A stretch of DNA of 64,000 nucleotides from Chloranthus sessilifolius. Taxonomy: Eukaryota > Streptophyta > Magnoliopsida > Chloranthales > Chloranthaceae. A program made the position numbers and the translations under genes. This document shows positions 1-64,000 of this stretch, piece after piece. Location: contig CM037586.1 of the NCBI GenBank assembly GCA_021018995.1, forward strand, positions 147,788,060 to 147,852,059. Direction: 5' to 3'. A model generated the notes under the pieces. The model did not search any database, was not told the origin of the DNA, and saw nothing but the letters and a program-made list of their open reading frames with translations. Numbering within the stretch: the first letter of the stretch is position 1; every line of letters begins with the position of its first letter.

Positions 1-512
1 TCCGGGACCCTATTAGATAATAAGAAAATGTTGAACCTTTGTTTGATAAAAAGTAAAAGATCAACTTGTGGACTTCTTGGATTCATACGATAGAGATCCT
101 TTTTCACCCCTAATCTTCCACACAATGGATCTTGAGACCATGAGCTTCCCATAATTCAATCTTCTTGTTTTCTAATCTTTTGGGTTGTTGAAATTTTGTA
201 GTTGTTGTCAGAAACTCCAGTTTTGCTGGGTTGTTTCTATATTTTAGGAAAATGATAACTGGCGCATAGTTTTAAAAATGGGCCAGGGGCCGACATGTAT
301 ATATCGTGTTAGGCCTGATCTAGTACGATATGAAGCCCCGACTAAATATGAGTATACAAGTCAGCCTATACCGGCTCATATTATGCTGGTTCAAATAAGC
401 CATTATCAGTCATATGGGCACCTATCACTTGTGCTTTTTCTCTCTTTCTCTCTCTAAAACATCAATTTTTTTCCTTCATTATTGTGATTTTTCCTTCATT
501 TAGTTTTGTAGA
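1..512. other. Region upstream of the transposase start
   Basis: No gene is seen. The stretch holds C/T-rich runs just before the transposase start (about 435-460). A 29-bp block at 116-144, containing TTCCACACAATG, recurs with two mismatches at 7446-7474. It may be the 5' non-coding part of the CACTA element. Confidence 0.4.
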
Positions 513-3500
513 ATGTCTTCAACAATCCCAAGTAAAGAGTAGATGACGGCAAATCATACAACTGTGGAATATATCGAAGGTCTTCATTCATTTATCAAAT
601 TCGTAAAAGAAAATGTAGAAGATCCTGATTGGTGTTGTTGTCCTTGTGTCAACTGTCGAAATCTTAAAAAGCATAGCCTCGTGATTATTATGGAACATTT
701 ATTTTGTGATGGTATAGATAAGTCTTACACGATATGGAAGCACCATGGAGAATCATTTTCTAATAGTCATACCAATTTGGGGACTATTACATCGACTTCT
801 AACCCAAATGAAGATAGGTTTCCAAGAATGGAAGATATGTTGAATAACACATTCGGAGGTGTTTGTACTGAAGATTTAGATGCTTGCTTAAATGATGCTT
901 ATGATGAAGATGACGAGCAACGTCCACACGATTTACATGATGATGCGGGGTATAGTAACTTGATGGAATGTGCATTAGAACCTTTGTATCCGTCATGTAA
1001 AAATGAGCACAGAAAATTGTCAGTCACGATTGAGTTGTTGAGCATGAAAGCTAGGCATTAGTGGTCTGATAAAAGCTTCACAGAGCTATTGAAAATGATA
1101 AAAAACATACTTCCTGAAGAAAATACTTTGCCAGATACCACATACAATGCGAAAAAGTTGATCAAGTCTTTACGAATGAAATATGAGATTATTCATGCAT
1201 GCCCCAATGATTGCATATTATATTGGAGAGATCATGCAAATAAGGATACTTGTCCTACGTGTGGTATGAGCAGATGGAAGCCACCAAATGCTTCAAAGCC
1301 GAGGGCTAAGCCATTGCCATGGAAGAAATTAAGATACTTTCCATTAACTCCGAGGCTACAAAGAATGTATAGTGTACCGTGGATTGCAGAGAAAATGACA
1401 TGGCATGCAAACTCAGTTGCAAATGACAGTCACATGCGCCATCCCGTAGATTCTTCTTGTTGGAAATCAATTAATGTTCAGTGGAACGAGTTTGGTTTAG
1501 AGAAACGTAATGTTCGTCTAGGACTTGCCACAGATGGATTCAATCCTTTTGGCAATAAGAATAACTCTTATAGTTGTTGGCCTGTTATGATTGTTCCCTA
1601 CAATCTCCCTCCATCATTGTGCATGCGCAAGGAGTTTACAATGTTGACCATATTGATTTCCGGGCCCAATGGTCCTGGACATGACATTGATGTTTACTTG
1701 CAGCCATTGCTTGTAGAATTAAATGAATTGTGGTCCACTGGAGCAATAACATATGATTCCTATACAAAAACTAGGTTTAACATGAAAGGAATTTTATTAT
1801 GGGCTATACATGATTTTCCAGCATATGGTCATCTTTCGGGTTGTAGGACAGCAGGAAGATATGGTTGTCCTATTTGTAGTGAAGAGGTTGACTCCGTATG
1901 GTTATATCACGGAAAGAAATTTGCTTACATGGGCACAAGAAAGTTCCTTACAGATTTAAATCATCCTTTCAGAACTCAGAAATCCCAATTTAATGGTAAG
2001 GAAGAACATAGGAAACATCCACGCCGTATGAGCGGTTCAGAAGTTTTAAGCAAAATGGAAACAATTCAGACCACGTTCGGAAAGGCAGCAGGAAAGAAGA
2101 GGAAAAAGTCCATGAATGAAGAGAGTTATGCATGGTCAAAGCGATCAATCCTATTTGACTTACCATATTGGAGGGTGATAAAATTTTCCTTTCATTTTAT
2201 TATGTGATCTCCAATAAACTTTGTTTGAATACTAATTTTTTACTTTATAAATGTAGGATCTTCCCGTTCGTCATAATTTGGATGTAATGCACGTGGAAAA
2301 GAATGTTACGGAAAATTTAATTGCAACGATTATGGATACAAAGGGTAAAAGTAAGGATGGAATTGAGGCCCGATATGATCTTAAAGATATGAAGATAAAG
2401 AAAAATTTGTGGATTGTGCAGAAAAATGACAAGGTGTATTGCCCTAAAGCTCCATTTGTCTTATCTCGAGATGAAAGAAAACTAATTTGTGAAACATTGT
2501 ATAATTTGAAAGTTCCCATTGGATACAGTGCAAATTGGAAGTATAACGTAAGTTTGGAGGATTTTCAATCGAAGGCTCAAGTCACATGACTATCATATCC
2601 TCATGCAACAACTACTACCCGTGTTGTTGATGCATGCATTCAAGAAAGAAAAGCCATTGAGAGCAGCTATCCGACAAATGTCAATATTTTTTAATGTCCT
2701 ATGTTCCAAAGTTGTAGATCGGGTTGAGCTTATAAACATGAGGAGACGCATGATCGAAGCACTGTGCGTGTTTGAAAAGTACTTCCCACCTTCATTTTTT
2801 ATTTCTATGATACACCTTGTTGTTCACTTGGCAAATGAGGTGCTAACATGTGGTCCTGTTCGATATCGATGGATGTATCCATTCGAAAGGTAAACCTTCA
2901 TAATATGACTTTTAAAGTTTTTCTTTTTACTAGTATTATTGATATCTAATTGAAGAAAATTGTATAGGATGATGAAGACTTACAAGCATTATGTAAAAAA
3001 TCAGACTTATCCTGAGGGGTCTATTACAGAGCAATATCTAATGGAAGAATGCATGAGGTACTGTATGGAGTATATGCCAAATGATAATGCAGGAGGGCAT
3101 AAGCGAGGAGATATAATATTCATGGATTATGATGTTACACGTGGTTTCCCTCTTGATAAAAAAGGAAAAGTCTATTACCTTCAAAACTGGCAACACCAAC
3201 AAGCGCGTAAATGGATTCTCACACATTCTCCAGGAAATGTTGAATGGGAGATGTAAGTAATATTTATAAATATCGTCATTATTTTTCCTCAATTAATATT
3301 GAAATACTTTATCTAATTAACACTTAACATTTATAGGAAGTACCAATCTAACCTCCAAGGCCACAAGTCATGTGATAAACATCTGAGGGGCAACTACATT
3401 CCTTGGTTAAGACAACAATTAGAAAAAGAAGAGTCTTCTACCTTGAAGAGTCTTGCTGATGGTCCAGACTTCAAAGCCATATCGTATAATTCTTACGTGG

Positions 3501-4009
3501 TTAATGGATATCTTTTTTGTACGGATGAATTTGAGTAAATGAGTATAAGCGTCTCCATGAAGGCTTTAACTAATTTTAGGGCTAGTGTTAAAGATAAGAA
3601 CCTTGTGGAAGAAGAAGTCACTTATTATGGCATCCTTAAACAAATACTTGAACTGAATTATGGTAACTTTAAAGAAACAGTCTTTTATTGTGATTGGGTA
3701 TGTATAGAAGATAAAACAAATGGATGTGTTGTTGATCCAGAAACATGCTTAATTTTTGTTAATCTTGGGAGGCTTATGAGGAGTTCACATGAAGATGACG
3801 AGCCGTTTATTCTTGCCTCCCAAGCCACCCAAGTCTTCTATTGCAAAGATCAAACCAGAGCTGATTGGTATGTGGTCTTAGATGCTCCAAAGAGATTGAC
3901 TCGAGATGTAGATGCTTATGAAGATCCATTAGTATTTGAGGCAAGAATTAATGCAGATACTTTAGCATCGCCATTGGTCGCTGATGTTGTGGAAGATGAT
4001 GAATACTAA
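513..4009 (+). pseudogene. CACTA transposase (tnp2 family), decayed
   Basis: This would encode the DNA-cutting transposase of a CACTA element. Exons inferred from frame and GT/AG sites are 513-2174, 2257-2889, 2968-3252 and 3337-4009. Domains in order: a transposase-associated N-terminus (Cys-rich CCCPCVNC, then FCDGIDKSYTIWKHHGE); the tnp2 core with HACPNDCILYWRDH and CPTCGMSRW, then DLPVRHNLDVMHVEKN across the first intron; a DUF4218-like part (LLPVLLMHA, YFPPSFF, GPVRYRWMYPFER); and a DUF4216-like tail (CDWV, PFILASQATQVFY). I place the start at 513 because MSSTIPSKE runs in frame into the domain, with TAG at 540-542 where the family has Trp. Other breaks are TAG at 1059-1061, a frameshift near 2565, and TAA at 3536-3538. 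It cannot make a full-length protein as it stands. The family call is secure; the exact splice sites are inferred. Confidence 0.88.
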
Positions 4010-4267
4010 AATATATTTCTCATTTTTTTTTGTAATTACCATTGGAAGATGATGAATACTAAAATACAATTCTCTTTTTTTTATAATTTTCTTCCCTCTA
4101 CATGCCTTTGAAAAACTCATGTGGTCCACTCTATGTTCTCTCTACATGCTGTAATTACCATTGGAAGATGTACTCTATTTTTACTAATAAACATGATTTT
4201 GACATGTCTTGATACATTATATGGTCTTGGCAAATACTATTTACTTATTTTCAGTAAAGAATTGAGC

Positions 4268-6013
4268 ATGGAAACATATGAACCTCAATCAAGTCGTTTA
4301 GAACAAAGCGAGACTGCTGAGAAAGGTTTGTTCAATCTTTTATTTGTCCCTATTCTTTTTTTAATAATCGCTGTTTAGATATATTGCTAATAACATATAT
4401 TTTGTCTAGGCATACGGAAACAAGTTAAGTTTAATGAACATGGGCAGCCAATTGGAACATATTCATCGAGATTGTCGACGTTAATAGGTCAGGTGGCAAG
4501 GACACATTGTCCACCTACATACATGACATGGCATGACGTGCCAAAAAATGTGAAGGATAAGATATGGAGCACTATCTTGGTGAGTACATATATTATTTAC
4601 TTATATTATTTTTGGGCCGATTTCCTCCATGATTTTATCTTATCTTTATATTATTATAGGATGAATATGATATTGAAATTCAACACAAAGCTATAGTATT
4701 ATCGAAAGCTAACGGATGTTGGAAGCAATGGAAGCATGAGCTTCGAAAAAAATATGATGAATATGAGACGGATGCGAGCGGAAAAACATCAACTAAAATG
4801 TGTGAAGTTGGAAGATTGGAAGACATTTATTCACATATGTTCTACTAAAGAATATGTATACGTCGAGAAAAGGGAGAAGTTCTAGAGAAAAGATGACAAA
4901 CCCACACACCAATCGGCGGGAGCGGCTAAGATGGCGAGAGAGTTGGTAATCTCACTAAAATATTACTTTAATATAATTTTCTAAAGAAATAATTCTTACT
5001 TATGATCATTGAATTGTCAAAATGCGAGAATCCTAATGGTGTAGTTACCGGATGTAGAAGCTGTTTATAGCCACACATACTAAGAAAGCGGACATGCCCT
5101 TCACAATTTATGATTGAAAAATTGGTGTGCTCCTATATGTTATTGTTCATTTCATAAACTTCAATAGTTATAAAGGAGTGTGAGACTTTATCATTATAAT
5201 ATTTTATCATTATTTATTTTTTACAGGATGAAATTAAGAAAATGGTTGAAGATAATCCGGTTGAAGGAGAAGCAATTTTAGATGATGACCTCAAGCACAT
5301 GTAAATGCCTTCCTCTCAAATTAGATGATTGAATTATTGCTCTTTAAATCAATATCGTAATTATGAATAAAATTGTATCCTAGGTTTTTGGTCGTGATAG
5401 AAGAGGTTATATGTACAGGTATGGGTAGAGGTATATCAAAGACAACTTTTTCCTCATCGGCTCCTTCTAGGGAAATAGCTTCACGAGAGAAGAGCACGTG
5501 AAAGTGTGGAGTCAAACTATGAAACAATTATGTCGACTTGATGAGGAGTCTAAGGCACGTAAGGTGCTTGAGGAGAAATTCAATACATTACCAAGATATG
5601 ATAGCTCTCATGGATCACATATGAATCGTTCGAGTGATCAATTGAGTTCTTCTTATCAGGTAAAAATTTATTTGTCCAATCAAAATTTACAATTTACCTC
5701 ATATCATTATTGAATATCAATCATTTCATTTATTTTTCCTATATTTCTGTAGGAAAGGAGACAATCATCGGTTCATCTTGGCAGTCCCATAGAACAACTA
5801 CCCTCTCAGTGCATATTAAAGAACTTCAAAAATAAGAATGTTGCCATGGGACGTGTCGATAGAAAAGCGAGTCAATCAAACTTATCATATACAATCATAG
5901 TAGATGACATATATGATATCACTGCAGAATTGTATGCTCGTGATGGAACCTTGGGAGATATTACACCGGGTGATATAATTACGTGGCCCAAAAGTCTTGT
6001 TCATTTTAGTTGA
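4268..6013 (+). pseudogene. TNPA-like second CACTA gene (Ptta/En/Spm plant transposase), decayed
   Basis: This is a multi-exon second gene of the element, on the same strand 258 bp after the transposase. In En/Spm elements the partner gene product binds the subterminal repeats. Readable exon pieces: 4268 to about 4325 (METYEPQSSRLEQ); about 4410-4576 (QVKFNEHGQPIGTYSSRL, then PTYMTWHDVPKNVKDKIW); about 4660-4950 (YDIEIQHKAIVLSKANGCWK, a CSTKEYVYVEKREK block, HQSAGAAKMAREL); about 5228-5300 (DEIKKMVEDNPVEGEAIL); about 5390-5660 (GRDRRGYMYRYG, LCRLDEESKARKVLEEKF); and a last exon ending at 6013 in DGTLGDITPGDIITWP. Exon 3 needs a frame change and has an in-frame stop near 4882, and another stop lies near 5428, so the gene is broken. 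The order of blocks matches plant Ptta/En/Spm proteins. Exon edges are approximate. Confidence 0.75.
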
Positions 6014-6064
6014 TTGTTCTTAGAAGTATATGGTACTTTTTTATGTGGTCTTTATTCAAATGCA

Positions 6065-6233
6065 TCTATAGAATTATGGATTACTTATATGGTTCTTAAA
6101 GGTATATGGTTTCACATTTTGGTGGTTCTGGTTTATCTGTAGAATTATGGAGTAATTGTATGGTTCTTAGAGGTATATGGTTCCACATTTTGGTGGTTCT
6201 GATTTATCTGTAGAATTATGAACTAATTGTATG
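6065..6233 (+). repeat. 71-bp tandem repeat, two full copies and a partial third
   Basis: The units 6065-6135 and 6136-6206 have the same 71-bp length and differ at only a few positions. A third copy starts at 6207 and fades after about 27 bp. Each unit begins TCTRTAGAATTATGGA and ends in TGGTGGTTCTGRTTTA. A related half-unit (TATATGGTACTTTTTT) precedes the array near 6029. It sits just after the stop of the second CACTA gene, so it would be part of that gene's 3' UTR or a subterminal repeat. Confidence 0.9.
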
Positions 6234-9200
6234 TTTGTCCTTTTCAATAGAAGAGTTTATAATGTTGATAGTAGCATTAGTTAACCTGATTGTGAAAGTT
6301 AGGGCTAAGCAAGCACATATATTGACATTTGTGGGAGAGTATGCTTGAGGAATTTCTAGCTTTTAAAGGGTCTTATTTGAATTGGGTGTCATATATTTTA
6401 TGGTCGGATGAAGGTGAGGCCTCATAAATGTCTTTGGTTATGAAAGTTGTCAATCCTTTGGGTATTGCTTACATTCATAATAGTTGATCTTAGTGCTTGG
6501 TGCTACTGTGTAGATTGATTTGGGTGTTAGAGATTTATGTTGGTTTGTTTTGTAGCATGTTATTGTGCACTATTTGTGTTGATGCTTCTGATTCATTAGA
6601 TAACCGTTGTAGCTGTCGTATGTGTGGTTGCTGATGGAATTGTTGATGGAGACACTAGCTGTAGCTGTCGTAGAGTACCATCATATAGAGAGGGGTGAGG
6701 TTAGTAATTCCTGCAAGGGATCTGAAGAAAGGTTCTGAAGTTAGAGAGGATTCAAAAGAGAACCCAAATCGAGATTATTTTATTGGAGATTGATTTGAGT
6801 TCATTTTCCTCCATCAAGAGATTCTGCTCTGATTTCTTAGCTCTGGGATTACCACTTAATATCCTCATGTAAGTTACCCCATGTGACCAATGATCTCAGT
6901 TTCTTTATACTAATGCACATGCAATTTTTTTATAACATAAAAATTATTTATTGTGTTATAAATTTCAAATTCTGGTTACCATATATGCAGAAATAATCTT
7001 TGGAAAATATCTTTGTAAATTAGAGTTTTTACGAAGACAAATTTGAGATGAGCTTTGCTACAAATTACTTAGGTAATTCTTTTATTTGTATGAGAGCTAT
7101 CTTCATTTAATAATTTTGTACTGATCAGAAATGAGTGGAGGAATAGGACTTATTAAAGCCCACCCCAATAGGTGGGATAAGGCCGTACTAATGATGATGA
7201 TTATTCATTCATTATTTTTCAAATGTTACTTAGATCCAATAAATTAATCCAATGAAATTAAATGTAGGGTTTAGAAAAATTAACCACAACAACAAAACCA
7301 AGTATACTTCAAAAGACCGGCCAATTCGGGTTGCATTTTGTATTGGGTTCCTCTGTTTGTGCCCTCTTGGATTATTGAGGGACCTACCTTCGAGAACCAT
7401 TAACTGTTTTGAATTAGATGATGGAGGTATTTTGTGACCCGAATTTTCCACACAATGAATCTTAAGACCATGAGTATTATTTTGGCACCGATCCCATTTC
7501 GATTTTGGTCGGTTCGATTTTCAGTTTTTCTTCATATTTTTCATTTTTTTTTTCGTGGTTTTTCTCTGGTCAACTGGTTTTCTATTTTCAGGTATTAAAG
7601 CAGAAATTTAAGCTGGGCGAATCGGTTCGATTAGATTTTCAATCGATTCAATCCGATTCGGGGTTCGGTCTGATCGGCTTTCACTTCAAATCCGTAGGAG
7701 CGCCAAGGAATTGCTCTTCCCTAGCAATCTAGTGCATGCTACCCTTACCTGGATGGGTGAAAAGATGCAATGCGATTTTTTTTTGTTCTGCTTTTTCATT
7801 TTCAAGCACCTGGTCATGCAATTGGATGCCAAATTGCAATCAACGAGCATGAGAGTGGCTAAGTTAGCTGGTATACATCAAGTTCTATGGTAACTTTCCC
7901 AATATAGGGCTTTTAACGGGCCGGTTAAGTTGGGTCAAATTCTAGTGACCCAATCAAAACTGAAGTCTGGTCTACGTGGTTCAATAGGCACTAAATCCTA
8001 TAAAGTATAGATAATTTATTGGCTCGGCTTGAGTCAAATGCATCGACGACACGTTCAAAATCTGGTTCAAAATTAGCCGAACCAAACCCTTTGACAGCTC
8101 TATTTCTAAGCTACTTAACTGATTCTAAGTTATGGGTGGTTCTACAAAAGCTCCTTAACTGCCCACAAGTACTCACGGTTGTTTTATCATCTTGAATCCT
8201 TGATAGCTGGGTCTATTGACCATTTATTTTATCCACCATGGATATGTTGAGTTTTTTTGAAGCACAACTTGAAGATGCAAAATCCAGTACTACATGCTGT
8301 GAAATCCATCATCATCATCATCATAGCCTTATCACATTTATTTGGTGAAATTTTGTTGCTAACTAGATACTGGAGTTCAAGTTTGTTAAATTTTTTGTTT
8401 ATGCTGTATACTAGATAGGAATACTTTGACATCATAGTTTTTGCAGTTCAAATTTGATGTGTAGTAGTGTTGTAAACTAGGAGAAGAATCAGCTGCGGAC
8501 GCATACACTAATTTAAGGGAATCTATTATATTTCAAACTGTGATCAGAGGGTGTTGGGACCCACCCAAGGTTCAAAATGTTCCGTCAGTAGTTTAATTGA
8601 TTCTATCTTATTCAGAATTTAGTGTTTTTGAGAGCAGATGCTGTTTGTTAAGTTCTACAGCAACATTGAATGCCGTTTTCTATCAAGTATAATTCAGTAC
8701 TTGAGAATTATGTACATACTGAAAAGTAATGATAATTTTTATCCGAATTTTCCTAGTAGGCAAATTCTTGAGTTAAGCAACATTGTTCATTTTCATTGAT
8801 ATTTTCTCATGCTTTTTTTTTCACCTATTAATCTACTGCAGATGGAAGTTACTGGTACAAACATCCAAGTAGTCTCATTTTGCATTAAAGGTTGATCTGG
8901 GGAGTGGAGACTGCCTATGAGGTCACGTGTAGCAGTCCTTCCTTGATTATCGTTTCTTTAGAATGGGTTTCAATAACAAATAGATAAAGATGAATGAAAA
9001 TTTGTTACGGAGGCATGGTTTTCCATTCTTGAATGGCTTTTTTGATTTCTTCTATAATTTGTATGGGCAATTAGAAAAGCGTAGTCAGATGTGGGCTTTG
9101 TATGCAGATCCTTGAGAAGGTTAAGATTGCATGACCTACGCATAGTGACTGATGTGCATGAAACCAGTCAGGTAATTTTTTGTTTTCCTGATTAATACAA

Positions 9201-9344
9201 AATCAGTTCCATTCTAGTATTTTCTATTTTCTTTAGTTCAGCTAAACATGATTGGTTGTGAAAATAATTAGCTTTACTTTAGATGATAATCTATTCTAGG
9301 CTTTTAGATGACTATTACAACTGATGTTTGGCTCATACAATTTT
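6234..9344. other. Non-coding AT-rich stretch
   Basis: No supported gene; the open frames are short and unlike known proteins. Near 7150-7200 the pair CCCACCCC/GGTGGG followed by GATAAGGC and an ATGATGATG run looks like the stem-loop tail of a plant RTE-type LINE or SINE. A complementary version (ATCATCATCATCATAGCC) lies at about 8305-8332 in the opposite orientation. The 29-bp block at 7446-7474 repeats the one at 116-144. Confidence 0.4.
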
Positions 9345-9455
9345 TGTTAGAAACGGTCCACATTGCCTGTGGACTTGAATGTCTTGGGCTATATATAAAC
9401 TGGGCAATCCTCACCTTACAAGCCGGTTTTGTGAGGTTGAGTTAGGGCCGTTGGA
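9345..9455 (+). mobile_element. TRIM-like short LTR remnant
   Basis: The block runs from TGTTAGAAACGG through GGGCTATATATAA and AAGCCGGTTTTGTGAGG to GTTGAGTTAGGGCC. The second half closely matches the LTR at 49769-49882 read on its minus strand (AAGCCAATTTTGTGAG, TTGAGTTAGACC). No primer-binding site or partner LTR was found beside it, so it is probably a solo or truncated copy. The ends are approximate. Confidence 0.5.
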
Positions 9456-11560
9456 TTTAGATGATAATCTTTTAAGTTTGGCTCATTATGCAATCACTAA
9501 AACTTGGCCGAGTTACACAGTTTGGTTTTAGAGGGAACCAGTGCATTGAGTTTTAAAAATTCTCAGTTGAGTTTACTCGGATCTGGCTGACAGATTCAGA
9601 TTCAAGTTCTTGTACCATGTCTTTTTATAAATAGTTTTTTATTCCACCATAGTTACTTTAGATTGGACATTAGAAACAGGAATGCCAACTGTTCTGGCAC
9701 ATGGAGGGGATACATAAACATATTCTTTACGCACTATATTTTGGAAAATAAATAGTTTTTTCCTTCTTTGAATCAACGTATTATATGTCCACTATTGTCC
9801 AAATTTATGGAGATCATTGAGCTACAGATGTCTAAATGCTGTTCTTACAAATTTGATTTTCATTTGGATGTAGAAAGATGCATAATCAGGGACATATCAA
9901 GGGGTTATTACCCCCTAGTATTGACTGAGGCTTTTAACCCTGCTGCCAGTTGTTGTTAAGTCACAGATCATTATATTTTCAAGGCTTCTCATCCTCATGC
10001 TTGCTGCTATATCATCAGTCTATTGAGACTGCTGTACAGTTGATCTAGTTGTCTATTGAGACTGCTGTCTATTGAGACTGCTATATCATCAGTCTATTGA
10101 CTGAGGCTTTTTACAACATTTTTTCATGAAATGTCCTGCTATCTCTACTGCTGATCATGCTCTTGTTCTTAAGAAGGTGAATTATCTAAATTTCATCCTC
10201 GTTCAGTATGGTTATCAAAGGCAGGATATAATGGGGATTTAGCGCAGTCTTCATATATTATTTATAGAAATATTGGGGCAGAATTTAATAATTGCACAGT
10301 AAATTTGGAGGTGATTAGCCTGTGTTGCAGAGATTTGTGGCAGAAAATTTGCACTTGCAATACTTTACTGTTTTTGACTGTTTTTTGACACTGAAATACG
10401 AGTTTTGAAGTCGATTTTACCCCTTTAACCTAATTAAGGTATTGTGGGTCATATTATAGCACTTAAAAAGGAAAATAGGATATTGAGACCTCTTAATAAT
10501 ATAAAGTTACCAATGTTTAGCATGTGATACCAAATTACTTATTTGAAACATTAAGCAAAAGTTCCATTCAATAAATAGTAATTTGTACCTATGAGCAGAA
10601 ACAAGTAAAATAATTCAAAAGTCCCATTCATGATGAACCAAAACTTAAATTTATAAACCCAGATCTTTTATTTTAGATAGCAAGACTGCTAACCAACAAG
10701 TTAATTTTTACAAGGAATTTCCATCTGCAGTTATTGCACTTGCTATAAATCGATTCTTGATTTAGCCATTTGGATTTCTAAGAGCTAGTATAGAGCTACC
10801 AACTCGGTCACAAAGGTTGATTTGGTCATCAATTTTGTATGTATGTTTTTTGGTGCTACATGCCACATGATTCATGGAGTTATAACGGATATCCGATTCA
10901 CCTAAAATTGAATAAAAACTACTTGCACCATATATAGAAGTGCCAAAAATGAAGGGCACCATAGTCATCCAATTTTACTTGTCTAGTTGTCAGCACTTAT
11001 AGGCTATAGCCCTCTTAATTTGCATGGTAGAATTTTTTTACATTTAATGTAAGCTTACTGACTGAAGTGATCTATCTGATGACACCAAAAATGATTGTGT
11101 CTGGAATCGATGACCAGTCACTCTGAACTAGCTAATCGATGACTTGTCTTAACATACTGCAAACGTGTCATTCGCATTGTGATTTATATTTTGATTTTAG
11201 TTGTCTTAAATATTTATCTTCTCTAATAAGTTTTTATATGTTTGTCACATCTAAGAGGAGTATTGATGCAGAATTCTAGTCTAGTTGGTGATTAAAAAGA
11301 TTTGTTGAATAACTTCTTTGTTGATTATGATAATTAATTTTTTGCAATTGGGCTTATTAGCTCATTAACAAAATTATGGCTTGCACTGATCAAAGAATAA
11401 ACTGAAGCACATTGACACTGTAATCTGCGTATACATAATTATTCTAAGTACACCAATTTATCTGTTGTCCATCTGTATGTGTTCACTATCTTAGAGCCTA
11501 CAAATTATATGTATTTTGAATGGATTCGTTTCTATACAGTAGTTGGCTGATTTTTGGCAG
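9456..11560. other. Non-coding stretch with a short direct repeat
   Basis: No gene is recognised. At 10015-10105 the phrase TCTATTGAGACTGCT occurs three times at short spacing; it contains the inverted pair CAGTC/GACTG. The rest is AT-rich with no clear element ends. If the CACTA element is really 15.9 kb long, this is its interior. Confidence 0.4.
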
Positions 11561-11880
11561 TAAAAGATCTTTCCGAAGAAGTTGAAAGGCTTCGCAAACT
11601 TGTGCCACAGAAACTGAGTGATGGCACTAAGAATAGGACCAATGAAAATGAGCAGCTAAAATCTCCTTCCATGAGTTCTCAAATTGGATCAACAGAATTA
11701 TTCAGAAGGTCATCCGAATGGAAAGCACCGAAGGCCTGTACTAGGCAGTCTGAGGTTCTTATAGCAGAATCTGGAGTTGTTTCATATTCCAGGTGTCATG
11801 AGGAGTATGTTGTCATAAACGAACAAACAGGTGATCGGAATGGCACACCATCCGAAAATCATCTCAAAAGCATTCAACAG
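11561..11880 (+). CDS. Isolated internal exon of an unrecognised gene (possibly captured)
   Basis: A 320-bp open stretch lies between a good acceptor (TTTTTGGCAG, ending 11560) and a donor (CAACAG|GTATTT at 11880/11881). It reads as one uninterrupted frame of about 106 residues, beginning VKDLSEEVERLRKL (a short amphipathic, coiled-coil-like start), then a Ser/Asn-rich, probably disordered part, then HEEYVVINEQTG. Composition and splice signals look like a real host-type exon, not transposon coding sequence. I do not recognise the family. No neighbouring exons could be joined with confidence; weak candidates near 9110-9172 and 13530-13630 did not hold a frame. It could be a fragment carried by the CACTA element or the remains of a resident gene. 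Confidence 0.45.
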
Positions 11881-12287
11881 GTATTTTTCCAAGATCTACA
11901 TATAGAAAATTGTAAATGCAATTAGTACTTTCTTGGTCTTTTCCTTTCTACATTGACCATGTGAGTGTAAGTTTGAGACAAAGCTGCGTAGAGGAAACCG
12001 CTAGTTCGGTATGTATGGAGCTTTAAGTTGTTGTCGTTCTATTTTGCCTTTCTATCAATTATGTAATTGAATTTGGTAAAATCAAATTTTCTAGGTGGAG
12101 TTGATGGCACCGCCATGACAATTGCTTGTTTCAAACTCTTGTGGAGTCCTTAGTCGGCATGAAATTTTCAATTGCTAATCGAGATGGGCTATGTCTCTCG
12201 ATCTGCATGATTCAAGTGGTAATTGTTAAGTCCTTGATGCCATTCTCATTTCTCACTTTTGGCACATTTTAGAATACTTAAGCTAAT
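11881..12287. other. Non-coding, after the isolated exon
   Basis: Nothing specific is seen beyond the donor site at 11881. It is probably intronic or interior transposon sequence. Confidence 0.35.
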
Positions 12288-12527
12288 TAAGGTCCCATTT
12301 GGATAGAGCCAATGAGGCATTCTTGTTCTTGCAAACTAAATTTTTCAAAAAAAATTAGTTTTTTTTTCAAAAACAATTGTATCCAAATTTTAATATTAAA
12401 ATGTTGATAGAACCATCTAATTTAATGTTTATTGTTGTCCAAATGCATTAATTGATAAAAAGTGAATTGTGACATTTGAAAAATGGAGCAATCCACATTA
12501 TATGGAACTGTCTAAACTAGGCCCTAA
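12288..12527. mobile_element. Possible hAT-type MITE
   Basis: The left edge TAAGGTCCCATTTGGATAG and the complement of the right edge (TTAGGGCCTAGTTTAGACAG) are imperfect inverted repeats. They resemble the TAGGGCCTGTTTGG termini common in plant hAT MITEs. The 240-bp interior is AT-rich and non-coding. I could not find a convincing 8-bp target duplication, so this is tentative. Confidence 0.35.
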
Positions 12528-15439
12528 AGTATTGGTTGACTGTATTTTTGTAAATTTTGCCACTAGGATTGTTAAACATAACTTCCTGATGCATATTACA
12601 TAATTGCCTTTGTTATTTGAACTAACTACGGGATGCCTACATGTGAGAAGGCGTCTGATTTTATTATCATTGTGCACTTGATTGGTGAAAAATAACCCCA
12701 AGAAGTTGTAATGGCTGATATGGATAATTGACATAATGAGATGTAGGGTGATTTGGAAGTATTGAGGCTTGTAACACCCTGTTTTGGTTGGCTGGTTGGA
12801 TGATTTTTGTGTACCAAGTGTTTGACTCTAGGTCTAAAGGAAAAATTATACTCATTGAACTCTAACGCTCATGTCCATGTCTAAGTTACATAGGCGTCAT
12901 TCAAAAGGGTGTTAATAATAGAATAATCCTAATGCATACAAGCAATTCATCGGTTCTAGTACCAAGCCTTGATATTCTCAATAGACTATTGTTTCTAGGA
13001 GTCTTATCAGAAAATCCAGATGGGGCTCTTATAATCGACGATGACCGTGTAGGAGGAGCTCGGAACTTATGCAGATTATGATTAGGCCAATTGTGTTGAT
13101 GGTGGATAATCCTCAACCAGCATCATTATGCCAAATGGATCTCCATCTATATGATGGAATAGCAAGTGTGATGTTGAAGGTGAAGTTAATTATATTAAAG
13201 AGAATTTTGGAGAGATTTTTTCCTGCTCCTCTCCGATTAAGGTGTTTTAAAGCTATCTACAACACATTTAATGGTGACAATATAAGTGCTGTTATGATTG
13301 CTCAAAATCTATGTTTCCAAGAAGAGTTCTCTTAGTTTATATTAGGACTGTAATTTCACTTCAAACATGTGCATGACAAATAAAACATAGACAAAATCCT
13401 ATATAAAACCAGAAAGTCGGACAGTAATTTCACTTCCACTCGTCTCTTTGATCTATCTATTGCTTTGATCTATCTATTGCTTATTCAAGGATTCTGAATT
13501 ATTTCCTTTTTTGTTGGATAGGTAAGCGGGGCTCGAACCTACAATGGATTCTGCATTACATCGTTGAAGAGAGCTTGCTAGATAGAAAAGCCAATATGCA
13601 GCAGTCTGCCGCCTCTTTAAGCATCTATATGGTAAGTAATAATCAACACTTTGAATGGAACAAAACAGAAGAGAAAGATTAGCATTCCATTTTACCAGCT
13701 CTTCTTATTTGCAGACTACATGAATGTCTTGATGATTGTGCACACAGTTAAGCTCTTGCTAATGGGCTTGCTATGGGTCCATAAACCATTTTCATTCTCT
13801 TCAAAATCTTTTGAATTCTTATGAGCTTCATGATTCATCATCATTTTTATACTGATGCAGTACACACCTCATGACCATACCAACAAAAATATCTTTTTTT
13901 TGCCCTTTTCTTAATAAGTCACATTTATATTCCGATTTCTTTCCCAAATCCCCTTTGAGTAAACAAAGAGGATTGAGTCTTTTATGTGTAAGATAGCCTT
14001 AGGCCTACTACATGTCCATAAATCATTTTGATTCTTTTCAAGATTTTACTTTGTTGGGCCGATTGCATAAAATAAAGGGCTCGAGCCCATCCTTTTTTCT
14101 TTTCCTTTTTTTTTTTTTTGTGACAGGGGTCTTTGACCTATTAAATTGAAAGAGAGGGCACCGGGTCCGATTTAGAGCCCATATTTAAACACCTTTTATC
14201 TTGCACTAACATGGGCACTGGGTCCGATTTACTAAAAAATTAGCATATTTTTCATCTTTTTTTCCAAATTTATGATTAAATGATAAATTTTACATCTTAA
14301 TCACAGTTTTTCATCAAGTATAATGCTAATTATTAGTTAACTTTTGTAACCTTTATAACCCTCTAATTTAAGCTGTTTTTTGTTTTTAGTTATAAATCCA
14401 ACTAAATATAAGTGAATCTAAAAATAAAATTCTAAGTTCCATAATTTTCTAATATCTCTTTTGATTTTTCTCGAATTTTGTCCCTTTTATCTCCAAATTA
14501 CAACTTTTGTCCGCTAAAAACTTTTTGAATCTGAATTTTTCATCAATTTTTTTTTCTTTTTTCACTTTATCACTAATTTCTGTCCTTCCAAATAATACAC
14601 AATTCCCCAACTTAGCGAGTATGATCAAGGTAAATTAGACTACTCAATTAGCCTTACAATTAATTTAATTCAATTGCTTTATTTTATAATTTACAAACAA
14701 ATTGTGGTTCTCATTCTTAGTGATTTCAATTGTAGCTTGATATTTGGCTGTGTTGCATTTCTCTCGTTGTTATTTATTTATTTATTTGTTTTCCCATTCA
14801 CACTCTGTTTAAGTTTCCGAAATTAGAAAGGAATGAAAAAGGGGTTAGGCCTATAGCTCAACTAAAGGTTGATAATAATACACAAAGGGTATCTAAGTAG
14901 GGAAAATCGGTCAAAGTCGGCAATAAACCGTTTTCTTGAACACGCATGCAAACTTTGAGTATCATTTTATTATGAAATTTATTAATGTGACTGAGTTTAT
15001 TTTTATGGCAGGAAAACTCGTGGTATGAGAGCTAGGTGCAAGCTGAAAACACACAAGAAGTGGGCAGATAAATCATAAAAGAAAAGTCATCTCGAAACAA
15101 CGAGTTGAAATGTGCTCAATCAAAGGTGTCATCCAATGAGACATTAAAATTCTACCATTGGGCTTATTAGCAATTGAGACATGCTCTAAAGTTGAATGTA
15201 TTTATAGGATATTGTTGAATATATTAATATAATATCTTTGAATATTTTAATGAGATGGTGTTGAATGTATTAATGATGTTGATTTTATTTTGGCTTATTA
15301 TTTTTCATTTAGTTGAATGGATTATGAATTTTGTCCCTTGTAGAGTGATATGTGGTTGATACAATATTTGTAATAGGTAAAATGGCTCTCATTACAATAA
15401 AAAAAATGAAAATTTTTAATTTTAAAAATAATAATAATA
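12528..15439. other. Non-coding stretch before the CACTA 3' end
   Basis: No supported gene. The 88-codon open frame at 13069-13335 is uninterrupted but matches nothing I recognise. Poly-T runs (14104-14119) and short AT-rich repeats dominate after 14 kb. Confidence 0.35.
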
Positions 15440-15880
15440 ATAAAATAACGGTCCATACTAGTTATTTTCATATACCATGATTTAGGCTGGTTTGAATAAA
15501 AAAACAACCCTTTCCCATTAGGAACAACGGCTTAATATTGTTGTTATTTTACAACAGCCATAAACAACGGCCCATAACCGTTGTTTCTCAGAGGAAATTA
15601 ACAAAGGTTTGTCACCGTTGTTTACATATATCACTGATTTAGACCGTGGTTTCAGAAGAAAAATAACAACCTTTTTTCCGTTAAAACAACGGCTTAAAAC
15701 TGTTGTTATTTTGCAACGGACATGGACCGTGGTTTATCTGGTAAATAAATCACGGTTTTGGACCGTTGTATATGAAAACCATTGCTCTATAAACAACGGC
15801 CCTGGCAACGGTTTAAAACCGTTGCTTATGACATTTACAACGGTTTTGAGCCGTTGTTTTTTGTCGATTTTCACGTAGTG
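15440..15880 (+). repeat. CACTA 3' subterminal repeats and terminal inverted repeat
   Basis: At least eight degenerate copies of AACAACGG or its complement CCGTTGTT occur in both orientations, many as paired arms such as CAACGG-TTTAAAA-CCGTTG. The block ends in CGATTTTCACGTAGTG at 15880. This is the usual arrangement of transposase-binding subterminal repeats next to a CACTA terminus. The following three bases (AGA) would be one copy of the 3-bp target duplication; the other copy cannot be checked. Confidence 0.8.
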
Positions 15881-16101
15881 AGACCTCAAGAAAATTAAAT
15901 TTTTTTTTTTTTTTTTTAAAGCTCAATTGATCGAGTGTGAATCTCGATCAATCGAGAGGGGGTCGATGCATCGACTCTCTGCAAATTTATTATTTTTATT
16001 TATTTATTTATTTTTATTTTTTTTTGCAGAAATACTATTTAATCCCCGAAAATTCCTAAAATTTACTGTCTATCAAAAATTCAGATTTTCTTAATTTAGT
16101 T

Positions 16102-16117
16102 CCCGGCAACGGCGCCA
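16102..16117 (-). promoter_or_regulatory. Primer-binding site, tRNA-Asp type
   Basis: The + strand reads CCCGGCAACGGCGCCA, the 3' end of plant tRNA-Asp including CCA, so the minus strand is the complementary primer site. It lies 6 bp from the LTR edge. Athila-like elements characteristically use this primer. Confidence 0.85.
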
Positions 16118-16552
16118 AAAACTTGATGTGATTTTTAATTGTAATGTTTTACTCGCAAGTGCACGAATCAGATTGTATATAGTGAGTGCGGAGTACGAGA
16201 TCGTTCCCACGAGGACTAATTTTGAAAGATCTAAAAGGACAAGACAATGATTCAGGAAATCTACTAAGATCTAACAGTATTCTACCAGTCTTATGATTTA
16301 GGTGGTTTGATGAGATGATAATTACTGACTACAAACTAAAACTTAACTGATAATTTAAAAATAAAGATAAAGATGAAGATACTAAATCCTCCCATCTTTG
16401 GTCCGTTCTTCCCATAATATAAATCTACGGATTAAACTATGAGATATGTCATTGAAAACAAACATCTTTTATGGAAGATAAATGGTCAAAACCCCGATAG
16501 GTTCCACGTTGCATCTCTGCAATCAGGACTTAGATGATTTTCATATATAGAT

Positions 16553-16880
16553 CTGAGATCAAGGGCATGGCTCGACACACTTGATCTCAGGTTCAAATAA
16601 AAATCATCCCAAAGTGGGTAAAAATTCTAACAATAATACCACCATAGATCTGAAATCAAGGGCATGGCTCAGCACACTCGATTTCAGATTAGAGAGTAAT
16701 TAAGATAAAATTACCATTACAGATCCAAGATCCAGGGTATGGCTCGGCACACTCGATCCTGGATCATAATCGTAATTAGATCCACACGATAAAAGCAAAA
16801 AGACCATATAACAATGGTTGGGTAAAATTACCGTCGCAGATCTGAGATCCCAGGCATGGCTCGGCACACGCGATCCCGGT
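16553..16880 (-). repeat. Array of four hairpin units in LTR A
   Basis: Units: 16553-16590 (11-bp perfect stem, CTGAGATCAAG with CTTGATCTCAG); 16648-16689 (10-bp perfect stem, ATCTGAAATC with GATTTCAGAT); 16722-16765 (10 of 11 pairs); and about 16842-16878 (weaker). The loop core GGCATGGCTCRRCACAC is nearly constant while the stems differ and still pair. The array lies downstream of the TATA-like box in the sense of transcription. Confidence 0.8.
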
Positions 16881-17340
16881 TAGTGGCGGAGATTTCATTC
16901 GTTCATAATAGCACAACAATCATAAAATAAGATCTCATATTTTAATCCTAAATTTATATTATTAGAAGTACATCCCTCGGATGGGAATCATTAGATCCCC
17001 ATCCCTATGAATTTAGCCACACATATTGTAATTAAATGACATAAATAAATAAGGAAGAGAAAATAAAATAAATTTAATAAATTAAAAATATCTCAACTTC
17101 AAAAGAAATTACTTTGATCCAAAAGTACGATGGTCTTTAGAAACGAGATTAATGCAGGAATAAACTTGAACAAAAATAATAAACTGAAGGAATGAGTACT
17201 GAAAAATTAAAAGAACAAAGCTCTCAAAAAGGAATAAATAAAAAACTCTCTATTTCTATGTCTAAAATTAAAGACTAAAACTAAAAACTCTAATTTCCTA
17301 TCTCTCTCTCTCTCTTTTTTTCCCGAAGTGTTTGAGTCGC

Positions 17341-17349
17341 TTTAAATAG
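17341..17349 (-). promoter_or_regulatory. TATA-like box of LTR A
   Basis: The minus strand reads CTATTTAAA followed by GCGACTC. The same box sits at the matching place in LTR B (31700-31708), LTR C (42070-42078) and LTR D (47741-47749), which supports a real core promoter. Confidence 0.6.
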
Positions 17350-18030
17350 ATTCCCAGTCGCAGAAGTCTCCCCAGCCGCAAAGTCAGGGTCGATTAATCG
17401 ACCCAATATGGTCGATGCATCGAGCCTAAAAAAAATCCAAAAAAATAGTTTTAAACTGTCAGTTCCGTTTTAGACACTGTTTTGTCCTCGATTAATCAAC
17501 CAAAAGGGTTGATGCATCGACTCCCAGAAATCCGTGAATTCTAGCACACTTTTTGTATCAAACACTGTTTCGGTATTTCGGCCATAACGTTCTGTCCTGA
17601 ACTCGGATTGAGGTGATTCTTGCGCCGTTGGAAAGCTGACGAAAAGATCTACAACTATTGTGTTTTGAAAATTTCATAATTCGGCCGTCTTGAAGGTACA
17701 AATTGAGCCACAAGTCGCACCAAGTTCTCGATGACCCAACGTTGCAGTGTTTTGACATTATTTTCAGAATTCTTGGGCTGTTTTCTACACTTGGCTTGTA
17801 TTTACCTGAAACACTTCAAATCTAATAATTCTCATCAGATAGCCTTCATCGGACAGCTAAATATAGGTATTTAGGGGTAAAATATCATCATATTTCAGTA
17901 CTCATCAGAAATTGCACTTATTCAAATAAGAAAATATGAAATCCTAAAGCTACCTAAAAACAGAAAATATGCAGAACTAAAAATAAAACCTAAATCCTAA
18001 CACATCCTAAAGGCTGTTAATTTCTTTTTC

Positions 18031-18579
18031 TCAAACATCAGTTCCTGACCCTGGCTTTGGCTTTGGAAAAGCAAAATTCCACATTGCTTCGGTGATACTC
18101 CCTGGATTCAAAGAATCAAGAGTCACATCCGGGGGCGGTGGTGTTGATGTGTTGGCCGTACTACTCGTGGCTAGATCCCGAAGTGTCGGAGCCGGATACA
18201 ATTTCGCCCAAGTCTCAGTTGGTATGAGATCAATAACCTCCTTTGGGATTGATTTGGGAATAAATGTAGCTAATGGAGTTAGTGGCGGTATCGATGAAGA
18301 GGAAGGAATGGGTCATGGTGATTTTGTGATGGGAGATGGAATCGGATCAAAATCAATCATCTCGATATCGCTGGAGAAGATCGGGGTGGGCTTGACTGAA
18401 CTATTGGCTCTTTTTCGTGCTGGCTCATCCCAAAGTTGAATAGGTACAGGATCAAGATCTACCATATTGATGTTGGTTAGATCCAGTGGAGACTGTGATC
18501 CAGTACTCCGTTCCCTTTTTCTTGCTGTTTCATTCATCTTTCTTAAAGTTGACCTTGTAAAATGGTTTCTTCCGGCCAT
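18031..18579 (-). pseudogene. Pro/Ser-rich accessory ORF of a retroelement, one TGA
   Basis: This is a 182-codon minus-strand frame from ATG (MAGRNHFTRSTLRKMNETAR) to TGA at 18031-18033, broken only by an in-frame TGA at 18310-18312 (context CCA-TGA-CCC, probably a former CGA). The N-terminus is basic. The middle holds two similar acidic/proline phrases (NMVDLDPVPIQLWDEPARKR and EMIDFDPIPSPITK). The C-terminal half is Pro/Ser/Thr-rich and ends WNFAFPKPKPGSGTDV. No catalytic or zinc motif is visible. It lies downstream of the ORF at 19186-19685 on the same strand and next to LTR A. Its start style resembles the extra ORF at 24015 (basic, Arg-rich). The function is unknown; a retroelement accessory protein is the best guess. 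Confidence 0.5.
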
Positions 18580-18762
18580 TGATGAGAATGAAGAGATAAA
18601 ATGATGATGAAAATTTTAGGTAAAGTTTCAAGGTTTTGGATATAAATAGAGAAAGAGTGTTTGAGATTTCTAAAAGACTTCTAGGAAGGAAAACAAAGTG
18701 TCCTGAAATATTAAACTTCCAAAAAAATTGGGAACAAATTTTTTTTTTTTTTTCGGCAAGTG

Positions 18763-18985
18763 TATTGGTCGATTGATCGACAGAATTAGTCGATTGATCG
18801 ACTAATACAGTTAATTATGATGACTTTATATAACCTCGATTGATCGACAAAAGATGGTCGATCAATCGAGAGGTTAACCAAACGGAGAGTCATCAAAAGA
18901 TATTTATTATTATTTTTATTTTTTTTAATTTTTTATTGCAAAGTCAATTGATCGACCAGTGAGGGTCGATTGATCGACTGATAAA
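18763..18985. repeat. Cluster of TCGATTGATCGA-type palindromes
   Basis: Six copies of GTCGATTGATCGAC or close variants occur in about 220 bp, in both orientations. The same motif recurs in the leader and 3' region of the Athila-like element at 28.3-28.6 and 46.3-46.6 kb. Confidence 0.85.
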
Positions 18986-19185
18986 ACTTACGCAGAATGT
19001 AACATGAAAATGAAACTTTCTTTTGATTTTCCATTGATGAGTGTCTTTTTTTTCTTTTTTTTTTCTTTACAAATCCTAATCCTACATACACTGAAAAACA
19101 GAAATCCTAATCCTAATAAAACTTAAAAATTAAAAATTCTAAAACTAAAAATTAACATAAATGCTGGGAAAAGAAAAATCTAATC

Positions 19186-19685
19186 CTAATCATCTTCTTC
19201 ATCTTCCTCAGTCTGCCTCGCACGAGCCCTCACCTCGTCGTAGCCATCGGGCCACAATCTCTGGCCCAATTGATGCATGAAGGCCCGATCATATCGGCCG
19301 CGACAGAGATTAAGATTGTATTGCCGCTGCTGCTCGTCGATCAAGGAGTTGATCTGAGCCTGCATTAATTCGAAGGAAACTCCCTCATTGCGAACTGGTT
19401 CTGGCACTGGCTCGGCTGCAGCTTCTTCTTGATGCACTCGACGGTGCTGACGGGTAGGGGGAGCAGGCTGTGCATTAATATTTCCCAACATACGCATGCT
19501 TCGATTCCATTGCGTCGGCCCATAGTGATAAAATGGAAGGTTCCCAATATTATCATCAAGATAAAAAGGGAACCCAAGAAAATGCAAAAGTTGCATCACC
19601 AGATGGGGAAAATAGATGAGTGCCGCATCACTAGCAGGAGGATTTACAATTTCATCATGGCATCGCCACATTGAATCATGCAGAA
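19186..19685 (-). pseudogene. C-terminal half of a 'putative plant transposon protein' ORF, cut by an LTR
   Basis: The minus-strand frame runs from the LTR edge at 19685 to a stop at 19186. It contains HDEIVNPPASDAALIYFPHL, HFLGFPFYLDD and PFYHYGPTQW, then a Gln/Glu-rich part (MQAQINSLIDEQQRQYNL) and an acidic tail. This pattern resembles the C-terminal part of the putative plant transposon protein domain often found as an accessory ORF in plant retroelements. The apparent N-terminus upstream of 19685 belongs to the inserted LTR and is not part of the protein. The missing N-terminal half was not found in the window. Confidence 0.5.
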
Positions 19686-22217
19686 TGTGACAGCCCGAAT
19701 TTCGGCACCTCGAAATCCGTGCCATCAGCACGATCATCTTGACCGTGCCCTTTAGCTAAGCACGGAACATTGGTATATCAAGCATGCAAAAAGTACTATA
19801 AATGCAATTGCGGAATTTTAAATCTATCTTAATTACTTCCCAAAAGACAGTTCTACCCTCATGCCTCTGCATGAATGGAGAACCGATCCGAACCATCGAT
19901 GATAGCAATCATCACGGATGGTTCGTCCCAAAAGAATAATCCAGGCTCCTTATATACATGGTTTCAACAAAATAAAGGCTTGACATACCAAGCCGTACAA
20001 AACTCTCTGTTAACACTCCCTCAAAGTGGCACAACGGAGTCCTCTAGAAGAAGTCCTCTGGAGGTGGCTCCAACTCTTCGCCGGCCGCAAGGTCCGATTC
20101 GCCGGGATCAGCGTCTCCTGAAGCCGCGGCAGCTGCTAATAGTGGACCTGCGACGTATAGTCTATAGGGTGAGCTACATCCTAGCTCAATAGGGAACAAA
20201 CACCGTTGAACATATAAATTATAACTCACATATATTCTATGATATGTCATGCATGATGTATCTATGCAATTGTTGATGAAAACAGTTTAAAAGCATTTCG
20301 TTTTACTGTGATTACTTGTATTTTCATTTACTCATGAATAATGCTGAAAAGGCCTAAAGCAAAACTTAAACTTTCAACTTAAGTAATCCCCGAGCAATAT
20401 AACATCGAGCCCCGATGAGATACCCTTCATCGTCATCTATATAGACAGTTTTAATGTATTCCCTGGGAATACCATATAGTACCCAAGCCCCTTTCCCCTG
20501 GGGATTGGTGGCGGGGTTTCACTTGTCTCAATCAACCCCCCTGGGGTGTGCTTACTATGTACGGATAAGCCTCCGCACTGGCCTACGGTTTCGCCGCCGT
20601 ATCGGTCACGGATATCCTGCCGTGTCAGTCGTGGATATCCCGCCACGTCGGTGGGATAACCTATCAAACCTCAAATAACAAAAATATCGGTGCCTTACAT
20701 ATAGTTATTCACCGTGTAAGTGTGCTATCTTATATCAGTTAGGCCCTATCAAACATGATTCAATCTTGGATACATCCACAGGATGTATCCATTATACATC
20801 ACACGATGCTCTTTTCTCTTCTTCTTCATCCCTAGGGATTGGCTCATTAGTTTACTCTTATGAATATCTCACACACAAACACTTTTTCACAATCCTTTAA
20901 GCAGTAGAATATTTGAATGGAAATCTATATCACTACATACATGCTCTTGTAAAATAAGGTACATGTTCAAGGTGTTCCCTACCTTAGGTCTCTATCGATT
21001 CAATGCATCAAGGTCCCACTCGGCTCCTTGTGCCCACTTCCATACGTATCACCTATGATACCATTAAACACACTCGAAACGTCACAAAAGATGTAATGAA
21101 TAAGTCTCAAGACCCCCCTAGAGTCTTGAAGTAAGAATCAAAAGTCAACAAAAACTAAGTCAGTCGACTAGTCGAGTTCCTGGTTCGACTAGTCGAAATC
21201 CAACTCGACTAGTCGATTCTCAAAATCGATTAGTCGAGGTCCAATTTCGATTAATCGATTCTCAAAATCGATTAGTCGAGCTCCAATTTCGATTAATCGA
21301 TTCTCAAAATCGATTAATCGATTCTCAAAATCGATTAGTCGAAATCCCCTGTTCTAACTGTCCAATTTTCACTTAAATAATTGAACATACAAAATCGACC
21401 AATCGCGTCCAATTCGACTAGTCGAAATCCTTACTCGACTAGTCGAAATCCAATTTCGACTGGTTGATTTCCCTCAACCCACTTTTACTCCTCACTGGGG
21501 GCTCTCAGTCGACTAGTCGACACCCAACTCGACTAATCGAATTTCAATTCGATTAGTCGAATTCGTGGTCATTTGACTTTTCAACTTCTTGGTGAATTTC
21601 GATTAATTGAATCCCAATTTCGATTAGTCGAAATCCCCGGTCATTGACCTTCTTTGCATTTCTTCCCCAATCTTTTTCTCAGTTATTTTCTAAGCAATAT
21701 TCCTACAATTTCCACCCATTTTAACCACAATTTATTCTATAAATCTACACCATTTATTTACAAGAATCTCACCTTAAATCAACCTCAAATTGATTTAAAT
21801 GTAGGGTTGGAAGGTTAGGGTTTCCAGCTTTTGTTTGAACAGATCCCCCGCGTCGAATCCGGCGCTTTGATCGCAAGAATTCCCTTCCCACAACTTGCAA
21901 TAACTTCTCACTAGCTCCTTTACTTCTCTTCCTCTCTCTCTCTCTCTTCTTTACTCCTCTCAACCACCAAAATATGAAATTTAGGGTTTTCAACCCTTTT
22001 TATCTTATCTCTTTTCTCGGTGTGGAGCACATACACACCCCTCGGTGTATGTTACTCTACACACTCCTCTATCTCTCCACTCTTCTACACTGGTTCACAC
22101 ATCACATCCGCTCATCTCACCATAAGTTCATCAATGAACTATCTCATGGTCAAACCTAAGACCAATCGGGCACGGATCCCGAGGTCCTCGTTTGACGTGA
22201 TTTTTCGGGTTATTACA
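19686..22217 (-). repeat. 3' LTR of the chromovirus (about 2.5 kb)
   Basis: The + strand begins TGTGACAGCCCGAATTTCGG and ends CGGGTTATTACA, so the minus-strand LTR starts TGTAATAACCCG. It is bordered by a polypurine tract at 22218-22233. It contains a tract of TCGACTAGTCGA/TCGATTAGTCGA-type palindromes at about 21160-21640 and a GC-rich part at 20480-20660. No LTR partner remains for dating. Confidence 0.85.
21160..21640. repeat. TCGACTAGTCGA palindrome tract in the LTR
   Basis: Roughly twenty copies of TCGA-N4-TCGA, or one-base variants, occur at short spacing with centres CTAG, TTAG and TTAA. Some recur as a longer unit (TCGATTCTCAAAATCGATTA). A sister tract lies at 24250-24850 between pol and the extra ORF. 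Confidence 0.9.
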
Positions 22218-22233
22218 TCCTCCCCACCTTGGA
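22218..22233 (-). promoter_or_regulatory. Polypurine tract of the chromovirus
   Basis: The minus strand reads TCCAAGGTGGGGAGGA directly against the LTR start TGTAATAACCCG. The upstream bases (GAGGACGAAAATTTCCAAGG) are typical of the end of Del/Tekay-type elements. It primes plus-strand DNA synthesis. Confidence 0.8.
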
Positions 22234-22872
22234 AATTTTCGTCCTCGAAAATCACCCAAAGGTGTGGTGGTCTGCACTCCCCCCCCCCCCCGCACACTCG
22301 GAGGTGAGGTGGCCTACCACTTAGCACACAAGCAAGTACATTTACATAGACAATTAAAAAAACATATATAACAGTAACAAAAATTATATATTATAAAAAA
22401 AATCAAAAGTTACTATAGCGACTGAAATGGGGACCACAACAGAAAAATGGTTCACCCCTATACAAAAAGATGTACAATGCACAAAAACAAAGACAAAGTC
22501 GAGCAGCTCACGGACTGAGTCAAGGATCTGCCACTGTGGCAGGATGGCTGGTGGCGGTAGCGGATGAGAAGTCTCTGTCGGCGGCGGCGGTGGAATCTCA
22601 GTCGGCGGCAGAGGTGGAATGGTAGTGGAAGTAGATGGTGGCTGTCATGCTGCGTCGGTGGTGGGGTGTGGGAAGTAGAAGCACCGCATCATGTAATCGT
22701 GTCCTAAAGACCGGCCCCGATGAAAGGTCAGGTGCCCGGTCCATTCTTCTTCCGCCAAGATGTCCCGGTAGGTGTGGGGTAGATAAACTTGAGGGTGTGA
22801 AACATGAGGAAATCAATTCTCCTGCTCATCCTCTCGTTATTTGCTTCCATTCTGCCTCGCGGGCGAGCCTCC
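22234..22872. other. 3' non-coding part of the chromovirus
   Basis: A C-run lies at 22280-22291 and CGG/GGTGG-rich repeats at 22550-22640. No coding sequence is supported. The tail of the extra ORF (His/Pro-rich) fades into this stretch. Confidence 0.4.
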
Positions 22873-24015
22873 TCAATGGTGGTGGTGGTGGTGACGTGAA
22901 GTAGAGGGGGGTGTAGGTCGAGGTGGTGGTGGTGTTGGTGATAGTGGAATCAGCAGGTGGAATGACTGGGGTGGTACTGTGCCACCACGTGCACATGTGG
23001 TGTGGGCCGTGGAGGGGGGTGGTGGAATTGCAGCGCCTCGGGCACCGGTGGTGGTAAAGTCTTCAGAGATTGTAACTCTGCTCCATTCTTGGTGGGAGAA
23101 TGGTTTCACTGGATCGGTGGTCGCCACCTCGTGGGTGAGACAAAGATAGGTGGGTCGGATGAATATGCCTCTAGAATGTTAGAGATGATGCGCACGTAGG
23201 GCATCCCATCCCTAGCTCGAAGGTTGCCCTTCATGAGCTTCCCCTTGATGTACCTCATCCCTTCGAGGATGACCATGGTAACATCAAACCATCAGCCGTT
23301 ATAGGCCGCGATAGAGCTGTTGCACCAACTCAACACGCTCGGTGCTGTGGCGCATGGGGTAGAGGTTGGCGTGAAAAACAGAATCGAGCATCCACATATA
23401 ATGTGGAAGGTCAACCCTCTTAGACGAGGTGCCCGATCCCTTTTTCCCCTTGGTCATGTCGGCAAGGATATCGTCGACATTGACCAGCCCTGGGAAGGGT
23501 GGTAGTAATGTGGTCTCGGGTATATAGTCCAAGTAGCACTTGACTGCTTCTTGGACATGACGACGTGTGATGAGGTATTCACGACCCTCAATCGTGGTCT
23601 TCACCACGTCGTCAGTAGGGCCATCCTTGAGGCCTTGGTAAAATAACCTAACCAATCGTGGATAGTAGAACTTCCGGATTGGTTTGAGGAGGAAGGTGAG
23701 ACCGGCGTTGTTGAGGTAGTTTAGAGTCCAAATGGTCTCACCTTGGACCACTTCCTTATCAAAAAGGATCTTGTCGAAAATGTGTTCGACTTCAAAGATC
23801 TTGGCTGCCCACCACTCAGTGGGTTGTTCAGGGTTGACGGATGGTGGTGGAATAGGGCTTGCGTCTTGTGAAGATGCGCTCGTCGACCGGACGTAGTGTC
23901 CGATGTCGATGGTGAGGGTGTCCTCACAGGTGAAGGGGTTGGTGGTGCGACATTCTTATACCAGACGGCGCTTTGAAACTGCCCTCTTCGATGATAATCG
24001 AGTCTTAGGCGGCAT
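22873..24015 (-). pseudogene. Extra ORF between pol and 3' LTR (putative plant transposon protein-like)
   Basis: Starting at the ATG at 24013-24015 (MPPKTRLSSKRAVSKRRLV, basic and Arg-rich), the minus strand holds a broken coding stretch. An open piece at 23927-23721 is followed by the main frame from 23751 to 23299 (NYLNNAGLTFLLKPIRKFYY, LVRLFYQGLKDGP, IEGREYLITRRHVQEAVKCY, LPHYMWMLDSVFHANLYP), then a Pro/His-rich tail to 22873. The phrase YPRLVRLFYQGL followed by an 'EGREYLITRRHV' block matches the usual N-terminal half of putative plant transposon protein domains. At least two frameshifts and several stops are needed to read it through. It lies in the env-like position of the chromovirus and on its strand, but it could be from an older nested element. 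Confidence 0.5.
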
Positions 24016-24249
24016 TTTCGCTAAAATGCAAGGAACTAGGGTTTCTTATATGCAAATAATGAAGAGGAACAAAGATTAGGGTTTACCCAATCTTGAGAAG
24101 TTGCGTGAAGTCAAATCCAGTCGAGAATGGCTGGAAATGGTGCAAACCCTAGGTGGTTGAATCGCCGGAGAAGAAGAAGAACCGGATGCCCAAAAACTCA
24201 AAAGTCGAATGGTTTGAAAAACCCCCCTTTCACATATATATATTGGTTG

Positions 24250-24850
24250 GCTCGACTAGTCGAAATTCTCAGTTCGACTAGTCGAATTTCAAACTTGATA
24301 CCATCCCCGAATTCGATTAGTCGATTTTCTTAATTCGACTAGTCGGCTTTGATTTCGACTAGTCGAAATCCCATTTCGATCAGTCGAAATGATTGGGGTT
24401 CAAATTTCTAATTTTAGAGCCCACTGGAAGGACTCGATCGACATTAGTAAATCCGTGCTTCGATTAGTCGAATTTTAACTTCATTAAATATAATTCGACT
24501 AGTCGAAATCGTGTGCCCTTTTAAACTTCTACAACTCCCTCCATAACTCGATTAGTCGAATTCAATTTTCGACTAATCGATTTTCCCTTTATGTCCAATT
24601 CGATTAGTCGATTTCCCTTTCGACTAGTCGAATCGCCCACTTTCAGAAATCACTTTTAGACTCTTTAAGTAATTCGACTAGTCGAAATGTGAATTCGACT
24701 AATCGAAATTCCAAATTCGATTAGTCGAACCCTAGTTCGACTAGTCAAATTTTCTAACTTATTCTTTTGAACTCCTCGCTTTGGCATAGCGATGATTAAT
24801 CGATTTAACTTTCGATTAGTCGAATTGTCAATTCGACTAGTCGAAATGTC
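24250..24850. repeat. TCGACTAGTCGA palindrome tract between pol and extra ORF
   Basis: About twenty copies of TTCGACTAGTCGAA or one-base variants (CTAG, TTAG, TAATCG centres) occur with irregular 10-40 bp spacing. It resembles the tract inside the same element's LTR (21160-21640), so the motif occurs at two sites of one element. Confidence 0.9.
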
Positions 24851-24964
24851 TCAATTAATCAAAATTTTACAAAAATTTTCATTGAACAATTTGGATCAAA
24901 ATTTCCATTGAATTACCAGTATCGTGGAGATTTCACAACTATGTTTGCGGTTTACATCGAATTC

Positions 24965-27900
24965 TCACGTCGTTGGGAACAAGGCTGGATATTGTTCCTT
25001 CACATCGGCCTCTCGTTCCCAAGTAGCCTCTTCTTTTGGATGATTGTTCCACTGAACAAGCACTAAGGGAATCACTTTAGTGCGCAGTACTTGTTCTTTT
25101 CGATCCAAAATCTCCACTGGTTCCTCTATCATGCTCATGTCCTCACACATCTCTATAGGTTGCTTCCCTAATACATGAGACGGATCATTTACGTACTTCC
25201 TGAGCATCGATATGTGGAAAACATTATGCACTCGATCAAATAGCGGTGGTAAACCAATACGATATGCAACTTCACCTACTCGTCCCAAAATTTCGAACGG
25301 TCCAACATAACGTGGACTTAACTTTCCTCTCTTGCCAAATCTCATTACACCTTTCATAGGTGACACCTTTACAAACACGTGCTCGCCCACTTTATAGTCA
25401 ACACTAGTCCGCTTCATATCGGCGTAACTTTTCTGTCTACTCTGTGCTGTCTTCAACCTTTCTCTAATTATTTGAACGATGGTAGCGTTATCTTCAAGTA
25501 GCTTTGGTCCTAATACAAATTTCTCACCTGTTTCCTCCCAATTGAGAGGTGACTTGCATCGTCGTCCATACAGAGCTTCATACGGTGCCATGCCAATGCT
25601 CGTTTAGCGTTATTATATGCGAACTCGAGCATCGGTAGATACTCATCCCAGTATCCTTGCATATCAAGCATGCACGCCCTGAGCATGTCTTCTATTACCT
25701 GGTTCACTCGCTCTGTCTGTCCATCAGTTTGAGGATGGAAAGCTGAACTAAAGTCTAGCCGTGTTCCCATTCCTTCTTGAAATTTCTTCCAAAACTTGGA
25801 CGTATATGTGGATCACGATCCGAAACTATGCTGCTTGGAATACCATGTAATCTTACAATTTCCTTCATGTATAAATCTGCCAATCTTCTCGTATATCGTA
25901 GTGTTGTACGGCAAAAAGTCTGTTGATTTGGTCAATCGATTTCTGACGACCCAAATGGCATTGTGTCTCTTGGCAGTACGGGGTAATCCAACAATGAAAT
26001 CCATTGAGATCGATTCCCACTTCCATTCTGGTATTGGTAAAGGTTACAATAGTCCCGCAGGATGTCTATGATCAACCTTCACTTGCTGACAAGTCAAACA
26101 TCGTGACACATACTCGGCCACGTCTTGTTTTAGTCCTCTCCACCAGTAGTTCTTTTTCAAATCTTGGTACATTTTGGTGCTACCAGGGTGGATAGCATAA
26201 TTTGACTTATGGGCCTCATCGAGAATCGTTCGTCTTAGATCGGCGTTGTCCGGAATGCATAGACGGCCCTTAAACAATAAAGAACCATCTTCTTTTAATG
26301 AGAAGTCCGACCTGATGCCTTCACTCACGTCTTGATGAATCTTTGTTAATGTCGGATCTTTCATCTATAGATCGTGGATATGCTCAAATATCACTGGCTT
26401 TACTGATATGTTAGCCAAAAAGGATCCAGTGTCCTTTGACTCAATGTTCGCATCATAGAGTGCCAGGTCTTCCAATAATTTCCATCGGTGCATACCCAAA
26501 ATCAAAGAAGCTAACTGAGCTGAACCTTTTCAACTCAATGCATCGGCTACTACATTCGCCTTGCCTGGATGGTATTGTATGGAGCAATCGTAATCCTTGA
26601 GGAATTCCATCCATCTGCGCTGTCTCATGTTGAGTTCTTTCTGTGTAAACAGGTATCGGAGGCTCTTATGATCGGTGAAAATTTCAAAGGTTTCACCATA
26701 CAAGTAATGTCTCCAAATCTTCAGCGCAAAAATGACTGCTGCTAGTTCCAAGTCATGAGTCGGGTAATTTTTCTCGTGTTCTTTCAACTGTCTTGATCCG
26801 TAAGCTATCACCTTCTTGTATTGGTTGAGCACACAACCAAGGCCATTGTATGACGCGTCGCTGTACACGGCGTATCCTCCACTGCCTGAAGGAATCGCTA
26901 ACACTGGAGCCGAAGTGAGTCTCGTTTTGAGTTCTTGGAAACTCTTCTCACATGCCTCACTCCACTCAAACCTTGAATCTTTTCGTGTCAGCTTTGTGAG
27001 AGGTCCCGATATCTTTGAAAACCCCTCAACAAAACGTCGATAATAGCCTGCTAAGCCCAGAAAACTTCGGACATCGGTCACTGTCTTTGGTTGCTCCCAT
27101 TTGACTACTGCTTCTATCTTTGCTGGATCTACAGTGACACCATGCTTTGAGACAACATGTCCCAAAAAGCTAACTTCTTCCAACCAAAACTCACACTTGC
27201 TGAGTTTGGCGTATAATTGGTGTTCACGTAGCGTCTGTAGAGCAATCCTCAAATGTTCTTCGTGTTCCGTCTTGGATTTGGAGTATATAAGTATATCATC
27301 GACAAATACTACGACGCAGGAGTCCAAGTGTGGTTTAAACACTCGGTTCATCAGATCCATAAACGACGCCGGAGCATTCGTTAATCCAAACGGCATCACA
27401 AGGAATTCATAGTGTCCATACCGCGTCCGGAAAGCTGTCTTTTGAATGTCCTCAGCTTTGACTCGCAACTGATGATACCCAGATCTCAGGTTCGATCTTG
27501 GAAAAATACCTTACTCCTTGCAGTTGGTCGAATAGATCGTCAATTCTAGGCAAAGGGTAGCGGTTCTTCACAGTGAGTTTGTTCAATTGCCGATAGTCAA
27601 TGCATAGCCGCATTGACCCATCCTTCTTCTTAACAAACAAGACCGGTGCTCCCCATGGAGATACACTTGGTCTAACAAACCCCTTGTCCATAAGCTCTTG
27701 TAGTTGTTCCTTCAACTCCTTTAACTCAGCGGGAGCCATCCTATAAGGTGCTTTCGAAATAGGCTCCGTTCCTGGTGCTAAGTCAATGGCGAATTCTACT
27801 TCTCTCTCTGGAGGTAGTCCAGGCAATTCTTCTGGAAACACGTCAGCGAAGTCTCGCACAACTGCTATCTCAGAAATGACATTCTTTTCTTCCTTGTCCC

Positions 27901-28287
27901 CCTTTAAGAAAGCTAAGTATCCACTCAACCCTTTCTGATCATCTTTTCGGCCTTTACTGCTGAGATCAGTGGTACTGATGACGACCTCACTCCTTGAAAC
28001 CGAAATGATCTTCTTGTGTTGGGTCTGAAGATAACCACCTTGTTCTTGCAATCGACGGTTGCACAATGTTGCGCCAACCAGTCCATGCCAAGGATTACAT
28101 CAAACCCTTGCATGTCTAACAGTATCAGCTTCGCTTCTAGTTCATGCACCTCCAAATCTCGAACTGCTACGATGATGGATTTGCAAGCTAACTCCGTGTC
28201 TACTAACTCTCCAGTCGGAATAGACACAGATAGGACGAAATCTAACGTCTCTGGAATAATCTTCATCTTCTTAGCGAAAAATGTCAA
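24965..28287 (-). pseudogene. Chromovirus pol: protease, RT, RNase H, integrase, chromodomain-like tail
   Basis: This is the retrotransposon polyprotein that copies RNA to DNA and inserts it. Readable blocks: aspartic protease-like ([16 protein letters not shown], about 28287-27930); RT with [28 protein letters not shown] and the active site [11 protein letters not shown]; RNase H ([35 protein letters not shown]); integrase His/Cys finger (EAHKSNYAIHPGS, CLTCQQVK) and core pieces ([27 protein letters not shown]); and a tail with VHNVFHISMLRKYV and VQWNNHPKEEATWERE, the chromodomain-like end of Tekay/Del elements. Breaks: frameshifts near 27930 and 27490, TGA at 26527-26529, TAG near 26365, and several frameshifts in the integrase (25.5-26.0 kb). 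It cannot encode a working polyprotein. Confidence 0.9.
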
Positions 28288-28640
28288 TCGATCGACCTTT
28301 TAAGGTCGATTGATCGACATTGACCATTGCGCTTCCCTAGGCATTGGAATTGAATTCTGAGAGAGTCGATTGATCAACCTAACATGTCGATCGATCGATA
28401 ACGGCGCATGCAGAGTATGAAACGACGTGACACTTAAATCACCTTGGGAAAACGCGACATTTAGAGTCGATCAATCGACTACGAACATCGACTGATCGAC
28501 AATAAAGACAAATAAAGAAAACCATTCCTGATCATAAATTTCCACATTTAATGTCGATTGATCGACAAAAGATGGTCGATCAATCAACCAATCGTCTAAT
28601 TATCGATCAATCGACGGTTAATGTCGATCGATCGACCAAA
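28288..28640. repeat. 3' region with TCGATTGATCGA palindromes
   Basis: Eight or more variants of GTCGATTGATCGAC occur in 350 bp, including GTCGATCGATCGAC and a pair at 28288-28320 that read as one long inverted repeat (CAATCGATCGACCTT/AAGGTCGATTGATCGAC). They follow the end of pol and the conserved phrase GGTTGCCTCCCAAGAAGCG at about 28671, as in the sister element at 34223. Confidence 0.85.
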
Positions 28641-28732
28641 CCCAAAAATTATTATTTATTTTTTTACATGGGTTGCCTCCCAAGAAGCGTTAAGTTTAAT
28701 GTCGCCAGTCCGACAGTTCAGATTTTTCAATT

Positions 28733-30686
28733 TCATCCCGATCGATCGGGATTTCTCAGTTCAATTTCATCAAAATTTTCAATAAAATTCTCCAAAAACG
28801 GTTTTACCCGTTGCCCATTAACTCGAAACTTACTTTCATTTCGCAAGTTGCAAAGTTCAACCGCTCCATTTGGAAATATCCGATTCCCCAAGAATGGACC
28901 GCTCCATCGAGTTTTGAGCTTCCCTGAGAACAAATGGAGTCTTGAGTTATATAACAGTACCTTCTATCCCAAAGTGAATGATTTCCTGAGAATAGACTGA
29001 TCATGAACACGCTTCATGGGGTCTTTGTAGGACTTGACACAATCATATGCATCAACTCTTATTTCTTCCAATTCTGTAACTTCAAGTTTTCACATTTCAC
29101 CCGCTTTGTGCAAGTCAAAATTTAAAGACTTGACAGCCCAATAGGCTCGATGTTCCAATTCAACAGGTAAATGACAATCTTTACCAAAAACCATTCTATA
29201 AGGGGACATTCCTATGTGAGCTTTGAACGCTGTCTGATATGCCCAGAGTGTGTCGTTTAATTTCAATGACCAATCCTTCCGATTAGGCTTTATCGTTTTC
29301 TCTAAGATGCGTTTGATTTCCCGATTCGAAACCTCAACTTGTCCACTGGTTTGAGGGTGGTATGGTGTAGCCACTTTGGGCGTGATCCCATACTTTCTCA
29401 TGAGCTGCTCAAACACTTTATTATAGAATTGTTTTCCACCGTCGCTAATAATCAAGCGTGGTGTACCGAATCTTGGAAATATCTCATTCTTAAGAAATTT
29501 AACAACCACTCTGTGATCGTTAGTTTTGCAGAACATTGCTTCAACCCATTTTGAAACATAGTCCACAGCAATTAGGATGTATAATTTTTCAAACGAATTC
29601 GGGAATGAGCCCATGAAGTCTATTCCCCATACATCAAACAGTTCGACTTCCAGGATTGGATTTAAAGGCATCATATTTCTTTTTGAAATTCTGCCTAACA
29701 TTTGACAGTTACTGCATGAAATGCAGTGCTGTGAAAATCTTTAAAGATTGTTGGCCAATAAAATTCACGTTGGAGAATTTTAGTCGCAGTCTTTCTTGAG
29801 CTAAAATGTCCTCCACAGGACAGCTCATGACAGAATGAAATAATTTTTGATTTCTCATGTTTCGGAATGCATCTTCTGATAATTTGATCAGCACAATATT
29901 TAAACAAGTATGGGTCCTCGAAAAAATAATTCTTAGCTCGTGCTAGAAAAACAACTTTTTCGTTTTTATTTCAATGCTTAGGTATCTGATCTGTCACCAA
30001 ATAGTTGACCAGATCTGCATACCACGGTAAATGTTCAGCAGCGAGCAATTGTTCATCAGGAAAATTTTCCAGAATTGGAATCAAATATTCAGATTTTTCA
30101 ACAATGATTCGAGATAAATGATCAGCGATCACATTTTCTGACCCTTTTTTATCTTTGATTTCGAGGTTGAACTCTTGCAGAAGTAAAATCCACCAGATCA
30201 AACGGGCTTTTGCATCCTTCTTCGCAAAGAGGTAGCGAAGAGCTGCATGATCAGTAAACAGTATAACTTTCGATCCCAACAAATAGGATCGAAATTTATC
30301 CAAGGCAAAGACTACTGCTAGGAGTTCCTTTTCCGTGGTAGAGTAATTTAGTTGCGCATCATTTAGAGTGCGACTTGCATAATAGATGACATGCGACACT
30401 TTCTCTACCCTTTGCCCTAGAACAGCTCCTATAGCATAATCCGATGCATTACACATGATTTCGAAAGGTAGCGTCCAGTCTGGAGATTGGATTATAGGAG
30501 CTTTGACCAATTCAGGCTTTATACTTTCAAAGGAGCTTTGACACTTTTCATCAAAAATGAATGCAACATCTTTAGCCAACAGATTGCACAATTGTTTCAC
30601 AATTTTGCTGAAATCCTTTTTGAAGCGTCGATAAAAACTAGCGTGTCTAAGGAAAGACCTTACTTCTTTGACTGTTCTGGGTGGTG
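28733..30686 (-). pseudogene. Athila-like pol, 3' segment: RNase H, integrase, C-terminal domain
   Basis: It continues the RT of the segment at 42548-44525. Blocks: end of RT ([19 protein letters not shown]); RNase H ([53 protein letters not shown]); integrase finger region near 29900-29700 (CHELSCGGHFSSRKTATK); core [38 protein letters not shown]; and a C-terminal block ([31 protein letters not shown]) ending near 28733. The integrase core is open for 203 codons (29701-29090), but frameshifts separate it from both sides. The Athila assignment rests on the VSNREIKR...WAYQTAFK...CHLPVELEH series and the tRNA-Asp primer site. Confidence 0.88.
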
Positions 30687-30691
30687 GAAGG
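30687..30691. repeat. Target-site duplication GAAGG, left copy
   Basis: GAAGG at 30687-30691 matches 42548-42552 exactly and flanks the TGATG...CATCA ends of the inner element. It marks a complete, single insertion event. Confidence 0.93.
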
Positions 30692-31090
30692 TGATGTAAT
30701 TTTAAATATAACCCTTGCAAGTGCACAAGATCTATTGCAGTAAGGCAAGAACAAGGGTGTCGAACCCACAGGAAAATATGAATTTTAATTAATTCTTTCA
30801 GAGATTTAAAAACGTCCCTAAGGAAGTACCAAAGGGCAGATTCAATTTTACCAAAATTTATCACACTTTTCCTAAATGCAGAAAAATAAATTAATCTAAA
30901 CAACTAATTACCGATAAATCTAAGAACAGTATTTAAAGATGATCAAGGAATATGTTATCCCAGATTTGTACCCCTTCTCTATCATTAAAACTCACAGTTT
31001 CATTAAAGCATCATTCACACCATCATTCGTCTATAGAGATGATTCGTAATAAAATATGATCATCAATCCGACATATCCTATCTAAAAATA

Positions 31091-31207
31091 ATGACTCAGC
31101 CTATTATTGCGGTATGAGTCATGTAAGAAGCATAGTGTATCTCATGATGTTTAGATCACAATAGTAAAAATCTAGCGATTATAGCCGTTGATACGCGCAA
31201 TCAACGG
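31091..31207 (-). repeat. Two hairpins in LTR B
   Basis: ATGACTCA (31091-31098) pairs with TGAGTCAT (31115-31122). CCGTTGAT (31185-31192) pairs with ATCAACGG (31200-31207) around the 7-nt loop ACGCGCA. Both are found at the matching place in LTR C (41421-41452 and 41555-41577). Confidence 0.8.
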
Positions 31208-31699
31208 TCATAACAAGCATTCAATATATTTTCAATAACACAAACCTTTAGCAAAACGATTCCATGATGACAATAAATCGACTATGGTATTAATCATAAA
31301 TAAGGGTATTTATCTGGGGATCGCATCTTCCTCGATCTACTGATTTAGCCGCTCATCTTTGGTGTATGATCTCCTTGTTCATTCAAAGTCATTCCTCTTT
31401 TTATTTCTTTCAAAAGATCTTTGTTTACAATGCCTTTTCCTAAATACAATCTATGCTTTCATGAACGTAAAGGAAAAACAATGTAAATCCTAGGTACAAT
31501 CTACCCAAATGGAACCCTAGAAGAAGGAGAAAGAAGAACTCTTGAAAAGATGCCAAGAGGAGTCTAAAACCAAAAATAATAATAATGAATAATAATCCTC
31601 TAAAAAATTCTCTCCAAAAACTCTAAAAAAGAAAAGCAAAAACTAACTCTCTAATTATCTATCTCTAATTCCTCTTTCTTTTCGAAGTGTTTGATCCGC

Positions 31700-31708
31700 T
31701 TTAAATAG
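31700..31708 (-). promoter_or_regulatory. TATA-like box of LTR B
   Basis: The minus strand reads CTATTTAAA followed by GCGG. It is conserved at the same place in LTRs A, C and D. Confidence 0.6.
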
Positions 31709-32177
31709 AGCCGAAGTTTGCCAGCCGCAGAGGTGTTCCAACTCGAAAATTTAGGGTTGATTAATCGACCCAATAGGGTCGATGCATCGACCTCCCAGAT
31801 TTTCGTGAATTCCCGCCGAACTTTGCATCAGACACTGCTTCAGTATTTTGGCCATAACATTCCGTCCCGAACTCAGATTGAGGCGATTCTTGCGCTGTTG
31901 GAAAGCTGACAGAAAGCTCTACAACGTTTGGGTTTTGATAATTTCATAATTTGGCTGTCTTGAAGGTTCAAATTGATCTGCAAGTTGCACCAGGTTCTCG
32001 ATGACCCAAAGTTATAGTGTTTTGACATTATTTTCAGAATTCTTGAGCTGTTTTTTGCACTTAGCTTGTATTTACCTGAAACACTTCAAATCTAATAATT
32101 CTTATAAGATAGCCTTCATCGGATAGCTAAATGTAGGTATCTAGGGATAAAATATCATCATATTTCACTACTCATCA

Positions 32178-33890
32178 CACCCTCAAACCTACACTTTACT
32201 AGTCTTCGAGCAAAGCAGAGTAAAGAAAATAAATGTCACTTTCGTAAGGAACACGATTGCACTTAGCATGTGCAACAAGCCTTTAAACCCCTAGGTGAAC
32301 TCTAGTGGAGGAGTTGTATCTCCTGAGGGTTTACAGTGAAGTTACCCACAAACTTCCAAAATTTTCAAACCATCGGCAAAATTGAGTTTTCAAAACATGA
32401 TTTTTTATAACATATATATTATTCAAAAATAAAAAAATTAATTGTTTCAATATGTGAATCATCAATCTTAAATATTAATGTCATGTCAATCATGCTAGTA
32501 TCCATTCAAATTAATCTAATGCTCAAATTGTTAAACAACTCATCCATTTATGCCTAAACGTGAAGTGTGTGCATACCCAAACCAAGATTCATCCATCTTG
32601 GAACTAGTCCAAACGGAAAACAGTCGAATCTGTTGTCTCGACTCAATCCTCACTTTAGGTATACTCTCGAAATAAAATCACTCCGATGATGGGTAAGCTT
32701 TCGCACATATGTGAGAGATCAATACAAAACAAGCAAAAAGGTCTCACATGATAACTGAAACACGATGTAATCAATGAACAAAATCAAATCTCATAAGAAC
32801 AGATATTTGTATATCCTAAGCATGTCATATCAAGTGTCATAAGTATCATATATTTACTCTCCACAAGGCAGTTACCAATGCAAGATCAGATCATGAAGGT
32901 CTTTTGTAGGATTGTAATGGGGCTCAGGAAAGGGTAAGAAAGAAAGGGAATTGAGATTCAAAATTTCTGAGAAATCGGAAAAGAAACAAACTTCTGATTT
33001 TTCTATTTCTCTTCTTTTTCTTTTCTAATCTCTCACTATTTTTCTCAATATTTTTCTATTTTTCTCAACTTTCTTTTTCTTTTGAATTTTCTTTTCTTGA
33101 AGCACCTCATATTTTTCATTATTTTTTACAATTTTCTTTTTCTTTTTCTCCCCCCTTTTTCTTTTATATTTTTGCCATACACTCTCAGTAAACACCACAA
33201 CTCAGTATCTCTCCACTTACTCTCTTTTCGTTTATTTTCATCTCTCGTTCCTAATTTCTCATAAATAAGAAGGGTAAAGCTGAATTTTCGTAAATAGTGA
33301 ACGGTTAAAGGTTAACGTGGCTTATCAAAGAATGTATAAAGGTAAATTTTTTCAATAGGCTCAAAGAGGTACTAGAAGGATAAATTTATATGAGGTGGGG
33401 CATTTAATCACAAACGAGCCAAAGATGGCCTTCAATCATACCCTTAAAAGATGGTAACCTTGCCTATTTGTCTTGAGTAGATATACAGTACGTTCTAACA
33501 CAATAATATGAATTTGATTTCATGCAAAGCCACAAGCCAAAGTAAAATGTATGAGATTATACAAAGTAATTCGTATTCAAAGAAAACTCTGAGTTTATGT
33601 ATTCACTCATCAATGACGAGAAATTAGCTCTAAAGCTCACTGGGTTTAGTCTCCACTAAGAACCTAAGATTCAACATTCAAAACAGTTCATCGATTCTAA
33701 GTCTTAGCTTGGTGTAAGTGTAAAAATTCTAAGCATGAATATCAAAATTACCCATAAAATATCACATTAAGCTTCATTATCCTAGATACAAGCATTCAAA
33801 ATCTGACATCGATATTCTCAAAATTAAATTCACATGCATCATCAACTAAAGTTTGAAAACTATCGAAAAATAATTCATATATGATGGTTC

Positions 33891-33926
<36 letters not shown>

Positions 33927-34279
33927 ATATGAAGAAAAATAAGAAAGTGACGCAAGATAGAGAATCATACCCCCAAACCTAAAAATGATAATGTCCTCAT
34001 TGATTGAAATAGGTATTGCACCCCCAAACCTGTTGAAAAGTACCTCAACACAAAGATCAGGTGCAGAGAATATGTGCATAAAATTAGAACATGATCAAAA
34101 ATAGATTGAAGGTAATGTGGCTACACTAATTTGGAAATTAAAAACAACCTAAACTAAACTAAAAACTAATATTCTAGAACTAACAAAAACAAAAATGAAA
34201 ACGAAAATAAATAAAACACACTGGGTTGCCTCCCAGGAAGCACTGAGTTTAAGTGTTGACAGCTCGACCACTTCATTGA
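32178..34279 (-). other. Polypurine tract and long 3' region of the inner Athila-like element
   Basis: Next to LTR B the minus strand reads TAGGTTTGAGGGTG, the likely polypurine tract. A second purine tract (TTTAGGTTTGGGGGTATGA, minus strand, near 33970-33985) follows CAATGAGGACATTATC and may be an internal plus-strand primer. The phrase recurs on the + strand near 48685-48725. Also present are a (TA)n run at 33896-33922 and a T/C-rich tract at 32990-33180. No coding frame is supported. Confidence 0.6.
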
Positions 34280-37200
34280 TCAAGAATCTGGGTCACTAAG
34301 GTGCATTGCCTCAATTCTCATCTGGGTCATGGGCTCAAACACCGGTTTAAGACGTTGCCCATTCACTTTGAAAACTCGATTGTCCGTGAGACTGCGGATC
34401 TCAATCGCACCATGCACACTAATAGAAACAACCTGATACGGGCCTTCCCATCTCGATTTCAGTTTTCCCGGGTGAAGCTTTAGTCTGGAATTAAACAGCC
34501 AAACCTTTTGCCCAATGTGAAACTCTTTCCGAGAAATTGACTCATCATGCAGCTTCTTGTACCGTTCTTTGTACATCTTGGAGTTTTCATACGCATCATA
34601 TCGTAGCTCTTCTAATTCACTTAGCTGTAGCCTTCGATTTGATCCTGTCGCTTGCATATCAAAGCTAAATCTTTTGATAGCCCAAAATGCATTATGCTCC
34701 AATTCAACAGGAAGATGACATGCTTTCCCGTAGACAATTCTGAATGGAGACATTCCAATTGGTGTCTTGAAGGCGGTACGATAGGCCCAAAGAGCATCAG
34801 ATAGCCGGTTAGACCAATCTCTTCTATCTGGTCGCACCGTCTTTTCTAAAATTCATTTAATCTCTCGGTTTGACACTTCCACTTGACCACTAGTTTGCGG
34901 GTGATATGATGTTGCGACCTTATGAGTGACGCCGTATTTCTTCATTAAAGTAGCAAAATGGCGGTTGCAGAAGTGCGAACCGCCATCACTAATGATCGCC
35001 CGTGGAAACCCGAATCTGTTAAAAACATTTTCTTTCAGAAATTTGACAACGACCTTGTGATCATTTGATCGGGTTGCCACAGCTTCTATCTATTTGGAGA
35101 CATAGTCAACAACCACAAGAATATACGAATACCCGAAAGATGGGGGAAAAAGACCCATGAAGTCAATCCCCCAAACATAAAAAATTTCAATAATTAGAAT
35201 CAGATTAAGGGGCATCATATTTCGTCGTGAAATATTTCCCAGCTGTTGACATCGTTGGCATTCTTTGCAAAATTGAGCAGCGTCACGAAAGATGGAGGGC
35301 CAGTAGAATCCGCTTTGAAGGATTTTCTGTGCAGTCTTCTGTCCTCCGAAATGGCCTCCACAGGCTCCAGCATGGCATAAATTTATGACGCTTAGTTGCT
35401 CTTCTTCCGGTACACATCTCCTGATGATTTGATCGGAACAGATTTTGAATAATTGTGGTTCATCCCAAAAATAGTATTTGATTTGGGAGAAAAAGAGATG
35501 CTTATCATTCTTACCCCATTCAGTAGGGATTCTGCCAGTGACCAGATAATTCACGATATTGGCAAACCAAGGAGCTTTCGTAGCCGTCGCATCAATTGCC
35601 ATTAATTGCTCATTCGGAAAAGTGTCCCGGATAGGTTCAGGTGCAGAAGATTCTTCAGACAAAATGCAAGACAAGTGATCAGCCACAACATTCTCTACTC
35701 TCTTTTTATCTTTGATTTCGAAATTGAACTCTTGAAGTAGCAGAATTCAGTGGATCAATCTTGGTTTGGCATCCTTCTTTGCTAACAAATATTTCAATGC
35801 AGAGTGGTCTGAAAAGACCACTATTTTTGATCCAAGCAGATAAGATCGAAATTTATTGAGAGCATACACCACAGCTAACAACTCTTTCTCAGTGGTGGTG
35901 TAGTTAAGCTGTGCATCGATAAATGTCTTACTGGCATAATAAATTACGTGAGGTAATTTGTTCACCCTTTGCCCTAAGACAACTCCGATAGCGTAATCAG
36001 ACGCATCACACATGAGTTCGAATGGTAAAGAATAATCCAGTGGTTGGATTATCGGTGCATTTGATAAGAGCTCGCGCAATTTCAGAAATGCTTTCATGCA
36101 CTCCTCGTCGAAATCAAAAGGAACATCTTTGCCAAGCAGGGTGCACAATGGTTTAGCCACCTTACTAAAATCCTTAATGAATCTTCTATAAAATCCAGCA
36201 TGACCCAAAAATGATAGAATTTGTCGAACACTCTTTGGTGGGGGCAAGTTAGCAATTAGGTCGACTTTGGCCTTATCAACTTCGATTCCTTTCTTGGAAA
36301 CAATATGCCCGAGAACAATTCCTTGTTGAACCATAAAATGACTCTTTTCCCAGCTGAGAACAAATTTAGAATCAACACAACGTTGTAACACTTGTGCAAG
36401 GTGGTTCAAATATGAATCAAATGTTTTCCCAAAAACAGAGAAATCGTCCATGAACACCTCGATGAATTTGTCAATCATATCCGAAAATATGGCCAACATA
36501 CATCGTTGGAAAGTAGCAGGTGCATTACATAAGCCGAACGGCATCCTTCGATATGCAAACGTACCGTAAGGACATGTGAATGTCGTCTTCTCTTGATCAT
36601 GTGGAAAAACGGGCACTTAATTGTATCCAGAATAACCATCAAGAAAGCAATAAAACTCTTGTCATGCTAACTTCTCAAGGATTTGATCAATGAACGGAAG
36701 GGGAAAATGATCCTTTCTGGTAGTTGTGTTCAATTTTCTATAATCAATGCAGACACGCCACCCAGTAGTTTCGCGAGTAGGGACCAATTCTCCTTCAGTA
36801 GTTTCTTTCACAGTGATTCCGGACTTTTTCGAAATGATTTGGACTGGACTTACCCATTCACTATCAGAGATCGGATAGATGATTCCAGCATCGAGAAGTT
36901 TAATGACTTCCTTTAAAACGACTTCTTGCATGTTCGGATTAAGTCGCCTTTGCGGTTCCCTCGATGGTCTACTCTCATCTTCCAGATGTATTTTATGCAT
37001 ACATACTGATGGGTCAATCCCTTTTAAATCAGCTAGGGTCCATCCAATAGCCTCCTTGTGATCTTTAAGCACCTTCAACAAGTCATGCTCTTGTTCTTCC
37101 GACAACGTGGATGAAATTATCACCGAAAATGTTTCTCGTGGCCCCAGAAAAGCGTATTTGAGCGATTCAGGCAACTGTTTCAATTCCACAGTTGGTGGCT

Positions 37201-37801
37201 CCTTAATTGATGGAGTCGGTTCAGCTTTTACCTCAATGGGTAACGGTTCTATCTTAGTCACAACTTCACATAAGTTATCATCTGGACATGATAAACTCAA
37301 CCTCGTCTCTTCTGACAGCTTCCTTTCAAATCCTTTTTCTTCATAGATGGCCAACAAAGCGGTTTCAAATTCTTCTTTGGTGAGCATTGATGGTAATGCT
37401 TCATCCATCTGATCGATGTAAAAACATTCGACCTCATCCTCGTTAGGGAAATGGTTCATCGCATGGAATATGTTCAATCTAACCTTCATGTTCCCAAAAG
37501 AAACGTCCATGACTCCCGTTCGACAATTAATGCAAGCGTTGGCAGTAGCGAGAAACGGCCGTCCAAGGATGATGGGGACTTGATTAATTGATTTAACAGA
37601 TGGTTCCATGTCTAAGACAACGAAGTTCACTGGAAAGACAAACTTGTCTATTCCAACCAAAACATCCTCGATAATACCCCTAGGTCTTCTTTCTGACCTA
37701 TCAGCCAGTTGGAGTGTGACCGTCGTGGGTTTCAATTCACCTAATCCAAGTTTCTCGTACATTGAGTATGGGATTAGATTAACACTTGCTCCCAAATCCA
37801 A
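34280..37801 (-). pseudogene. Inner Athila-like pol: protease, RT, RNase H, integrase
   Basis: Protease begins with the catalytic DLGASVNLIPYSMY at 37801 and continues to VPIILGRPFLATANACINCR. A linker leads to RT ([40 protein letters not shown], active site FMDDFSVFG). RNase H holds [16 protein letters not shown] and [17 protein letters not shown]. The integrase has the finger CHAGACGGHFGGQK...CKECQRC, then [33 protein letters not shown], and a C-terminal domain ending at 34280 ([22 protein letters not shown]). The blocks stay mostly in one frame and are broken by in-frame stops near 36660, 36618, 35746, 35088 and 34853. Most stops look like C-to-T or G-to-A changes (TGG or CGA to a stop). 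It is a well-preserved but dead pol. Confidence 0.93.
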
Positions 37802-39902
37802 TAACGCTTTTCCAATTGGCTGCCCACCAATGACACATGGAATTGTTGGGACTCTAGGTCTTTCAATTTCTGTGGGGTTTCCAATTGCAACATCGAACTA
37901 ACTTGATTAGTCAGGAACACTTTCTTTGAAACATGAGTACTTGCCTTTCTCTTATGCGTGCACAAATCTTTGAAAAACTTTGCATACTCAGGAACTTGTT
38001 TGATTGTTTCAAGTAATGGAAGATTTATCTTTACTTGCTTGAATGTTTCAAAGATTTCTTCCATTTTTACAGGTCCCTTTCCCATTCTAGATAGAGGAGT
38101 TAGGCATTGAGGGAATGGTGCCTTTGGGACATAAGGTGCAGATTCAAGTTCCGATTCTTTTTCACGTCCTTGTTGGACAGTTGGAAGTGACACTTCCTCT
38201 ATTTCTTTTTCTTTTCCCTTCTCTCTTCCTTCCCCTTTCTCTTTCTCTCTTTCGTTCTCTTTTCCTTTTCCTTTATCTTTTCTTATCTCTGATTCTTTCT
38301 CTTTCGCTGCTTCTCTTTCTGCATCAACTTCTACAGGCATTTTCACTTGATTATCAACTTCTCGCCCACTTCTCAGCACCGTTATAGCTTTCAACTGTTG
38401 ACTATTCGATGGTCCTTCATCAGGTGGTGCTTGACCTCGAGGATTGTTGACGGGTTGGCTGGGAAGCCTACCTTCCTCTCGTTAACTCAATTGATTGGCC
38501 AATTGACTGACTTGGTCCATTATCATCTGCTGAAAAGATTGCATGCTTCGCATCACCTTTTCTTCCAGATCAGAATCTTTCGAAGTGCTAGTATGAGATT
38601 GATTAAGATTCTGATTGAAATTCTGATTTTTTCGATATTCAGTATTTGGATGATAATACGGAGCATTCTGCTGGAAATTGGAATTCTGTTGGAAATTAGG
38701 ATTCTGCTGGAAATTGGAATTCTGTGGACGAAAATTTTGCTGAAAATTTTGTTGAAAATTTTGTTGTCCGCTCATTGGATTAGATCTGAACTGCTGATTC
38801 ACCTGTCCAGTTTGGATTGATCCTCCCCATCCTAAGTTGGGATGATTTTTCCATTCCGGATTGTAAGTATTGGAGTACATGTTTCTACCCTGCCGCTGAT
38901 AAAATTGAGTCACATTGACCTGCTCTTGAGGAGTAGGTTCATCTGGGATGAATGACAAAGTAGTTGGGTACTCATTAGCAATGTGACCTGGGTGGTCACA
39001 AATTGAACACACAGTGGGGGTGATAGGAGCTTTAGCTTGCTTGATAGCAGCTAACAACATATTCATTTGCTTGGACAGCATGTCAACCTTTGTTGATAGA
39101 TCAGAGGTATTGTTGTTGACATCAAATAATCCATTTATGGTCAACACATGTGATTTTGTTACCACATCCCAATTAGTTCACTCCATTGTCGCATTTTGGA
39201 TTGAAGTTTGATATAACTTCTCAAATAATGCCTGACTCATCGGCTTCTTTCGTGGCACGATCCTCATAGATGCATCAACCATGCGTCTCTCTTCTGGAAT
39301 CAGTCCATTGTAAAAACTTTGGACTTGTTGCCACCTTGGAACTTGATGATTTGGACAACTCTTAATCAATTCCTTAAAGCGTTCCCAACATTCATGAAAT
39401 GTTTCTGTAGGTTGTTGGGAGAAAAATTGAATTTTCTGACGTAGCTCAATGGCTTTGGTCATGGAAAAATATTTTTTAAGAAACTGACGGTGTAGCTCTG
39501 CCCAACTCTGAATAGATTGCGGTTCTAAGGAATAGAACCACGTTTTTGCTTTATCTCTTAAAGAGAAAAGAAAGAGTCGAAGCTTAGCTATCTCATCAGT
39601 GACATTATGGACTCTGAACATTTTGCAGTGAATTCATTTAGATGAACGTGCAGATTTTCATTTGCTAAACCATGGAAAATTGGTAGCATTTGAATCATTG
39701 CTGATTTGAATTCATAGTGGTTCCCTGGAATGGGATCATGCATGATACTATCCTGATCCTCGTAAAAACTAGGATCATTATAATATTCGAGTGTTCTAGG
39801 GCCCTCATTGTAATTGTTATTCCCATTATTTCTATTATTTTCATTATTTCCATTATTGATATTCTAGTTGTTCCCATTCATTTCTTGCCTTTGATCAGCC
39901 AT
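37774..39902 (-). pseudogene. Inner Athila-like gag and gag-protease linker
   Basis: This would be the capsid/nucleocapsid protein. It starts at the ATG at 39900-39902 (MADQRQEMNGNN, then an Asn-rich stretch), followed by the gag core after a frameshift near 39630 (LRLFLFSLRDKAKTWFYSL, FFSQQPTETFHECWERFKEL). The nucleocapsid finger CSICDHPGHIANEYP has Tyr where the last Cys is expected. Next come NFQQN repeats, a Lys/Glu-rich stretch near 38300 and a helical segment ahead of the protease (KQVPEYAKFFKDLCTHKRKA). Stops lie near 39868, 39175 and 38480, with a frameshift near 37850 before the protease. Confidence 0.88.
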
Positions 39903-40999
39903 GACTTCAGTATGATGATATTGATTCCTCTGAATTCTACGATTCTCTTTACAAGATCTTTCGATCTTAAAATTAAACGGTTGCAGATGTGGGTGATGAG
40001 ATCGAGTAAAGCTCATGCACCAACACTCAGAACAAAGATTGATGAATCCACAATAAGCCCAAAAAATTCAGCTTCAATCGATTAAAGCAAAGATTTTCAA
40101 TCTATCGACACAAGCGCACAATTTTTTTTTTTTTTTTTTTAAATCGAATTTAAAATAAATTAAAAAAAAAAAATTAAAAAATTAAAATTCGAATTTAAAA
40201 TAAATTTTTTTTTTTTTTTTAATTCGAATTTCAAAAATAAAAATTAAATTCAAAAATTAAAATATAAAATTTAAATTTCAAAACCTAAAGACAATCCTAC
40301 AAAATCCTATAAAATCTTACATAAAAGAGAAAAAGAAGGGAGAGAATAGAAAGATTCCTACAAAGCCTAAAGCAAATAGTCCTACAAAAATTAATAACTA
40401 GATTTTAAAAAATCCTACAAAATATTTAAAAGAGGAAAATAAGGAAAATAAACTCCTATAAAATTTAAAATAAGAAATCCTAAAAATCTAAACTTCCTAA
40501 AAGAACACCATAAAAACTTACTTAAGAGAAAAAAATAAGGGAAAAAATTTTGATTTTTTTTTTTTAATTAAAATTAAAATTCGAATTTAAATTAAATTTT
40601 AATTTTAATTTTAATTTTTTTTTTTTTAAATCTGAATTTCAAAAATTAAAATTAAAAATTTAAATTTTAAACCTAATGACAATCCTACAAAATCTTATCT
40701 AAAAGAGAAAAATAAGGGAAATAATAAAAGATTCCTAAATTCCCTGAGGAAGGTATCCTAAAAATCTATACTTCCTAAAAAGACTCCTACAAAATCTAAA
40801 ATAAGAAGTCTAAAAATTTCAACTTCCTAAAAAACTCCTACAAAATCTAAAATAAAAAGCCTAAAAATCTCAACTTCCTAAAAGACTCCTAAAAAAAAAA
40901 ATACTTACCTAAGAGAGAAAAATAAGGGACAATTTTTCTCTTTTTTTTTAATCAAAACACAAAAATCTCTAACCGAATTAATCAAAATTTCGTCAATTT
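39903..40999 (-). other. AT-rich leader of the inner Athila-like element
   Basis: Between the gag start and the primer site lie long A/T homopolymer runs (about 40121-40140, 40157-40175, 40206-40220, 40553-40565, 40615-40628) and repeated phrases such as ATCCTACAAAATC and CTAAAAATCTMAACTTCC, which repeat roughly every 50-60 bp from 40270 to 40890. No open frame is supported. Confidence 0.6.
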
Positions 41000-41016
41000 C
41001 CCCGGCAACGATGCCA
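41000..41016 (-). promoter_or_regulatory. Primer-binding site of the inner element, tRNA-Asp type, mutated
   Basis: The + strand reads CCCCGGCAACGATGCCA against the tRNA-Asp end CCCCGGCAACGGCGCCA, two mismatches. It lies 5 bp from LTR C. Confidence 0.82.
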
Positions 41017-41420
41017 AAAACTTAATCGATTTTAAATGTAACCCTTATAAGTGCACAAGATCTATTGCAGTAAGGCAAGAACAAGGGTGTCGAACCCACA
41101 GGGAAATGTGAATTTTAATTAATTCTTTCAGAGATTTAAAAACGTCCCTAAGGAAGTACCAAAGGGCAGATTCAATTTTAATAAAATTTATCACACTTTT
41201 TCTAAATGCAGAAAAATAAATTAATCTAAACAACTAATTACTGATGAATCCAAGAACAGTATTTAAAGATGATCAAGGAATATACTACCCCAGATTTATA
41301 CCCCTTCTCTATCATTAAAACTCACAGTTTCATTAAAGCATCATTCACACTATCATTCGTCTATAGAGATGATTCGTAATAAAATATGATCATCAGTCCG
41401 GCATACCCTATCTAAAAATA

Positions 41421-41577
41421 ATGACTCAGCCTATCATTGCGGTATGAGTCATGTAAGAAGCATAGCGTATCTCATGATGTTTAGATCACAACAGTAAAAA
41501 CATAATCGCTCCACAGCCTAGATCAGTCTGCAGGTTTAGATCTAGCGATTATAGCCATTGATACGCACAATCAACGG
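41421..41577 (-). repeat. Three hairpins in LTR C
   Basis: ATGACTCA/TGAGTCAT (41421-41452), the extra module hairpin (41504-41550), and CCATTGAT/ATCAACGG (41555-41577, one A-C mismatch compared with B). All are downstream of the TATA-like box in the sense direction. Confidence 0.78.
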
Positions 41578-42069
41578 TCATAATAAGCATTTAATATATT
41601 TTCAATAACACAAACTTTTAGCAAAACGATTCCATAATGACAATAAATCGACTATGGTATTAATCATAAATAAGGGTACTTATCTGGGGATCGCATCTTT
41701 CCCGATCTACTGATTTAGCCGCTCATCTTTGGTGTATGATCTCCTTGTTCATTCAAAGTCATTTCTCTTTTTATTTCTTCCAAAAGATCTTTGTTTACAA
41801 TGCCTTTTCCTAAATACAATCTATGCTTTCATGAACGTAAAGGAAAAATAATGCAAATCCTAGGTACAATCTATCCAGATGGAACCCTAGAAGAAAGAGA
41901 AAGAAGAACTCTTGAAAAGATGCCAAGAGGAGTCTAAAATAAAAAATAATAATAATGAATAATAATCCGCTAAAAAATTCTCTCCAAAAACTCTAAAAAA
42001 GAAAAGCCAAAACTAACTCTCTAATTATCTATCTCTAATTCCTCTTTTTTTTCGAAGTGTTTGATCCGC

Positions 42070-42078
42070 TTTAAATAG
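42070..42078 (-). promoter_or_regulatory. TATA-like box of LTR C
   Basis: The minus strand reads CTATTTAAA followed by GCGG, as in LTR B. Confidence 0.6.
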
Positions 42079-42547
42079 AGCCGAAGTTTCTCAGCCGCAG
42101 AGGTGTTCCAACTCGAAAATTTAGGGTCAATTAATCGACCCAATAGGGTCGATGCATCGACCTCCCAGATTTTCGTGAATTTCTGCCAAACTTTGCATCA
42201 GACACTGCTTCGGTATTTTGGCCATAACGTTCTGTCCCGAACTCGGATTGAGGCGATTCTTGCGCCGTTGGAAAGCTGACAGAAAGCTCTACAACTTTTG
42301 TGTTTTGACAATTTCATAATTCGGCCGTCTTGAAGGTCCGAATTGATCTACAAGTCACACCAAGTTCTCGATGACCCAAAGTTACAATGTTTTGACATTA
42401 TTTTCAGAATTCTTAGACTGTTTTCTGCACTTGGCTTGTATTTACCTGAAACACTTCAAATCTAATAATTCTTATCAGATAGCTTTCATCGGATAGCTAA
42501 ATGTAGGTATCTAGGGGTGAAATATCATCATATTTCACTACTCATCA

Positions 42548-42552
42548 GAAGG
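42548..42552. repeat. Target-site duplication GAAGG, right copy
   Basis: It matches 30687-30691 exactly. Confidence 0.93.
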
Positions 42553-44525
42553 TTTGAAATCAGATCTACTTTTGCCTTTTCCACCTCAATGCCTCAGGAC
42601 GATATGATATGTCCCAAAACAATACCATTTTGTACCATAAAATGATACTTTTTATAATTCAGAACAAGATTCTTCTCTTGACATCTCGCAAGAACAAGGG
42701 ATAAATGGTACAAACAATCACTAAAATTATCTCCTTAAATAGAGAAATCATCCATGAAGACTACTAGGAACCTCTCCACCATATCTGAGAATATACTCAG
42801 CATACATCTTTGAAATGTAGTTGGAGCATTGTAAAGTCCGAAAGGCATCCTTCGATAGGAAAATGTTCCAAAGGGACATATAAATGTCGTCTTCTCTTGA
42901 TCTTCTGGTGCAATAACTATCTGATTATATCCAGAATATCCATCAAGGAAATAATAGTATTGATGCCCAGCCAATTTCTCGAGCATTTGATCAATAAATG
43001 GGAGAGAAAAGTGATCTTTTCTGGTCATTGAATTCAACTTTCTGTAATTGATACACACTCTCCAGCCAGTTTGAACCTTGGTTGGTACCATCTCATTCTC
43101 CTTATTCTTCACCACAGTAATTCCAGACTTTTTGGGTACTACTTGTGTCGGGCTCACCCATGTGCTATCGGAAATTGGATATATGATCCTAGCATCTAGC
43201 AACTTAATAACCCCTTTTCTCACCACATCTTGCATTATTGGATTTAATCTATATTGTGGTTCTCTAGAGGGTTTAGTGCTTTCTTCCAAATGAATTCAGT
43301 GCATGCACACCGTTGGGCTAATTCCTTTAATGTCTTTAATAGACCACCCGATAGCACTTTTGTGATCTTGGAGTACTTCGATGAGCTTTTCTTCTTGATC
43401 CTCATTCAAATTTGCAGAAATAATCACTGGCTCAGTTTCATCTGTACCTAAGTATGCATATTTTAAATCTGCAGGGAGAGATTTGAGCTCCAACCTTGAT
43501 TTCTCTCCTTCATTTGATTCTTCCTCCTTTACTTCATCTTTCAGTTGACATTCATTTTCTTCCAAGAGTGGCGTTGAGTCTAACATTTGATTAACTTCGT
43601 GTATCACCTGATCCACATCGAAGTCTTTACCAAAATGTGTTAAATAGGCCTCTAGAGGGTCCTCGTATTCTGAAGCAAAGAATTTGTTTTCCACAATGTT
43701 ATCAATTATGCAAACTTGGGCATGTTCTTCATCTTCAACAGGCTGTCTCAAAATGTGAAAGATATTCAGTTCTACAGTCATGTTCTCGAATGACAAATTC
43801 ATTATCCCATTTCGACAATTGATTAATGCATTCGATGTTGCTAGGAATGGTCTTCCTAAAATTATCGGAACATTATTTCTGTGTTGAAGAATTGGTTCCG
43901 TATCTAAGACAACAAAATCGACTGAAAAGTAAAAAGTATCTACTTTGATAAGGACATCCTCGACTATTCCCCTAGGAATCTTAATTGACCTATCTACAAG
44001 TTGAAGGGTCATAGCTGTGGGTTTAAGTTTTCCCAACTCTAGTTCCTTGCACACAGAGTATGGTAACAGATTGACACTTGCTCCAAGGTCTAGAAGTGCT
44101 TGATCAATGCGATTCTCTCCTATGATGATTGAAATTATAGGACATCCAGGGTCCTTATATTTAATTGAAAGTCTCGCTTGCAAAACTGAGCTTACCTGCT
44201 CTACTAAGAAAGCTTTCTTCTGGGCATTGGTCATTCGCTTGATCGTGACCAAATCTTTTAGAAATTTCGCATATGCCGGTACTTGCTGAATGACATCTAG
44301 GAAGAGGATATTTACCTTCAGCTGCTTGAACATTTTAATGATTCCTTCCTGATCACGATTCTTCTTTGGCCCCATTAACCTTTGAGGGTATGAGGCCTTG
44401 GGCATGAAATTATTTTCTCTCTCACTCTTATCTTCGATCTTTTTCTTTTGCTTCTCTTGTTCTTCAATTTCTTCGTTCATCTCAATTTTGTCCTCCAGTT
44501 CAGGCTTCTCATGTTCTTCTGGCAT
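42548..44525 (-). pseudogene. Outer Athila-like protease and RT (5' segment of split pol)
   Basis: One long frame (44525-43296) holds a Lys/Glu-rich linker (EIEEQEKQKKKIEDKSE), a helical segment (QQVPAYAKFLKDLVTIKR), protease (LLDLGASVNLLPYSVC, VPIILGRPFLATSNALINCR) and a spacer. After a stop at 43293-43295 the same frame continues as RT (REPQYRLNPIMQDVV, GWRVCINYRKLNSMTRKDHF, GYSGYNQIVIAPEDQEKTTF, active site FMDDFSI), with a further stop near 42732 and one in SS*GIEVEKAKVDL. RT breaks off at KVDLISNL where the inner element sits and resumes at 30686. It is less decayed than the chromovirus pol. Confidence 0.92.
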
Positions 44526-44529
44526 TGCT

Positions 44530-46075
44530 ACTCTATTGTCGATTTATTTTCCAGATCTCAATGTGGTGATTGTCTTGATCTGTTGTTGGCTTTCTTCCAG
44601 AGATGAGGTCGAGGCTTGCTCAATAGCCATCTGCCCTCTTGGATTCGGAATTGGTTGGCTTGGGAATGATCCCTTCTCTCTCGCAGAGGAGCGTTATCAA
44701 TTGCCCAATTTGCGTCTCTATCCTTGAGACTGAAGAGGTATTGGATTGGATGAACTTCTACATATCCTCACTCTGAGGATATTGATTCTGAGACTAACGT
44801 GGTGCAACATTTCGTTATTGACTATTGAATCCCGGTGGTGGAAAATTTTGTGCGACACTAGGTTGACTCGTGGATTGTGAGAATTGGTAATTCTGGTTCG
44901 ATTGCCTAGGTTGTACACTTTGATTTTGATTCTGGTGAAATTAATTTCCTCCTCCATAGTGTTGTTGCTGGAATTGTCCCTGACCAAACTGTGATTGTGG
45001 TCCCTGATTGAAATTTTGATTCAGGTACATATTCATCCCTTGACCTCTGCCTTGAGTTCTTTGATTTCCATGTTTCCATGAGAAATTTTGATGATATTTT
45101 CAACTATTTGGGTTGTTTTCATTGAAAATATTTCCCTGATTTCGCCCATAAGCGTTCAATGCGTTCAATTGCTCACTAGGATCTTCTGAATAAAATTGCA
45201 TTGACAGGCAACCGTTTGATGTGTGCATTGGACTTGCACAATATGAGCATGGATCTGGTTGCACGTTTACAACACTTACGTTTTTCTTCAATTTCAATTC
45301 CTCAACTTGTTGAGTGAGAAAATTTATTTTTGTCATTAGGTCTGGTGTTTCTTTTACCACATACAATCCTCCTTTTTTTGTTGAGCTTCCTGCTTGATCT
45401 CAATGCTTGTTTGGCTGATCTCGACTGTTCGAGAAATTCCATTGCTGTGAATCTTCAGCCAACTTTTCCAAGAATCGATAAGATTCAGCTTCTCTCAATC
45501 CCAAGAATCCTCCACTGTTCATGGATTCAATCAGATGTCGATTGGCCTAATCTAGTCCATTGTAAAAATATTAGACCATTCGCCATTTCAAGAATCCGTG
45601 GTGAGGACATTTCAATAAGATATCCATGAATCTATCCTAAGCTTCATAAAATCTCTCATCATCTTCTTGTGTAAAATCAATGATTTCACGTCTTAAGGCA
45701 TTAGTCTTTGCCACAGGAAAGAATTTTGACTAAAATTTCTTAACCATCTGATCCCAGGTGGTTATGGATCCAGCTGGTAAAGAGTTTAACCATGCCTTGG
45801 CCTTATCCTTTATGGAAAAAGGGAATAGGCGTAGTGTCACAGATTCTTCACTGAAATTTTGATACACTGAAGAACAGACTTCAGTGAAGTCTTTGATGTG
45901 TTGGTACGGATCTTCTCTTTCTATACCATGAAAAATTGAAAGGATTTGAATCACATTAGTACGAATTTCAAACCTACCACCAGGCGTAGCAGGATACAAG
46001 AAGGGGTATTGGTAGTGATTGGAGCAAACAACTACCTTAGAGTTGGTTCCTCCTCATTTTCATGTTGTTGATTTT
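44530..46075 (-). pseudogene. Outer Athila-like gag
   Basis: Readable from about 46075 (EEEPTLR) through GGRFEIRTNVIQILSIFHGI (45999), the gag core LRLFPFSIKDKAKAWLNSLP and FYNGLD, then a complete nucleocapsid finger CSYCASPMHTSNGC (C-x2-C-x4-H-x4-C) near 45230, Gln/Asn-rich repeats and ITTLRSGK ahead of the linker. Frameshifts and stops are frequent (for example 45730, 45100 and around 44900). In element order it lies between leader and protease. Confidence 0.85.
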
Positions 46076-46264
46076 CACAACCGTTTGCATTCATTTCGAA
46101 TTGAATTGATGTTTCGGTTCTAGCTTCTCGTCCTGTTCTAACCTATTTTCGATTCGAACGACAAGTTCGCTCAATCTCAAAATTGAAAGGTTCTAAAGGT
46201 TTATCTCTAGAAGACCTCGTGTGCATACACGAGCTGCGCAGATTTTTGCTTATGTTAATCTTTG

Positions 46265-46719
46265 TTCGATTGATCGACTGTTTAGATCGATCGATTGAGA
46301 GAATTGAAATTTTGAAATTTAAAACTTTTTTTTTTTTTTGGGATTGATCGACTGTTTAGGTCCATCGATCGCCCAAGAAACAATCTTCGATTGATCGACT
46401 GTTTAGGTCGATTGATCGAGGATTCAAAATTTGAATTTTTTTTTTTTTTTTTAAATTTGAAAGAAATGCCTTTTTTTTTTTATATTCGAAAAATCCGCAA
46501 TCCGAAGATTACGAACGAGATTTTTGCAGAAATTGTGGAGTCGATTGATCGATAACAAATTCTTTTATACAAAAGAGATAATCAGTGCGAAATTTTCATG
46601 AGTCGATTGATCGACTGTTAAGCTCGATTGATCGACCTCAAAGGTTCTTAGAATTAATTTTCTATTTCCCAACTTTTTTTTTTCGATTGCCCAGATCCCC
46701 GACAGCGGCGCCAAAAACT
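46265..46719 (-). other. Leader with palindromes and primer site of the outer element
   Basis: The leader contains about seven TCGATTGATCGA-type palindromes (46268-46640) and two T runs (46327-46340, 46437-46452). The tRNA-Asp-type primer site is at 46697-46713 (CCCCGACAGCGGCGCCA, two mismatches), 6 bp from LTR D. Confidence 0.8.
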
Positions 46720-47091
46720 TGTGTAAATTAAGTTGTATTCGCAAGTGCACGAATCGTGATGTAGTCAGTGGGTGCAGAGTGCGAGATCGTTCCCGCAAGG
46801 ATCCATTAGAAAATTTAGAAGAGAGAAATAGTGACTAATTAAAAGAACAGGCACAGATTTATCACAGTAACTACTAATCTAACACTTTGAAAGCTTTTGA
46901 TGAATGAGATAAATACTAGTGAAACTAAAGATTTAAACAAATAATGAAAGATAAAGATTGAGATACTAAATCTTCCCATCGTAGGTTTATCATTTATGAT
47001 ATACAAATTTGTGATGAAGATAGAAGATTTATAAAAGATGCCTGGAATCTGAACACCTACGAATTCTGTAATACAGATCCGAGATTAAGGA

Positions 47092-47331
47092 GATGTATGA
47101 TTAACATCCCGTGAGTGTATGATTAACACTCACACCTCAGAAAAATACTTAGAATCAGATCTCAGAGTATAGTCCACACTACAGATCTGAGATCAAGGAG
47201 ATGTGTGATTAACATTCCGTGAGTGTATGATTAACACTAACACCTTAGAAAGTGATAGAGTTTATCTTGAGGCAGAAGAAATTAGGATAACACTCCATTA
47301 CAAATTTGAGGTTACTGAGCATGATTAGCTC
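47092..47331 (-). repeat. Array of five small hairpins with loop ATGATTA in LTR D
   Basis: 47092-47108 GATGT-ATGATTA-ACATC; 47111-47133 GTGAGTGT-ATGATTA-ACACTCAC; 47201-47215 ATGT-GTGATTA-ACAT; about 47219-47241 GTGAGTGT-ATGATTA-ACACTAAC (one mismatch); 47317-47331 GAGC-ATGATTA-GCTC. The 7-nt loop is constant but for one base. The stems differ in sequence and length yet pair. Confidence 0.88.
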
Positions 47332-47740
47332 CCGTATCTCAGAAGCCGAGGAAATATTATCCATGGAAAGATAGAATCAGAGTCCACTACAAAATAATAT
47401 CTTCATCACAGATTTATATTATAATAAATGAATACCTCGAATGAAAATCATTAAATCCCTATCCTTAAACGAGATTAGCCACTCATAATAAAAGTAAATG
47501 ACATAATTGAAAAATATATCAACATCAATATTTAAAATACCGTAAAAAGAGCTTTAACAAATTCCACAAATAGCTTTAATCCAAGTTCCTTACGGCTCCT
47601 CGTTTGAATGCAGATAAATAAAACTATTCTAAAATCTAACACACCGAAATAAAAATGCTCTCCCAAACTTAAAGCGGAAGAACAGAACTTAAAAAAAAAA
47701 ATGCAAAGACCGAAGATCCTTGCGAATCCTCAGATTTTTC

Positions 47741-47749
47741 TTTAAATAG
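47741..47749 (-). promoter_or_regulatory. TATA-like box of LTR D
   Basis: The minus strand reads CTATTTAAA. It is conserved with LTRs A-C. Confidence 0.6.
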
Positions 47750-48119
47750 CATCCCAATCCGTAATTGAAATTCAAATTCAAATTCAAATTCGAACTTGGT
47801 CGATTGATCGACTGAATTGGTCGATCGATCGACCAAGATAAATTTGTAATTTTCAAATTTAAATTCCTCCGGATTATGTCGATCAATCGACCAAAAAGGG
47901 TTGATCGATCAACCTAGTCAAATGATCAATTACCTCTGTTTTTGCTTCACTCGTCCAGTTCCCTTCAGTTTTTTGCACCATTTTACCCTTCTTAATGTGT
48001 TTAATGGTCACTTTATCCTGAAACTTAGAAAACTTGCTAAATCATATTAGATAGCTTTCATCGGATGGTTAAGTATAAATTTTTAGGGGTGAAATATCGT
48101 CATATTTCACTGCACATCA

Positions 48120-49412
48120 AGAGGCTTAAAATCTATGTTGAAAATTCTATGGAGCCCTCTGAAATCATTCACTTTCAAGACCTTTCACTGATATTTGATC
48201 TCACCCTCTGTATCATATGTAACATAGCCGTTCTTAGTATTTTAAAATTTTGTATATACTGTGTTTATGTGGTCTGTTATGATAAATTTTGATTAAAATG
48301 TGTGTTATAACTGTTGATGTACTGTTGTATGTGGATGCAGTCATCTAATATTTTTGCTAGATTTATGCTCAGACCCTTGTAGGAATTTCTATTTTAGGAA
48401 TTTTCCCGATTTAGGAGTTTAGTATAGTTGCTGTTTTTAGCATACTTGTTGTTTTTAGTTTAACTGTTATTTTTTACTTAGGTGTAATTTGTGTTTTATG
48501 TAATTTTATGTTTTAAGAGTTTGTGTCAGTTTTATGTCTTCTCACTTGTCATTGTATATAATATTTTCTCCCCCTTAAGATAATTTTTCTTTTTATTTTC
48601 TGCAGTCTTTTGTTAGTATAATTTTCTGCTGTAGTTTATTTTCTTTTTTCAACCCTACTGTCCTTATACATGTCGGTTGAAACAATGAGGACACTGTTTA
48701 TCTTAGGTTTGGGGGTATGACAAGGTAGGCTAGTAAAATAGTTAATTTTAGTGCAACAGTGTTGGTTGAATTGAGATAAATAAAGTCAATTCCAACCTAA
48801 TCACATTAGAAAGAGGAAATTAAAAATTTTTGCAGACATTTTAAAGCTGAAAATCTTTGAAAAATTTAACTCCTCCATGAAGTTAATGCCAAGAAAAAAA
48901 ATTTTAATTAGTACTTAATGAAATAGAGAGGAGAGAAAAATGTAAAAATACACCCATGAGTTAAATTAAAAACCATACCCAGTGCGATTTGGGTCTATCA
49001 AATTTCTTTTAAAGAGTGTTTTTGACAATTTTTCTGTTCTAAGGAATGACTGATTCAATATCTTTTTACTAGAAGTTAGGCACCCCCAAATTGAAACTAT
49101 TGGGCAGCACTCATGACACTAAGGAGATGATTTAAAGCCTTCATTTAGACAGTTTGAGCCTAAAATTTCTACCCTTTGAAACTACCCTTTGCATACACTC
49201 TTTGAGCCTCCAAAAATCTATTGTTCTTTGACAAACACAAGAGTACTTCCACCTAAATATCATGACCTGATTCAACCTTACCCTCACTCTGAGATTTCTG
49301 AAGGTAAATGAGAAGATGTTGAAGATAGGTGAGTTGGATTCAACATTTGGTGGAACGAGAAGAAAAGAATGCTATAAACAACAGTGTATCAGTGGTACAT
49401 GCATGGCATTTC

Positions 49413-49414
<2 letters not shown>
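48120..49414 (+). mobile_element. Athila-type 3' region fragment in opposite orientation
   Basis: The + strand carries CAATGAGGACACTGTTT followed by TTAGGTTTGGGGGTATGA (48684-48720). The inner Athila-like element has the same pairing on its minus strand near 33970-34000. No coding frame or LTR follows, so it is a fragment, lying head-to-head with LTR D. Confidence 0.6.

Positions 49415-49467
<53 letters not shown>
49415..49467. repeat. (TA)n microsatellite
   Basis: About 26 uninterrupted TA units; it is likely to be length-variable. Confidence 0.95.
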
Positions 49468-49470
<3 letters not shown>

Positions 49471-49627
49471 AATAGAAAGAAAAGTCGTCTGAAAATTAAA
49501 AAGAAGAGAAGAAGCTGACCATTTTAGATCTGAAAAAATCAAAGAAGATGAAGCAGTGCTGTGATGAAGAAGGTGAAGTCATGAATCACTTCCCCCCCTT
49601 GCTGATTTCTCAGTTTTGAAACCTGAT

Positions 49628-49795
49628 TTGTTATTGGCTGCACTTTAGAAGTGTGTGTGGAGAGAAAGAATAACTTTGATACCATGTAGATAGAAATTCA
49701 ACAGGTCTAACTTGTTATTGGCTGCACTTTAGAAGTGTGTATGGAGAGAAAAAATAACTTTGATACCATGTATATAGAAATTCAACAGGTCTAAC
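49628..49795. repeat. 84-bp tandem duplication
   Basis: 49628-49711 and 49712-49795 are near-identical 84-bp units (TTGTTATTGGCTGCACTTTA to CAACAGGTCTAAC). The unit spans the junction between the TRIM-like LTR end and its primer site, so part of the LTR and the primer site occur twice. Confidence 0.92.
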
Positions 49796-49882
49796 TCAAT
49801 CTCACAAAATTGGCTTATAAGATAAGGTTTGTCCAAAAAATAAAGATCCTTATAAGGCCCTGCGCACAAATGATGTGGGACA
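49769..49882 (-). mobile_element. TRIM-like short LTR with primer site
   Basis: On the minus strand the 114-bp unit starts TGTCCCACATCATTTG and ends TCTATATACA, followed directly by TGGTATCAAAGTTA (49755-49768), a near match to the initiator tRNA-Met primer site. Its inner half matches the + strand block at 9345-9455. No internal domain or second LTR is evident; the neighbouring 84-bp duplication blurs the inner end. Confidence 0.65.
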
Positions 49883-50332
49883 ATACCAACATAATGAGTA
49901 ATTACTAAATAAAAAAAGAATAAAAAAAAAAAAAAAATGAAGGAAGGGGAGAAATTAAAGAAGAAACAAAAGGAAGACAAATAATAAGTAACACGCATTT
50001 GCAATAAGAGGGGGATGGTCGGCAGCAGATGCATTGAACCCGTTTAGGAGAGCTTTTTGTTTTGATTAAGCGCCGAGTGGGGTAGCAGCATAAATTTGAG
50101 ATGGACGTGGAGTGGTGAATGAACGTGCATTGTTTTTGGACAAGCATCCGCGCATTTTCCGTAGAGAATTGGCTTTCCTTGGGTTCTCCCTTCCCCTCTA
50201 AATAAAATGATTATTTGTCCCTTGGAACTTTCTACATGCTAGGCAGCTAGAGTTGCATTTAAGGAGGGCGGTAGGCTTTTTCTAGGTTTATCTGCCTTGA
50301 TTTCCAAAATTGGATTAGCTTCTTCGAGCTTC
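49883..50332. other. Upstream region of the F-box gene
   Basis: Poly-A/GA-rich at 49910-49980, with no open frame supported. It presumably holds the promoter and 5' UTR of the F-box gene. A weak TATA-like AAATAAAAT lies near 50201, but its role is not supported. Confidence 0.35.
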
Positions 50333-50361
50333 ATGTTATTGGCAATGGAGCTTGATGGTTC

Positions 50362-50396
<35 letters not shown>

Positions 50397-52548
50397 CCTC
50401 ATGGTAGATTACAATCTGAATGTGTTACTTTTTCAAGATTTCAGCCTTTTCATCAGTAAGAGAGTTTTTTTTTTTTTTGTGGGTATCACAATTGAGTCTG
50501 ATATTTTCAAGGAGTTCAAGATTTTTTAATTTTATTCCATTAAATTCTTGTTTATAAAGTTGTTATTGACTAATTTCTTATATGAAATTTGAGAATAACA
50601 ATTGTAAACTTTGAGCCCTTGATTATGATAATTAGTTTCATATATAGGGGATGCTCCTATTTGGTTTTAAAAGTGTTCTTCATTTTGTTTTGCAGGAGGA
50701 TATGAGAAAGGAGACAGAGAAACCCCAAGAAGAAACAGCTATTTGGGTTCCCCACATAAGAAACCCAGATGCCAAAACGACCCCTTCCTCGCAGAAACAG
50801 CAAATAACACCAGAGATCTCATCAGCCATTTACCTGACGAATGCATATTCGAAATCTTCAGACTCCTCCCATCCTCCCGCGACCGTTGCTCCTGCGCTCT
50901 CGTCTCTAAGAAATGGCTTACCTTACAAGCTAACATTAGCAGTTCCGAGTTCAAATCGGACCCCAAACTCTTGTCTACCGCCACTTGCAACAAAGTATCG
51001 AGATGCCTGCAAGGAAAGAAAGCAAACGACACTCGTCTAGCTGCAATAGCTGTAGGAATCTATGCTCGCGGTAGCCTCGGCGAGCTTTGTATTAGAGGAA
51101 GCCACCCTTCTCAAGGGATCACAGATTTTGGGCTTAAAATTATAGCTCAAGCTTGCCCAAATCTTAAATCTCTTGTCCTTTCGGATTGCTTAAATGTCGG
51201 AAACAAAGGGCTTGAATCGATTGCGCACGGTTGCAGCAGCTCACTTGAGAAGCTCGTGTTGGTCAATTCACCGTTGATCAGCGATAAGGGTCTCATCACC
51301 ATTGCTAAAAACTGCCCGAATCTGTCGACGCTGAATCTAGAGTCTTGCCCGTTGATCGGAAACGAATCTCTAGAAGCATTTGCCAGGTTCTCTTTGCAGC
51401 TCGATTCTCTTTCTCTTACCAAGTGTGTGCTGGCTGGTGGTGACCGGGGGATCATTTCGATGATTACCAGCCTGCCCAGATTAGCGAAGCTTATGTTGGC
51501 TTTTTTAAGAGTAAGATATTGTCTTTTTGAAGCAATCACCAAATACGGTCGATCCCTGAGAAGTTTGTGTCTGGAAAACATATCGTTTATTGGCGAAATG
51601 GGCTTTTGTGCTATAGGCATATCGGAACGGTTAGAGTGCCTATCTTTGAAGTGGTGTTCTGGTTTAAACGATGCGAGTTTTAAAGCGATTGGAAATGGGT
51701 TTGTTTCACTGAAACAAATATGGGTTAGAAACTGTTACTTGCTAACTGATAAGGGTCTGAGAGAGCTAACAAGATCAACTGCAATGCTGGAGACCCTCAA
51801 ATTAGAGGGTTGCAGAAGGATCACATGGAGTGGTTTAATGGACGCTCTCACGAATTGCAGTGACAAACTAAAGGTTTTGTCTCTAGTGAAGTGTGGAGGC
51901 GTGGAAGAAGACCCTGTAAGCTGCAGAAGAGCCTCTTATCATCCGAAAAAGAAGCTCCCTTTTCTACAGTCTCTGACACTGAAGAAATGCCTTGGAATCG
52001 GTGACGATTTCTTGTCGTGGATAGGATGCGCATGTGCGCAGGTTAAGCATCTTAATCTTATAGGACTGAGCGGTGTCACAGACAAAGGTGTTGTCGCCAT
52101 ATCCAAGTCTCTGCAATCGGAAACCAAAACGTTGGTTAGTGTGGATTTAAGCGGGTGTTTTCGAATAACCGATTTGAGTGTTTTAGCCCTGACTCGGTTG
52201 TCGGAAGAGAAGCTACGGTCACTGAGATTGGAGGGTTGTGAATGGGTGAGTGATCGAAGCTTGGAGATGATTGGGAGTGGGTGGTTCCCTAACTTGGTAG
52301 AAGTAGATGTTTCTAGGTGTGGTATAAGCGATGAGGGTGTTTTTTGGTTGATGAGATCCAAGGGACATCATATAGAAGTGCTTTCTCTGGGTGGGTGTTT
52401 GGGTATTACGGATCAGAGCTTGGGTTTGTTTGAGAGTATGATGTGTGGGAGTTTGGCGGGTCTGAATGTGAAGGGTTGCCCCGGGTTGACGATGAAGGGC
52501 ATTGATTCTGCGAGGGAGGCTCTTTGGTCCTGTGATTTATTGTATTGA
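50333..52548 (+). CDS. EIN3-binding F-box protein (EBF1/EBF2-like), intact
   Basis: It is an F-box/LRR substrate receptor. EBF1/EBF2 in Arabidopsis recruit the EIN3/EIL transcription factors to an SCF ubiquitin ligase and so restrain ethylene signalling. Exon 1 50333-50357 (MLLAMELD), intron 50358-50695 with a CT microsatellite at its start, exon 2 50696-52548. The phase-1 junction restores Gly (DG|GYEKGDRETP), and a short first exon at this spot is usual in EBF genes as I remember them. About 625 residues, close to Arabidopsis EBF1. F-box at about 50-90 (LPDECIFEIFRLL, CALVSKKWLTL), GKKANDTRLAAIAVG ahead of the repeats, Cys-rich leucine-rich repeats (CPNLKSLVLSDC, SDKGLITIAKNCPNL) to the end, and a C-terminus ALWSCDLLY like EBF 'YKCDILS'. 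No internal stop. The N-terminal region before the F-box is short and divergent. The start codon choice (50333 or 50345) is inferred. Confidence 0.88.
50363..50392 (+). repeat. (TC)n microsatellite at the 5' end of the intron
   Basis: About 15 TC units start 5 bp after the inferred donor (G|GTTCG). They could equally be 5' UTR if the first exon is placed elsewhere. Confidence 0.9.
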
Positions 52549-52580
52549 CTATTAATTATTATTATTATTTTAAAAAAATT

Positions 52581-53191
52581 ATCTTACACCATCCATTAAA
52601 TCACTTTTTTGTTGTTGTTAAACCACGTTGTAGACATTCTAGAGTTCTAGAGTGATTAGATAAAAATATAAATAAATTATATTAATTTATAATTTATATA
52701 AAGTGTTAGATTTGTACATTATTAAAAATAAATTACTCATTTTATTTGTATATAATATTATTTTATGTTACCATTTTCTATTTATCAGATGATCTCATGA
52801 ATGCTTATCACGGTATGTCCAAATCTATGCACTCTAATAGAACCATTCTTTTTTTATAAAAGCTAAGATTGAAGATCCTTGATTGGAAGGTATACAATTA
52901 ATATGTCGGTGTGACTCTTTAACTAAGAGGTGTTCCATAATAGAGAATATTGAAAATTGACATAAAGATACACATATGTGTGTATCTTATGTTTTAGGTA
53001 AAATTATATTAATTAGGATTTCAAAATATTTAGATAAATATTTAAAAAAGTAATTTAAATTTCAAAGATGTAGTGAGATTGATCCAAAATATTTGCCACT
53101 TGGCATAATAATTAAGTATACTTTAATGGTGTAAAAACAAATGCTTAATTTAATGGTGTAAGATTAAATACCTATTTTAATGGTGCAAGAT
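52581..53191. mobile_element. Candidate MITE just 3' of the F-box gene
   Basis: The left edge ATCTTACACCAT and the complement of the right edge ATCTTGCACCAT are 12-bp inverted repeats with one mismatch. Near the right end TTTAATGGTGYAA occurs three times (53122, 53150, 53176) as subterminal repeats. It is 611 bp, AT-rich and non-coding. It starts 32 bp after the F-box stop codon, so it probably supplies that gene's 3' UTR or polyadenylation region. The target duplication is unclear. Confidence 0.5.
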
Positions 53192-54569
53192 GATTCAAAG
53201 GATTATTTTCATTTCATGCCATCTCGCTGAGACGCGATATGTCTCGGTCTCAAGGCTGCCTGAAACATTTTTTACACATTTGATATCGATCTAAATGGTT
53301 AGGGATGCAAATTCAGTTAACCCAACTGAATCTGAAAATTTGTGGAACTGAAACAAGGTTCAGTTACGGTTTGGTTAAATTTCGAAAACTTGAAATTGAT
53401 CCAAGAAAGAAAAACATAGGTGTTTTATATTTCCGTTTTGTATTTTGCTTTTTTTTTTTTTTTCTTTGGTTTTGGGTCAATTTTCTAAACCTACCCAACT
53501 GATTATTGGTTTCAGCTACCCACAATCGAGACTTGTTTTAGTTTTTTCTCGGTTTTTGGTTTAGTTTGGTGGGCCCATTTTTTGGTCGGTTTCGGTCTTG
53601 GGTGCAAAGTGGGGGTTGAATTGCACTCTCATTTTATACTTTCATTTTCATTTCTTTCGCTTTTAAAACCTTTGGATGGAAAGAATTGTTGACTTTCAAA
53701 TCATTTCCTCTTAAGATAAGAGCAATTTCCTGAGGCAAAGATCCCTTCAACCAAGGAAAACAAGGCAAGGTTTCTAAAAATCAGTTGAACCTTGCGTCCT
53801 TGCCCTTTACCTTAGCTGCAAACAAGGTTTGAAATCTCGGAATCAGCTATCGTATCGATTCGGTTCCCAAAACCACTGGCGGATCCCATTAGCCGATTCC
53901 AAAGAAAAACATTTCTAGCGTAAAAGTCGAAATTTTTTTTATTACAAATGTCGAAAGCATATTTATATATATGATGACCACTTAATTTACTGATAATTGA
54001 GTGAGTCAACTCAAATGAGAAAATAATGTTTTCTAGGATGGTGTGATGGTCACCTTACTCCAAAAATGAAAAATCCCTTGACTTCTTTCATGCAACATTG
54101 AGATTATTTTTCATCCCACTCACGGATCTTTAAATCATGGGCTTACTATCAAGCAGTCAAATATTGATTTCATGTGTCACACATCTCAAAAGATGAACGG
54201 GAATCACCTTTAATGGAATTGTATGATCACTCTCACCTTTCGGGATGTGTGCCATGTAAAATCCAAATCTAATTGTGTGATGGCAGACCTACAACCTCAA
54301 GATTATTGTGTGGAAGATTGGGACGAAAAATGTTCTCCATCATTGAAATCAGAATAATCAACAAAATTTTCTTTTGTTTAGATGAGGAGACTGTAAAATA
54401 AAGTGGGGTGACAATAATTAACACCTTCGTAAACAAGTGTATGATTTCAAAGATCTTTGCATCATGGCCCTCTATATGTACAAATCTTAAAGAGGGACCC
54501 TAGTACAAAGGCTTATGACCCTCCGACAGTTAACATTAAAATCTACTTTCTCAAATCACACTGGATCAA
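53192..54569. other. Intergenic, nothing recognised
   Basis: AT-rich with T runs near 53452; no supported gene or element ends. Confidence 0.4.
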
Positions 54570-54990
54570 GGATCAAAATATCGGTAAACCGATACGTATC
54601 GTCCTGACCTCCAGGACGATACGTATCTGGTATCGGCCGATACATTCAATGTATCGGCGATAAATTTAATGTATCGGTTTGATACATTGAATTTTTTTTT
54701 TTTTTCCGATTGTCTATACAATTAAAAAAAAAAAAAGATTTCCGATTGTCTACACAGTCGCCATCGATTGTCTAGACAATCGAAAAAAATATATATATAC
54801 ATATTATCGGACGATACATTGAAATTATCGTCCGATAATTTCAATATATTGTCCGATACGGGCGATACATTGCCTGTATCGGACGATAAGTATATTGTTT
54901 TTAAGGGGGTACGATACAATGCCTTTCTATCGTACCGCTTAAATCCAAAACCGACACGTATCGCACGATACGATTTTTTGACTCATGCAC
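54570..54990. repeat. Dense palindrome cluster built on CGATAC/GTATCG
   Basis: It contains a perfect 16-bp inverted repeat with a 5-nt loop: GATACGTATCGTCCTG (54591-54606) and CAGGACGATACGTATC (54612-54627). It also holds TATCGGCCGATA, paired CGATTGTCTAGACAATCG near 54764-54781, and ATTATCGGACGATACATT/AATTATCGTCCGATAATT pairs. There are about fifteen GATAC/GTATC words in 420 bp. It may be a MITE or nested MITEs; ends are not defined. Confidence 0.7.
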
Positions 54991-55148
54991 TGGATCGGCC
55001 GAGATTTGAAATCGTGGTCCACATGCTAGTGCACGACATGCAATATAGTAGTGTCAATCATGGTCAAAATCTATTTGGAACAATGTCCATCCAAATCATT
55101 TTCATGAGTGCAAACTCACTCACGGGTAGAGAGGTGTAAACAAATATA

Positions 55149-55368
55149 TATTAGAAAATTGATATGCACCACTTTCTACAAATTATCCAAACTGCCCCAC
55201 TTTCTATAAACTACCCAAACTACCAACTACCCCACTTTCTACAAACTATGTGCTCTCGCTATTATATTATAAATATGATATGATTGTACATATGAAAAGC
55301 ATGAAACAATAACAAAGTGTAAACTTTATCTTATTTTGTTTTTATAATATTTTTATGTTTATTTAACA
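55149..55368 (+). repeat. Copia 5' LTR (220 bp)
   Basis: TATTAGAAAATTGATATGC to ATTTAACA, with a TATA-like TATAAATA near 55268. The first half consists of a short tandem repeat of CCCACTTTCTAYAAACTACC-like units. Confidence 0.88.
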
Positions 55369-55437
55369 TAGTATCAGAGCCACTCAACTCCTAAAATATA
55401 TTTTTTTCTTTCTCTCGTTAAATATTTGCTTCGTCAA

Positions 55438-56515
55438 ATGGAGGACGGTTGTTCATCTGTTGCCTCAAATTTGATTAATGATGTTGCATCTCCCTATTAT
55501 TTTCATCCATCCGATCATCCGGGTGCTACCCTCTTTTCAACTTCTCTTATTAGTGAAGACTATTACACTTGAAAAAAATCGATAAAAATCGCATTGAATG
55601 CTAAAAATAAACTTGAATTTGTTGATGGTACTCTCAAGAAACCAACTATGAACTCGGCAGAGCTTTAAGCGTGGGATCTTTGCAATGACATGTTTTTATC
55701 ATGGATATTCAATGTTATGGACAAAAGTCTCACCAGTAGCATCATCTATGGCGATACATCGCATGACGTATAGTTGGATCTCGAAATACGATTCTCACAA
55801 AGCAATAATCCTCCGGTCTTTCAACTTAAATATGCAATGTGCACGCTGCATCAAGATCAACAATCATTGGTAACCTACTATAATTCTATGAAATCCTATT
55901 GGAATGAATTAGAAACTCATGTATTGACATCCGAATGCACTTGTGGAGCATTCAAAGAACTTCAACAGTTTCAAGAAATGGAACGAGTCTGCCAATTCTT
56001 AATGGGACTCAATGAGACATATTCTTTCATTCGCAGCCAAATCCTAGCCACTGATCCTCCCCCCACAATTAGTAAAGCATATGTCATTATCGACCAAGAA
56101 GAGAAGCAAAGACTCCTCCACTTGTTTACTCCACACAAAAATGACTCAGCCACACTTCGTGCCAATACTCAGCATCTTAATGTTGGTGGAGATAACCAAC
56201 TCAATCGAATTAGTGGACAAGGTCGAGGACTTCCTCATTGTGATCATTGTGGTATGATAAGTCACATAAAGGCAAAATATCATAAGATAATTAGTTACCC
56301 ACCAAATTTTGGAAAAGGAAAATGGGACTAACCATACAACAATCGCACTTCATCAAACGTTATTACTGCTCATAACGCTTCACTACTTCGAACACCTAAC
56401 AATCCTCAAGATGGGATAAATCTAGTCGCCGATCATGCTCTCCCTAATCTCTCGGCAGAACAATACCAACAGCTCCTATCATTACTCAAAACTAATAAAA
56501 ATCCGCCAATCTTGT
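55438..56515 (+). pseudogene. Copia gag
   Basis: It starts at the ATG at 55438 (MEDGCSSVASNLINDV). The copia N-terminal motif is SPYYFHPSDHPGATLF, then NAKNKLEFVDGTL. The UBN2-like core includes YYNSMKSYWNELETH and VCQFLMGLNETYSFIRSQIL. The nucleocapsid finger CDHCGMISHIKAKY has Tyr in place of the last Cys. Stops lie near 55571, 55666 and 55768, with a frame change before 55774. The last open part ends near 56331, with further gag-like residues (NLSAEQYQQLLSLLK) to about 56510. Confidence 0.85.
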
Positions 56516-56564
56516 TAGTAATATATTATTATTTTCTTGCAATTCTGTTATTTCATTTTTTTCC

Positions 56565-56751
56565 ACCATCTGGATTATTGATAGTGGTGCGTCTGATCAC
56601 ATGACCTCTTATACATCTTCTTTCACAAGTCTGATTCAAACTCCTAAAATTAAACTCGTTAAGCTACTTACTGGTGATATAACAACCATTACACATGTTT
56701 GTTCAGTTAATCTTTATAATAATATTATTTTACATGATATTTTTTGTGTAC
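56565..56751 (+). pseudogene. Copia protease fragment, cut by a solo LTR
   Basis: The catalytic motif IIDSGASDHMTSY lies near 56570-56610, then a stretch ending LHDIFCV directly before the solo LTR. It resumes after the LTR at 58244 as VPQFQFNLQSVHKLT. Confidence 0.85.
56747..56751. repeat. Target-site duplication TGTAC, left copy
   Basis: Exact match to 58244-58248. Confidence 0.9.
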
Positions 56752-57456
56752 TGATCAGTCACATAACTTACCATTTTATCATCCTTAACTTAGTGATGCT
56801 AGGACTTAGTTTGCTACTAACAAGTTAACGATGTGCAGATATTAAGGAAAAATAAAAAAAGATAGACAAAGTGCTAATATTCATCAAAATGAACTCAAAA
56901 GGCAGTAAAAAGACGATTTAGCGTGAGAAGATGATTCGCAATATATTGAAAGCTAGAAAATCGTAAAAGATGATTGAGCGTTGATGAAGTAAAGAAATAA
57001 AAAAATCGTAATTTATGATTCTCTAGAAGTGGAAGCAACACAAGAAGAAAAAGTAAGCAATCATAAGAAAAATCGTAATTGAAGAATCGTCATAATAGGA
57101 GAAGTTAGAAAATAATGATTTACGATTTTCTGAAAAAGCGAATAAAACAGACAATCCTAATTTACAATTGTGCAAAAGCAAAGCTTTCCTACTATTGAAC
57201 TGCTACTGCTGATCATGTGAAAACTACTATCGATATGCACAGAATTAGAAGTTTGGTGAATTACGGATCTGAGAAGATTGATGAAGATAAACTCCGAAGA
57301 TCTCTGCTGCTGTTATCAAGGAAATAAATTCGAAGCACATCTACAGTTTGAAAGCAAGGAAGAATAAAATTAGGAATTAGAGTTATATTAGGATACTTTT
57401 ATTTTAGGAGTTTCTTTTATTAGAATTAGAATTTTATAAACCGACTCCTTATAATC

Positions 57457-57464
57457 TATAAATA
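57457..57464 (+). promoter_or_regulatory. TATA box of the solo LTR
   Basis: TATAAATA, in the context AATCTATAAATAAGAGGGTC. It occupies the place corresponding to the CTATTTAAA box of LTRs A-D, upstream of the hairpin array. Confidence 0.6.
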
Positions 57465-57501
57465 AGAGGGTCCGGTATAGGAATAAACCATCGAAGAAAT
57501 T

Positions 57502-58006
57502 CTCAGCATCAATTGACGACTGAGGTTGGATTTTCTTTCGATCATTAGAGTAGATTTTTATTACTTTGTAGATTAGATATCAGATATTTCTTAAGAGAAA
57601 TTAACGACTGCTATTGGGTGTTGAAGATTAGTGTAGATATCCTAGTTTCTCAGAAGCAATTGATGATTGAAGCAGAGGAGTGAAAGATATATTTACTTTA
57701 TTTTCTAGTTTAGATTTTATTTGCTTTATTTATATGCTTTGTAAACATCTTCGAATTTTGATTTGAATTGACGACTGAGGTTGAAGTTTGCAGATTAGTA
57801 TAATGGTTTTTACTTTTTCATCTTCAATTTTCTTGAATTTGATTGACGCCCAAATTTTAGGAGATTATTGATTAGATTAAATCTGTGTTGAAGAATTCTA
57901 GTATTTGATTGACGACCAAATTCTGGAAGGCTGCAATATGGTTTAATGGTATTGTTTATTTTGATAAATATTCGTTGACTGAAGATTGGGATTGATGACC
58001 TCAATC
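57502..58006 (+). repeat. Array of hairpins with loop ATTGAYGAC in the solo LTR
   Basis: Clear hairpins: 57836-57856 (AATTTG/CAAATT, loop ATTGACGCC), 57896-57928 (TTCTAG+ATTTG with CAAAT+CTGGAA, loop ATTGACGAC, one T-T mismatch) and 57984-58006 (GATTGGG/CCTCAATC, loop ATTGATGAC). A further one near 57502-57529 pairs 8 of 9 bases. More loop copies near 57600, 57659 and 57768 have weak stems. Loops are 9 nt. Confidence 0.75.
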
Positions 58007-58243
58007 TGAAGGAGAATTAAGATTTATTTTATGCACTTTAGATTAAGAACTCATTCTTTATTCATATTTCTCCAGTAGTTTATAACCTTAAAAGATAAAT
58101 ATAAACTTTGAAATAGAAATATAGATAAAATAATAACTTCTTCGTGGGAACGATCCTATACTAGGTCTACAATTTCCATTGTGTGCTTGCACTAGGTTAC
58201 GACTTGATTTTAATTTAAATATATACATACTATAAGCCAGTCA

Positions 58244-59755
58244 TGTACCCCAATTTCAATTCAACCTACAATCTGTCCACAAACTAACGTAACAATTGAA
58301 CTGTGCTGCATTATTTTTTTCAACATTTTGCATTTTTCAGGACCTGTCATCGGGGAAGCTGATTGGAGCGGGTGAAGTAAGGGATGGTCTTTATCATTTT
58401 ATCCAACCACCATTAGTCATGCCTGTTACAAGACCAAACTCCAACTTCTGGCACATGCGACTTGGGCACCCTTCTACTACTCATCTATCTAACTTGTCTT
58501 CTCTTTCTAAAGATATTTTTCACTTTAACTCTCATTGTGATGTTTATCAAATTTCTAAACAAATGCACAGTCTTTTTTCTTTAAGTGATAATTGTAGTAG
58601 TCGTCCTTTTGATCTGATATATTGGGATATTTGGAGTGGATATCCTACTATATTCCTCACTGGTGCACACTACTTTCTTACTATTATAGATATTTTTTAC
58701 GTTGTTCATGGGTTTATCTTATGCATTTTAAATTTGAAACATATTCAGTTCTCATAAAGTTTTGTACAATGATTAAAAATCAATTTCAATACCCGATTCG
58801 TCAAATAAGGACTGACAATGGCACAAAATTTCTTTCAACTGCTTTGCAAATTTTTTTCCACAAACATGAAATTATTCATTAACAAACTTGTGTTGAAATC
58901 CCTTAACAAAATGGGGTGGCAGAGTGAAAACACCGACATCTCCTTGAAGTTGCCCGAGGCTCGTGTTTTTAAGTCAGCTTACCATTATATTTTTGGAGAG
59001 AATGTATACTCACTGACACTTACCTTATCAATCGAATTCCTACACCAAACCATAATGGTAAGACCCCTTATGAAATGCATTTCAATTGCTCCCCTACCTA
59101 TGACCACCTTCGCATATTTAATTAGTTGTCTTTATTATGCTCGCACATTAAGTGCACATCTCCAAAAATTTCCCCCCGTGCCTCACAGTGCATATTTGTT
59201 GGATATTCTTTTGGTTAACGTGGTTATCGAGTATATGACATTAACACTAGACACCTTTTCACTTCTCAAGACGTATTCATTGAATCTACATTTCCTTTCC
59301 AATCACAAACAAAGTTCACCAAATTCATCCCCACTGTACTTCATTTACCAGTTAATGATAAAGGAAATACTACTATTGGTTTGGAAGATCAACCTTTTAC
59401 TTTTTTCATTCCCAACATTGCTTATAATATTCCTCCACATACAATCCAACCCTATGAACCTAATTTAGGTATTACACTCACTCCGCAGCACCTTGAACCA
59501 CATCGATCTGTGCGAAATATTACACACTCAACTCACCTTAAAGATTTTATTTGTCCTAATTTACCTCACAAGGCTTCTTATATTTCACCAACTGCACAGC
59601 TATCTACAGGTACTACCTACCCTATTTCTACGCCTCTCTCATATGCATGTTTTTCTTCTAATCATATTATTTCCTTATCTACTATTCATTCTTATGAAGA
59701 ACCTCAAACTTTTTTACAACTTTTAAATACCATTATTGGCGTGATGTAATATCTG
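58244..59755 (+). pseudogene. Copia integrase region
   Basis: It starts with the protease remainder, then the pre-integrase motif FWHMRLGHPSTTHLSNL, the integrase core (FDLIYWDIWSGYPTIFLTGA, later IRTDNGTKFLSTALQ) and a C-terminal stretch with FTKFIPTVLHLPVND and YISPTAQLSTGTTYPIS. There are frameshifts near 58700 and 58880 and several stops; the last open frame runs 59381-59749. Confidence 0.88.
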
Positions 59756-61215
59756 CGGAGATAGATGCATTACAATAAAATCAGACATAGACTTTACAAT
59801 CATTACCACCAGGCAAAAAACCCATTAGGTGTAAATGGATATAAAAAGTCAAATATCGAGCCGATGGAACTGTAGAACGATTCAAGGCTCGTTTAGTTGC
59901 TAAAGGTTACACTAGAAAAGAATGGTTAGATTGTCATGAAACCTTTACTCCTGTTGCTAAACTCATCACTGTGCGTTGCCTCTTAGCCGTGGCTTCCATT
60001 CGAAACTGACCTCTCCACCAGCTAGATGTTAACAACGTCTTCCTTCATGGGGACCTGCACGAAGAAGTTTATATGTAAATTTCTCATGCTTTCTCTCGAC
60101 AGGGGGAGCATCGCATTTGTCACCTGCACAAGTCCCTCTATGGCCTCAAACAAGCATCACATAACTGGTTTGCAAAATTTTCTACTGACCTCAGAGATGC
60201 TAGTTACTCTCAATCAATTGCGGATTATCCTTTGTTTACACGGTACAAAGGTTATACATTCATAGCCATCTTGGTGTATGTCGACGATATTATCGTGACA
60301 GGCAACTGCACCACTTCTATTAATCATTTGAAGATATTTCTTTATAACATTTTTCACATCAAAGATTTGAGCCTCCTAAAATATTTTTTAGGAATTGAAG
60401 TTGCCCGATCTCCAAAGAGCATATTTTTGAGCCAACGAAAATATACTTTTGACATACTCGCCAATAGTGGTTGTCTTGGAACTCAACCTACTACATTTCT
60501 GATGGAACAAAATCTTCGTTTAGCTAACGAACATGGGGAACTTCTTTCTGATCCAACAGTTTATCGTCGCCTTGTTGGACGACTCATTTACCTTACTATT
60601 ACAAGGCCTGACATAATTTACTCTGTGAATATTCTTAGCCAATTCATGCATCAGCCTTGTCAACCACATTATGCTGCAGCTACAAAAGTACTATGATATC
60701 TCAAATCTTCTCCAGGCCAAGGCATCGTGTCACCATCTGATAGTTCCTTCAATCTCTCTGCATATGCCGATTCTAATTGGGCAAGTTGCCTCATAACACG
60801 ACGCTCTATCACAGGATACTTCATCAAGCTAGGTTGCAATCCAATTTCATAGAAATTCAAAAAAAAATCTATTGTTTCTCGCTCTTCCGCTGAGGTCGAA
60901 TATAGAGCTATTTCCAATGCTACTTGTGAACTAGTTTGATTAAAGACACTTCTTCAAGATCTCTAAGTTTATCATCCAAAACCTATGCAACTATCAAACA
61001 ACACTTCACATTATCGCAAATCTAATCTTTCACGAACACACAAAATACATCGAGATTGATTGTCATTCAGTTCGCAAAAAGATTACTTCAGGCACCTTAG
61101 TCACCTCCTACGTGCACACGCACAATCAACTAGCATACATTTTTACCGAAACACTAGGCCATGATCAATTTTAATTTTCACTTAGCAAGTTGGGCGTTTC
61201 GAATCTCCACGCTCC
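59740..61215 (+). pseudogene. Copia reverse transcriptase and RNase H
   Basis: RT blocks: [58 protein letters not shown], active site YVDDIIVTG, LLKYFLGIEVARS. RNase H: LSAYADSNWASC, SRSSAEVEYRAIS. Stops interrupt at about 59776, 60009, 60074, 60694, 60850 and 60938, with frameshifts. The longest clean frame is 60232-60696. Confidence 0.9.
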
Positions 61216-61229
61216 AACTTGAGGGTGAG

Positions 61230-61490
61230 TATTAGAAAACTGCTATGCAACACTTTCTACAAACTACCCAAGCTGCCCCACTTTCTACAAGCTATCCAAA
61301 CTGCCCCACTTTCTATAAACTAACCAAACTACCCAAACTACCAACCACCTTACTTTCTACAAACTACCCAAACTACCTTTTTTATTATATTATAAATATA
61401 GCATGATTGTATATATAAAAAACATAAACCAATAACAAAGTGTAAACTTTATCTTATTTTGTCTTAGCAATATTTTTATATTTATTTAAC
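61230..61490 (+). repeat. Copia 3' LTR (261 bp)
   Basis: Matches 55149-55368 from TATTAG to ATTTAAC. It is longer because it carries extra copies of the CTACCCAAACTRCC / CCACTTTCTACAA short repeat. Confidence 0.88.
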
Positions 61491-62759
61491 TCACTTTAAA
61501 ATCTTCCAGACTTTGTAGCTTAATCGCCACGGAACTTTGCACCTACCTTGAATACATTGCACCACTATTTGATTGTCAGATTCCATTTATTGATGCCCCA
61601 GTCTCTTGCAAAGTACAGTGTATCGAACGAATTTTAATTTAAAAATTATCAATGCCATCATAAGGTCCAGCAGAGCAGGTTCCATTTCCCTGTCTTTTAA
61701 CTATCATTTAACGTAAAAATTAATATATTAATTCGTATGATAACTAATACATTTATTATGAAGCTCTACCATTGTTTATATCGATAACTCAAACATTCAT
61801 CCCGATAATCGAGATATCTTATTGTCTTTTAACCACCATTTAACCTAAATGACTGATTTATATGCAAGCTTAAGTTTACATCATGTTGCCTTGTTCCGGT
61901 GTTATTTCCAATATCCATTATATCTAGTTATTTTACACATGTAAGTATAGAATTCGGAGTAGGTATTAGGTACGGAAAGCAAGTTAGAAATGGTCAATTC
62001 TCAAGAAGTCTCTCAATAGTGGTGTTGGCAGTTGGCCTTGAGTACAGGGGTACAAGTGAATTGGTTAAAGCCAGACCCAACAAATTGGACCTGATTGAAA
62101 ATTAGAGTTGAATCAGGTACACGTCGGAGGAGTTTTTACTTGACTCTAGTTTTATTCAAATTTGACCTTATGAAAATTTGAACTTTTATGATTTCGGGCT
62201 TGATATTGATCGATAACATGGGGAAAGTTATATGGACAATTTGAGATTGTTGAAAATTGTTTTAGGCCCATCAAAGATATGGATTGTTATGAGTAATCTT
62301 TTATCATTAAAATATTAAGCATCTTGACTTGATCTTTATCAACACTTGGAGACACTCATCGGGAGTGATAGCATGATTTTGGCATGATTGTGACAACACC
62401 AGATTTAACATTGTTACATCATGAATTGAAGAAGCAAGCATTGTTCTTCCAAATTTCATTGATGGTTCTTTTGTTCTATATCCTTTTAAGAGGTGTGTGA
62501 GGGAAAGAGAACACAACGCCTCGATCCTATAATCTCTCATATCCTTGCCCGGCCTGGCTGCCCCGTGTGCCAACTTGCTGGATAAGAGGTTGTGCTGTTG
62601 TGCACCTTCAACAAAAGTGATTGTTTCGCGATTTGTAGTTTCTTCAAATTCTTCTCGAGATGACCCGCCTTATTTTTTTCTTTTCAAAAAAAAAAAGAAA
62701 AAATAGGACCCTTGGACCATCCTCTAAAAAATTAATATTCCTCCCAAAATTCCGTTCTT
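61491..62759. other. Intergenic, nothing recognised
   Basis: No supported gene. A poly-A run with T/A-rich flanks lies near 62687-62705. Confidence 0.4.
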
Positions 62760-63427
62760 TTCTTGGTGTGCGGCTTGAGGAAGTATGCTAGGTCACCTTC
62801 AAAAGTGCGGGCTCTCGATTGTCAATTGCTGCATATTTTGTAAAACTGAGGATCAAATTGTTTCCCATCTCTTCATCTACTGCCCCATGGTGACTAGAAT
62901 CTGGGACACTATTTATGGAATTTTTGGCCTCTCTTGGAGCGGCTCCAGCTCAATCGACAACCTTATTAGTGGTTGGGACCCTGACATCTCCTCGGCTGGA
63001 GACAACATTTGGCTCCTGATGCCTTTTGATGCTATGTGGGGCATCTGGCTTGAGAGGATTGCTAGTGTTTTTTAGGGTGTTTCCAAAGGCTCAGAAGCCA
63101 TCTTCACTGTGATCCTTTTTTTCCTTTGGCGAGTGGGCTATTTCAGTCGGTTAACTTGAAATGGAGCTGCTTCTTCTTTAGGGCCTCAACCTTAGACAAA
63201 TGGCGACTGTCATTTCTTGAATATTATAATGTTATAATTTTGTTGTTTGGGTTGTTCTTCGGTTTTGGCCTCTTTTCTTCTTTTTCTCTTTTGCCTTTCT
63301 TCCTGGGTGTGATTTGTATCTCACAAATCTTCCTAATTGTTTTTCTTTTTGTTTTGTTGTTCTCTTGTTGTCCCTAATTTCCCTCTCTTTCCCAATTTAA
63401 ATTATTTTGAATAAAAAATAAAAAAAG
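62760..63427 (+). mobile_element. 3' end of a LINE (zinc-binding RT C-terminus and tail)
   Basis: An open frame at 62785-63075 carries the zf-RVT pattern CIFCKTEDQIVSHLFIYC (C-x2-C-x8-H-x4-C), typical of the C-terminus of plant L1-type LINE polyproteins. The frame then decays (LERIASVF, stop). A T-rich 3' UTR is followed by an A-rich tail (GAATAAAAAATAAAAAAAG) at about 63409-63427. 5' truncated. Confidence 0.8.
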
Positions 63428-64000
63428 CTTCGTTCTTCGTTAAAAGGGAAGGCATATGAGATATGACGAGGTTAAGTGGGAATATGTGGAAATGTACATC
63501 CCATCCTGGAGTGTCCGTTCTGTGTCCTTTTCTTTCCTTGTAAATGGGTATGCTTCCGGCAATATAAAACTTTCTAGATGGTGGGCGACCCACTCTCTCC
63601 TTATCTATTTATTATTTGTGTCGAAATTATGTCCTCTTCACTAACTACAGCTGAGCATGACAGGAAATTCACAGGCCTCAAAACTATTTCTCATCTATTA
63701 TTTGCAGATGATAGCTTAATATTCACTAAGGCTACCAAAAATGACATCATGGGCGTTTGTGATATCCTCAACCTCTATGAACAGGCTTCTAGTCAAAAAA
63801 TAAATTTCGATACATCTTCAATCACTCTCGGCCGTAACATGAAAGAAGAAGCAAAAAAGGAAATCCAAACTCTTAGTGGTAAAAGAAGAGTGGAGGCAAA
63901 TGAAAAATATTTGGGCCTACCTCCGTGGGGAGATCCAAGGCACTGTGTTCCAATGGGATACATGATAGGATTTGGAAGAAAATGCAAGGGTGGAAGGAAA
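63428..64000 (+). pseudogene. LINE reverse transcriptase fragment
   Basis: Readable RT blocks: GDPLSPYLFIICVEIM (about 63589), TISHLLFADDSLIFTKATKN with the FADD active site (about 63690-63750), LNLYEQASSQKINFDTSSIT and EKYLGLPPWGDP (about 63910). Upstream of GDPLSP the frame has stops and shifts. It runs off the window edge. It follows the A-rich tail of the previous LINE end directly, so it is a second LINE piece or a rearranged copy. Confidence 0.85.

What the first reader, a model, noticed from the sequence alone, without database searches (positions are those of the whole stretch)
16124..58243. Hairpin arrays are positionally conserved across five Athila-type LTRs
Distance from the primer-site edge of the LTR: A 429-756 bp, B 399-515, C about 400-555, D 372-611, solo LTR 237-741. 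All are downstream of a conserved TATA box (CTATTTAAA in A-D, TATAAATA in the solo LTR). Since R/U5 RNA is at the 5' end of the genome and also near the 3' end, such a module could serve packaging, dimerisation, strand transfer, translation control or poly(A) choice. The shared position with unrelated loop sequences suggests fast-evolving but maintained structure. This is my best candidate for an undescribed system in the window.
Basis: partly seen in the sequence, partly recalled or inferred. Interest (0 to 1): 0.9.

Follow-up and report, generated by a model that had tools for sequence, protein, structure and literature searches.

The report
Tandem RNA hairpins in retrotransposon LTRs
Several retrotransposon families in this plant genome carry, in the presumably transcribed part of their long terminal repeats, a row of small hairpins whose loops stay the same while the stems change but keep pairing, which suggests a maintained RNA signal of unproven function, perhaps for packaging the element's RNA.

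Summary
Solo LTR: seven units share the 9-nt loop ATTRAYGMY. With five units of a diverged copy elsewhere in the genome, all 8 stem pairs show changes on both sides (covariation 0.778 against 0.363 shuffled, 0/500). LTR D: loop TAATCAY, 12 units with a second copy (0.479 against 0.288, 0/500). LTR A: loop around GTGTGCCGAGCCATGCC, 8 units with a second copy (1/500). The same loop motifs outside the arrays rarely sit in stems. G·U outnumbers A·C, pointing to sense RNA, but only the solo family carries this alone. B and C hold different hairpins without a shared loop. The 'five conserved positions' are not independent: B and C are the two LTRs of one insertion, A and D are homologous, A is a mosaic. 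Best explanation: a family-specific, multivalent protein-binding RNA platform in the 5' leader, most likely for Gag packaging or dimerisation. Maintained structure is well supported; function is inferred. Closest known: palindrome-rich Sirevirus LTRs. The genome-wide survey could not be run: of the genome-search runs only one search was answered.

The parts
56794..58234 (+). Solo LTR 'S' (Athila/Tat-like 3' end; 3' boundary uncertain by about 10 bp) inserted in a copia-type element (copia by eye, no Pfam match)
   Evidence: begins TGATG; 3' end shares the GTGGGAACGAT...GTG.(A)CTTG tail with A and D; diverged copies in L031/L034
57504..58007 (+). S hairpin array: 7 units at 57504-57528, 57592-57616, 57651-57675, 57759-57783, 57834-57858, 57900-57924, 57983-58007; 8-bp stems, 9-nt loop ATTRAYGMY
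57457..57464 (+). TATAAATA, 47 nt upstream of the first S unit
   Evidence: sequence
46720..48119 (-). LTR D (5' LTR, followed by primer site TTTTTGGCGCCGCTGTCGGGG)
47089..47335 (-). D hairpin array: 5 units at 47313-47335, 47219-47241, 47197-47219, 47111-47133, 47089-47111; loop TAATCAT (TAATCAC in one)
   Evidence: fold z -4.9
47741..47748 (-). TATTTAAA of LTR D
16124..17907 (-). LTR A (5' LTR followed by primer site); mosaic: first 420 bp like C, remainder like D
16552..16880 (-). A hairpin array: 4 units at 16841-16880, 16724-16763, 16649-16688, 16552-16591; long loop around GTGTGCCGAGCCATGCC
   Evidence: fold z -4.5
17341..17348 (-). TATTTAAA of LTR A
41023..42547 (-). LTR C (5' LTR of the C-B insertion)
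   Evidence: 40 near-full-length matches, itself included, among the 40 candidates scored of 10432
41421..41577 (-). C hairpins: 41555-41577, nested 41503-41551 (inner 41518-41545), 41421-41452; no shared loop
30692..32177 (-). LTR B (3' LTR of the same insertion, TSD CCTTC)
31091..31207 (-). B hairpins 31185-31207 and 31091-31122; the nested one of C is deleted
47800..47890 (-). TCGA-N4-TCGA palindromes upstream of the TATA box of D (also 17390 and 17412 in A, 31779 in B, 42149 in C)

Best explanation
Several Ty3/gypsy (Athila/Tat-like) families in this genome carry, between TATA box and primer site, a tandem array of hairpins that look like sense-strand RNA structures. Each family has its own near-invariant loop. 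The stems drift but are kept paired by compensatory change. Shown here: the arrays, the loop constancy, the covariation, and their presence in a diverged copy elsewhere. Inferred: transcription starts at the TATA box, so the array lies in the 5' leader; stems only present the loop; the loop is recognised several times over by one protein. The most likely protein is the element's own Gag nucleocapsid, so that the array acts as packaging and dimerisation signal. Family-specific loops would then be the lock to a family-specific Gag.
For: S family, 12 units: 84.4% of stem cells paired against 62.2% shuffled, all 8 pairs with double changes (2/500), covariation 0.778 against 0.363, 0/500, slid registers at most 0.174. 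D family, 12 units: 83.3% against 71.2%, 0.479 against 0.288, both 0/500. A family, 8 units: 93.1% against 87.9%, 1/500. Window units alone, permuting right arms: S p = 0.00075 (8 sites, one outside the array), D p = 0.03 (5), A p = 0.08 (4). Between units of the same LTR loops are 80-98% identical; arms 35-57% in S and D, 68-81% in A. Same loop motif outside arrays: S 17 in-array sites (duplicates included) mean 5.94 of 8 against 77 outside mean 2.34, maximum 5; D 13 mean 6.08 against 82 outside mean 2.83, of which 2 reach 5.5 or more. G·U 35 against A·C 7, background 46:22, p = 0.019; S alone 18:0, p = 0.001. C family, 31 sequences, three hairpins: stem arms vary 0.016, loops 0.055, LTR mean 0.037; 54 of 1354 slid masks as low. 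Covariance models: 17 of 18 (S) and 8 of 9 (D) hits in 228 kb lie in the arrays.
Against: No transcript, probing or protein-binding data. Poly(A) site unknown, so R and U5 cannot be told apart; the TATA box is missing at the matching place in D2 and S2. No clear kissing partner for the loops. Gag link untested. Units are related, so shuffle counts are not probabilities: within D's two hairpin classes permutation is not significant (p = 0.20 and 1.0), in D and A the number of doubly changed pairs is ordinary (113/500, 179/500) and further pair types are not in excess (358/500, 500/500), so these two rest on few events. G·U excess is not significant in D alone (p = 0.32). Not every unit pairs well (one S unit 4 of 8; first D2 unit 3 of 8). 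Two of seven S units have no counterpart in L031. In C a fourth hairpin, left out, has arms no less variable than its loop (0.048, 0.041), and the first has arms at the LTR mean (0.034) and is broken in the L040 copy. In an unbiased scan of 228 kb D2, D and S arrays ranked 1, 4 and 5 (7.6, 6.2, 6.1; D2 on the antisense strand), A was not in the top 12, and slid controls reached 6.5.
Confidence: 0.4

Rival explanations
1. Mutational, not selected: tandem units multiply by unequal exchange and the arms of each palindrome are corrected against each other by template switching during reverse transcription or replication, which makes stems look compensatory.
For: Arrays are tandem and vary in number (4 in A and A2, 5 in D, 7 in D2, 7 in S, 5 in S2); reverse transcription is prone to template switching (recalled); LTR A is itself a mosaic.
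Against: Arm correction yields perfect Watson-Crick arms, yet 35 of 228 paired cells are G·U with only 7 A·C cells; loops stay near-invariant while arms of the same LTR are only 35-57% identical in S and D, the opposite of homogenisation.
Confidence: 0.2
2. Translation or RNA-processing control: the hairpins lie in R or U5 and act in leader scanning or shunting, splicing or poly(A) choice.
For: Array is in a long stretch full of ATGs; the A-type loop contains ATG in 6 of 8 units; AATAAA lies upstream of the hairpins in B and C.
Against: The loop ATG is not shared by the D or S loops; AATAAA is absent from A, A2 and D. Small ORFs were not tested formally.
Confidence: 0.15
3. DNA-level cis-regulatory palindromes and siRNA hot spots, as described for Sirevirus LTRs.
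For: Sirevirus LTR palindromes cluster upstream of the TATA box (PMC2829016, passages) and attract small RNAs (PMC10760457, passages); this window has TCGA-N4-TCGA palindromes in that place.
Against: The arrays of this finding lie downstream of the TATA box, have asymmetric loops and variable stems, and favour G·U over A·C; a DNA-binding or siRNA origin would be expected to conserve the arms (inference).
Confidence: 0.15

Closest known systems
Palindromic repeated motifs of Sirevirus (Ty1/copia) LTRs
   Same: Several short inverted repeats clustered in the LTR, with predicted secondary structure (PMC2829016 and PMC10760457, passages)
   Different: Sirevirus motifs lie upstream of the TATA box and the palindrome itself is the shared motif. 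Here the loop is constant, the stem is not, and the array is downstream of the TATA box in Ty3/gypsy LTRs; maize Ty3/RLG elements were reported to generally lack an obvious peak of such structure
Packaging and dimerisation signals of retroviral and BARE leader RNA
   Same: Structured RNA near the primer site (retroviral part recalled); BARE2 is said to have conserved dimerisation and packaging signals (PMC3735527, passages)
   Different: No tandem array with a constant loop is described in the passages read; packaging not tested here
Retrozymes and Cassandra (structured RNAs inside plant LTRs)
   Same: Functional RNA fold inside an LTR (retrozyme paper PMC4918200 seen in a search listing; Cassandra recalled)
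   Different: The window's only Rfam match at gathering score is snoR71, outside the arrays: no hammerhead or 5S match

Membership tests
Athila/Tat lineage of Ty3/gypsy | LTRs with TG...CA ends and 5-bp target duplication | tested here: met
   B/C insertion with TSD CCTTC; TG...CA for A, B and D; 3' end of C altered and that of S uncertain
Athila/Tat lineage of Ty3/gypsy | Primer site of tRNA-Asp type (TGGCGCCGTTGCCGGGG; assignment recalled) | tested here: met
   found with up to 3 mismatches behind A, C and D; S is a solo LTR and has none
Athila/Tat lineage of Ty3/gypsy | gag, protease, RT, RNase H, integrase without chromodomain | tested here: inconclusive
   Pfam gag, protease, RT, RNase H and H2C2 zinc-binding domain in pieces between C and B; RT, RNase H, an rve core and a sub-threshold protease in pieces assigned to D by collinearity. 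A chromodomain was found only in the other element at 24965-25603. No tree was built; no ATHILA ORF1 match among the 20 pieces scanned
Sirevirus-type palindromic LTR repeats | Copia-type element with palindromic motif upstream of the TATA box | tested here: not met
   arrays lie downstream of the TATA box in LTRs linked to Ty3/gypsy genes
Retroelement packaging signal | Located in the genomic RNA leader between cap and gag | tested here: inconclusive
   downstream of TATA box and upstream of primer site in A, C and D; start and poly(A) sites unmapped
Retroelement packaging signal | Bound by Gag and needed for packaging | not testable with these tools
   no protein-binding data

The most novel reading that the evidence does not exclude
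Plant Ty3/gypsy families use a repeat-coded RNA recognition module: a row of hairpins with a family-specific, constant loop in the LTR leader, read several times over by the family's own Gag. Loop and Gag co-diverge, so that each family packages its own RNA.
Probability: 0.33. Interest if true: 0.82.

Novelty: new variant of a known kind. Interest (0 to 1): 0.6.

Why it matters
How plant LTR retrotransposons pick their own RNA for packaging is little known; [quoted passage not shown] A repeated hairpin with a constant loop gives a short, testable RNA ligand per family, and a sequence mark by which leader structure can be scanned across plant genomes.

Tried and rejected
Loop-loop kissing partners: 6- and 7-mers complementary to the loops are not enriched in S, S2, A or A2; D and D2 show 6 and 7 six-mer hits where 2.1 and 2.5 are expected; whether any is shared at an aligned place was not tested formally. 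Hidden tRNA or Rfam RNA: none in the arrays. A generic shared-loop count on LTRs did not beat shuffles, and a generic list of three-hairpin groups gave a null of 3-13 per 60 kb: too weak, dropped. The first register for S (8-nt loop) gave no signal (p = 0.56); the 9-nt loop gave p = 5e-5. That choice was made after seeing the sequences; the slid registers are the control. One further S motif site in the solo LTR (about 57277, upstream of the TATA box, 1 of 8 pairs) was but not. One search aligned copies in mixed orientation and was discarded; one search replaced it. miR854/siR854 of Athila6: the passages read call it a TE siRNA not made by the microRNA machinery (PMC3276544). The 'hairpins' of PMC11410651 are transgene constructs (passages). 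Further D, A or S copies in L042-L047: none, only C-family LTRs in L046. Literature: searches showed no description of loop-conserved hairpin arrays in Athila/Tat LTRs; they were read as listings, with passages of seven papers; subscription papers are mostly not held.
Full report
SETTING. The window is G000:C3:147788060-147852059 of a 2.17-Gb plant genome. An EBF-type F-box gene at 50671-52548 has its best named hit, at 59%, in Magnolia, so a magnoliid-like plant is likely. LTRs A-D are on the minus strand, the solo LTR on the plus strand. I set the ends from TG...CA, primer site and target duplication: A 16124-17907, B 30692-32177, C 41023-42547, D 46720-48119, solo about 56794-58234. In scripts B carried 10 extra flanking bases at its 3' end. 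B and C are the two LTRs of one insertion (TSD CCTTC; 92%). D is the 5' LTR of the element that this insertion interrupts, by collinearity of coding pieces. A and D align at 59% over the last 1.1 kb, while the first 420 bp of A is 90% identical to C: A is a mosaic. The five LTRs therefore represent three lineages at most.

IS IT THERE? Sliding 120-nt folds give z -4.5 in A and -4.9 in D at about 420-445 nt from the 3' edge, but only -1.9, -1.5 and -2.1 in B, C and solo; in solo the lowest window, -2.9, is outside the array. Upstream of the TATA box a second block scores -3.5 in A, -2.5 in B, -5.0 in C and -7.3 in D; it consists of TCGA-N4-TCGA palindromes and is not part of the finding.

COPIES. 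The one answered genome search returned 44 matches to LTR C, 40 of them near full length (LTR C itself included), of which 30 were fetched; only the best 40 of 10432 candidates were scored, so this is a lower bound. I then sampled 16 stretches of 10 kb and one of 4.4 kb next to such copies. They held an A-family LTR (L038 6889-8655, 86%), a D-family LTR (L035 from about 2683, 70-76% in its long pieces), two S-family LTRs that are an inverted duplicate of each other (L031, L034; 72%), and further C-like LTRs in L038, L040 and L046.

COVARIATION. S: 7 window units plus 5 of L031 (L034 left out as a duplicate; two window units have no counterpart there). Loop invariant at 5 of 9 positions. 84.4% of 96 stem cells paired against 62.2% shuffled; all 8 pairs with double changes (2/500); further pair types 19 against 15.2 (6/500); covariation 0.778 against 0.363, 0/500; slid registers at most 0.174. 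D: 5 units plus 7 of L035. Six of seven loop positions invariant; 83.3% against 71.2% and covariation 0.479 against 0.288, both 0/500; but pairs with double change (113/500) and further pair types (358/500) are ordinary, and within each of the two hairpin classes of 5 units permutation is not significant. A: 4 units plus 4; 93.1% against 87.9% and covariation 0.317 against 0.211, both 1/500; pairs with double change 179/500, further types 500/500. Window units alone: S p = 0.00075, D p = 0.03, A p = 0.08. In S the first register tried, an 8-nt loop, gave nothing (p = 0.56); the 9-nt loop gave p = 5e-5 with both copies.

CONTROLS. The S loop motif occurs 77 times outside the arrays in the window and L031-L047, with a mean of 2.34 of 8 pairs (maximum 5), against 5.94 at 17 array sites, duplicates included. 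The D motif has 82 outside at 2.83 (maximum 6.5, two at 5.5 or more) against 13 inside at 6.08. Loops are more alike than arms between units of one LTR (S 0.85 against 0.35-0.43; D 0.98 against 0.49-0.57); in A the right arm is as alike as the loop (0.81 against 0.80). G·U 35 and A·C 7, against 46 and 22 in permuted arms, p = 0.019 overall, 0.001 for S, 0.32 for D. Models from the units, run on 228 kb, give 18 hits for S (17 in arrays, one at E 1.3) and 9 for D (8 in arrays, one at E 4.3; 4 of the 12 D training units, which overlap their neighbours by a base, were not listed); apart from the L034 duplicates the array hits trained the models. An unbiased scan ranked D2, D and S first, fourth and fifth (7.6, 6.2, 6.1) with palindrome arrays and others among them; D2 scored on the antisense strand, A was not in the top 12, and slid controls reached 6.5.

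C FAMILY. In 31 sequences (30 fetched, LTR C among them, and B) the arms of three hairpins vary less (0.016) than their loops (0.055) and the LTR mean (0.037); 54 of 1354 slid masks are as low. Singly, the nested hairpin and the one at 41421-41452 carry this (arms 0.006-0.014); the first (0.034) is at the LTR mean, and a fourth candidate left out has arms 0.048 against loop 0.041. In a 68% relative the hairpin at 41421-41452 keeps all 16 arm bases and the inner 41518-41545 all 14, while the outer stem of the nested hairpin is lost; the first hairpin is broken in the L040 copy. So C has conserved hairpins but no loop-sharing array.

POSITION. Array to 3' edge: 227-756 nt in all. TATA box to array: 413-500 nt in A-D but 47 nt in solo; A2 keeps the box, while D2 and the L031 copy of S lack it at the matching place. 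Since the LTR tails are recognisably homologous between A and D, common descent explains part of the shared place. AATAAA lies upstream of the hairpins in B and C and is missing in A, A2 and D, so R against U5 is open.

MECHANISM. A near-invariant loop, a variable but paired stem, several copies and sense-strand G·U are what a multivalent RNA-binding site would leave. Because loops differ between families and not within, a partner that also differs between families, Gag, is my first choice; a host protein, translation control and template-switch correction are rivals. Only the structure is shown.

LITERATURE. Sirevirus LTRs carry palindromic motifs upstream of the TATA box (PMC2829016, passages), linked with small RNAs (PMC10760457, passages, citing Bousios 2016, not held); [quoted passage not shown] BARE passages (PMC3735527) mention packaging and dimerisation signals. 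LTR models of PMC3601003 (passages) link residual conservation of long R regions to stem-loops. None of the passages read describes such arrays.

Noticed in passing
window 21164-21631, 24252-24844, 28306-28635, 46266-46635, 47800-47890, 17390-17423, 18769-18977: 59 TCGA-N4-TCGA 12-bp palindromes in the window; 26 of the 58 successive gaps are 20-22 bp, about two helical turns (counted from the list). They lie in the U3 of A-D just upstream of the TATA box, in the leader of D, and in and near a chromodomain-bearing Ty3/gypsy element. They resemble the Sirevirus repeated motifs but in other element types.
   Followed up: partly
window 54591-54972: Cluster of strong palindromes with CGATAC/GTATCG cores, separate from the solo LTR.
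   Followed up: no
window 16124-17907: LTR A is mosaic: first 420 bp 90% identical to the C family, rest related to the D family, pointing to recombination between families.
   Followed up: partly
window 15460-15880: Repeated inverted pairs around AACGG/CCGTT, beginning CACTACGTGAAAA when read on the minus strand, possibly a non-autonomous CACTA end cutting the element behind LTR A.
   Followed up: no
window 45593-45699: snoR71 match (54.9 bits) between LTRs C and D.
   Followed up: no
window 49628-49796: Two copies of an 84-bp unit, 96% matches.
   Followed up: no
L031 and L034 with C4:98.05-98.29 Mb: C-family LTR pairs and S-family LTRs lie in mirror order about 220 kb apart, which looks like an inverted duplication.
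   Followed up: no
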